Below, one piece after another: positions 1-34,343 of a stretch of DNA of 34,343 bases. The notes under the pieces are model-generated. The model worked only from the letters and a program-made list of their open reading frames with translations. It ran no database searches and was not told the DNA's origin. The stretch comes from a virus. The DNA is taken from positions 1 to 34,343 of IMG/VR virus record IMGVR_UViG_3300025536_000031. One strand, 5' to 3'. The stretch's first letter is position 1; every line of letters starts with the position of its first letter. The translations under genes and the position numbers were made by a program.

Positions 1-4
1 TTCG

Positions 5-259
5 TCAGCCTTCACCTTTTTGAAATTTCACCACCCCCTGTGCCTCGTTCATCCAGAAAAATGGTTGCACTCCGCTTTGACGGCGCAACTCTGCTAGTTC
101 ATTACGGATTTCTTGTATCAATCTTTCTCTGTGCTGTGCATTAAAGTCATTGCCGTTGCACAACTCGCAGTGTTCGCCACGGTCAACTAGATCAAGATGG
201 AATCCATTGCGGCAGAAACGAAACTCTTGCGGGGCAATATAATCATTAACTCGAATCAT
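5..259 (-). CDS. Small hypothetical protein between HNH and TerS (if circular)
   Basis: 84 aa, not recognised. The N-terminal half has an irregular Cys/His set (FCRNGFH, then EHCELC), which suggests a small metal-binding knuckle. A charged helix rich in Glu, Arg and Leu follows. I chose the ATG at 259 because GAAAGG lies 8 bases upstream; a GTG one codon earlier is possible. It overlaps the end of the HNH gene by 14 bases, so the two are probably translationally coupled. Its stop codon lies only 4 bases from the left edge. If the molecule is circular, the small terminase follows after about 55 bases. Confidence 0.7.
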   Translation of the reverse strand: MIRVNDYIAPQEFRFCRNGFHLDLVDRGEHCELCNGNDFNAQHRERLIQEIRNELAELRRQSGVQPFFWMNEAQGVVKFQKGEG

Positions 260-563
260 CACTGTTGCCTTTCTGTTGCCGCTCTTTCGTTATCGTTGAA
301 TGACAAGACTTGCACAGGGCTTGCAAGTTATCCCAAGCAAATGCCAACGATGGATCGTCAACACGTTCAACGATGTGATGAACATCCACAGCAGCCACAA
401 TCAATCCATTGCGGTTGCATTGTTCACACAGAGGATGAACGGCAAGATATGCTTTGCTTGTCTTACGCCACGCCTGTGTGTCAAGGAACACACGGGCTGC
501 TTTACGCTCGGGCGATGACGGGCTAGATGGTTGGCTCTTATGGCTCGGGATTCGATAGGGCAA
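246..563 (-). CDS. HNH endonuclease, packaging-associated type
   Basis: 105 aa. Residues 46-88 form a classic HNH/zinc module: C46-x2-C49, His-His at 62-63 (DVHHI), Asn79 and C84-x2-CH88. The N-terminus MPYRIPSH is typical of the HNH proteins that sit next to phage terminases and act with them in DNA packaging or end cleavage. I chose the TTG at 563 because it follows the upstream stop at 572-574 and has AGAGGA just ahead. A longer reading from 701 would overlap the protease gene by 130 bases and adds residues unlike the family. Its place upstream of TerS holds only if the ends of the window join. Confidence 0.85.
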   Translation of the reverse strand: MPYRIPSHKSQPSSPSSPERKAARVFLDTQAWRKTSKAYLAVHPLCEQCNRNGLIVAAVDVHHIVERVDDPSLAFAWDNLQALCKSCHSTITKERQQKGNSDDSS

Positions 564-571
564 TGATCCTC

Positions 572-1759
572 TTATGCGTATGAAGTGAAGCCAGATAGAT
601 CGGCTATCGTCAACTGATATCCACCACCAAGACTTATCATCGCTGAATTTATTTCTGTGATGTATGCACTGTGAGCATTGCCGCCGCTTATTCCAAGCCA
701 CGTTGTTATCAAGACCATTTCACCATTGATGATTGCACAAAGAGGATTGCCCGAATCGCCACTGATAATTGCTTCATGCCAAGGCAAACGATTTTCTTTA
801 ACGCCATCTTGATATGAATCCGTTGTCATCGCCACAATGCCACCTGTGCCAATGTTTCTTAAATATGCCCATTCAAAGATTAACGCTTTCTCCTCAAAGT
901 CAGTTGCCATAACTGCATGGCCTGCCAACAATGTTGTTGGGTGAATCGACGGCAAGTAATCTGTCCAATTCGATGGCAACACTTTGCAAAAGCCAATCGT
1001 TTCTGGAACGTCACTATCAAGCAATTGCACGTCGATATCTGTTGACGCAATTCGTTGCCGCCCCGTGACCGTTCTAGTAATCACCTGATTGTCAGCAGTC
1101 ACAAACTTTATAGTTTCTCCAATGGAAATATAGTAATGATCCGCCGTCACAAAATGCCGTGGGCTGATTAACGTTCCTGCCCGTTTGTGGAATGACAAGG
1201 AATTCCACGGACTAAAGCAAGTGTGGTCAACATCACCCAACCAACAATCGGTGTTGCGCTCGTAAGTGTGGGTTGAGAAGTCTTGAACATTAAAAATCGC
1301 TTTGCTAGTGCCTGCCTCTTTGCCAGCGATCCTATCATCAACTTGATCGCACATATGCCGAGCCAATGACCCTTCAACAAAGTTGTTGAAAATGTTTGTT
1401 GAGCCAGAGCCGCTTTGACTTATAGCAACATCCACTCTCTTTGAAATCTTTTTAGATCGTGCAATGATTCCAACTGTGCCGTTGCCAACCCGGCTAACAT
1501 ATCCATTAGCAGCAACCGTGGCGATTGCTTCGTCGGAAGACGCATAAGAGACAAATGCCGTTGCATCACAAGAGGCTTCGTGATTGATAACAGCGCCTGT
1601 ATAAACATCTAGCAACCGATCATCTATCGTTGTTTGGCTAGACGATTCACCAGACACCACAACATCAACCGCACTGGCGGATAAGGTGAAATCCGATTCA
1701 GTCACATCCCAATTATTGAGCGGTAAAGATGCTGAATGGCTTGATCTAATTACGATCAT
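572..1759 (-). CDS. Trypsin-like serine protease with Ig-like (Big_2-type) domain, virion-associated candidate
   Basis: 395 aa. The C-terminal half has a full chymotrypsin-fold triad: His208 in VTADH, Asp243 in TDIDVQLL and Ser336 in GDSGNP. Residues about 52-115 resemble a bacterial Ig-like group 2 domain (SSDEAIATV, then GxVSRVGNGTVGIIA). There is no clear signal peptide. The start ATG overlaps the stop of the tail-spike gene (ATGA), so it belongs to the same structural unit. I infer a tail-borne protease that acts on surface protein or on the virion itself. With no endolysin visible, it is also a candidate for host-envelope penetration, which is speculation. Confidence 0.8.
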   Translation of the reverse strand: MIVIRSSHSASLPLNNWDVTESDFTLSASAVDVVVSGESSSQTTIDDRLLDVYTGAVINHEASCDATAFVSYASSDEAIATVAANGYVSRVGNGTVGIIARSKKISKRVDVAISQSGSGSTNIFNNFVEGSLARHMCDQVDDRIAGKEAGTSKAIFNVQDFSTHTYERNTDCWLGDVDHTCFSPWNSLSFHKRAGTLISPRHFVTADHYYISIGETIKFVTADNQVITRTVTGRQRIASTDIDVQLLDSDVPETIGFCKVLPSNWTDYLPSIHPTTLLAGHAVMATDFEEKALIFEWAYLRNIGTGGIVAMTTDSYQDGVKENRLPWHEAIISGDSGNPLCAIINGEMVLITTWLGISGGNAHSAYITEINSAMISLGGGYQLTIADLSGFTSYA

Positions 1760-3015
1760 GAAACGTCGTCATCCTCGATGTTATAGGGCGTTCCCAACAA
1801 ATTGGTAACTCCACTCCCCCACGGTGTTGCCGCCGAGAATGTTTTGAGCGTGTTGAATCCTGCCTTGATATTTACTGAAACGCTGTTGTTGGCAATGCAT
1901 GTTCCACTTGCGGGCACGATTCTTGTCCTATAAATGCTCGCACCTTCAACGAGTCTGTTGATGCTACATCCGTTCAAAACACAGTTGTCCATCAGACCAG
2001 CAACCTTGACGTTCCAAGATGCAGCATTGACGGTGCATCGTCGCATTATGCCGCTCATGGTGCCGCCCGTGGAAGCGCCTGTTGCACCACATAAGCCTTT
2101 CAAACCGGCAACACAATCTTCAAAAAGGATTGTTGATTGAGTGGTCATATTTGTTAGACCACCATATAAGCCGGTTGAAAGCGAAGAGGTTCGGCAATTC
2201 CTGAACGTGCCGTTAAGTGATCCGCTACCAGTAATCACCATGATTACTGTTGTTGTATCAACCCCAAGAAAATCCAAATCTTCGTGGTAACATTCTGGTG
2301 TTGAAGTGAAATTTGTAAGATTGAGTTGAAGTTGAGTTGTAATCGTAAACCCAATTAATCTTATATTCGCTGCTGATTGTGTGCCCCCTGGAATGAACGT
2401 TGATCGGCTGCCTGCCATCGAAATCATATCAACATAATTTGTATCATGAGGGATTACCGCCCCAGTATAGACCCCAGGTCCAACTAGAACGGTTGCTCTA
2501 TTTGTGTTGCTAAGAGCGGCACCGTTAGGAGTCAACAATTTTGCGGCTGTATAGGCGGCTGTTAGAGCCGTTCCGTTAGCGGCTGCCGATCCATTGGCAG
2601 TAACGATAACGCAAGAGGTTGAATTTAACCTCAGAGAGATTCCACCAGCGGTAACACCATCACCAACCCTTAAATCAAGCGTGTCGGTTGTGGTGGCAAT
2701 TTCACCTTGTTCTAAAACAATGGCGTTGATGTTGGCGGCTGTGTCGTGTTGAAGAATAACCCGTGCGTCCAATTCTCCATCATCATTCAGACTCACCCAA
2801 CCATTGGGCTGATTTTCACTCGCAATAAAATCATCAATTTGGGCATGGGTTGTGGTGCCGATATTCTCTAAATCGTTGTGATCCTGAGAAATGCCCTCGA
2901 TTCCACCATCAGCGTGAATCGTGCCATCAACTTCTAAGTGACCTGTGATATATGCCGAGCCGTCATTTTCCGATTGTGCTTGTGTGGGTGTGCCACTTCC
3001 AACTTTTATTCCCAT
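1756..3015 (-). CDS. Tail spike/fibre protein with beta-helix-like body
   Basis: 419 aa. Residues about 87-126 carry the pattern LEQGEIATTTDT...VGDG.TAGG, which is widespread at the N-terminal part of phage tail fibres. The remainder is rich in short Thr/Ser/Asn/Gly strands with recurring C-x-(I/V) and N-x-x-I steps, as expected for a right-handed beta-helix. No catalytic motif was recognised. It is the first gene after a TANATA element, whose six bases end 7 bases before the ATG; AAGG in that gap could be a weak Shine-Dalgarno sequence. The next gene is coupled through ATGA. Probable role: receptor binding or surface polymer recognition. Confidence 0.72.
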   Translation of the reverse strand: MGIKVGSGTPTQAQSENDGSAYITGHLEVDGTIHADGGIEGISQDHNDLENIGTTTHAQIDDFIASENQPNGWVSLNDDGELDARVILQHDTAANINAIVLEQGEIATTTDTLDLRVGDGVTAGGISLRLNSTSCVIVTANGSAAANGTALTAAYTAAKLLTPNGAALSNTNRATVLVGPGVYTGAVIPHDTNYVDMISMAGSRSTFIPGGTQSAANIRLIGFTITTQLQLNLTNFTSTPECYHEDLDFLGVDTTTVIMVITGSGSLNGTFRNCRTSSLSTGLYGGLTNMTTQSTILFEDCVAGLKGLCGATGASTGGTMSGIMRRCTVNAASWNVKVAGLMDNCVLNGCSINRLVEGASIYRTRIVPASGTCIANNSVSVNIKAGFNTLKTFSAATPWGSGVTNLLGTPYNIEDDDVS

Positions 3016-3022
3016 AGTGCCT

Positions 3023-3028
3023 TATTTA
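3023..3028 (-). promoter_or_regulatory. TANATA element (TAAATA), candidate late promoter
   Basis: Minus-strand CTAAATAAGG, with 7 bases to the tail-spike ATG. Its first three bases are the stop codon of the upstream gene. It is one of about eleven such elements ahead of structural genes. Confidence 0.5.
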
Positions 3029-3970
3029 GGCTCTGCTACTCCAGATTTCACAATCAACCACCTGATGGAATAGATGTTGGTCTGTCCCTGTTTTTCGCTC
3101 GGGTGGCGCATCAGAAACATTTCTAACAATTACGTTGTGGATATTTCCGTTAAACCAATGCCCTCGATATCCATTCAAGGCGTCTTTAATCTCTTTGGAC
3201 GCATCAACCGTTTCTGAATAAGTTTCAGCAAATACATCAATTGAAAACGTGGGATGTTCAATGCCGATCTTGGAAATCAAGTTGTATTCTCTGCCGCCGT
3301 TTTTCTTTGTATAAGAAACACACGGATATTGGCGTTTGGCTTGTGGGAAATTCTGTGGATAAGCTGGCAGGCTTGTTTCGCTCGAAAGGAAAGCCTTCAA
3401 GCCCTCTTCAATCGTGTAATCAATCGTGTTGATCGTGAGGGCGGGCCAATTGCTCGGTGTTGCATTTGCAGAGGTTGCAAATCTGGATATCAAAGATGAT
3501 CCCTGCCAACCACTTTTGAACACAAGATTTACAACACCACCACGATTAGCAATCGCATCTTCGCACAACTCGGCAATATCAAAAGTAACGTTTCCGCCTG
3601 CATAGGCCACACTGGTGGTGGGCGTGGTTGGGTTGCCTGCCGATCCCGTCCAGGTGGTTAGACCACTAGAGTTGTAAGTTGCCCCGCCTTCACTCCAGAA
3701 TTGACCACAACGATAAACAGTCAAGGTTTGGTTCTCGCTGGTAGCGCCGTCTGGCTTCAACGTCAACGTGGCTGTGTCGATTGTGTAATTGCCGATCAAC
3801 TCCGAGATATCAAAACGCATGATCGCAAGATATTCAACAAGGGTCGTTAATGGTGGCGACACTCGCCCCACGATGATATTGGCATTGCTGCCATAGTTGG
3901 TGGTCGGGGTGGCACTATCCAAATAGGTTTCTTGGTTAATGCCCTCGCCTGTTTGAAAAATGTATTCCAC
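3026..3970 (-). CDS. DNRLRE-like beta domain fused to DUF3168/tail-terminator-like domain
   Basis: 314 aa. Residues about 10-185 resemble DNRLRE/CBM96-type beta-sandwich domains: ETYLDSATPTTNYG, then FDIS...IDTATLTL and TVYRC..FWSEGGATYNS. The last 125 residues match the DUF3168 style of siphovirus tail terminators (LPAYPQ, then PCVSYTKKNGG and DVFAETYSETVDASKEIKDAL). I chose GTG at 3970 because it shares a base with the upstream stop (TAGTG) and follows GGAGA. The window has a second DUF3168-like protein in the usual place (24018-24794), so this one may have been recruited as an adaptor for a fibre or decoration. Confidence 0.7.
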   Translation of the reverse strand: MEYIFQTGEGINQETYLDSATPTTNYGSNANIIVGRVSPPLTTLVEYLAIMRFDISELIGNYTIDTATLTLKPDGATSENQTLTVYRCGQFWSEGGATYNSSGLTTWTGSAGNPTTPTTSVAYAGGNVTFDIAELCEDAIANRGGVVNLVFKSGWQGSSLISRFATSANATPSNWPALTINTIDYTIEEGLKAFLSSETSLPAYPQNFPQAKRQYPCVSYTKKNGGREYNLISKIGIEHPTFSIDVFAETYSETVDASKEIKDALNGYRGHWFNGNIHNVIVRNVSDAPPERKTGTDQHLFHQVVDCEIWSSRA

Positions 3971-4350
3971 TATCTCTCCAAGATCGTGTAATCCAGTTGA
4001 GCCGTGCCGCCAATAGCGTGTGCCCATATATTCACATTTTGAATCGGGCAAACGCAAACTTCACCCGGCTCTAAATGAAGGAAGACCCCAATTTCCATTG
4101 ACGATATTGTTTCGACGCCAACCTCGATTGTTATCACATCGCTTAGATTGTGGAAGACGCTCCAACCCGGCGTGCCAGATATCAAGGCATCACTAATTTC
4201 AAGTGGTTCCATCACCGTGGATAAATCTTGCACGCAAGAAAATTTGTGATTGCCAGCCATGTCGTATGAACTGGCTTTCTGCTTTTGGCTGAATATCAAA
4301 TTTGCATTCGCCACTTCCATTCCGGTTATCACTTTACTTTCATCGCTCAT
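3970..4350 (-). CDS. Hypothetical structural-operon protein
   Basis: 126 aa, not recognised. It is soluble and beta-rich, with pairs such as SDVITIEVGVETISSMEIGVFLH and EVCVCPIQNVNIWA near the C-terminus. It opens the distal-tail operon: a terminator at 4381-4402 ends the unit upstream, and TACATA lies 5 bases before the ATG. No Shine-Dalgarno sequence at useful spacing is present. A reading from 4548 would run back through the terminator and is rejected. The following gene overlaps by one base. Virion component by context only. Confidence 0.7.
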   Translation of the reverse strand: MSDESKVITGMEVANANLIFSQKQKASSYDMAGNHKFSCVQDLSTVMEPLEISDALISGTPGWSVFHNLSDVITIEVGVETISSMEIGVFLHLEPGEVCVCPIQNVNIWAHAIGGTAQLDYTILER

Positions 4351-4355
4351 GCCTT

Positions 4356-4361
4356 TATGTA
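4356..4361 (-). promoter_or_regulatory. TANATA element (TACATA), candidate late promoter
   Basis: Minus-strand CATACATAAAGGC directly followed by ATG, just after the terminator at 4381-4402. The 5-base gap would put the transcript start at or inside the start codon. Confidence 0.5.
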
Positions 4362-4380
4362 TGACTTGGGCGCATAAAAA

Positions 4381-4402
4381 AACGCTGGCGGTTGCCAGCG
4401 TT
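4381..4402 (-). terminator. Rho-independent terminator
   Basis: Perfect 9-bp stem AACGCTGGC / GCCAGCGTT with a 4-base loop and a run of T after it on the minus strand. It separates the early operon (5322 to 4430) from the distal tail operon. Flanking A and T runs would allow it to work both ways. Confidence 0.85.
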
Positions 4403-4429
4403 TTTCCACGGCGGGGAAAGGAAACCCGT

Positions 4430-4738
4430 CTAACGTGTCTTAACCTTGCCTTTCTTGGCGGCATACTTTTCAGCCCGCTCTTTCTTTTCTTTTTCATACA
4501 AGTGTTTTTTGTATTTCTGGCGATTCTTGGCAATTTTCTGGTCGCCAAAGTTTTTGATGATCCATTGTTCCCTTCGCTCTTCGTGGTCCGCCAATGTTTT
4601 CATTTCGCTCAACTTCCGTTGTTGTTCGGCAAACGAATCCCATTGATAGAATTTGGTGCCAACTTTGATTCTGGTTTGTGCCGTGGCCGATCCAGGTAAC
4701 AGCACGGCCAACACAAGTGTTATCAAAAGACGTTTCAT
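4430..4738 (-). CDS. Small secreted, highly charged protein
   Basis: 102 aa. It starts with a clear signal peptide (MKRLLITLVLAVLLPGSATAQ, cleavage probably after ATA). The mature part is strongly charged and helical, ending in a Lys/Glu-rich tail (YEKEKKERAEKYAAKKGKVK). The start is set by TTGGAGGG 7 bases upstream. It is last in the four-gene early-type operon and is followed by a strong terminator. A periplasmic role such as superinfection exclusion or lysis accessory is possible, but nothing in the sequence decides this. Confidence 0.8.
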   Translation of the reverse strand: MKRLLITLVLAVLLPGSATAQTRIKVGTKFYQWDSFAEQQRKLSEMKTLADHEERREQWIIKNFGDQKIAKNRQKYKKHLYEKEKKERAEKYAAKKGKVKTR

Positions 4739-4914
4739 CGGTTTTGCCCTCCAAGGTAGGATTGATCGAAAACATGAAGACATGACCATGACCGCAAAAC
4801 GTTGTCAAGTATCAAACCGCCCGGTTGCACGGCCATTTTCCTTAGCCTGTCCAAACGCTCTTTGGTTTCCTTGATTCGCTCGCCCAACTGGTCTAGTGCC
4901 TGTGTCGTGTTCAT
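4735..4914 (-). CDS. Short coiled-coil-like protein, hypothetical
   Basis: 59 aa. The start overlaps the stop of the alpha-CTD-like gene (ATGA), and its own stop overlaps the start of the secreted-protein gene (ATGA), which is strong evidence for a real, coupled gene. The N-terminal 27 residues form a charged amphipathic helix with Leu spacing (LDQLGERIKETKERLDRL). The C-terminus holds one Cys and several aromatics. No family recognised. Confidence 0.72.
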   Translation of the reverse strand: MNTTQALDQLGERIKETKERLDRLRKMAVQPGGLILDNVLRSWSCLHVFDQSYLGGQNR

Positions 4915-5183
4915 CCGATCAACTCCAGCGTGTGATAATTGTTCAGGCAGTGGAGCAACTTGTTGATAGCGCCCGTGCCTAAGTGGTCGATGGTAAACAA
5001 CGTTTCTTGGCTGGTGTGCATCAGTTGTTCCAAGGTCACGATTCCTGCCCGCTCTAAAAGGTTGATCGTGCGGACATTGAGCGCCCCGATTTCCTCTAGG
5101 TCTGCCAGCACGTCACCACGTCTAATCCCCTGCCTGATCGCTTCCAAGGCTGCCGGTTGAAGGTGGATTTTCATTTTCTTCAT
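4911..5183 (-). CDS. Stand-alone RNA polymerase alpha-subunit C-terminal-domain-like protein
   Basis: 90 aa. Residues 34-88 follow the RNA polymerase alpha CTD fold: ALNVRTINLLERAGIVTLEQLMHTS, then LFTIDHLGTGAINKLL. Against the E. coli alpha CTD, the DNA-contacting Arg265, Asn268 and Gly296 are kept (here R38, N41, G69), while Lys298 and Ser299 are replaced by Gly and Ala. There is no N-terminal assembly domain, so it cannot be a full alpha subunit. It probably binds DNA, polymerase or an activator. The start is uncertain: ATG 5183 or 5174 overlaps the RHH gene by about 60 bases, and GTG near 5111 would avoid this. It is coupled to the next gene by ATGA. Confidence 0.8.
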   Translation of the reverse strand: MKKMKIHLQPAALEAIRQGIRRGDVLADLEEIGALNVRTINLLERAGIVTLEQLMHTSQETLFTIDHLGTGAINKLLHCLNNYHTLELIG

Positions 5184-5322
5184 CCTTGTTGGGTTTCTTA
5201 AACTTCAACAGCCGTTCTAGTATCTCGGTGAAACTCTCACCGTAACTGCCCTTGCTCTTGATCCACAGGTAAACATCTTTTGAAATGCTAACCCCTTGCC
5301 TTTGTCGTTTTTTGTCAACCAT
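5122..5322 (-). CDS. Ribbon-helix-helix-type small DNA-binding protein
   Basis: 66 aa. The pattern VSISKDVYLWIKSKGSYGESFTEILERLLKF fits the beta strand - helix - helix of RHH/VapB-like regulators: alternating residues in the strand, then a Gly-Glu-Ser-Phe turn and a second Leu-rich helix. The tail is acidic and Pro/Gly-rich. It is first in the operon RHH - alphaCTD - 59 aa - secreted protein. A sigma70-like promoter and a perfect 7-5-7 inverted repeat sit just upstream, so autoregulation is likely. It could be an orphan antitoxin, but no toxin partner is recognised next to it. Confidence 0.75.
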   Translation of the reverse strand: MVDKKRQRQGVSISKDVYLWIKSKGSYGESFTEILERLLKFKKPNKDEENENPPSTGSLGSDQAGD

Positions 5323-5347
5323 TTCAACACATCTTTCATTTTCACTC

Positions 5348-5366
5348 GTTTCAACACTTTTGAAAC
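5348..5366 (-). promoter_or_regulatory. Inverted repeat, candidate operator of the RHH operon
   Basis: Perfect 7-bp arms GTTTCAA / TTGAAAC with 5 bases between, at about +1 of the promoter at 5373-5400 and 26 bases upstream of the RHH start. RHH proteins commonly bind such repeats to repress their own genes. Confidence 0.55.
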
Positions 5367-5372
5367 CGCATG

Positions 5373-5400
5373 ACTATATGCCTTTTTTGTCCAGAGTAAA
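5373..5400 (-). promoter_or_regulatory. sigma70-like promoter of the RHH/alpha-CTD operon
   Basis: Minus strand TTTACT - 16 bases - TATAGT, followed within 8 bases by the 7-5-7 inverted repeat. Same architecture as the two TTTACA-N16 promoters at 12946-12973 and 14841-14868. Confidence 0.6.
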
Positions 5401-5508
5401 GTAAACCGGGGAAAAAGTTTCCAAGATTTCTGGCGATAGTGTGAAATCAACTAGGATCGTTTCTAACGCCATCCGAGCGGCAAGGGCCTAGAAGTGGCTT
5501 GGATCGTC

Positions 5509-5550
5509 CGATTCTTTTTTTAACAATCAGATTGTTATTTCACAGAATCG
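5509..5550. repeat. Nested palindromes in non-coding region
   Basis: Outer arms CGATTCT (5509-5515) and AGAATCG (5544-5550) enclose a perfect 15-base palindrome AACAATC-A-GATTGTT (5522-5536). It lies in the gene-free stretch 5401-5893. Candidate operator or origin-associated site. Confidence 0.45.
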
Positions 5551-5650
5551 GGGCGGGTTCGGCGGCAGGGTATACCTTTCTTTCCCTGGCAGGTTGTTCC
5601 TATGGGAAGGTTTGGCTTCTGGCTCGGTCTCTATGATGTGCTGGCGGGAA

Positions 5651-5718
5651 ATGCTTGGGCCAGTCTTGGGCGCAGCACGGCAAAGATGAAGACCCTGCCC
5701 GGTGATGCTTGGGCCAGT
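5651..5718. repeat. 14-bp direct repeat pair
   Basis: ATGCTTGGGCCAGT occurs at 5651-5664 and 5705-5718 in the same orientation. The second copy lies inside 8-bp inverted arms GAAGACCC (5688-5695) and GGGTCTTC (5732-5739). No open frame of quality spans it. Possible protein-binding sites of the origin region. Confidence 0.4.
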
Positions 5719-5781
5719 GTGGGGGTGCCGTGGGTCTTCGCTAGCCTGCCAGCCCTCTTATCAACGTGATGGGTCGATCCC

Positions 5782-5812
5782 GCCCGCCGAACCCCGCAAG
5801 GGGTGAGCGGGC
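5782..5812. repeat. GC-rich hairpin with GNRA-type loop
   Basis: Outer stem GCCCGC / GCGGGC and inner stem ACCCC / GGGGT closed by GCAA. It lies between the 14-bp repeats and the AT-rich stretch beside the iterons. Confidence 0.45.
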
Positions 5813-5817
5813 TTGAT

Positions 5818-5976
5818 GGATTTTAGTTTTGAAAAGAATACGAGCGAAGCGAGTATTCTTTTCATATGAATTGATACTTATCTTAATATCTGATCCCAAT
5901 CCGCCCCTTGACTGTCCCAATCCGCCCCTTGAAAAATCCCAATCCGCCCCTTGAACTGTCCCAATCCGCCCCTTGA
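5818..5976. other. Candidate replication origin: four iterons beside AT-rich DNA
   Basis: Four identical 18-bp direct repeats TCCCAATCCGCCCCTTGA begin at 5894, 5915, 5937 and 5959, so the spacing is 21, 22 and 22 bases (two helical turns, same face). They abut an AT-rich stretch at 5818-5893 and end 3 bases from the rep stop codon. Same-face iterons beside AT-rich DNA and a rep gene are the hallmark of iteron-controlled theta replicons. The array lies 3' of rep rather than upstream of it. Confidence 0.75.
5831..5863. repeat. 11-bp inverted repeat in AT-rich stretch
   Basis: Perfect arms GAAAAGAATAC / GTATTCTTTTC around an 11-base centre. It lies in the AT-rich segment (about 5818-5893) next to the iterons. 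It could be a terminator for rep transcripts coming from the right or part of a DNA-unwinding element. Confidence 0.5.
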
Positions 5977-5978
5977 CG

Positions 5979-7043
5979 CTATTCCTGGCTTGGTGCGTAT
6001 GACCACAGAAAAACGCTCCCACTATTCTTCAAATGACACTCCAGCACCTTGATTGCCATCTCGGTTTCTTGCTTCAAAAGCCCACCAGAGTTGGGGCCAC
6101 GGAACAGCCCTTGTTGTCGATTCAGCCCCGTCACACCTTCAACGTGGCCGAACAATTCGTGCCAGTCACGAACGAAGATTTCCAGAAAATCAAACCGCCC
6201 GCCTAGTTTCTGGATAGTCCAAGACCAGTATTCAAACACTGCCTTTTCAGTAAATCCACACTGCAACATCAGCTCACCCATATCCTTGACCTTGGCAGCA
6301 AATTGTTCATGGCCCTCGAACCACTCGAATTTCAAGGCAGAGGGGTTTTCAAGCGGGATACTTAAAACCCTTTGTTTCTCTCTTTTGGGTTTCTTTTGAT
6401 CGTAGATGGAATAATCTGCCGTGGCGGCTGTGACCAAGCCAAACCCCAACAGGTATTTTTTCTGCCGTAGGGTTTCAATAGCTGGCCCCACGGTATTTTT
6501 GCTGATGCCTAGAATCCTGGCATACCAGACTTGTTTCTGGCGGGGTCTTCTATGGATCAACCAGAACAAGGCGTTGTGTCGGCTGGCGAGCGTGCCCGAG
6601 CGGGGAATAGAAACCTTGAAATAGGCGAACCGATCAAACCATTCGGCATGCCGTTTGATTCCTCTTTCTGAGAACCAATCGTAGGAATCGCCCTCTAAGG
6701 CGATAACTCGCCCCTGTTGGCGTTCTACCGATACGGGGCCAGACTTGCCATCCAATTCATACGCCACGGTTTTCTTGACCGTCCAGGCGCACAGCCCGTG
6801 ATATTCCAATTCTTCAATTGCGGCTCGGGCACAGTCTTTATCCAACCCTGTGCCATTGGTGATTTGTTTGATGGTAACGCTGGCGGGATGTGTTTTGCCT
6901 TTGGCTTGACCGATCCGATATACAAGAAATGAATAAACAAATCTGGCATTGAATGATAACGGGCAGCCTTTCTTTGCTTGAAGAAAAAACAGATTTTTGG
7001 CATTTGTTATTTTCGCCAGCGGCACTATATTACTTTCAGACAT
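5979..7043 (-). CDS. Replication initiator-like protein with two winged helices
   Basis: 354 aa. Residues about 33-100 form a first winged-helix region (VTIKQITNGTGLDKDCARAAIEEL), and residues about 150-215 a second (ASRHNALFWLIHRR, then ARILGISKNTVGPAIETLRQKKYL). Two winged helices in tandem is the plan of iteron-binding Rep proteins, though I see no family signature strong enough to name one. The start ATG follows AAAGGATCAA. Iterons lie directly downstream, and a long structured leader with a candidate antisense RNA lies upstream. An alternative is a phage replisome organiser or repressor. Conserved aromatic residues in 220-300 suggest a further domain. Confidence 0.72.
   Translation of the reverse strand: MSESNIVPLAKITNAKNLFFLQAKKGCPLSFNARFVYSFLVYRIGQAKGKTHPASVTIKQITNGTGLDKDCARAAIEELEYHGLCAWTVKKTVAYELDGKSGPVSVERQQGRVIALEGDSYDWFSERGIKRHAEWFDRFAYFKVSIPRSGTLASRHNALFWLIHRRPRQKQVWYARILGISKNTVGPAIETLRQKKYLLGFGLVTAATADYSIYDQKKPKREKQRVLSIPLENPSALKFEWFEGHEQFAAKVKDMGELMLQCGFTEKAVFEYWSWTIQKLGGRFDFLEIFVRDWHELFGHVEGVTGLNRQQGLFRGPNSGGLLKQETEMAIKVLECHLKNSGSVFLWSYAPSQE
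7004..7031 (+). promoter_or_regulatory. Candidate promoter of an antisense RNA to rep
   Basis: Plus strand TTGTTA - 16 bases - TATATT, pointing away from rep. The start of transcription would fall near 7038, opposite the rep start codon (7041-7043). Confidence 0.45.
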
Positions 7044-7152
7044 TTGATCCTTTCTGGCGGGTTGTGTTGGCCTGCCAGAAAACAAGTTTTGGTTTTGAGT
7101 TCTCCTATTGGGGAATCGAATTAGCCACGGGAACGCCCCGTGGCTTTTTTGT
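7038..7152 (+). ncRNA. Candidate counter-transcribed RNA covering the rep start and ribosome site
   Basis: Proposed 110-115 base RNA from the promoter at 7004-7031 to a strong terminator (stem GCCACGGG / CCCGTGGC at 7124-7144, then six T on the plus strand). It would be complementary to the rep start codon, its Shine-Dalgarno sequence and leader. No plus-strand gene exists here to need this terminator. On the minus strand the same hairpin lacks a T run. This matches the logic of plasmid copy-number ctRNAs. The RNA itself is inferred. Confidence 0.45.
7123..7151 (+). terminator. Terminator on the plus strand in the rep leader
   Basis: 8-bp stem GCCACGGG / CCCGTGGC, 5-base loop, then TTTTTTG. 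It is oriented for plus-strand transcription although the nearby genes are on the minus strand. Confidence 0.65.
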
Positions 7153-7204
7153 TTTTGCCGTTTTCAGTTTGGTAATTTTCTCAGTTGGGTCACTACTATA
7201 AAGC

Positions 7205-7262
7205 AGCAAGGCACCCACAAGGCGGCTTGCTAAGCTATCCGTGGGTTTCTCAATTTCCCACG
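7205..7262. other. Candidate pseudoknot with a competing hairpin in the rep leader
   Basis: Plus-strand order: AGCAAG (7205-7210), ACCCAC (7213-7218), CTTGCT (7226-7231), GTGGGT (7241-7246). The first pairs with the third and the second with the fourth, giving an H-type pseudoknot on either strand. CGTGGG (7240-7245) can instead pair with CCCACG (7257-7262), so the two folds exclude each other. A further 7-bp inverted repeat CAACTCT / AGAGTTG lies at 7269-7292. Likely a switchable leader for rep. Confidence 0.45.
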
Positions 7263-7312
7263 AATGGTCAACTCTCTCCTAAAATAGAGTTGGGTTAAAT
7301 AGGTCTATCTTG

Positions 7313-7350
7313 CGACGATGCCCACGGGTTGATGCCCGTGGGCATCGTCG
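7313..7350. terminator. 16-bp perfect hairpin between regulator and rep
   Basis: Arms of 16 perfectly paired bases (7313-7328 and 7335-7350) around a TTGATG loop, 3 bases beyond the stop of the regulator gene. The T-rich tail is on the plus strand, not the minus strand, so it may stop transcription from either side or only antisense transcripts. Confidence 0.6.
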
Positions 7351-7353
7351 TTT

Positions 7354-8031
7354 CTATTTCTTTTTTGGCTTTTGCAAAAGTGGTTTTCTGCCACGGCTTC
7401 GTTTTGGCTTTTGCTTGAACCACTTGGCAATTGCCGTGGCTTGTTCCAAGGTATAAAAGAAACCTGAGTTGCCGTCTAAGAACACGCTCGGCGGTTGAAT
7501 ATTGCCTTTCTTAATGTGCCAGTAAATCGACGCATTGGACACACCACACATTTCCGCCACGTTGTTGATTGAGCGATAACCGGCCTCTAATCGCAACCGA
7601 TGCCTGTGATTTGGCCCCATCGGCTTGTATGCCTTGCGGCGCACGTCCGCCACCTCTTTAGGCAGCACGGAAACTTGCAATTTGGCAACCTTGGCTGCCA
7701 ACTCTTGAATCTTCCGAGCGTCAAAAAGAATTCGTTTTCCAATTCGCATATCAGGCACGATGTTACCCAACGTCACCTGTGCCATAAACCATGACTGGCA
7801 GGCGTGCAGCGCTGCCACGGTTTCACCCACGTTGAGCATAAAAGGCAGGTCTTTATATCGTGCCCGCAATTTCTCAACATCTTCATCACTCCACACAGGG
7901 CTTTCATTACACACAAGCGTGGGCAAAATCCTACCATCGGCCATTTCGTGTTTTATCTGGCTGCGATTCAAGCCAATCACCTTTGATAACCTCTCCAAAC
8001 TCCAATAATGTTCCATTTGTAAAGACTCCAT
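7354..8031 (-). CDS. DNA-binding protein with three tandem HTH/excisionase-like modules
   Basis: 225 aa. Three segments share the pattern of MerR/AlpA-type winged helices: residues 9-57 (WSLERLSKVIGLNRSQIKHEM, then VWSDEDVEKL), 66-114 (LNVGETVAALHACQSWFMAQV, then RILFDARKIQEL) and 153-207 (RSINNVAEMCGVSNASIYWHI, then FFYTLEQATAIAKWF). Three copies in one chain is unusual and suggests recognition of a repeated site. The tail is very basic (KPKRSRGRKPLLQKPKKK). It diverges from the plus-strand operon at 8116, so it may regulate that and itself. The start is ATG 8031 or 8016; neither has a clear ribosome site. Confidence 0.7.
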   Translation of the reverse strand: MESLQMEHYWSLERLSKVIGLNRSQIKHEMADGRILPTLVCNESPVWSDEDVEKLRARYKDLPFMLNVGETVAALHACQSWFMAQVTLGNIVPDMRIGKRILFDARKIQELAAKVAKLQVSVLPKEVADVRRKAYKPMGPNHRHRLRLEAGYRSINNVAEMCGVSNASIYWHIKKGNIQPPSVFLDGNSGFFYTLEQATAIAKWFKQKPKRSRGRKPLLQKPKKK

Positions 8032-8100
8032 AAAAACTGCTTTCCAACAATATAGTAGAACAATGAATAAAAAAAATAGAGAAATTTGAAATGGCGTGCA

Positions 8101-8106
8101 TAGATA
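8101..8106 (+). promoter_or_regulatory. TANATA element (TAGATA) ahead of the plus-strand operon
   Basis: Plus-strand CATAGATAAGG followed by GGAGG and an ATG 9 bases after the element. It resembles the minus-strand elements but could be chance in this AT-rich intergenic stretch. Confidence 0.35.
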
Positions 8107-8115
8107 AGGCGGAGG

Positions 8116-8277
8116 ATGAAATCAATGAGAACAACACCAGACCACCAAACCCGCCACGAACGGGCGCAGATTGAGTTGCGAGAAATGCAACGTAGAGAAG
8201 ACTATCAACTTCATAAAGAGTGGGAAAAGTTCATCGAAGATCAACGCATATACGGGCAATGGCGGGGAAGACCTTGA
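8116..8277 (+). CDS. Small charged protein, first gene of the plus-strand operon
   Basis: 53 aa (starts MKSMRTTPDHQ, ends IYGQWRGRP). GCGGAGG immediately precedes the ATG at 8116; a second in-frame ATG at 8125 has better spacing to it and may be used. The body is a charged helix rich in Arg, Glu and Gln. No family recognised. The next gene starts 16 bases after the stop. Confidence 0.6.
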   Translation: MKSMRTTPDHQTRHERAQIELREMQRREDYQLHKEWEKFIEDQRIYGQWRGRP

Positions 8278-8293
8278 AAGTGAATTACCAGAA

Positions 8294-8638
8294 ATGGCAA
8301 CCCGCTATCAGCAATATTTGAAATCAACGCATTGGGCAGGAATCAAAGAAATCGTGTGGGCAGAGAGTGAAGGCAAATGTTTCTTGTGCGAGAAACCCGG
8401 ACACGATTGCCATCACATCCACTATGAATTTCTCGGGCAGGAAAGAATTATCGAAGTGGACGGCAAAAAACACTGCCTTGACGCTGTTTTATTATGCCGT
8501 CAATGTCATGGCGAAACCCATAACAAAATTCCCTCTTACGAACGATATCTAAACGACGGGTTCAGCCTGAACCATATTGTGGGCTGCCCGAAGTGTGGTG
8601 ACTTGAATTATGGACTGCCCAAAAATGTTGAACCTTGA
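8294..8638 (+). CDS. HNH-like zinc protein
   Basis: 114 aa. It has an HNH-type core: C-x2-C (CFLCEKPGHD), His-His (DCHHIHYE), LLCRQCH and GETHNK. A C-terminal C-x2-C (CPKCGDLNYG) suggests a second zinc site. The N-terminus MATRYQQYLKSTHWAGIKE resembles the WxxxR-type helix before many phage HNH domains. Start chosen at ATG 8294 because the preceding gene ends at 8277; upstream in-frame residues overlap that gene. Probably a nuclease for recombination or a mobile endonuclease. Confidence 0.68.
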   Translation: MATRYQQYLKSTHWAGIKEIVWAESEGKCFLCEKPGHDCHHIHYEFLGQERIIEVDGKKHCLDAVLLCRQCHGETHNKIPSYERYLNDGFSLNHIVGCPKCGDLNYGLPKNVEP

Positions 8639-8861
8639 AGAATTAAAACAATCAGAGCGGCGTTATGCGTTGGAAGACCTACGCAATGAAATCTTTCATC
8701 TTAAACACATGCTCACGGTGAAAGAGAAGGCACTAGAGGCAGAACCGATTGAGGGCGTGCCGCCACAACCGAAACCAACTCGCACGGAACTAGCCTTGAT
8801 CCGTAAGGCTCTCGACCGTGCGAAGAATTTATATCAAAGGGTGAAAGGAAACGATGGGTAA
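8625..8861 (+). CDS. Hypothetical coiled-coil protein
   Basis: 78 aa, two helical stretches (LNLEELKQSERRYALEDL and LALIRKALDRAKNLYQRV) joined by a Pro-rich linker (GVPPQPKPT). It overlaps the HNH-like gene by 14 bases and the next gene by 8, so it is embedded in the operon. ATG 8610 is an alternative start. Neither has a clear Shine-Dalgarno sequence. Confidence 0.6.
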   Translation: MLNLEELKQSERRYALEDLRNEIFHLKHMLTVKEKALEAEPIEGVPPQPKPTRTELALIRKALDRAKNLYQRVKGNDG

Positions 8862-9252
8862 TCACTGGATTGGAGTGAGAGATAAACACAAAGTCACGGG
8901 TTATATCCTGTTTGAATATCCGTATAAATGGCCTTTGGTCAAAGATGGGCTGGACTATATCACAGAAATTTACGCCAGTGATTGTTTTACGCTCTCGGAA
9001 AAAGCGACCGTGTTTATTGATGGTCAAGAAATCGACGTGCCTGTTACAACACGATATGCGTGGCGTTGGGCGGACGATCTAAACAAGCATGTCCCTGCAT
9101 TGGCATTTGAGATTGAATTGGACAAGGCAGCCGAGTATTCGTTTACCTTCTCGTTTAGAAACGCAACTGACAAATGGACAAGCGATGGTGTGCGGACGAT
9201 TGAGGCTGCCGAGTTGGTTGAACTAATCTGGAAAGCAAAGGCGAGCGAATGA
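8854..9252 (+). CDS. Hypothetical protein, beta-rich
   Basis: 132 aa. GGAAAC lies just before the ATG, which overlaps the previous stop. The sequence alternates short strands and aromatic residues (WIGVRDKHKVTGYILFEYPYKWPL, then ATVFIDGQEIDVPVTTRYAWRW and YSFTFSFRN), which suggests a compact beta fold. No motif recognised. The next gene starts with an ATGA overlap. Confidence 0.65.
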   Translation: MGNHWIGVRDKHKVTGYILFEYPYKWPLVKDGLDYITEIYASDCFTLSEKATVFIDGQEIDVPVTTRYAWRWADDLNKHVPALAFEIELDKAAEYSFTFSFRNATDKWTSDGVRTIEAAELVELIWKAKASE

Positions 9253-9440
9253 ATGAAACAATATTGACTATCCATTGCCACCACAACTGTCCCCGCTTTG
9301 GTCGTCCAAAGTTAAGTGATATTTACGAAGTGCAATGCGATTGTGGCACAACTGAATCAGCGTGCGGTCTATGCGTGCGTAAAGGCAGGATCGTTGAATG
9401 TTTGAAATGTGGTCGGAAGTCTCTTGGGGAAAGTAATTGA
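9249..9440 (+). CDS. Small zinc-ribbon-like protein
   Basis: 63 aa with nine Cys/His ligand candidates (IHCHHNCP, then QCDCG, CGLCVRKG and ECLKCGRK). C-x-C and C-x2-C pairs suggest one or two zinc sites. The ATGA overlap with the preceding gene supports the start. It may bind nucleic acid or a protein partner; no family recognised. Confidence 0.62.
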   Translation: MNETILTIHCHHNCPRFGRPKLSDIYEVQCDCGTTESACGLCVRKGRIVECLKCGRKSLGESN

Positions 9441-9938
9441 ATGAATCCATATGACGACGTGAAGCAACTGGCGGATATCAAGGGTGCGGGGAAAGATCAT
9501 TTGATCTACTCTGTGCCGCTCGAATGCGAGCCGTTGTTTATGGAATATTTGCAGTGGTTGTTTGATGAATTTGAAGACCAACTAGAAATCCACGTTAAGC
9601 CAACCACGGGCGGCACGATCTACACAATTTCATTGCCATCCAATGCAGAGCCTGTGGGCCATTATTCAGACGGCTCGCCCGTCGATGATATGACGGAAAG
9701 TTACACGATGGATGCCAACGAATTGGATGCACTGAGCATCCCCGAACAAGTTGTGCTTTATGGTCAATGCGTGAATCGGGCAGCCGAACAGATTTTGTTG
9801 TCCGTTCAACTGTGGCATCGAATTAAATCAGGCGCAGCATTCATGACGAGAGAGGAAAGCCAATGTGTTTCCTCTAGTCTCGACGTGCTTTATGCCACGG
9901 TAAAAGAAATAGTTTTAATGGAAAGAGGAAAGAAATGA
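9441..9938 (+). CDS. Hypothetical acidic protein
   Basis: 165 aa, follows the previous stop directly (TGAATG). It has many Glu and Asp residues (LFDEFEDQLEIHV, DGSPVDDMTESYTMDANELD), and the C-terminal half is helical. No motif recognised. Strong Shine-Dalgarno-like GAGG near its end serves the next gene, which starts inside its stop codon region. Confidence 0.65.
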   Translation: MNPYDDVKQLADIKGAGKDHLIYSVPLECEPLFMEYLQWLFDEFEDQLEIHVKPTTGGTIYTISLPSNAEPVGHYSDGSPVDDMTESYTMDANELDALSIPEQVVLYGQCVNRAAEQILLSVQLWHRIKSGAAFMTREESQCVSSSLDVLYATVKEIVLMERGKK

Positions 9939-10390
9939 ATATGCTATTAGACAATGAAGTGAATACCAATGGTGAGTTGTTTGACGTTACTGATGAATTG
10001 TTCAACAGCGAGTCACCACAGCAAACCAAACGGGAACATACAAAGACAAAAGAAAAGAATGCAACGATTGCAAAGGCAATTGCTGACAACCCTGAGTTGA
10101 ATTGCAAGCAACTAAAGCAACTGTTGCGTGACCAAGGGTTGCGAACAACCACGGGCTATGTCCGCCGCATTATGGATATGAAAACATCAGTGGCAGGGCC
10201 AAATGTTACTCAGTTGATAAAAGTGGCGTTGTCGCAAAACGATGACACGCTTTTTCAACTTAGACGTGTGCGTGAGCAATTAGACCAGCACAAGTTGCAG
10301 CTAGACCGTCAAGAGAAACTGTTTCGGGCAACCCTCGGCGGGTTGGTCGTGTTGGCAGGCGTGATTTCCTTGGTGTTGGTTGTATTCTAA
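9935..10390 (+). CDS. Tail-anchored membrane protein with HTH-like and coiled-coil parts
   Basis: 151 aa. Residues about 40-82 resemble a short helix-turn-helix (KNATIAKAIADNPELNCKQLKQLLRDQGL, then TTGYVRRIM). Residues 100-128 form a charged coiled coil (LFQLRRVREQLDQHKLQLDRQEKL). The last 20 residues are a hydrophobic helix (LGGLVVLAGVISLVLVVF), so the protein is probably anchored in the inner membrane by its tail. The HTH-like stretch is similar to that in the gene at 10785-10976. A single C-terminal membrane span is compatible with a holin accessory or membrane tether, but this is not shown. Confidence 0.66.
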   Translation: MNMLLDNEVNTNGELFDVTDELFNSESPQQTKREHTKTKEKNATIAKAIADNPELNCKQLKQLLRDQGLRTTTGYVRRIMDMKTSVAGPNVTQLIKVALSQNDDTLFQLRRVREQLDQHKLQLDRQEKLFRATLGGLVVLAGVISLVLVVF

Positions 10391-10405
10391 AAAAAGGGGC
10401 CAGAA

Positions 10406-10603
10406 ATGAAGCGCATACGATACGGGCAGGAATTTGCCGCCCTCGATAATGACATCTGCCCCGATTGTGGCGTGCCACGGGGCAAGTGCCATTTGGCAGG
10501 TTGTGATATTGAGCGGTGCCCTTACTGTGGCGGGCAGGCGATGCAATGCCGATGGTCCGGCTGGGTTTGTCGTGAAACCGTAGAAACGAAAGAGGGCAAA
10601 TGA
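10406..10603 (+). CDS. Small zinc-ribbon protein
   Basis: 65 aa. [28 protein letters not shown] carries three C-x2-C or C-x-H type pairs typical of a compact treble-clef or ribbon. GGGGCCAG precedes the ATG. The pattern CPDCG...H..GCD.E.CP.CGGQ recurs in small proteins of phages and integrative elements, of unknown role. It ends with an ATGA overlap into the next gene. Confidence 0.66.
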
Positions 10604-10788
10604 ATCATTGGTTGAAAAAAGATCGCTGTGAGGTGTGCGGCTGTGCTGCCACGCATCTTGTGTTGGATATTGAAGAGATAACAGACGGCACTTGTTGTTG
10701 GCGAACCTTTGTGCCACACAGCGAACACAAGTTATGTGCCGCCCACAATCGCCCTTATCGGATCGTCAGCAACACAGAGGGCAAATGA
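10600..10788 (+). CDS. Small Cys/His-rich protein
   Basis: 62 aa. [11 protein letters not shown], then [21 protein letters not shown] gives a likely two-part zinc site. It starts at an ATGA overlap with the preceding gene and ends in one with the following gene. Several neighbours end in EGK, a likely local duplication trace. Function unknown. Confidence 0.62.
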
Positions 10789-10976
10789 TTGATCTTAGAA
10801 CAGTTATAAAAGAGAAATTGGCAGAGACTCCAGAGTTGACGCCTGAGCAAATTCGCCAGCAGCTAGAGTTGGCTGGCGAAGTGGTCAAGATAAGAGTGAT
10901 CGAGCGAATCGTGAGAGAATACCAAAGAGATTATGATTATTTAACCAAAGTTATTTTTGGGAAAGAGGGCAAGTGA
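10785..10976 (+). CDS. Small HTH-like protein
   Basis: 63 aa. KLAETPELTPEQIRQQLELAGEVVKIRVIERIVREY resembles the stretch AIADNPELNCKQLKQLLRDQGLRTTTGYVRRIM of the protein at 9935-10390, so the two probably share a helix-turn-helix module. Start ATG overlaps the upstream stop. No ribosome site is needed if translation is coupled. Confidence 0.62.
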   Translation: MIDLRTVIKEKLAETPELTPEQIRQQLELAGEVVKIRVIERIVREYQRDYDYLTKVIFGKEGK

Positions 10977-11158
10977 ACCATTGGCTTTCCAAACCATTCC
11001 AGGTGTCAACGTGTGGCGGCAACGTGCTGGTGGCCGTGCCGATCCGTCTTGTGAGCAAGTATCGAGATTGGTTGGAAAGTGAAGGCGTAGACCGTTGGGA
11101 AGAATACCCCGATGATCGGCCTAACTTCGTTTTATTTGCGCACATCAACAAAATATAA
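10973..11158 (+). CDS. Hypothetical protein, last of the plus-strand operon
   Basis: 61 aa, starting with GTG in a GTGA overlap. WLESEGVDRWEEYPDDRPNFVLFAHINK is acidic and aromatic. No motif recognised. A strong terminator follows at 11186. Confidence 0.58.
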   Translation: MNHWLSKPFQVSTCGGNVLVAVPIRLVSKYRDWLESEGVDRWEEYPDDRPNFVLFAHINKI

Positions 11159-11185
11159 ATGCAGGCAGTTATTGCACGACGTGTG

Positions 11186-11228
11186 GGCACGCCGAAAAAG
11201 TCTTGTTGATCTTTCGGCGTGCCTTTTT
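11186..11228 (+). terminator. Terminator of the plus-strand operon
   Basis: 12-bp stem GGCACGCCGAAA / TTTCGGCGTGCC followed by five T on the plus strand. Confidence 0.88.
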
Positions 11229-11253
11229 GCGTTTGGCCCCGCTCGGGCAGGAT

Positions 11254-11292
11254 TTTTGGCATATGCGCCCGTTAGCCCCTCAATTTTTGGCA
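11254..11292 (-). repeat. Left member of a diverged inverted repeat pair
   Basis: Holds two TTTTGGC boxes (11254-11260 and 11285-11291, 31 bases apart) and the core GTTAGCCCCTCAATTTTTGG. A related sequence lies inverted at 13032-13070 on the other side of the 11.4-12.9 kb operon. A weaker box (GTTTGGC) starts 23 bases before the first. Possible operator array or recombination site. Confidence 0.45.
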
Positions 11293-11330
11293 ATAGGGGC
11301 CATTCAGAATTCAGGCACGGCGCATAACAA

Positions 11331-11349
11331 AGCCCGCACTAGGCGGGCT
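11331..11349 (-). terminator. Convergent bidirectional terminator
   Basis: 7-bp stem AGCCCGC / GCGGGCT with a 5-base loop and T-rich flanks on both strands, between the plus operon and the minus operon ending at 11368. Confidence 0.75.
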
Positions 11350-11367
11350 TGTTTTGGGAATCCTTTT

Positions 11368-11691
11368 TTACCAAGTCTGCAATACATCCCGTGAATGATA
11401 GGTGACACGGATTTTTTTGAGTTTTAGCGTCACCCATACGTCATTCAAGGCAGCCTGTGGGCTGACTGCCAAGACGATGAATTCAAATTCTGGTGAATCA
11501 TCTATCAATTGGTCGTGTTCATCGTATGTATAGCTTTTGCGTTTCTTGTTGGCCTGTGAATATTTCTTATTCAACTCGGCAACAACCGTGGCGATGGGCA
11601 ATGGAACAATCGAGCCGTTGCAACCCCATCCAGCTTTAATCTCGGTTTGATTCTCTCCGATAGCCCACAACATAATGTGTTGTTTTTTCAT
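11368..11691 (-). CDS. Hypothetical protein
   Basis: 107 aa, last gene of the small operon 12895 to 11368. It starts with MKKQHIMLWAIGEN; the C-terminal half has beta-like stretches (FEFIVLAVSPQAALNDVWVTLKLKKIRVTY). The start overlaps the previous stop (ATG inside TAATGA). No family recognised. Confidence 0.65.
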   Translation of the reverse strand: MKKQHIMLWAIGENQTEIKAGWGCNGSIVPLPIATVVAELNKKYSQANKKRKSYTYDEHDQLIDDSPEFEFIVLAVSPQAALNDVWVTLKLKKIRVTYHSRDVLQTW

Positions 11692-12098
11692 TACTTGTCT
11701 TTCGCCATCGGGATGGAATTGGCAAACTTATCTAACAACCTTTGAGTTATTTCGCTGGGGTCTATTTCGTGTAGTCGCTGTGCCTTCACACTGCTGCCGT
11801 GCTCGATGGATATAAAAAGATCGTGAAGGGCTTTACGCAATTCATACTCTTCATCCGGTGTGCGGATTTTCAAATCACACAACTCTACTTCGATCCTGTT
11901 GAGCAATTCCGATGTTTGTTGAATATCGGCCAGCACACGTTTTGTTTTCGGATACATTAGTTCAACCTTTCTGGCTTTTCGTTTGGTTTTCTTAGGCGTC
12001 CGTCCCTTGGAATGTTTGCCTTGTCCCGCTGGGCGAATGACTGTTGACGTTGGCCGCTCTTTATTGCTGGGCTTTGAAAATTGTCCTGTATTCGCCAT
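11691..12098 (-). CDS. Basic N-terminus, helical C-terminus hypothetical protein
   Basis: 135 aa. Residues 1-45 are strongly basic (GKHSKGRTPKKTKRKARKVEL), which suggests nucleic acid or membrane phospholipid binding. Residues 50-130 form amphipathic helices (LADIQQTSELLNRIEVEL, ELRKALHDLFISIEH). The start ATG overlaps the upstream TAA (TAATG). Unknown role. Confidence 0.65.
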   Translation of the reverse strand: MANTGQFSKPSNKERPTSTVIRPAGQGKHSKGRTPKKTKRKARKVELMYPKTKRVLADIQQTSELLNRIEVELCDLKIRTPDEEYELRKALHDLFISIEHGSSVKAQRLHEIDPSEITQRLLDKFANSIPMAKDK

Positions 12099-12373
12099 TA
12101 TTCGGCGCTCCAATCTTCGTTAATTTCATCTTCATCATCGGGCACAACGGTTTTGATTTGGGTAATGTTCACTTCGGGTTCGTCTTCATCGGAAATCCAA
12201 CGGTCAAGAGATGTGCCGTGTGATTCCAAAAATTCTTCAACCTGTTCATCGCTCCAATTGGCAGGCACCCTTGCCGTGATCGTGCGGTAGCTTTTCGCCA
12301 TGCCCTCTTGGTAAATCTCAACCACCTTAGTCTTTGTAGTGTTCTTTGATTCGTCGTTCTTTACGATCTTCAT
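12098..12373 (-). CDS. Acidic hypothetical protein
   Basis: 91 aa. RTITARVPANWSDEQVEEFLESHG reads as a small alpha/beta motif; the C-terminus is very acidic (ISDEDEPEVNITQI, PDDEDEINEDWS). AAAAGGGCTGAAC precedes the ATG, within a 57-bp repeat shared with the gene at 12554-12895, so both have nearly the same leader and first codons (MKIV). Confidence 0.66.
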   Translation of the reverse strand: MKIVKNDESKNTTKTKVVEIYQEGMAKSYRTITARVPANWSDEQVEEFLESHGTSLDRWISDEDEPEVNITQIKTVVPDDEDEINEDWSAE

Positions 12374-12417
12374 TGTTCAGCCCTTTTCAAAAAGTGATGT
12401 TCAGGAAACCAACTGCC
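12361..12417 (-). repeat. Leader repeat, copy A
   Basis: 57 bp covering the first codons of the gene ending at 12098, its ribosome site, and the last codons of the gene at 12387-12554. Nearly identical to 12883-12938 (one indel and few changes). The duplication carries AAAGGGCTGAAC just before ATGAAGATCGT. Confidence 0.75.
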
Positions 12418-12554
12418 ACACCAATAGATTTTTTTGTTATCCGAAATGGCAGTAACTTTGCCTTCCTTTGAGTTATTTCGCACGGATCGACACAAGCGGG
12501 GTTGTCTTTGCGATGAATGATCTTGACCCAATAAACCGTGTCGCCCTCTTTCAT
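12387..12554 (-). CDS. Small hypothetical protein in the leader-repeat operon
   Basis: 55 aa (MKEGDTVYWVKIIHRKD...GFLNITF). The ATG overlaps the upstream stop (TAATG), and its last six codons lie within the 57-bp leader repeat. The start MKEGDTVYWV resembles small SH3-like barrel proteins, which is a weak guess. It has two Cys (CVDPC). Confidence 0.65.
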   Translation of the reverse strand: MKEGDTVYWVKIIHRKDNPACVDPCEITQRKAKLLPFRITKKSIGVAVGFLNITF

Positions 12555-12895
12555 TATTTCACCATACTGCGCAAGGCGATTTCAAAACTTTCAATGTGCC
12601 GAAGTTTGCCGAAGCCATCCAATAACGCACACTCTTTGACGAGTTTCAAAATCCTCTTTGCAATCGTGGGCGTCACCGCCACGATGAATTGCCGTTGCTC
12701 CCAATCACCATCCACCGCAAAGCAATGTTTTAACTCGCCCGGTTGGGTTTCCGTTTCCAAGTAGTGTGCCAAGGCGTGCGTTGGAAATTCGCACACATTG
12801 GAAAGCAGCATGCCGTCTTTATCCACGACGGCATAGCCAACGCCTTTCGTGCTGACTGGAAACTTGGAATGCCTGTTCTCCGTTACGATCTTCAT
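12554..12895 (-). CDS. Hypothetical protein, first gene of the 12.9-11.4 kb operon
   Basis: 113 aa. GYAVVDKDGMLLSNVCEFPTHALAHYLETE and EQRQFIVAVTPTIAKRILKLV suggest a mixed alpha/beta fold. The leader repeat copy B provides AAAGGGCTGAAC before the ATG. A TTTACA-N16-TATAAT promoter lies 50 bases upstream. No family recognised. Confidence 0.68.
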   Translation of the reverse strand: MKIVTENRHSKFPVSTKGVGYAVVDKDGMLLSNVCEFPTHALAHYLETETQPGELKHCFAVDGDWEQRQFIVAVTPTIAKRILKLVKECALLDGFGKLRHIESFEIALRSMVK

Positions 12896-12938
12896 AGTTC
12901 AGCCCTTTCAAAAAGTGATGTTCAGGAAACCAACTGCC
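12883..12938 (-). repeat. Leader repeat, copy B
   Basis: 56 bp matching 12361-12417. Here the part that encodes GFLNITF in copy A is not preceded by an open gene, so it looks like a remnant left by duplication of a gene junction. Confidence 0.75.
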
Positions 12939-12945
12939 GGGGAGG

Positions 12946-12973
12946 ATTATACAACGCAAACAGCGTTTGTAAA
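12946..12973 (-). promoter_or_regulatory. sigma70-like promoter with operator-like spacer
   Basis: Minus strand TTTACA - 16 - TATAAT. The spacer holds AACGC-TGTTT-GCGTT, a 5-5-5 inverted repeat. The sequence CAAGTTTACAA plus GTTTGCGT in the spacer is shared with the recombinase promoter at 14841-14868. Confidence 0.75.
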
Positions 12974-13031
12974 CTTGGGCCAAAAGTAGTGAGGCATAGT
13001 GCCAAAATGAATTGGGGCCAATGAACCACAT

Positions 13032-13070
13032 TGCCAAAATTATGGGGTCTAACTGCCTTTATCGCCAAAA
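13032..13070 (+). repeat. Right member of the diverged inverted repeat pair
   Basis: Two GCCAAAA boxes (13033-13039, 13064-13070, 31 bases apart) with ATTATGGGGTCTAAC between them, the inverted counterpart of 11254-11292. Two further GCCAAAA boxes lie at 12979-12985 and 13001-13007, giving spacings of 22, 32 and 31 bases. Confidence 0.45.
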
Positions 13071-13108
13071 TAAAAACCCGCCTTGGTGGCGTGCTAGGCG
13101 CAGCAAAA

Positions 13109-13128
13109 AGCCCCGAACTAGCGGGGCT
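13109..13128 (-). terminator. Terminator of the recombinase gene
   Basis: 7-bp stem AGCCCCG / CGGGGCT, 6-base loop, followed by T run on the minus strand; 31 bases beyond the recombinase stop. Confidence 0.82.
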
Positions 13129-13158
13129 GAAAGGGGCAAAAAGAACGTGTTTCGAGTT

Positions 13159-14814
13159 TTACGCTTGCCGCCGCTTGGACGCCTTTACCCTTAGATCAAA
13201 ATCATTGCCAACCTTCCATTGCTTCATATGTTCGTGGGCAATCGACGTGCCACGCTTGAACGTCTGGAAACTTGCCACCCTGCCCCGCTCGCTCTTCAAG
13301 ATGAATTCTCGTTTTGGGCCAGTCTTGAAAAATATCTGGCAGACCAACGTTCTATTCAGGCGGTTGCCATCCGTGGAGAAAATACACAACCAGATTTCAT
13401 CTACGATCAACCGAAGCAACGCACGAAATTTATCCCGATGTTGTTCCTTGCCGCTCTTCAACAATTCAAGACAAGATAGAACGTTCTCGGTTTGGGTTGC
13501 CTCTCGGCTCGATTTATCTGATTTGGCTGCCGTCAATTCGCCCTCTAGGCTCTGCTGTTTGGCGTGTAGTTTACGCAACACATTGACCAGCGCCGGAATT
13601 TCCCCACCCTCCACAATCTTGTTTTCCACTTGTTCAATTTGGGTTTGCGTATCCTGAATTTGAGAAACGATCCCCGGCACAGGATCAATATAGGGATTGC
13701 TTGCCAACTGGCTGGCCGTGATTTCCTGAAAGGCTCGAATAAAATAATCTTCAAACTCGGGATAAGCCCAAGAGGTTGAATTGCCCATTTGGTGAGCGTG
13801 ATACGATGCGAGCCGCCTAAAGATTCCTCTTTTCTTATCTTGGACACTGCTGTTTGCCATTTGCATTGGCATTCCCGTATTGGCATCAAAAATCAAGCCT
13901 TGGAAAAGGTTGGCAACTTGCTTGCCCCGTGGGCCTTTTTGTTTGGTTCTCGATTTGATGGCTGCCTGTGCGGCATAGAATAACTTGGCAGGGATGGCAG
14001 CCGGATAAAAACCCTCAACCACTTCATCAGGGATTCGCTTATCCCCATCCATAATGAACAACTGGTTTTCGCCAAACGTCTGGCGATTGTGGAGAATGGA
14101 TTCCACATAACCTTGATTCCATTCCTTGCGGCAGTTTGTTTTTGAGCCGATTGCGATGTTGGTAATTTTCTCGGCATTCAACGTCTTGGTGATTTGTCGT
14201 CCGCCCAAGCCATCGACGCACATGCGGAATATTCTTTCCAGCACTGCGGCTTTCGCTTTATCCAATTTATATTTGCCGTCAACCACGTTGATCCAGCACG
14301 GGCAACGCTTGGACGCCTTCACGTCACCTAGTTTGGCTTTGTTCCTACGGCGTGCCCAATTGTCTTTCGTCCGAAAACTTTTCTTCTCGGATTCCTGATT
14401 GGCAAGATCGAATGCAATCACAACTTCCATCAACTCCATTGCCGAATTGAGGCTGCTTTTCGTGTAGACCCTACGGCGGGTTTCAACCCCGATATCCACG
14501 CCAGTCTTGATGATCTTTCGGAACAACTCATAAGCATCATCAAGTTGACGGCGGGAAAGGCGGTCTAGTGCCTCTACGATCAACACAGAACCTTTCGGCA
14601 CGTTGCCCGCTTCGATGGCTTGCAGAAATGCCGCCAGCCCGAGTTGCTTCCCCGGTTTGAATCCCGAGCAACCCAAATCCCGAAAGGTGGACGTGTCCAA
14701 CTGCCAGCCCATTTCTTTGGCCCAACTTTTCGAGCGGTCTAGCTGGCGGTTGAGGCTGTTGCCCTTGGCTTGTTCGGGGCTGCTGAATCGGATGTAACTG
14801 TATGCGGTTCTCAT
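13159..14814 (-). CDS. Large serine recombinase (integrase)
   Basis: 551 aa, the size of phage serine integrases. N-terminal resolvase domain with Arg9 and catalytic Ser11 in YIRFSSPEQ, Q24 in LNRQ, and LDRLSR at 83-88 (Arg85, Arg88). The Recombinase domain follows from about 190 (RCPCWI, then GLGGRQITKTLN and GYVESILHNRQTFGE). The place of the zinc ribbon (NLFQGLIFDANTGMPMQM) lacks the usual Cys ligands. A long coiled coil (about 400-460) is present. Start ATG 14814 follows GAAAGGG; a longer reading to 14964 would run through the promoter. A 52-bp dyad at 14935-14986 is a likely attP. Confidence 0.92.
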   Translation of the reverse strand: MRTAYSYIRFSSPEQAKGNSLNRQLDRSKSWAKEMGWQLDTSTFRDLGCSGFKPGKQLGLAAFLQAIEAGNVPKGSVLIVEALDRLSRRQLDDAYELFRKIIKTGVDIGVETRRRVYTKSSLNSAMELMEVVIAFDLANQESEKKSFRTKDNWARRRNKAKLGDVKASKRCPCWINVVDGKYKLDKAKAAVLERIFRMCVDGLGGRQITKTLNAEKITNIAIGSKTNCRKEWNQGYVESILHNRQTFGENQLFIMDGDKRIPDEVVEGFYPAAIPAKLFYAAQAAIKSRTKQKGPRGKQVANLFQGLIFDANTGMPMQMANSSVQDKKRGIFRRLASYHAHQMGNSTSWAYPEFEDYFIRAFQEITASQLASNPYIDPVPGIVSQIQDTQTQIEQVENKIVEGGEIPALVNVLRKLHAKQQSLEGELTAAKSDKSSREATQTENVLSCLELLKSGKEQHRDKFRALLRLIVDEIWLCIFSTDGNRLNRTLVCQIFFKTGPKREFILKSERGRVASFQTFKRGTSIAHEHMKQWKVGNDFDLRVKASKRRQA

Positions 14815-14840
14815 TGTGGCCCTTTCAATCGGCAGGTTTA

Positions 14841-14868
14841 GATATACCACGCAAACGGGCGTTGTAAA
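14841..14868 (-). promoter_or_regulatory. sigma70-like promoter of the recombinase
   Basis: Minus strand TTTACA - 16 - TATATC. The spacer carries ACGC-CCGTTT-GCGT. It matches the promoter at 12946-12973 from CCAAGTTTACA through GTTTGCGT, which suggests one regulator for both units. Confidence 0.72.
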
Positions 14869-14934
14869 CTTGGCGTTGCAAGTGGCCGTTTCACAAAGAC
14901 TTGTGAAGGCGGCAAAATCAACGTTTCTGCCCAT

Positions 14935-14986
14935 TAGCCTAATGAAACCCAACAACGGCGTCAAGTTGTTGGCATTTATGAGGCTA
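14935..14986. other. Candidate attP of the serine recombinase
   Basis: 52-bp imperfect dyad 120 bases upstream of the recombinase start. Outer arms TAGCCTAAT / ATGAGGCTA pair at 8 of 9 positions; inner arms CCAACAAC / GTTGTTGG are perfect, with 5-base spacers on each side and 8 central bases. The exact centre is the dinucleotide GT at 14960-14961. Size, symmetry and place fit attP sites of large serine integrases. Crossover is inferred. Confidence 0.62.
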
Positions 14987-15061
14987 GTTAAAAAATGCCT
15001 TCAAATCCGCCCGAATTCAATTCCAGGGGTGTTTTCCCAATTCAGCCAAGAAATCCACGAT

Positions 15062-15592
15062 TTAGGCGTTTTCGGTGGCTTTTCGTTGGTGTTCTTGTTT
15101 CTTAATGAATTGACAATTCCAACAGAGGATTTGAAACCCCGTTGGAAGTCCATTCCTCAATAGCCACTTGTAAATCTTGTTTGCCGATGGGTCTAAAGCC
15201 CTGTGTTCGTTGCCGTTGTTTTTGATGTGATCCACGGTCAAAACTCGCACGTCAGAGCAGCCACAACCTTGGCAACACTCTTGGCCGTTCGAGTAATGAG
15301 CGATAATCTCCATTCTCTCAGCGTGGTATTTTTTTCGTCTGCTTTCCCTGATTTCAGGATTATGAAGTTGTTGATATTGCCGCTTATACCAAGGCTTTGA
15401 ACTTTCCCAACGATGCTTGTTGTCTCTTCTCCGGGCAGCCTCTGCTGCTTTCACCAATGGTTGTTCCCTATATCGCTTCTGGTAGTCGGCAACGCATTTC
15501 TTACATTTGTAGGCAAGCCCATCCTTACTTTGTTTGAATTTTCCGAATTGATCCAGTGGCAATTCTTGACCACACTTTGTGCATATTTTCAT
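15062..15592 (-). CDS. HNH homing-type endonuclease
   Basis: 176 aa. N-terminal zinc finger CTKCGQELPLDQFGKF, then YKCKKC, as in many phage free-standing HNH proteins; a basic helix (RRRDNKHRWE) and then the HNH core CCQGCG, LTVDHIKNNGNEH, ILCWNCQFIKKQEH. AAGGG lies just before the ATG. It sits alone between the recombinase and a terminator-ended gene, which fits a mobile intron-less homing endonuclease. Confidence 0.85.
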   Translation of the reverse strand: MKICTKCGQELPLDQFGKFKQSKDGLAYKCKKCVADYQKRYREQPLVKAAEAARRRDNKHRWESSKPWYKRQYQQLHNPEIRESRRKKYHAERMEIIAHYSNGQECCQGCGCSDVRVLTVDHIKNNGNEHRALDPSANKIYKWLLRNGLPTGFQILCWNCQFIKKQEHQRKATENA

Positions 15593-15640
15593 CCCTTAAA
15601 AGAGTTTCGCCCCAACAAAAAAACAGAGGCGAATAAAAAA

Positions 15641-15665
15641 AGCCCACCTGTAATTCAGGTGGGCT
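15641..15665 (-). terminator. Terminator after the basic protein gene
   Basis: 10-bp stem AGCCCACCTG / CAGGTGGGCT with a 5-base loop and a T run on the minus strand. A second hairpin GTGACGC-TCGG-GCGTCAC overlaps the end of the gene (15677-15694). Confidence 0.85.
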
Positions 15666-15691
15666 TGATCGGAAGGCGTGACGCTCGGGCG

Positions 15692-16219
15692 TCACCCGAT
15701 GGCTTTCTTGATTGCTTGCAAGGTATCAATTGCTTTGTCCAAGCCCATCCCAAAGGCAGTCTTAACAAACTCGGCGGCACTGTGGCCGTTCGTGTTGGTG
15801 GCTGCTGTGGCTTTGGGTCTGCCGCCCTTGCTCTTTTTCGTGCCGCCTGTGAATTCCTTGCGAATGTTGGAAACTTGGGATTGGGAAACTTTCGTTGCTT
15901 TCGACACTGCCGAATTTTTCACGTCATCGCCCGTGCCGTGCTTTTTGAAATAATCCCTTACCTTGTCACTTCCTGATTTGCCGCCCGTGGCTTTCTTGGT
16001 CGTCTTTTTCTTGTTGGTGGATGTTTTCGCTGCCATCGCATTTGCTCCAAAAGGGAAACTGGTGGATTTGTTTTCCGATTCGCTTTCTTCGCCTCTTAAC
16101 TCTCGAATTGCGGCTGCTGATTCGGCCAAGTCTTTTTTGGCGTCCGCCTGTGCGGCTGCGCTCAAATCATCCTCAACTGTTTTAATCCGTGGTTTCTTCG
16201 CCTGTGCTTTCTTTGCCAT
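15692..16219 (-). CDS. Basic Ala/Lys-rich DNA-binding-like protein
   Basis: 175 aa. Low-complexity Ala/Lys segments (MAKKAQAKKPRIK, AAKTSTNKKKTTKKATGGK) enclose a helix-turn-helix-like stretch (SDKVRDYFKKHGTGDDVKNSAVSKATKVSQSQVSNIRKEF). The SQSQVSNIR part reads as a recognition helix. GGAGGGCGAGCC precedes the ATG at 16219; an ATG further upstream lacks a ribosome site. It may be a nucleoid-like or transcription protein. Confidence 0.7.
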   Translation of the reverse strand: MAKKAQAKKPRIKTVEDDLSAAAQADAKKDLAESAAAIRELRGEESESENKSTSFPFGANAMAAKTSTNKKKTTKKATGGKSGSDKVRDYFKKHGTGDDVKNSAVSKATKVSQSQVSNIRKEFTGGTKKSKGGRPKATAATNTNGHSAAEFVKTAFGMGLDKAIDTLQAIKKAIG

Positions 16220-16282
16220 CGGCTCGCCCTCCATTGAAAGATACAACACAGAGAGTCATGACAATCGAGAAATATACGCACG

Positions 16283-16795
16283 TCAAGGGCCAGAGGGTTT
16301 ATTTTCGGCAATATTCGCTTCGGCACGCCTAATTGCCTCATCAATCAAGGATTCAACCACGCTCTTGATCGGATGAATGGGATCAATTTCCAGGGTAATC
16401 CCCGAAGCCAACAATTTCTGCCCTGCCGCAATCAACTGAAACTTTTCCGTCCATTTCCACCGCTCGTAATTCTTCATCACTTCGTTGACCAAAAAGGCAC
16501 GATGGCTCTTGCAATTCTCGATCCCCATCCTGTTGAACATCCGAGCGATTTGTTTGCAGGTGCAATTCTTCGGCGGCTTGATTCCCAATTCCTCAGTAAT
16601 CAAAAGCATTTCCTGCCCAACGCCAATATCTGGATTGCCTTTGTAATCATGAATCGTGCCAAGGCTAACGCCCTTGCACTGCATAAAAACAAATCGGTCT
16701 GTCGGCAATTTGAAATCGTTGGTGCAATTGGAAAGCGTGCATTCATGCCGCCACATCCCGCCACCAATTGGTGTGATCCTAGTCTTACAGTTCAT
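16283..16795 (-). CDS. Hypothetical Cys-containing protein of the distal tail region
   Basis: 170 aa. NCTCKQIARMFNRMGIENC is a motif seen in hypothetical proteins near phage and integrative-element tail genes (C-x-C...MN..G...C). The N-terminus has two Cys pairs (CTLSNC). It begins 3 bases after the stop of the fibre-like gene. Role unknown. Confidence 0.65.
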   Translation of the reverse strand: MNCKTRITPIGGGMWRHECTLSNCTNDFKLPTDRFVFMQCKGVSLGTIHDYKGNPDIGVGQEMLLITEELGIKPPKNCTCKQIARMFNRMGIENCKSHRAFLVNEVMKNYERWKWTEKFQLIAAGQKLLASGITLEIDPIHPIKSVVESLIDEAIRRAEANIAENKPSGP

Positions 16796-16797
16796 AA

Positions 16798-19119
16798 TTA
16801 ACCAATCGGATAGAGTTGAATTGAAGGATGAAAACAGCCCTGACCATCAGGCGTATAATCTGTATCGTTGTATTCGCAAGTCCTTGGATATTTGCACTCG
16901 TCAGCCGGAAACCACTCAGAAGTCCAAAACGCTACGTTATAGACGGAATCTTGCAGCCGACAAACCCAACGCAATAAACCTTCGTTTGGACCGCCAATCG
17001 TGCCTTGCACTGGTGCGGCAAAATACCAATAGCCATCACAAAACGCACCCGGATAGCAACTCATTTGCCAAGGGTCTTCATTACAAGAATCATAAGCGGG
17101 CGGATAATAGATTCCTGGCGGCCCTTCACAATCAGGATTCGGATAGTAGTGCTCGTACCAAGTCGGGAAGCGATAGAAATAATTGCACCCACATCCCTCT
17201 AAAATATATGCGCCGTCATACGAAACACAGTGGGACGAATAATCTTGTTGTGGTGGAAATACATCCAACTTGTTGTGGCAGACATGATCCTCGGGCACGT
17301 TGACGAATGGCGGACCATAAGGCGATTCAAACGCCGCCGTGTTATCCCAACAACCCACCTGAAATCCTGGCTCATCTAAATGTCTTGTGCCCTCGATAAT
17401 CAACAGCACGGCATTCGGTGCGTTTTCATAAGGCGGTTCTTCCAACGGCCCTTCGCAATAAATACAGGGTTCGCAAATTGGCTTGCATCTCGGGCAGTTA
17501 TAGGCACCTTTTTCCCAAGCCTGAATTTGTTCTGTTGAGAACGTTTGAGCATCAGCAGCGCCGCCACCATCCTCTGTGGTCGTGGCCGTTGCTTCAAAAT
17601 TGCTTTGATGCTCGCCAATAAAACTGTTGGGGTCGTCGGGATCAACAAACCAACGCATCGAACGAATGACGGGATAAGTATCAAATCCCAATGCATACAA
17701 TTCCTCGATTATCTTGGTGACAACTAGAGGAATTGACGTTTCGCCAGTAACAATATCCACATCCTCGGTGATATCTGGCAAATCTATTGTGCCTTCATTC
17801 TCACCAAGTCTGCTGATTTCAATGTTGAAAACGTCGTCGGCCTCAACCGTGCCGCCAACCGTGAAACGTTGTTGTTGTGGTTGTCCCTCATGAAACGTCT
17901 TGATAAAAATGAAATCCTCAATCCATACTCGATTTGTAGACGACCCAACGCCATAAAGTCCACAATACGGGCCAGCCAAATACAAACCTGCATTGGCTTC
18001 GGCCACCCCAAGGAACTGGTTTGCATTCCAATTTTTGCCATACGCTCTGACTTTGCCGAATTGGTCAACGCACACATAGTAATCATCCTCTCTCAAACCA
18101 ACTGACGGACTACCGTTTGGGCCAGTATCTAAAGAGGTTGGCGAGCCACCGTCAAGCACACCCCAAATCGTTGTTGTTCCTGTTGAGGCGTTGAATTCAA
18201 CACGAACGTAAGTTTGCGGGTCTGCGGGATCATCAGCACCAACAATAATACTCATCGTTCCCGATGGTCGAATGTTGGCAAAGGGTGGCAACGTTTCAAA
18301 CACAACCCGAGCGGCAACACCCATCGTTGTGTGTCCATCAGGGTGTGGCGTGTTGTGCATTGCTGTTGCACTATCTTGGAAATACATATATCCAGAAAGA
18401 ATCTGGATATCATCTTCTCCTGCCCCCAAATCCGTCCAGTCATCCCCCAAATCGTTTGAATTGGCACGATTGTAAATATCAACATCAATCACACATCCTG
18501 TGAGGCATTGGTTTTCACACAATGAAAAGTCATCAACGGTGATGCTATGGATTGCTACCGTGTTGACTGATCTTGTGCCAAAACCGCAATGTTGCCCACC
18601 ATTGAAAATATACGGGCCAACGCACGTTTGCTTGTCCCCGTTGGCATCAATCGTTGACGCTTCAATCAGGAAATCTTGCAAGTTGCAAGTGATTTGGAAA
18701 TAGGCGGGTTGGTCAAGCGTATCAATTTCATCAATGATTTGCGTGTTGAGTTCAATATCTGCGCCGGGGTCAGCCCAATACAAACCGAGTTCAGCAGAGC
18801 CGCCCAAAGGTTTATAGGTGGCATAAAAGAAATCTGTTTCCGATCTAAAAGCGGCAGCAACAACCGCTTCATCGCCTACCTCTACATTTTCGATCTTCAC
18901 TCTAACGATATATTCTTGCGTTGGCCCAAGATCAATTTCTTTGTTGAGCAACACGAATCCGCCTTGCGAGAACGTTTTGCATTGATTGCTAACCACGTTG
19001 AATTCACCAGCAAGGGTGATCCACTCCAAGGGCGCATCAACAGCAATGTCATCGTTGGCACGATTGAAATCGTCTGAATAACAAATGATGCAATTATTGC
19101 AGCAGCAAAAGGAAAACAT
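16798..19119 (-). CDS. Large tail fibre-like protein with two D-x-FNRA domains
   Basis: 773 aa. Two tandem jelly-roll/LamG-like units each open with the same signature: SDDFNRAN (about residue 16) and VDIYNRANSNDLGDDWTDLG (about 210), and each ends with a V-x-I-x-D-F strand. A middle part (about 410-520) is acidic and beta-rich. The last 230 residues are rich in Cys, Tyr and Pro (CPRCKPICEPCIYCEGP, GCGCNYFYRFPTWYEHYYP), suggesting disulfides or metal sites. The N-terminus has a Cys cluster FCCCNNCIIC. Start ATG 19119 shares bases with the upstream stop (TGATG). Probable receptor-binding or adhesin tip. Confidence 0.72.
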   Translation of the reverse strand: MFSFCCCNNCIICYSDDFNRANDDIAVDAPLEWITLAGEFNVVSNQCKTFSQGGFVLLNKEIDLGPTQEYIVRVKIENVEVGDEAVVAAAFRSETDFFYATYKPLGGSAELGLYWADPGADIELNTQIIDEIDTLDQPAYFQITCNLQDFLIEASTIDANGDKQTCVGPYIFNGGQHCGFGTRSVNTVAIHSITVDDFSLCENQCLTGCVIDVDIYNRANSNDLGDDWTDLGAGEDDIQILSGYMYFQDSATAMHNTPHPDGHTTMGVAARVVFETLPPFANIRPSGTMSIIVGADDPADPQTYVRVEFNASTGTTTIWGVLDGGSPTSLDTGPNGSPSVGLREDDYYVCVDQFGKVRAYGKNWNANQFLGVAEANAGLYLAGPYCGLYGVGSSTNRVWIEDFIFIKTFHEGQPQQQRFTVGGTVEADDVFNIEISRLGENEGTIDLPDITEDVDIVTGETSIPLVVTKIIEELYALGFDTYPVIRSMRWFVDPDDPNSFIGEHQSNFEATATTTEDGGGAADAQTFSTEQIQAWEKGAYNCPRCKPICEPCIYCEGPLEEPPYENAPNAVLLIIEGTRHLDEPGFQVGCWDNTAAFESPYGPPFVNVPEDHVCHNKLDVFPPQQDYSSHCVSYDGAYILEGCGCNYFYRFPTWYEHYYPNPDCEGPPGIYYPPAYDSCNEDPWQMSCYPGAFCDGYWYFAAPVQGTIGGPNEGLLRWVCRLQDSVYNVAFWTSEWFPADECKYPRTCEYNDTDYTPDGQGCFHPSIQLYPIG

Positions 19120-19667
19120 CAGCACTCACCCGCAATCAAATGCCACGTTTCCCCATAAAGAATGGCATGGACATTTTTGGTGGCTTCAAGGTCTTGATAG
19201 AGATTTAGAGCACTGATGTTTTCTCCCGTATCAACACCAGCGGAATCCCATACTGAAATTGTTCCTGTGTCGCCTTTGGCTAGCGTGGCGTCCGTTTTGC
19301 CACGGATGATCTTGAAAGCAAACTCGAAAGAATAGTAATCGAATCGGGGACGCAACCACACAATGGTGTCATCAGGCACGAATTTATAACCAGATTGTTC
19401 CCGTGCTGGCTTGTCGTCGTTCTCACCTGAAACATCTTCATCATCTTCAAACGTGCCATCATCCTGTGGGATTTGTTTCACCCAAGCATATGTGGCCTCT
19501 GTGTAATCAGGGTCACTTACTTTGGCCCAAAAGCCATTGCCGCCTGATATGCTCGGGTCACGCTTGGGAAGTTGTGGCACGTTACGCAACGTGCCTTCAA
19601 CGGATTTAACCGCCTTGGCAATTCGCTCTGCATCACTTGTGGAAAATAGAATCAACTTATCCGCCAT
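19119..19667 (-). CDS. Distal tail hypothetical protein
   Basis: 182 aa. SDAERIAKAVKSVEGTLRN is an N-terminal helix; the rest is beta-like with FWAKVSDPDYTEATYAWVKQ and TGTISVWDS. The first motif recurs in proteins beside tail fibres of planctomycete-type prophages, in my recollection. TAAGGGGAGCA gives a strong ribosome site. No catalytic residues seen. Confidence 0.66.
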   Translation of the reverse strand: MADKLILFSTSDAERIAKAVKSVEGTLRNVPQLPKRDPSISGGNGFWAKVSDPDYTEATYAWVKQIPQDDGTFEDDEDVSGENDDKPAREQSGYKFVPDDTIVWLRPRFDYYSFEFAFKIIRGKTDATLAKGDTGTISVWDSAGVDTGENISALNLYQDLEATKNVHAILYGETWHLIAGEC

Positions 19668-19675
19668 TGCTCCCC

Positions 19676-20530
19676 TTAGAATCCGAATGTGCCAAAGTTG
19701 ACGGCATCGTAAATTTCCTTTTCGATGTAGTGTGCTGCATCGCCCTCGGGCAACACGTCGCCATTCTCTTTCAACAAACGCTGTGTGGTCACAGGAATGT
19801 TTTCACCTTGTTCATTTCGCTCGGTAATCAAATAACTCAATCCGTCAGATTGATGTTTGTATTTCGTGCCTTGATTCAAAATCTTTTTAGTGAACGTGCG
19901 GCGGTCATAAGTAAACTCATAAGAGACTCGCACAAAATCCGTGCCATCACTATGTTTGAGAAACTGCGGGGATATGTTCGTTAGCATCACGGTTTTAGAT
20001 GCACCACCCAAAAACGATGCATTGTTGATCTTGCCAAGGTATTCAAGAGCCAACGAACCATCCCAAGACAATTCATTGCGGGTGATGGTAAAAACCGCAT
20101 TGAAAACACGCTTGGTGATTGAACCTGGAAGGAACGGTTCATTGGCCGTGGTAAGAATCTTGACGTTGTTGATATCCCTATCAACAGGTTCTTCATACTC
20201 AACAGCCGTCCAAGTGTATTGAACATCAGCCGTGAGCGGATTGGAGTTGTTTTCATCAGGTGCGATTGAGGAATAACTAACCGTTACATCAAAGGCATTC
20301 TCGGCAACTCGATCCGCCCGCTTGCTTTCAACGTATGCATAGAGATCGGATTCCGTGTCCGTTAGATAGTATTCGCCAAGTAGAGGGATGCCGCTGGCAT
20401 CTCTGGCGAGCAACGGGCCGTCTGCCGTGCTGGACATAACCACACGGAAAACCCGTGTATATTTTCGTTCGGTGGCTGTGCTTTCAGCCGATCCCTTTTC
20501 GGGTGTTTCACTAACATCAATGACGCTCAT
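19676..20530 (-). CDS. Distal tail hypothetical protein
   Basis: 284 aa. The N-terminus has TERKYTRVFRVVMSSTADGP and a mainly beta character throughout (FDVTVSYSS, YTWTAVEYEEPVD, VRVSYEFTYDRRT). It is the gene after the tape measure, a position often held by distal tail or baseplate proteins. The ATG has no Shine-Dalgarno sequence; TAAATA lies 4 bases before it. No family recognised. Confidence 0.68.
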   Translation of the reverse strand: MSVIDVSETPEKGSAESTATERKYTRVFRVVMSSTADGPLLARDASGIPLLGEYYLTDTESDLYAYVESKRADRVAENAFDVTVSYSSIAPDENNSNPLTADVQYTWTAVEYEEPVDRDINNVKILTTANEPFLPGSITKRVFNAVFTITRNELSWDGSLALEYLGKINNASFLGGASKTVMLTNISPQFLKHSDGTDFVRVSYEFTYDRRTFTKKILNQGTKYKHQSDGLSYLITERNEQGENIPVTTQRLLKENGDVLPEGDAAHYIEKEIYDAVNFGTFGF

Positions 20531-20534
20531 AACC

Positions 20535-20540
20535 TATTTA
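20535..20540 (-). promoter_or_regulatory. TANATA element (TAAATA), candidate late promoter
   Basis: Minus-strand GCCTAAATAGGTT then ATG, inside a 26-base gap after the tape measure gene. The 4-base gap to the start codon implies a leaderless message if the element is a -10 box. Confidence 0.5.
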
Positions 20541-20556
20541 GGCAGAGCGTTGATAA

Positions 20557-21999
20557 TTAGTTGATCTTGAAACCCGTTATCCGTGTGAAGGTGCTAGCCA
20601 ACTTTTCTAGGTTGCGGTCTGAATCCTTGGCAACCTTCAATTGTTCATCATTTGTCTTTTGCAACTTTTCCTGCCAGCCACCACCCGAGCGGTTTGTTAA
20701 TTCGGCCAACATTGCATCAGCACTGCCGAATTCGGCGGCTGCCCCCAACTTGGTTTCAAAATCACCCTGTAAATCACGTTGGTCTTTCTTCTCGAATGGA
20801 TTGCTCTTGAACATTCCAAGATCATTGGCGAGTGAGCCAGCGCCCTTGACGGCATCCCATATGCCTTTGCCCAATGCAGTGGCCGTGTTGCCTTGTCCCC
20901 CAAGCATCCCCTTGGCATTGTCAAAGATGCCTTTGATGCCCTCGAAAGGCTTGAACATATTTTCTTGTGCTTTTTTCTCTTCGGTTGCTTTGGCCTTGGC
21001 TGCATCCCGTTCTTTCTTGGCCGTGCCATCCCAATGATTCTTGGCTTTCTCCATTGATTCATCAGCAGACTTATCGAGCGAATCCACCACGGCTTTCAAT
21101 GTTGAGGTAATATCCACATCACCACCAAGAGCGTTGATTACACTTTCTGCGCCGCTCGCAAGATCGTAGACAAGATGGACAACCTGCCCCAAGCCTTTCA
21201 CAAGCAAGGCTTGGACTAAGAACCAACCTGCCTTGATCGTGTCAAAGGTGGCTTCAATCTTGCTGCCGAACCCTTCACCGCTTTTTGCCCAACTGATGAT
21301 ATCCTCGGTCATACTGGCGAGAATGGGAGCAATGTTGATGGCAAGTTGATTCTTCATCGCTTCCCACAACAGTTTGGCTTTGTCCAAGCTATCGTTGAAA
21401 CCGCCCATCGCTTCGGCATCCACTTGGGAAACAGTGAAGCCAAGTTTTTCTGCTTCGGCGGCAGTGTCGGCAATGAACCCTTTACCGTTTTGGAAAATCT
21501 GCATTAAGTCGCCAGCACCTTTGCCGAAGATGGCAACGGCTGCGGCTGCCTGATCGGCAGGGTTTTTGATCTTGTTCAACGCACCAGCAATTTCGGTGAA
21601 CTGTGCATCAGGTGTGAGTTTCTTCAACTTGGCAAGGTCCAAACCGATCTTGGAAAAAGCGTTGTCTTTATCACCGTTTGCTTTGCCAAGATTGAGTTGC
21701 ATTTTTTGCAGAGCGGCTTGCATACTCTCGGCGCTTGAACCCGCTAGTTGTGCTGTGTAATTCAGCTTGCCCAATGCTTCGGTGGTGATGGAAAGTTTGG
21801 TGGCAGTGTCGGCCAACTGGTCGATGGCATTCACTTGATCCAAGATGCCTTTGAGGGCAGCACCAGCCCCGATGGCAGCACCTAAGCCCAACAAGGCACC
21901 TTTGGCAGTGCCTAACCCGCCCACGAACGATTTGAGCGTGCCTGATGCTTTGTTTAGACCTGCATTGAATGCGCCTGAATTAACTTTCAGACCTAGCAC
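20557..21999 (-). CDS. Tail tape measure protein
   Basis: 480 aa from GTG 21999. Typical start GLKVNSGAFNAGLNKASGTLKSF with Gly/Ala helix GALLGLGAAIGAGAALKG, then AIDQLADTATKLSITTEALGKL and long helices to the end. The extended N-terminus (A)TIGNIVLGLKV fits tape measure starts MATIG..., which would need an ATT start at 22020 with GAGG six bases upstream. GTG 21999 also has AGGG ahead, so both are open. At 1.5 Å per residue the tail would be about 70 nm. Confidence 0.88.
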   Translation of the reverse strand: MLGLKVNSGAFNAGLNKASGTLKSFVGGLGTAKGALLGLGAAIGAGAALKGILDQVNAIDQLADTATKLSITTEALGKLNYTAQLAGSSAESMQAALQKMQLNLGKANGDKDNAFSKIGLDLAKLKKLTPDAQFTEIAGALNKIKNPADQAAAAVAIFGKGAGDLMQIFQNGKGFIADTAAEAEKLGFTVSQVDAEAMGGFNDSLDKAKLLWEAMKNQLAINIAPILASMTEDIISWAKSGEGFGSKIEATFDTIKAGWFLVQALLVKGLGQVVHLVYDLASGAESVINALGGDVDITSTLKAVVDSLDKSADESMEKAKNHWDGTAKKERDAAKAKATEEKKAQENMFKPFEGIKGIFDNAKGMLGGQGNTATALGKGIWDAVKGAGSLANDLGMFKSNPFEKKDQRDLQGDFETKLGAAAEFGSADAMLAELTNRSGGGWQEKLQKTNDEQLKVAKDSDRNLEKLASTFTRITGFKIN

Positions 22000-22019
22000 T
22001 ATATTCCCTATCGTAGCAA

Positions 22020-22046
22020 TAACACACCTCGTTTGTTGATGTGTTA
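22020..22046 (-). promoter_or_regulatory. 5' hairpin of the tape measure message
   Basis: Minus strand TAACACATC / GGTGTGTTA, 9 bp with one G-U pair, just after TACATA. The right arm contains part of GAGGTG, the ribosome site for the possible ATT start. Confidence 0.5.
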
Positions 22047-22050
22047 TGTA
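22045..22050 (-). promoter_or_regulatory. TANATA element (TACATA)
   Basis: Minus-strand TTATACATAACAC directly before the 5' hairpin. Same TACATAAC + hairpin arrangement as upstream of the tail tube gene (23994-23999). Confidence 0.5.
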
Positions 22051-22095
22051 TAAATCTGCCTTTCAAAAAAGTGTGTATGTGGCTAAGTTATAGGG

Positions 22096-22701
22096 ATGAT
22101 CCAAATTAAAGTTGAAATGTTGACGTTGGGCGAAATTAAAGACACCAGATTGAAAAGCAATTCTCTGGTGGTCTGTAAATGCGAGTGTGGAAAAGAAAAG
22201 TTGATTAGGTGGCACGATATCCAACGTGGGCATTGCACAAGTTGCGGTTGTAAGCGACATAAGCCATTCAATAAAACCCACGGCCAAAGTGGCACGAAAA
22301 CCTATACAACCTGGAAAGGTATGCGGCAGCGTTGCAACAATCCCAACTGTGAAGCATTTCCAGACTATGGCGGCAGGGGAATTAAGGTTTGCCCCCGTTG
22401 GGATTCTTTTGAGGCATTCTTAAAAGATGTGGGCGAGATACCAAAAGGGATGGAAATTGACCGAATTAACAATGATGGCAATTACGAACCTGGAAATGTG
22501 CGGATTGTCAAACGCAAAGTGAATATCAACAACACGTCCAGAAACCGCTATTTGGAAATCGACGGGCAGACCAAGACGCTTGCCGAGTGGTGCGAACAAT
22601 TCGGAATCAAATATATGATTGCCTTTGATCGGCTCGCCAGTGGATGGGATGCAAAGAAAGCGTTGACTGAGCCGGTAGCCCACAGGCGCAAACGCAAATA
22701 A
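22096..22701 (+). CDS. HNH/AP2-type homing endonuclease, opposite strand to tail genes
   Basis: 201 aa. N-terminal Cys set (CKCECGKEKL, CTSCGC); HNH core YTTWKGMRQRCNN, YGGRGIKVCPRW, DRINNDGNYEPGNVRIV; C-terminal NUMOD-like EIDGQTKTLAEWCEQFGI with RLASGWDAKKALT. It is transcribed against the tail operon, between the chaperone and tape measure genes. That placement, with its own shared terminator, fits insertion of a mobile endonuclease. Confidence 0.88.
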   Translation: MIQIKVEMLTLGEIKDTRLKSNSLVVCKCECGKEKLIRWHDIQRGHCTSCGCKRHKPFNKTHGQSGTKTYTTWKGMRQRCNNPNCEAFPDYGGRGIKVCPRWDSFEAFLKDVGEIPKGMEIDRINNDGNYEPGNVRIVKRKVNINNTSRNRYLEIDGQTKTLAEWCEQFGIKYMIAFDRLASGWDAKKALTEPVAHRRKRK

Positions 22702-22702
22702 A

Positions 22703-22726
22703 AAAAGCCACATCACTGTGGCTTTT
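22703..22726. terminator. Shared bidirectional terminator
   Basis: AAAAGCCACA / TGTGGCTTTT hairpin with T runs on both strands. It lies at the convergent ends of the endonuclease gene and the second tail chaperone ORF. Confidence 0.8.
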
Positions 22727-23012
22727 GCTTCTCTTGTTTCAATCGTGCCATTTCGGCGTGGCTCTTGGCGATGGCCTTGAATTTTTCAAGTGTCTGCCTA
22801 TCTTTCTCTGGATTGTAAACTTTGCGTTTGATTACAGGCATGAAATCTTCAATAGCGAATTTCTGTTTGCCTTGCGTGGCTTGTAAAGCAATCCACATTG
22901 CAATAATAGCGGTCTGTCGCCATTCGTCCCCAAACGGTTCTAGGTTGTGGAATGCCATCCATTCCCTTAGTTCGATGCCGTCCATTCGGTCTAGCAATTC
23001 TTTCCTTGTCAT
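22713..23012 (-). CDS. Tail assembly chaperone, second ORF (gpT-like part)
   Basis: 99 aa when read alone from ATG 23012. MTRKELLDRMDGIELREWMAFHNLEPFGDEW is typical of the DUF4035-type chaperone part. It has no ribosome site. The frame is open back to the slippery site at 23066-23072 and would add 18 residues before Met. The C-terminus is a charged helix. Most likely made only as the C-terminal part of a fusion with the gene at 23063-23410. Confidence 0.82.
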   Translation of the reverse strand: MTRKELLDRMDGIELREWMAFHNLEPFGDEWRQTAIIAMWIALQATQGKQKFAIEDFMPVIKRKVYNPEKDRQTLEKFKAIAKSHAEMARLKQEKQKPQ

Positions 23013-23062
23013 TTTTAAGTGTCCCGCTAGTCGGAAAGTAAATTTTCTAAACGGGTCACTTG

Positions 23063-23410
23063 CTAGTTTTTTTCAAGTGTCTCAACATTATCAACACCAG
23101 CGGGCGCATTCAGTTTGCGAATAGCGGCCATAATCTTAGGAAAGGTGTTGGCTGCCTTATCGCCCAACCAATCTGCATCATTGTCGGTGAACAAGGCATT
23201 GCCGGTTTCATCACACGTTGAATAGATAACCAACTTCACAGGATCGGTGGCGGCATCGTTTGGATTGTTCAACACCCACTGTAGTTGCCTAACCGATAGC
23301 GGTTTCACATAAACGATCCCGCCCCATTCTGCTGTTAGATCAACCTCGACTAGTTGCCGATCATTGGCATTCTTGATTGCCTGAATATCCAAGCATTTCT
23401 TTTCACTCAT
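23063..23410 (-). CDS. Tail assembly chaperone, first ORF (gpG-like)
   Basis: 115 aa. LTAEWGGIVYVKPLSVRQLQWVLNNPN, then PVKLVIYSTCDETGNALFTDNDADWLGDKAANTFPKIMAAIRKLN matches siphovirus gpG-type tail assembly chaperones. TTGGAGACAA precedes the ATG. The last codons contain the slippery heptamer, and a -1 shift enters the downstream frame to give a 232-aa fusion (115 + 117). Both products assist tape-measure-directed tail assembly in lambda-like phages. Confidence 0.87.
   Translation of the reverse strand: MSEKKCLDIQAIKNANDRQLVEVDLTAEWGGIVYVKPLSVRQLQWVLNNPNDAATDPVKLVIYSTCDETGNALFTDNDADWLGDKAANTFPKIMAAIRKLNAPAGVDNVETLEKN
23066..23072 (-). other. Programmed -1 frameshift site A AAA AAC
   Basis: Classic X XXY YYZ heptamer in the 0 frame (codons AAA, AAC then stop TAG). 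After a -1 shift the frame reads LASDPFRKFTFRLAGHLK then MTRKELLDRM with no stop until 22713. Position, order and family fit the conserved frameshift of lambda gpG/gpGT. Confidence 0.87.
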
Positions 23411-23555
23411 TTGTCTCCAAGGTTTTCAAATAGGATTGCAGCATCTTTAGATGTGCAAACCACACGGTCAATTCGGCCTTATCCATAGCCAACAGTTTCT
23501 TGGTTGAGATGTTCATATGTTTTGACATTTCACGCCTTATTGTGTTGCTATCCAT
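23403..23555 (-). CDS. Small helical protein between tail tube and chaperone genes
   Basis: 50 aa (MDSNTIRREMSKHMNISTKKLL...). TTGGAGTC precedes the ATG at 23555; its stop overlaps the chaperone start region. The helix LTVWFAHLKMLQSYLKTLE is amphipathic. A longer frame to 23687 overlaps the tail tube gene and is rejected. Function unknown. Confidence 0.66.
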   Translation of the reverse strand: MDSNTIRREMSKHMNISTKKLLAMDKAELTVWFAHLKMLQSYLKTLETNE

Positions 23556-23565
23556 CAGACTCCAA

Positions 23566-23964
23566 TTACGGTGTGATCGAAATAGCACCAGTGGTGCGAA
23601 TCTTGCACGATGCAGAAACAACGCCTTCAACCTCAACGCCTGAAAGGGCAAACTCGGTGAAGAAACCACTAAAGCCATACGTGGCATCGCCCGTGTCGTT
23701 GAAAGTCAACGTGAACGGCACAACGGCAGGTGTGGTCATCAAAGTGGTGACGCTGGCAATCGTTGCCGTGGCAGGATCGTAATGCAAATCAAAGCTAACG
23801 GTGCCGCCCTCGGCAATCGTCGGCAAAAATGTTTTCCACGAATCGCCTAGATCGGTGGTTTCAACTTCGCCTACAGTCCAGCCATCCAATCCAATATTGA
23901 AAATCTGCCCGATTGGTGTTGCAGAAATTGCTAGGGTTGCCCCTGCGCCGATAAATTCAGCCAT
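23566..23964 (-). CDS. Major tail tube protein
   Basis: 132 aa. GWTVGEVETTDLGDSWKTFLPTIAEGGTVSFDLHYDPA is characteristic of lambda gpV-like tail tube proteins, followed by VPFTLTFNDTGDATYGFSGFFTEFALSGVEVEGVVSASCKIRTTGAI. A 9-bp hairpin at the 5' end holds GGAG, with ATG 8 bases after it. TACATA precedes the hairpin. High expression expected. Confidence 0.85.
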   Translation of the reverse strand: MAEFIGAGATLAISATPIGQIFNIGLDGWTVGEVETTDLGDSWKTFLPTIAEGGTVSFDLHYDPATATIASVTTLMTTPAVVPFTLTFNDTGDATYGFSGFFTEFALSGVEVEGVVSASCKIRTTGAISITP

Positions 23965-23969
23965 GAAAA

Positions 23970-23995
23970 TAACTCCAAGAAAGTGTTTGGAGTTA
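23970..23995 (-). promoter_or_regulatory. 5' hairpin of the tail tube message
   Basis: Minus strand TAACTCCAA / TTGGAGTTA, 9 perfect pairs with 8-base loop, directly after TACATA and enclosing the ribosome site GGAG. A stem at the very 5' end would protect the message and gate translation. Confidence 0.55.
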
Positions 23996-23999
23996 TGTA
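23994..23999 (-). promoter_or_regulatory. TANATA element (TACATA) of tail tube gene
   Basis: Minus-strand GAATACATAACTCC, with the 5' hairpin starting in its last base pair. No terminator sits between the DUF3168 gene end (24018) and this element. Confidence 0.5.
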
Positions 24000-24017
24000 T
24001 TCAGGCTGCCGCATTTT

Positions 24018-24794
24018 TTACTTTGAGAATGTCTTGATCCTGATAACCCGGTGAAACACCCACCTATCGCTTGCGTCTGCTGGCGGCTCGGGCAAATCAA
24101 ATGAATCAAGAATCAAAACGTTCAAAATCCTCAATCCTTCAATGGTGTCCCGATAGGTATCCAAAGCATCCTCTATGGCATTACCAATGGTCACACTCTC
24201 GTCATAATCAAAACTAAAGACGTGGATGTTTATCAAATCCTCGGTGATCCCTATTGGCCCCTGTAGATCGTGGCGGGTTTCACTGGACACCACCTGATAA
24301 TCAATGAACGGCAAAGCCCTGCCCTGCCGAACTACATTGGGATAAACCCGAGCGGCTGCAATGGTCGCATCATCCAACAGGATCGAACGGATAGCCTCTT
24401 GAATCGTGTAAGTGGCAAATTCCCAATTGACGTTGTTTTGATCGTCGCCACTGTCTGTGGCATAGATGGTTGAGCCGCCAGAGGCATCGGAATAGGCCAC
24501 GTTGACGAATGACGCTGCGCCCGTGCCTGCCACGGTCAAGGTCCATGCCTCAGAGGCAGATAAATCCAAAGGGCTGTCGTCTATGCCGTCAAAGGTGAAG
24601 GTGCCCGAAACCGTCCAGGTTGATCCGTTAAACGATTCCGTGGCAAAGGTAACGCCCTCACTGGCGGTCAAATCGCCCGTGATATCCCAAGTGGAATCCG
24701 CCAAAACCGATGTGCCGCCAACAAAAGAAACATCCTCGGTGACGGTTAGTGTCTCGCCAGTAACATCAAAATCATCGTTTATCGTGAAAGTCAT
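24018..24794 (-). CDS. DUF3168-like tail terminator with N-terminal beta domain
   Basis: 258 aa. Residues 1-125 form strand repeats (LTVTEDVSFVGGTSVLADSTWDIT, GVTFATESFNGSTWTVSGTFTFDG). Residues 128-258 match the DUF3168 tail terminator type: EAIRSILLDDATIAAARVYPNVV, LPFIDYQVVSSET, LINIHVFSFDYDESVTIGNAIEDALDTYRDT. Position between the gp10-like and tail tube genes is normal for this family. The N-terminal extension may decorate the tail-head joint. The ATG has no ribosome site; TAAATA ends 4 bases before. Confidence 0.82.
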   Translation of the reverse strand: MTFTINDDFDVTGETLTVTEDVSFVGGTSVLADSTWDITGDLTASEGVTFATESFNGSTWTVSGTFTFDGIDDSPLDLSASEAWTLTVAGTGAASFVNVAYSDASGGSTIYATDSGDDQNNVNWEFATYTIQEAIRSILLDDATIAAARVYPNVVRQGRALPFIDYQVVSSETRHDLQGPIGITEDLINIHVFSFDYDESVTIGNAIEDALDTYRDTIEGLRILNVLILDSFDLPEPPADASDRWVFHRVIRIKTFSK

Positions 24795-24798
24795 ACGC

Positions 24799-24804
24799 TA
24801 TTTA
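24799..24804 (-). promoter_or_regulatory. TANATA element (TAAATA), candidate late promoter
   Basis: Minus-strand TTGCTAAATAGCGT then ATG, downstream of the terminator at 24824-24854. Spacing of 4 bases to the start codon. Confidence 0.55.
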
Positions 24805-24823
24805 GCAATGCAGACAAACAAAA

Positions 24824-24854
24824 AAGCCTGCCCGGAAATGCAACGGGCAGGCTT
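24824..24854 (-). terminator. Terminator after the gp10-like gene
   Basis: 11-bp stem AAGCCTGCCCG / CGGGCAGGCTT with a T run on the minus strand, directly before the TAAATA element of the next gene. Confidence 0.88.
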
Positions 24855-24883
24855 ATCATTTAGGAGGTCAAACAATGACCATC

Positions 24884-25300
24884 CTATTTAGTCGAGTCTT
24901 TTACAATTTTGTCGATGCCTTGTCTGATGGCATCCTCGGTTTGCTTCGCCACTTGTTCTTTCTTGTTGTCAAAAGCCTGTTGCATATAGCCCTGTGGTGG
25001 CTGTTTGCTGGTGCCGAATTCCACCATTGCGGCATAAAAAGTTTCGCCCTTGAAATTACCTTCCCCAATTTCAGCCGTGGCGCTTGCGATGCCTTTTCTG
25101 AATTTGGTTTTGATCTTCACACTGGCAGCCAATGCGCCCGTGTCTTGTGGTGCTGTCTTTTCAATTTCCTCTTTGAGAACCTTGGCACCATCACGGCAAG
25201 CCTTGCGAACCACCTTTTTTGCTAGTTTTGGCTCTAGCTCTTTCAGTGCTTTTTCAATTTGCTTGCCGCCTGTGACCTTTACCGAAAAAAATGCTGGCAA
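24884..25300 (-). CDS. HK97 gp10-like head-tail joining protein
   Basis: 138 aa. KALKELEPKLAKKVVRKACRDGAKVLKEEIEKTAPQDTGALAASVKIK is the HK97 gp10 pattern, with FYAAMVEFGTSKQPPQGYMQQAFD further on. TTG 25300, one base after the upstream stop and preceded by GGAAC, gives MPAFFSVKVTGG and removes the overlap. A GTG at 25318 is an alternative. Next to the adaptor and terminator genes as usual. Confidence 0.86.
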   Translation of the reverse strand: MPAFFSVKVTGGKQIEKALKELEPKLAKKVVRKACRDGAKVLKEEIEKTAPQDTGALAASVKIKTKFRKGIASATAEIGEGNFKGETFYAAMVEFGTSKQPPQGYMQQAFDNKKEQVAKQTEDAIRQGIDKIVKDSTK

Positions 25301-25301
25301 T

Positions 25302-25625
25302 CTAGTTCCGTTCCACACAAAGCAAAGTCAACTTTTCGTTCTCTTCCATTTCGTCAATGATGCTTTGAATGTAAAAATATCTTCCTTTGTAGACCAAACG
25401 CTGGTCTGCCCTCACGCCACCTCTAAACCTGATGATTACTTGGTGGCTTGTTTCGGCGTGCTGTTGATTGGCTTGGATTGTCTCTCTAGCCGATAGAGGT
25501 TTAATCTCTGCCCACAGACCGCTTGCCACAGTCAGCCACGTTTCAATGGCTTCACCAAACGTGTCTTGCACTGTGTATGCTTGTTGCAAGTCAACTTGCT
25601 TATTGAGGTCGCCCGCATTTATCAA
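25302..25625 (-). CDS. Head-tail adaptor (head closure) protein
   Basis: 107 aa. INAGDLNKQVDLQQAYTVQDTFGEAIETWLTVASGLWAEIKPLSARE is the pattern of phage head-tail joining proteins (SPP1 gp16-like). TTG 25625 overlaps the upstream stop as TTGA, with AAGGG upstream; ATG 25649 is the longer option with a weak site. The C-terminus RADQRLVYKGRYFYIQSIIDEMEENEKLTLLCVE fits the family. Confidence 0.84.
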   Translation of the reverse strand: MINAGDLNKQVDLQQAYTVQDTFGEAIETWLTVASGLWAEIKPLSARETIQANQQHAETSHQVIIRFRGGVRADQRLVYKGRYFYIQSIIDEMEENEKLTLLCVERN

Positions 25626-26542
25626 CTTGTGAAACCCTTCAATTTCCAAAGACCCATATCTAGCTGCCGTCTGATGCAGTTGAGGGCATTTTGATCCATG
25701 CTGCCCTCACGGCTCTGATGCAATAAACCCGCCTTCATCAGAATTGCGTTGCGGGTGAATTCTGGTATGTTATTCACGCTGCTATATCCAGCAATGAAAT
25801 CAATGTGGATGCTACCTGGACGGCACAGAGCATTCGGGAACGTGCTGCCGTGCGCCGGATAAACCACGCCATTGACCAATTCATATTCCGCTGAATCCAA
25901 GGTCTGCCGAACATTGTTGGTGTCCAGATAAGTTATCTCATCTATTTCTTGAACTGGCCTAACCATCAAATCCATTCCACAGGCTTGCCAATAGTCGGCA
26001 TTCAATCTGACTGTTTGTTCAATGATCTTGCGGGATTGATGCTCTTCGGCCTCTAGCGTGGCTGTGGCAATGAAGGATGTTAAAAGGGCATCTTCAACGG
26101 ATTGAAGCGATGCGAGTTGCACATCAACAGAGAAAGAGCAAGCGTTGGCCGTTACGGTTGCCACGGCACGGATAAACGGCAACTCGCCTGCATAGTCAAT
26201 CTGATAAGTTGCATTGTCATTCGCTGTGGTGATCGTGGTAAAACTGCCGTCCGTTACATCCGTCCAACCACTTGAACCTGTAAGGCTTTCTTGAATCTTG
26301 ACGGCAACCGTGCCTGCCGCCCCACACGATCCCGCATTGACCACAACGGTTGCTGTTGATGTGGATACATCAACGGCACTGCCCTCTAGGCTATAGCTGG
26401 CGGCTGTGCTGTGCGATGCAGGCACGATGGTTTGGGCCACGGTAAAAGCATCTTCCGTAACATCCAAACGAAGATGGGCTTTCAACTCGTTGAGCGTTAC
26501 GGGATACGATTCAGGCGCTTCAATGATTTCTAGGTAGTTCAT
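25622..26542 (-). CDS. Head-tail connector with an inserted beta-domain
   Basis: 306 aa. The ends match the gp6/phiE125 gp8-type connector: PVTLNELKAHLRLDVTED at 14-31 and DALLTSFIATATLEAEEHQSRKIIEQT at 151-178, with NAILMKAGLLHQSRE. Between them, residues about 33-147 form a separate beta domain (TVVVNAGSCGAAGTVAVKIQESLTGSSGWTDVT, YQIDYAGELPFIRAVATVTAN) like phage decoration/VIRAL Ig domains. Start ATG 26542 is preceded by CTAGATATCCGT, a TANATA element, and lacks a ribosome site. Confidence 0.82.
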   Translation of the reverse strand: MNYLEIIEAPESYPVTLNELKAHLRLDVTEDAFTVAQTIVPASHSTAASYSLEGSAVDVSTSTATVVVNAGSCGAAGTVAVKIQESLTGSSGWTDVTDGSFTTITTANDNATYQIDYAGELPFIRAVATVTANACSFSVDVQLASLQSVEDALLTSFIATATLEAEEHQSRKIIEQTVRLNADYWQACGMDLMVRPVQEIDEITYLDTNNVRQTLDSAEYELVNGVVYPAHGSTFPNALCRPGSIHIDFIAGYSSVNNIPEFTRNAILMKAGLLHQSREGSMDQNALNCIRRQLDMGLWKLKGFTS

Positions 26543-26547
26543 ACGGA

Positions 26548-26553
26548 TATCTA
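26548..26553 (-). promoter_or_regulatory. TANATA element (TAGATA)
   Basis: Minus-strand ACTAGATATCCGT then ATG. Includes the stop codon TAG of the upstream gene and lies 5 bases before the connector start. Confidence 0.5.
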
Positions 26554-26745
26554 GTTGTTGGCAGGCTGATTTGTTTGCCACTCGTTGTTGTAATACTCTA
26601 GGGCAACCAACTGATCGCTTGTTGTAAACACGGGCTGCCCGTCTTTGTAGAATTCAAACTCTGTGTGGTCGTCGCCAAAATGGCATCGGTAGAACGTGCC
26701 ATCGTTGCTCTTAAACGCCTCAACTCTTTTGTCTGCATCACTCAT
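26551..26745 (-). CDS. Small hypothetical protein
   Basis: 64 aa, soluble and acidic (GTFYRCHFGDDHTEFEFYKDGQPVFTTSD). The ATG overlaps the stop of the propeller gene (TAATG) and the 3' end of the 72-aa gene. The phrase TFYRCHFGDDHTEF resembles short beta proteins but no family is recognised. Position between head genes suggests a virion part or assembly factor. Confidence 0.68.
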   Translation of the reverse strand: MSDADKRVEAFKSNDGTFYRCHFGDDHTEFEFYKDGQPVFTTSDQLVALEYYNNEWQTNQPANN

Positions 26746-26956
26746 TATTCTTCGCCTTTCGCTGTTTGTTCTGCTTCAACGTGGCTTGTTCCACTGTCTT
26801 TTGCATGGCGGCTGTTTCGGTTGGCTCTTGCACTAGCACTGCTTCGCCCTTTGCCAACCACCTTAGTGCCTCTGGAAACTTTTCCGTGTCCACTATCGCC
26901 CCTCTCGGGAAGGCATAGTTGATCCCCGCTATCGACGTTTTCAATCTGACTTTCAT
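26738..26956 (-). CDS. Small phage head-region protein overlapping the propeller gene
   Basis: 72 aa. MKVRLKTSIAGINYAFPRGAIVDTEKFPEALRWLAKGEAVLV follows a small protein found between capsid and connector genes of siphoviruses (MKV.L..SIAG...F..G..V....A..L...G.A). GTGGAG TTAT precedes the ATG. It lies in another frame inside the 3' end of the propeller gene for about 210 bases. Confidence 0.72.
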   Translation of the reverse strand: MKVRLKTSIAGINYAFPRGAIVDTEKFPEALRWLAKGEAVLVQEPTETAAMQKTVEQATLKQNKQRKAKNNE

Positions 26957-28031
26957 ATAACTCCACTGTTGTGTTTTCCATCTCTGCTGTGGTCGTCTTC
27001 ATCAGCCGACAACACGAATCGTTATCCCCATACGTGATTAACAGAGTGTCTTTTTCCAGAACCATCCCCACAGGGAAAATGCATCGAATTAAGCCCTTTT
27101 TCCTGAAATGGGGTTCTAATGCCATATCAGCCGGTAAATACGATCTATTGGCTGATTTGAGCGGTCTAAAGGGGTGTTTTCCCTCGAATATATAAGCACC
27201 ATTGTCATAATGTATGCATTTGGCGGTTGCCGTGGCCGTGTGAAAGGTGCCCAAGTAATTGCCATCGGGCAGTTGAACACAGTTGCAGTTGCCTCTTAGA
27301 AACTCTTTGAAAAACCACGGGTGATCCCATTCCACTTCGGAAACCTTTGTTGATCGTTTTCCATCCCACTTGTAAACGATGTGGGGACAGACTTGGGCCA
27401 CGAAATACAATTCATCGTCACACACAAAGGGCATCCAATTTTTCTGATGGTCAATCAACTCGGGCGGATCAACTCGGAATTCTGGTGAGTGAATGAAATC
27501 CTCTGATTGGTCTAGGTCAATTAAGATCGTGCCTTTGATGCAAATACGGTGACGCTCGGGCGGCTCGGTGAACCCGGCATAAATCACCAAGAGTTTGTTA
27601 CGATGCCAAATCAACCGTGGATCGGCGCAGTTGGGGGCGAGTTTCAGAGGAAAGAAACCAGTGGCCTTGAATTGTTTATCCAGGTGGCAGGCAATAAACC
27701 GGAATTCGTCTGGACGGTAAACCAAAACATAACCGTCTTTGTATTTCGCCAATCCAGGGTTGAACGATCCTTTCTCGGGCAGGTTCAACCGCACAGAGTT
27801 GGTTGCAAGGTTGGTCGTGTATCGTGGATGTGGTCGGAACACAGGTTTATTTTGATATGCTCCCAACACTCGGCATGCTTTCTCGGCCTCTTCATCGCTG
27901 ACATAAATGCATTGATTACGTTTTACTTTCTTTGCCCAATAGGCTTCGCTGCCCGTGTCGTCAATGATCTGCCCCACCGATGCAGACCACGTTGACTTTA
28001 TTTGTTCTTGGGTAATGCGTAGAAAAGCCAT
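26745..28031 (-). CDS. GH130-like five-bladed beta-propeller protein
   Basis: 428 aa. SFNPGLAKYKDGYVLVYRPDEF, CADPRLIWHRNKLLVIYAGF, KNWMPFVCDDELYFVAQVCPHIVYKWDG, NCVQLPDGNYLGTFHTA and IFPVGMVLEKDTLLITYGDNDSC follow a GH130/GH32-43-like propeller (about residues 70-350), a fold of glycoside hydrolases and phosphorylases. The last 70 residues look like an out-of-frame translation of the gene at 26738-26956. Function could be glycan cleavage or binding on the virion; catalysis not proven. Confidence 0.78.
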   Translation of the reverse strand: MAFLRITQEQIKSTWSASVGQIIDDTGSEAYWAKKVKRNQCIYVSDEEAEKACRVLGAYQNKPVFRPHPRYTTNLATNSVRLNLPEKGSFNPGLAKYKDGYVLVYRPDEFRFIACHLDKQFKATGFFPLKLAPNCADPRLIWHRNKLLVIYAGFTEPPERHRICIKGTILIDLDQSEDFIHSPEFRVDPPELIDHQKNWMPFVCDDELYFVAQVCPHIVYKWDGKRSTKVSEVEWDHPWFFKEFLRGNCNCVQLPDGNYLGTFHTATATAKCIHYDNGAYIFEGKHPFRPLKSANRSYLPADMALEPHFRKKGLIRCIFPVGMVLEKDTLLITYGDNDSCCRLMKTTTAEMENTTVELYESQIENVDSGDQLCLPERGDSGHGKVSRGTKVVGKGRSSASARANRNSRHAKDSGTSHVEAEQTAKGEE

Positions 28032-28034
28032 TGG

Positions 28035-28415
28035 TTACTCTGGCTTGTAATATTGGCCCGTATGGCTGTCGAGCCATGATCCACTGTCGGCATCATAAGC
28101 GGGCAAGGTGGAATAGAACGGCACAGACACATCAATAGCTTCGTTGCCTTGCCAAACTGGATTGTTGGGAACCCCGTTTGTGTAAAAGTTATCACTCAAG
28201 TAAAACTCATCGCTATTGTGTATGCGAATGAGATTGGCAAACTGCCTTGGCGAGAGTGTGCCGGTAAGCAACTCGGGCGCACATCGTGTGCATAGTGTGT
28301 AAACGCCGTCTATCCTAACGATGACGTGTTTACATTCCTGCGGCATTGAATGCTGACAGGCTTCACAAAGAAATGTCATGGGCTGTTGGTGTCCTCTTTT
28401 TTTGACAAAAAACAT
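28035..28415 (-). CDS. Small Cys-rich protein after the capsid gene
   Basis: 126 aa from ATG 28415, or 114 aa from ATG 28379. FLCEACQHSMPQECKHVIVRIDGVYTLCTRCAPELLTG gives a C-x2-C ... C ... C-x2-C zinc finger; the C-terminal half has SDNFYTNGVPNNPVWQGNEAIDVSVPFY. The TANATA element is 27 bases upstream of 28415. A hairpin AAAGC-AGC-GCTTT follows it. Virion or assembly role by context. Confidence 0.68.
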   Translation of the reverse strand: MFFVKKRGHQQPMTFLCEACQHSMPQECKHVIVRIDGVYTLCTRCAPELLTGTLSPRQFANLIRIHNSDEFYLSDNFYTNGVPNNPVWQGNEAIDVSVPFYSTLPAYDADSGSWLDSHTGQYYKPE

Positions 28416-28442
28416 ACTCGTGGAGCGGGTAAAGCGCTGCTT

Positions 28443-28448
28443 TATTTA
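28443..28448 (-). promoter_or_regulatory. TANATA element (TAAATA) after the capsid terminator
   Basis: Minus-strand GACTAAATAAAGC, 16 bases beyond the capsid terminator stem, followed by a short AAAGC-AGC-GCTTT hairpin. Confidence 0.5.
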
Positions 28449-28464
28449 GTCACAGCAATAAAAA

Positions 28465-28492
28465 AACCCAACTGGCTTTCACCAGTTGGGTT
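28465..28492 (-). terminator. Terminator after major capsid gene
   Basis: 12-bp AACCCAACTGGC/T-type stem (AACCCAACTGG and CCAGTTGGGTT) around TTTCA, followed by a T run on the minus strand. Confidence 0.88.
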
Positions 28493-28514
28493 TGAAAGGT
28501 CAGCAAACAATGGA

Positions 28515-29717
28515 TTATGACGAACCCATTTGCAAATAGTATATTGCCTTGGCATCGACAACCGCACCATCACCATAGGCTGTGTAGCGGAAACCGAGAT
28601 CATCGGTGGCCCAATACAGATATGGGTTGATGCTCAACTCGGCACTGTCAATGTCACGAATGACATAACCAGCCTTGAAGTTTCCATAAAGGATACTCTT
28701 GGCTAGATGCCCTGTTGCCATAGCGTTGTTGAGAACAACACGCTTGCCTAGCAACTGTAGCGGCGCACCCTCTTGGATGTTGCCCGTGCCGAATAGTGGA
28801 CGATCTTGCTCATCCAAAATCTTTCGCACGATGGCAAAAGTATTCTGGTGCATCATAAAGACACACTCGCCAGCCGATTCATAAGCAACGTTCAACGAAT
28901 TCTGCAAATCAACTAGGTTGTTATAAGAAATCGCTGTGGCACTTGCTGTGTCCACTCCACTATCGGTTGCACCAACAACAGCGCCAGTTGGCTCGGTTGT
29001 GCCACCACCAACGGTGAACAATGCGTTTTGTTTGCGTGCAACACGATCAAACAAAACATCGCCCAACCACTGTTCAACAGGGAAACCAGAATTGCGAAGC
29101 AATTTCTTGGAAACTCTCTGAACGTGGCTATCAACTCGCCAATCATAAAGAATGATTTCGCTAGTTGCCACGTCGTTTGTTGAATCATCGGCACTGGCGA
29201 CGTGTTCGCCAACAACGGCACCGGAAACGGTTGAATCATCAACTTTCGGGATGTGTAGGTTTTCACCTGCGGCTGTCGGATAAACCGTGCAACCGGCTTG
29301 ACGCATTCCAGCATAGGACGCCAGAACCTTCACATAAGAGTCATAGAAACTCTTGGGAACGAATTCACCAGCAGCATTGGCACCTGTTCCAACGCTGGAC
29401 ACAGCACGGAATTCAAGGTTTGAACTGCCGTTATAATTTCTGACTTTGTTCCAGAATGCCGTGCGGTATTCTGGGCTGTCGATTCCCTTAGCGGTTTCAC
29501 GCTCTTCGGAAATCAATCTTTCTTCTGTGACCTTTTCAAGGTCTGCAATTTTGTTCAGCCGCTCGACCTGACTTGTAATTTCGTCGATGCGTGCAAAACG
29601 CTTTTCAACTTCTGCGGTCTGCTCGGCACTTAGTTCGCCAGCATTAACCAAGGAACGAGTTTCCTTGACCAACTTGGCTTTCTCTTCACCAAGAGACTTG
29701 ATATCTAACCATGACAT
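28515..29717 (-). CDS. Major capsid protein, HK97 fold
   Basis: 400 aa. Residues 1-75 form a Glu/Lys-rich coiled coil (delta or scaffold domain) that the prohead protease probably removes. Residues from about 105: SSVGTGANAAGEFVPKSFYDSYVKVLASYAGMRQAGC, VYPTAAGENLHIPKV, QRVSKKLLRNSGFPVEQWLGDVL and GYVIRDIDSAELSINPYLYW, FRYTAYGDGAVVDAKAIYYLQM are typical of HK97-type capsids. Upstream of the gene are a terminator and a TAGATA element. Confidence 0.94.
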   Translation of the reverse strand: MSWLDIKSLGEEKAKLVKETRSLVNAGELSAEQTAEVEKRFARIDEITSQVERLNKIADLEKVTEERLISEERETAKGIDSPEYRTAFWNKVRNYNGSSNLEFRAVSSVGTGANAAGEFVPKSFYDSYVKVLASYAGMRQAGCTVYPTAAGENLHIPKVDDSTVSGAVVGEHVASADDSTNDVATSEIILYDWRVDSHVQRVSKKLLRNSGFPVEQWLGDVLFDRVARKQNALFTVGGGTTEPTGAVVGATDSGVDTASATAISYNNLVDLQNSLNVAYESAGECVFMMHQNTFAIVRKILDEQDRPLFGTGNIQEGAPLQLLGKRVVLNNAMATGHLAKSILYGNFKAGYVIRDIDSAELSINPYLYWATDDLGFRYTAYGDGAVVDAKAIYYLQMGSS

Positions 29718-29823
29718 ATTTGGTATCTTTCAAAAAAAGGTATCCCTGCCGAAGTGGCAAAGATTTGGTGAACCTTGTTTTGATTGGGTAGCAACGGCTC
29801 CAAAAATCTAAACGGCTCGAAAG

Positions 29824-29829
29824 TATCTA
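29824..29829 (-). promoter_or_regulatory. TANATA element (TAGATA) of the capsid gene
   Basis: Minus-strand TGCCTAGATACTTTC, about 106 bases before the capsid ATG and just after the protease terminator. This message would have a long leader, unlike the other TANATA units. Confidence 0.48.
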
Positions 29830-29867
29830 GGCAGGTGCGTTTGATTTTTATTTGAGCGCATAGAAAA

Positions 29868-29899
29868 GGGGGCTGGTGAGAGTCAAAGCACCAGCCCCC
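29868..29899 (-). terminator. Terminator after the protease gene
   Basis: 11-bp stem GGGGGCTGGTG / CACCAGCCCCC with T run on the minus strand. It separates the protease and capsid messages. Confidence 0.85.
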
Positions 29900-29927
29900 A
29901 AGGGAGAAAACCTATGGCAAGGCTTTC

Positions 29928-30611
29928 TTACGCATCTAGTTCATATAGTTTCTGCTTTAATTGCAGTGCCTTCATCTTCAATTCAGCAGCATCTTTGGCG
30001 GCTTGGTCTGCCTCTGTGGCCTTGGTTTCCTCTGCCTTTTCCTCGACTGCCACGGCTGCCCGCCGTTCAACCTCACGTTCAATAGATCGAGCGGCAACAC
30101 CCACGCTGGTTTGTGTGTAGGCAGGATCAACCACAACGGCCACATCAAAAAGCGTGGCTTCGTGCAACTCTCTCACCCAACCTTGTTCTTTTTCTTCCCG
30201 CACTAGTTCCCGCTGGCAGGTAAAAGCGAAACTCATTCCCTGATAATTCCTGTGCTTGATATCGGCAATCAAGTCTTTGGCTCGGGTGGTGTCCGCAAGG
30301 TCTGCTTCAATGCGAAGACCTAAAGCATCCTCGGAAAGTCTGAGCGTGCCGCCACTGGTGCGAGCTAAAATCCTGTCGTTATCGTGGTCGATGTTCGCAA
30401 CCACGTCTTCGGGGAATTTATTTCGCTTGCTGATGGTGTCGGTAAACGCACCTGGACGGATGATCTCACGGATTTCCCCATACTGCGGGTGATGCATCAG
30501 GCGGGATGGTGCATTAAACTTCGCTGCATATCCATTGATTTGAACCCTGCCGCCTTCCAAAAAGCGAACCTCTAAATCATCAACAGGCAAAAACCTAGTC
30601 TCTCGTTCCAT
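29928..30611 (-). CDS. Prohead protease, HK97 type (peptidase family S78)
   Basis: 227 aa. Catalytic set His76 (NIDHDN), Ser127 (GMSFAF) and Glu151 (HEATLFDV) is complete. The N-terminal RVQINGYAAKFN and IRPGAF are typical. The C-terminus is an Ala/Glu/Lys-rich coiled coil (AVAVEEKAEETKATEADQAAKDAAELKMKALQLKQKL), which may act as an internal scaffold. Start ATG 30611 follows TTGGAGAACA; a longer frame to 30746 overlaps the portal by 152 bases. Confidence 0.92.
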   Translation of the reverse strand: MERETRFLPVDDLEVRFLEGGRVQINGYAAKFNAPSRLMHHPQYGEIREIIRPGAFTDTISKRNKFPEDVVANIDHDNDRILARTSGGTLRLSEDALGLRIEADLADTTRAKDLIADIKHRNYQGMSFAFTCQRELVREEKEQGWVRELHEATLFDVAVVVDPAYTQTSVGVAARSIEREVERRAAVAVEEKAEETKATEADQAAKDAAELKMKALQLKQKLYELDA

Positions 30612-32244
30612 TGTTCTCCAATAATGCTTGTGTAATTTGCTTAGCTCTCGATTCCATCCACTCTTGCAAGATTCCTTCCAATTTCTCCACAGAACCCACG
30701 GCGTTTTGCAACGCTCTCTTGCTCTCTTCGCAATGCGTGATTGCAAACCTATCTAGCACAGCCGAAGCGTTTTCTTCGCCGACAAGCACTGTTAGGGATG
30801 GCTTCATCACTTCGGCAACGTGGCTTTGGTGATCGTTGTAAAATTCATCAGCCCACGAATTAAATTCGTCGCCCGTGTGTTTCTTCATCGCCCGCTTAAT
30901 CGCATTGATTTCCTTGGTCAAAATTCTGCGGATACCATCAGCCAACACAGGGGCAAACGCCTTTTCTTCAAAGGTGCTTTTGGGTGTGTTCGGATTTAGG
31001 ATTTCCTCTGGTGGTTGTTCATCGACAGGCGGCTCGGGCTGATCGTCGGTCCCCAGTTGATCGGACGCCTGTGCCATATTCATTGGCATAATAGGTTGGT
31101 CGAATTCTGGCCCCCACTTCGGCAAGTTCTCTCGGGTTCTTTGTTCATTGACTGTTTCCCACGGCATTCCACCGTTGGCAATCTTGTTCGCTTCGTAACG
31201 TGTCTTAACGTCTGCCCGCAACAGACTATCCACGTTGAAGCGATGGAAATAACCACTAGCCTTTTCCTCTTCGGTGAATAACTTGCGGTCAATCTCTGCC
31301 TCTACCTTGTCCACCCACGGGCGCAGTGTGTATTTCTCAAAATCCAAACTCTCTGCTTCGGGTGACTTGCTGGACGTTTCCAGACCGACCATATACGGAC
31401 GCACACGATAGATTTGGCATATACTCCGTGCCTGATATTGTCTGGCCTCTAAAAATTGGCTGTCGTGGTTGGAGTAACCCTTTGGTTTCCATTCGATGCC
31501 GTGCATATAGAAAGGCGTTTTGCCTGCCTCTTCAAGCCCACGGCTCTTGTCCATTTGCTCTTTGAATTGTTCCAAGGCTTCATCGGTGCCGAAACTGCCC
31601 TGCATTGTGAGATAACCATCGGAATGATTACCGTTGCCGAAATATCTCGCACCATACATTTCAGCCGCCAGAGCCAATTCAAAGGTTCGCTTGTTTTTCA
31701 GCACGGGCGAAACACCCATGAAACCATCGGTGGTCATTCCAGCGATGTGGAACATTTCGGATGGGGCAATGGGTTTTTGTTTGTAAATGTAGAATGGATG
31801 CCCACCATTTAATTCAAACTTGACTTGCTTGGGATTCAATACGGTTAGGGTTGGGCGGCTGCCGTTCCTACCAATCAAAGAGAAATGGTTGCCGTGTGTG
31901 CAAAGGTTGGTGGCGACAACCTGCCAGAATGCAACCGATGTATATAACTCTTCATGTGGGTTGCGAACTAGTTTTGTTGTGGAATGATCCTCAACTAGTT
32001 CCCTGCCCTCGGTGGTTTTCTTGTAAGTCTTTCCCGATTGGGCCACGCTGGCGAGTATCCCACCGATGAATTCAATACAGGAAAGGCCAGTTGAGGTTTC
32101 TAAAACAGACTCTTCGGTGATGTTGATTCCCGTGTCTGTGTTGCCAACCTTGTATGTATTCCAACCAATTTCGTGAAGTGGCAATTGTTGTTCGTATGCT
32201 CTACGCTCTGGCTTTTTCCAGCCCATCCAAGTGAATAATCCCAT
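30595..32244 (-). CDS. Portal protein, HK97 type
   Basis: 549 aa from ATG 32244 (MGLFTWMGWKKPERR). Residues about 55-320 carry the phage portal pattern: LSCIEFIGGILASVAQ, LVRNPHEELYTSVAFWQVV, MFHIAGMTTDGFMGVSPVLKN, QARSICQIYRVRPYMVGL. A C-terminal Pro/Glu-rich linker and helical part follow (about 410-549). Start chosen because TAGATA lies 8 bases upstream; the longer frame to 32280 would overlap TerL. It ends 16 bases inside the protease gene, coupled. Confidence 0.93.
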   Translation of the reverse strand: MGLFTWMGWKKPERRAYEQQLPLHEIGWNTYKVGNTDTGINITEESVLETSTGLSCIEFIGGILASVAQSGKTYKKTTEGRELVEDHSTTKLVRNPHEELYTSVAFWQVVATNLCTHGNHFSLIGRNGSRPTLTVLNPKQVKFELNGGHPFYIYKQKPIAPSEMFHIAGMTTDGFMGVSPVLKNKRTFELALAAEMYGARYFGNGNHSDGYLTMQGSFGTDEALEQFKEQMDKSRGLEEAGKTPFYMHGIEWKPKGYSNHDSQFLEARQYQARSICQIYRVRPYMVGLETSSKSPEAESLDFEKYTLRPWVDKVEAEIDRKLFTEEEKASGYFHRFNVDSLLRADVKTRYEANKIANGGMPWETVNEQRTRENLPKWGPEFDQPIMPMNMAQASDQLGTDDQPEPPVDEQPPEEILNPNTPKSTFEEKAFAPVLADGIRRILTKEINAIKRAMKKHTGDEFNSWADEFYNDHQSHVAEVMKPSLTVLVGEENASAVLDRFAITHCEESKRALQNAVGSVEKLEGILQEWMESRAKQITQALLENNGTRD

Positions 32245-32252
32245 AGTATGGA

Positions 32253-32258
32253 TATCTA
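32253..32258 (-). promoter_or_regulatory. TANATA element (TAGATA) of the portal gene
   Basis: Minus-strand CCCTAGATATCC, 8 bases before the portal ATG, 13 bases after the TerL stop. No Shine-Dalgarno sequence in the gap. Confidence 0.5.
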
Positions 32259-32270
32259 GGGGAATGGGCA

Positions 32271-33833
32271 TCAAATCCAAATCATTGCCCGGCCATTGAT
32301 TATGTTTTTATCTGGCTTGGGCAGAGTGATCCCGATTGCCATACAAAGTGCTACGATCCCATCCACCTTGTCTTTGGATTTGCGTTTGGTCGGTTTGATG
32401 TTGCCTGCCGCATCCGTTTCAACCACACAGTTGCCAGCCATCCAATCCAAGATGGGATTATCAAACTTCAATTGATGGGTCAAAATCAGCCGCTCTAGTT
32501 CCTTGCTGGCAGGTGACATTGATAGGAAACCCTGCCCATACGCTTCCAGGTTGAAGCCATCGCCCGTGAGTTGGGTTGAAATGTGGACGGAATTAAACAC
32601 ACGATCCACGGCAATCCGGTCAATGTGGTATTCCTTGCGAAGCCTGTTGATCGTCGCTCGCACCACATCGTAATCCGTGGCGTTGCCCTCGGTGAGCGTC
32701 AACAATTTTCGCTTCGCCCACACTTGATAATGTGGCTTGTCTTTGGCTGCCTCTTCGGGCAGGAAAAAGAACGGCAACACCGTATGGCTTTCTGGCGAAT
32801 ACATCACAAAGGATGTGAAGTCTGAAACGCTCGCAAGGTCCAGACCACAAATCCATTTCTCTTTGGTCAAGTTGCTGTGGTCTGGCTTTTCGCATTGCTC
32901 CCAATGTTTCATTGGCAACCAACCATCAACGTATTTGTCCAACCATTGATTCAAATATTTCTGGCGAAACTTTCGCTCTTCGCTCGGCAACTCTTTCGCC
33001 AGTTGGAATTCAGACCGGATGAAATCGAGATTGCAGAAATCCCCAAGGGCAGGCATTGCCTTATACCAATTGGCTTCATCCCGCCATGATTCCTCTGGCT
33101 CTTTCGGGCATTCGTGGACACAGGCAAAGAAAGATGGATCAAAGGTAGGATCGTCCAAGACTTTCTTGGCATACGTGTATTGTTCAAAGCACTTGCTGTT
33201 GGGGTCTGTGCCCGCCGTGCTGATGGTGATAAGCAGAGGTTCTTTCGTTCCGCCAAAACTGCTGGTGAGTGAATCCCACAGATTGTTATTTTTGTGGGCG
33301 AACAATTCATCAATGATGGCAACCGTGGGGCCAGAGCCTTCATCCCGTGCGCCTTCACTCGAAAGGCTGATGATTTCATTGCCCTTTTCCTCCCACGCAA
33401 TGCGGTATTTGTAGGGCTGTAAAAGGCATATCTTTTTGAGGGTGGGTGATTGCTTTATGAAATCTGCAATCATCTTCCAAATGTGTAAGGCTTGTTCTCG
33501 TTTGGCTGCCCCGATGTAAATGGTCTGGCCTTGCTTGCCCGAGCCGACAAGGAAATAGAGGGCAAGGGCGGCAATCAGTTGTGACTTGCCTTGCTTGCGT
33601 CCGAAACTGATGTAAGCCTTTTTGCATTGGCGTTTGCCTGTGGCAGGATCGACGTTCAGCAAGCCACGGATAATGTCACACTGCCACGGCCTGAGGTTGA
33701 ACGGCTCGCCACGGTAATTGTGAGTGTGCTTGAGGCGATTTATAAAACGAATTGCACGCTCTGCCTCTTCGTGGTTTGTCTTGTCGGCTGCTATTCCGCT
33801 AACCAACTGATTTTTAGATTCGATGTAACTCAT
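32271..33833 (-). CDS. terL: Terminase large subunit
   Basis: 520 aa. Walker A-like GRKQGKS at 78-84 and Walker B VAIIDE at 171-176 (Asp175, Glu176). Nuclease domain with GLDLASVSDFTSF, IAVDRVFNSV and SKDKVDGIVALCMA. This is the HK97-like TerL type, a P-loop ATPase that pumps DNA through the portal. Start ATG 33833 has no ribosome site; the upstream sequence CATATCTATTTGT is a poor TANATA match. A terminator separates it from TerS. Confidence 0.95.
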   Translation of the reverse strand: MSYIESKNQLVSGIAADKTNHEEAERAIRFINRLKHTHNYRGEPFNLRPWQCDIIRGLLNVDPATGKRQCKKAYISFGRKQGKSQLIAALALYFLVGSGKQGQTIYIGAAKREQALHIWKMIADFIKQSPTLKKICLLQPYKYRIAWEEKGNEIISLSSEGARDEGSGPTVAIIDELFAHKNNNLWDSLTSSFGGTKEPLLITISTAGTDPNSKCFEQYTYAKKVLDDPTFDPSFFACVHECPKEPEESWRDEANWYKAMPALGDFCNLDFIRSEFQLAKELPSEERKFRQKYLNQWLDKYVDGWLPMKHWEQCEKPDHSNLTKEKWICGLDLASVSDFTSFVMYSPESHTVLPFFFLPEEAAKDKPHYQVWAKRKLLTLTEGNATDYDVVRATINRLRKEYHIDRIAVDRVFNSVHISTQLTGDGFNLEAYGQGFLSMSPASKELERLILTHQLKFDNPILDWMAGNCVVETDAAGNIKPTKRKSKDKVDGIVALCMAIGITLPKPDKNIINGRAMIWI

Positions 33834-33860
33834 ACAAATAGATATGAGTGTGCATCAACA

Positions 33861-33888
33861 AAAACACCCGCATTTCTGCGGGTGTTTT
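33861..33888 (-). terminator. Terminator between TerS and TerL
   Basis: AAAACACCCGC / GCGGGTGTTTT stem (11 bp) with 6-base loop and T runs on both strands. Placing a terminator between the two terminase genes is unusual. Confidence 0.85.
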
Positions 33889-33920
33889 GTTTGTAGTGAA
33901 AGAGCTTCGTTCAACTCTAT

Positions 33921-34292
33921 CTATTCAAGAAACTCTGAAAAATCATCGTTAGGATCAACGGGCGGCACGTCATCTAGTTTCATTCGTCGGCGGCTCTGTG
34001 GTGTTAAACCAAGCGTGGCGGATATCTTTGCCAGTTGGTTATCTGCCGCCTGTTTGATTGTGACCCACGGGTTAGAATATGCGCCACCCGTCTTGCCAGA
34101 AATCAAAACAGGTGATTCCTTTTTCAGTGCTGCCCGTGCTTGCTCTTGGTCTGTCCAAGCCAAAACGTATAGTTCAACAATGTCAGCATCGGCAGTGTTG
34201 AACGTGCCAACCGCCTTCAATCGTTCTATCAACTGTGTCCATTTTTTCTTTTGGGCAGCGTTGAAATACTTAGGTGCTGTTGTTTGTCTCAT
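33921..34292 (-). CDS. terS: Terminase small subunit, P27-like
   Basis: 123 aa. FNTADADIVELYVLAWTDQEQARAALKKESPVLISGKTGGAYSNPWVTIKQAADNQLAKISATLGLTPQSRRRM is the P27/Terminase_4 pattern. Acidic tail (DVPPVDPNDDFSEFLE). The ATG has no ribosome site; TAGATA lies 4 bases upstream. If the window is circular, this gene follows the HNH and 84-aa genes. Confidence 0.9.
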   Translation of the reverse strand: MRQTTAPKYFNAAQKKKWTQLIERLKAVGTFNTADADIVELYVLAWTDQEQARAALKKESPVLISGKTGGAYSNPWVTIKQAADNQLAKISATLGLTPQSRRRMKLDDVPPVDPNDDFSEFLE

Positions 34293-34296
34293 GCTT

Positions 34297-34302
34297 TATC
34301 TA
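34297..34302 (-). promoter_or_regulatory. TANATA element (TAGATA) of TerS
   Basis: Minus-strand CTATAGATAAAGC then ATG, near the right edge of the window. Spacing of 4 bases to the start codon. Confidence 0.5.
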
Positions 34303-34343
34303 TAGAGGGCCACCCCGAAAACCGTATATCTCAAAATGGAAGG

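Follow-up and report, generated by a model that had tools for sequence, protein, structure and literature searches.

How are the head and tail genes of an uncultured phage switched on when a short box, (C/A)TA(A/C/G)ATA, recurs ahead of them, in several cases almost touching the start codon? We addressed this question in IMG/VR record IMGVR_UViG_3300025536_000031, positions 1-34,343, from an uncultured virus of bacteria; this whole stretch of 34,343 nucleotides is called the window below. The phage is of siphovirus and temperate type and encodes a serine integrase. Judging from the sequence, the element is probably the core of a bipartite late promoter that gives rise to leaderless or de-sequestered messages.

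Placement of the TANATA box

All eleven minus-strand boxes that the first-pass annotation had reported ahead of structural genes are present (Table 1), and the rule (C/A)TA(A/C/G)ATA, including its first base, holds at 11/11. The window contains 39 TANATA matches, 26 of them on the minus and 13 on the plus strand. This total is only a mild excess over shuffled sequence (mean 23.8, sd 5.8), in keeping with the earlier remark that placement and not count is the signal. Exactly 7 of 603 minus-strand ATGs have a box ending 4-8 nt upstream (34292, 32244, 26542, 24794, 20530, 4350 and 3015), and all seven ATGs open long ORFs of 123-549 aa. In a box-blind test of the 16 nt preceding gene starts, TANATA was the most enriched of ~3,300 hexamer patterns, lying upstream of 8 of 49 gene starts versus 4 of 1040 other ATGs (p=4.1e-9). 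The comparison of intergenic with coding DNA had been set beforehand as a check on the observation, which survives it: late-gene gaps hold 8 minus-strand boxes against 1.22 expected, and 0 of 3000 dinucleotide shuffles reach 8. The listed sites rank 12-75 among 68,634 positions scored with a leave-one-out PWM. Five boxes had been described as lying just after a terminator, but clear upstream hairpin terminators are found at four only (4356, 24799, 28443 and 29824).

Table 1. Candidate promoter sites and associated features of the window. Promoter roles and leaderless starts are predictions.
Feature	Coordinates	Strand	Box	A/T tract	Distance to start	Remarks
Putative TerS promoter	34297..34320	-	TAGATA 34297-34302	34318-34320	4 nt to ATG 34292	predicted leaderless
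Candidate weaker TerL variant	33839..33862	-	TATCTA 33839-33844	T tract after hairpin	5 nt to ATG 33833	PWM 7.2
Putative portal promoter	32253..32276	-	TAGATA 32253-32258	32274-32276	8 nt to ATG 32244	two starts possible: ATG 32244 and an upstream in-frame ATG, 32271, which overlaps TerL stop
Putative major capsid promoter	29824..29847	-	TAGATA 29824-29829	present	106 nt to ATG 29717	behind terminator hairpin
Putative promoter of gene 28035-28415	28443..28466	-	TAAATA 28443-28448	T-run of terminator stem 28464-28493	27 nt to ATG 28415	
Putative head-tail adaptor promoter	26548..26571	-	TAGATA 26548-26553		5 nt to ATG 26542	predicted leaderless; TAG doubles as upstream gene's stop codon
Putative promoter of tail-terminator-like gene	24799..24822	-	TAAATA 24799-24804		4 nt to ATG 24794	post-terminator; predicted leaderless
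Putative major tail protein promoter	23994..24017	-	TACATA 23994-23999	24015-24017	29 nt to ATG 23964	
Tail-tube (major tail protein) hairpin	23969..23996	-				10-bp, AUAACUCCAA/UUGGAGUUAU; z -4.6
Putative tape measure promoter	22045..22068	-	TACATA 22045-22050	22066-22068		
Tape measure hairpin	22019..22047	-				10-bp, AUAACACAUC/GGUGUGUUAU
Putative promoter of gene 19676-20530	20535..20558	-	TAAATA 20535-20540		4 nt to ATG 20530	predicted leaderless; top PWM score
Sigma-70-like site	12946..12973	-				TTTACA-N16-TATAAT; precedes gene 12554-12895, an early-type contrast
Candidate plus-strand copy	8083..8106	+	TAGATA 8101-8106	present	9 nt to ATG 8116	PWM 16.9
Stand-alone RNA polymerase alpha-CTD-like protein	4911..5183	-				90 aa; PF03118 29.1 bits, curated cut-off 23.8; candidate transcription factor
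Putative promoter of gene 3970-4350	4356..4379	-	TACATA 4356-4361		5 nt to ATG 4350	post-terminator; predicted leaderless
Putative promoter of gene 1756-3015 (Mtd_N domain)	3023..3046	-	TAAATA 3023-3028		7 nt to ATG 3015	TAA is upstream gene's stop codon; A/T tract ends 1 nt farther upstream than elsewhere

The plus-strand copy scores like the listed sites and precedes a plus-strand, non-structural operon whose first gene begins at ATG 8116, which suggests that the box is also used outside the structural genes. Because this copy exists, the late timing class is unproved. Two further minus-strand matches were left out: a TAGATA at 30750-30755 directly before the protease TTG 30746, since homologues start at ATG 30611, and a box at 33918-33923 of moderate score (PWM 9.4) that precedes a hairpin within the leader of TerL.

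An upstream A/T tract and a split in Shine-Dalgarno use

An A/T tract, lying 16-18 nt upstream from the box, escaped the first reading, in which no shared -35 had been visible. Ten of the 11 listed sites have the tract, as against 7 among the 28 remaining TANATA sites (p=2.6e-4); 0 of 5000 jittered alignments match it. The alignment is weaker once four T-run sites are omitted, three of them being terminator T-runs, and 54 of 5000 jitters then reach the value. No shared -35 word rose above chance among the sites; the A/T tract alone emerged.

None of the seven genes with a close box has a Shine-Dalgarno (SD) sequence; box-free genes do (p=9e-5). The earlier statement that the SD is missing at six of these seven starts is borne out by duplex energy, which averages -0.03 in the leaderless set, -4.5 in box-free genes of the minus strand and -2.1 at random ATGs.

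We hypothesize that the promoter class driving the head and tail genes would comprise, in order, a short A/T tract, 15 nt, and TA(A/C/G)ATA with C or A before it. RNA polymerase, redirected by a putative factor, would initiate ~5-7 nt past the box. At the seven genes, the 5' end of the mRNA would then fall at the AUG or within ~3 nt of it, so that the message would be leaderless and need no SD. This reading predicts starts 5-7 nt from each box, a required A/T tract, and an AUU start for the tape measure gene. The original proposal of a late promoter giving leaderless messages is well supported in its promoter-like and leaderless parts by the statistics, the SD complementarity and the post-terminator placement, whereas "late" derives only from gene content.

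Predicted hairpins at the tail-tube and tape measure genes

Two box-overlapping hairpins had escaped the first-pass annotation. In both, the left arm begins within the box. The major tail protein's SD (GGAG) lies in the right arm of the tail-tube hairpin, and the right arm of the tape measure hairpin carries most of the SD (GAGG) together with the first bases of the probable AUU start (22020). We infer this start codon from the sequence: when the tape measure protein (TMP) is extended to it, the alignment begins at position 2 of phrog_9483, previously 17. Taken whole, the tape measure hairpin region is unremarkable against shuffles (z -0.8). The search for Rfam families in the window returned none.

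In read-through RNA, the hairpins would hide the SDs of the tail-tube and tape measure genes, plus the AUU of the latter. RNA started at the box would lose most of the left arm and would alone be well translated. The T4 gene e, soc, 49 and I-TevI mRNAs are known to carry a hairpin that inhibits the ribosome site (PMC3014915). Both predicted hairpins share the anatomy of the sequestered ribosome site of the gene e type, in that DNA of the promoter, here a putative one, encodes the 5' arm of the SD-hiding hairpin and this arm would be absent from late-initiated RNA. They differ in that the genes concerned are those of the tail tube and tape measure, and in that the hairpins are predicted from sequence.

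The paired elements might instead be DNA operators of a dimeric repressor overlapping the promoter. The ATAAC...GTTAT dyads are alike in sequence and spacing and occur in the window at these two boxes only, as an operator would allow. However, the stems pair over 10 bp including one G-U, the right arms hold both genes' SDs at working distance, and the other nine boxes have no dyad, and we consider operators a possible but rather unlikely explanation of the hairpins.

Known late systems and alternative readings

T4 late promoters (TATAAATA) are read by gp55 with gp33 and gp45, none of which was recognised among the proteins scanned here. The absence of a T4-like sigma gene noted earlier holds to that extent, with no gp55, gp33 or gp45 PHROG or Pfam match among the proteins scanned from a record that may be incomplete. 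The likeness to the T4 late box holds for the core and fails for the arrangement. The late box of Aeromonas phage Aeh1 is CTAAATA (PMC1524935), near-identical to ours, which has A, C or G as its third base. The T4/Aeh1 boxes and ours alike come without a classical -35 and in many copies, each heading a structural gene or unit and frequently following a terminator. Yet T4 and Aeh1 boxes sit 14-57 nt before SD-led starts (14-28 nt in T4, 18-57 nt in Aeh1) compared with 4-8 nt, SD-less, at seven genes here, and they lack the A/T tract 16-18 nt upstream. The T4 start geometry, with the box at -13 to -6 (PMC1524935), would fit a leaderless start at our sites.

Thermus phages offer a second parallel, as their later genes use leaderless messages (middle and late transcripts of phiYS40; PMC3594737) or short -35-less promoters (extended -10 middle and late promoters of the host sigma-A enzyme with gp39 in P23-45; PMC7403470). 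Unlike P23-45, our phage has no gene that was recognised as gp39-like, and its box does not follow TANNNT. In Deinococcus-Thermus and Actinobacteria, leaderless host genes likewise have a box adjoining the start codon and no SD; their consensus is TANNNT, compared with a TANATA found only in the phage. The Bacteroidetes -33/-7 promoter (TTTG, TAnnTTTG; no SD use) was rejected, as no box extends to TAnnTTTG and the other genes are SD-led.

One alternative is that the box is an ordinary host sigma-70/sigma-A -10 (TANNNT) for leaderless genes and not phage-specific. Its placement resembles that of the Deinococcus -10 motif, 6-7 nt before the ORF (PMC12340547), and of the TA-led genes of PMC3160421, and a leaderless first gene followed by SD-led distal genes is the usual pattern. 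We nevertheless think this unlikely: position 6 of the box is A in 11/11 where TANNNT demands T, TANNNT is unenriched before starts (7/49 vs 93/1040, p=0.155, against p=4e-9 for TANATA), and the TTTACA-N16-TATAAT before an early-type gene suggests that normal sigma-70 promoters are read in the host as well. Somewhat less improbable is that the phage exploits an alternative sigma factor of its host, or a host whose lineage has an unusual primary -10, given that no phage sigma gene was recognised and that the plus-strand copy at 8101 would suit a general factor; however, pPLIM01, a distantly related phage-plasmid of Planctopirus, has no such boxes before its genes, nor do the other relatives.

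The seven close boxes also lie at an SD-like distance before SD-less genes, as would a non-SD ribosome site, that is, a translation signal. This we hold to be very improbable, as four more boxes are found farther off, at 27-106 nt upstream, in gaps that should contain very few by chance, and the remaining genes have a normal SD, while the A/T tract, the post-terminator placement and the boxes within left arms of SD-hiding hairpins suit transcription. Finally, the mildly raised total and the overlap of some boxes with stop codons (TAA/TAG) of upstream genes might point to chance matches picked by eye, an explanation that is scarcely credible when the box-blind enrichment holds after correction for every pattern tried and the A/T tract accompanies 10 of 11 sites.

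As to the factor, none of the scanned proteins could be recognised as a late sigma factor, a phage RNA polymerase or a known activator. With neither a late sigma nor an RNA polymerase gene detected, the earlier label "phage-specific" is plausible but unproved; the non-sigma-70 box, the unenriched TANNNT and the early-type sigma-70-like site speak for it. One candidate is the alpha-CTD-like protein, which in an alignment to Bacillus chains keeps R265, N268 and G296 and not K298 and S299, out of the E. coli alpha-CTD DNA-binding determinant (R265, N268, C269, G296, K298 and S299, E. coli numbering). Its single-sequence structure model was poor (mean pLDDT 46). Alpha-CTDs bind A/T tracts, and a speculative, rather improbable extension is a late promoter class not descended from gp55, in which the A/T tract would be recognised by this protein (4911-5183). 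Taking the role of sigma region 4 at a -35, the protein would recruit the host RNA polymerase or re-aim it, and translation of the whole structural set would change from SD-led to leaderless or de-sequestered.

If the promoter reading is true, a siphophage without a recognisable late sigma gene would have its own promoter for most structural genes or units, and these genes would begin translation by another route, leaderless or through loss of a hairpin arm, than the remaining phage genes. A single genome would then combine a box like that of T4/Aeh1 with leaderless messages as in phiYS40 and a hairpin switch of the gene e kind.

The same box had been suggested as something to look for in related phages. 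Across ~250 loci of distant relatives, examined by two methods, the signature is missing, and the only positives were a piece of this window itself and a fragment (L002) that belongs to the same phage, being 100% identical. Protein searches with TerL, MCP, TMP, portal and others found distant relatives only, apart from that fragment, and the nearest relatives (L127, L203 and L207) have mostly normal SDs. Because pPLIM01 shares TerL (31%), portal (28%), head closure, and the post-TMP gene (22%) with our phage, a link to Planctomycetota is possible.

TANATA boxes and Shine-Dalgarno sequences at gene starts

The box observation is real. All eleven minus-strand TANATA boxes that the first-pass annotation had read as a candidate late promoter are where it placed them, and the seven said to lie close to start codons each precede a long-ORF ATG: TANATA ends 4-8 nt upstream of 7 of 603 minus-strand ATGs, and all seven open long ORFs. 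A hexamer test not using the box, run on the 16 nt ahead of each of 49 gene starts, ranked TANATA first among about 3,300 patterns (8/49 gene starts versus 4/1040 other ATGs, p=4.1e-9), and Shine-Dalgarno (SD)-like patterns came next. A caveat is that this list was intended to be box-blind but includes some hand-checked starts, such as 4350, and has the portal at ATG 32271, which leaves the portal box uncounted. With starts called entirely automatically the trend is the same, at lower power (6/60 versus 3/1023, p=1.7e-6). The check proposed at first pass, an intergenic motif search against shuffled sequence, agrees: gaps between late genes hold 8 minus-strand boxes, counting those 27-106 nt upstream of starts, versus 1.22 expected (0/3000 shuffles).

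The seven starts with close boxes show no pairing with the 16S tail (mean -0.03 kcal/mol, weaker than the -2.1 of random ATGs). The remaining genes average -4.5 on the minus strand and -5.5 on the plus strand, and differ from both random ATGs (p=9e-8) and the seven leaderless starts (p=9e-5). This split means that most genes carry either an adjacent box or an SD, the latter evidently used by the host ribosome.

A second element and the likeness to known promoters

The earlier reading saw no shared -35, but the 11 aligned boxes have A or T at 32 of 33 letters from -18 to -16 before the box, matched by 0/5000 jittered alignments. All three letters are A/T at 10/11 listed sites versus 7/28 other TANATA sites (p=2.6e-4), and C or A immediately precedes the box at 11/11 versus 12/28. 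At three sites a clear terminator hairpin supplies the tract as its T-run; without these and the tape measure box (site 22050) the signal is weaker (54/5000 jitters). A whole-element matrix recovered every site when left out (ranks 12-75 of 68,634) and gave further matches (see table), of which the plus-strand copy may make the label 'late' too narrow.

The suggested likeness to the T4 late box holds for sequence, the closest match being the Aeh1 late box CTAAATA (PMC1524935), but the element cannot be classed as a gp55 system. Measured in T4 and Aeh1 themselves, the late boxes sit 14-57 nt ahead of starts that have an SD, and they lack the A/T tract. Leaderless middle/late messages are described for phiYS40 (PMC3594737) and extended -10 middle/late promoters for P23-45 (PMC7403470). 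Leaderless host genes carry TANNNT (PMC3160421, PMC12340547), which was not enriched before the 49 gene starts (p=0.155). In its working, the window element appears to resemble a T4-type late promoter system combined with leaderless translation.

Hairpins and a candidate reader of the proposed promoter

At the tail-tube gene, UACAUAACUCCAAACACUUUCUUGGAGUUAUUUUCAUG is predicted to form a 10-bp stem (z -4.6); its left arm starts within the box, and the SD lies in its right arm. The tape measure gene has a hairpin of like design, AUAACACAUC/GGUGUGUUAU, whose right arm contains most of GAGG, and these two boxes have the only ATAAC...GTTAT dyads in the window. A transcript starting about 6 nt past the box would lose most of the left arm, freeing the SD; we infer that both hairpins act as RNA. 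The tape measure SD suits an AUU start at 22020, from which the protein reads (M)ATIGNIVLGLK and its phrog_9483 alignment starts at profile position 2 instead of 17.

Since position 6 of the box does not follow the sigma-70 rule and an early-type gene is preceded by a near-consensus TTTACA-N16-TATAAT, the phage seems to have two promoter classes side by side. No gp55-like sigma (in line with the earlier remark on T4-like sigma genes), ECF sigma or phage polymerase gene was recognised among the proteins scanned from this possibly incomplete record. One gene encodes a stand-alone 90-aa RNA polymerase alpha-CTD-like protein: PF03118 scores above cut-off, NCBIfam rpoA models hit the same stretch, the best PDB matches are RpoA chains, and 50,697 phage records gave only marginal matches. 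Alpha-CTDs bind A/T tracts, and on that ground this protein is proposed, as a guess, to recognise the upstream element.

Gene content and relatives

Features of the window
Feature	Position	Strand	Remarks
Structural cluster, siphovirus-type		-	TerS, TerL, portal, protease, capsid, head-tail adaptor, tail terminator, tail tube, tape measure
Tape measure start, most likely	21999-22023	-	AUU 22020, a rare start codon; predicted MATIGNIV
Further matrix match	8101-8106	+	before plus-strand operon
Further matrix match	24885-24890	-	
Weak TATCTA variant (matrix)			5 nt before TerL
Alpha-CTD-like gene	4911-5183	-	
HNH endonuclease gene (phrog_374)	22096-22701	+	within tail cluster, directly upstream of putative tape measure promoter
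773-aa structural-region protein	16798-19119	-	starts MFSFCCCNNCIIC
Duplicated gene-start region	12361-12417 / 12883-12938		522 bp apart, about 91-97% identical
31-nt repeat	12948-12978 / 14843-14873		84% identical, palindromic core
22-bp tandem repeats, three copies	5904-5976		span end of gene 5979-7043 and 5358-5978 gap

This 34,343-base IMG/VR virus record also encodes a serine integrase and, on the plus strand, a small operon and the HNH endonuclease, whose gene looks like a mobile insertion. A 9.8-kb fragment (L002) is identical to the window; no other close relative was found, and TerL is at best ~40% identical to anything else. The 773-aa protein had no match in the libraries used. pPLIM01 (NC_014149, locus L171), a Planctopirus plasmid and phage-plasmid, has the same gene order (TerL, portal, protease, capsid, tape measure) and also carries a 22%-identical counterpart of the next gene, a likeness that hints at a Planctomycetota-type host.

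The gene-start duplication gives two adjacent minus-strand genes a common leader and first residues. Copies of the 31-nt repeat, a possible operator, lie near the sigma-70-like site and the integrase start, and the 22-bp tandem repeats are possible iterons.
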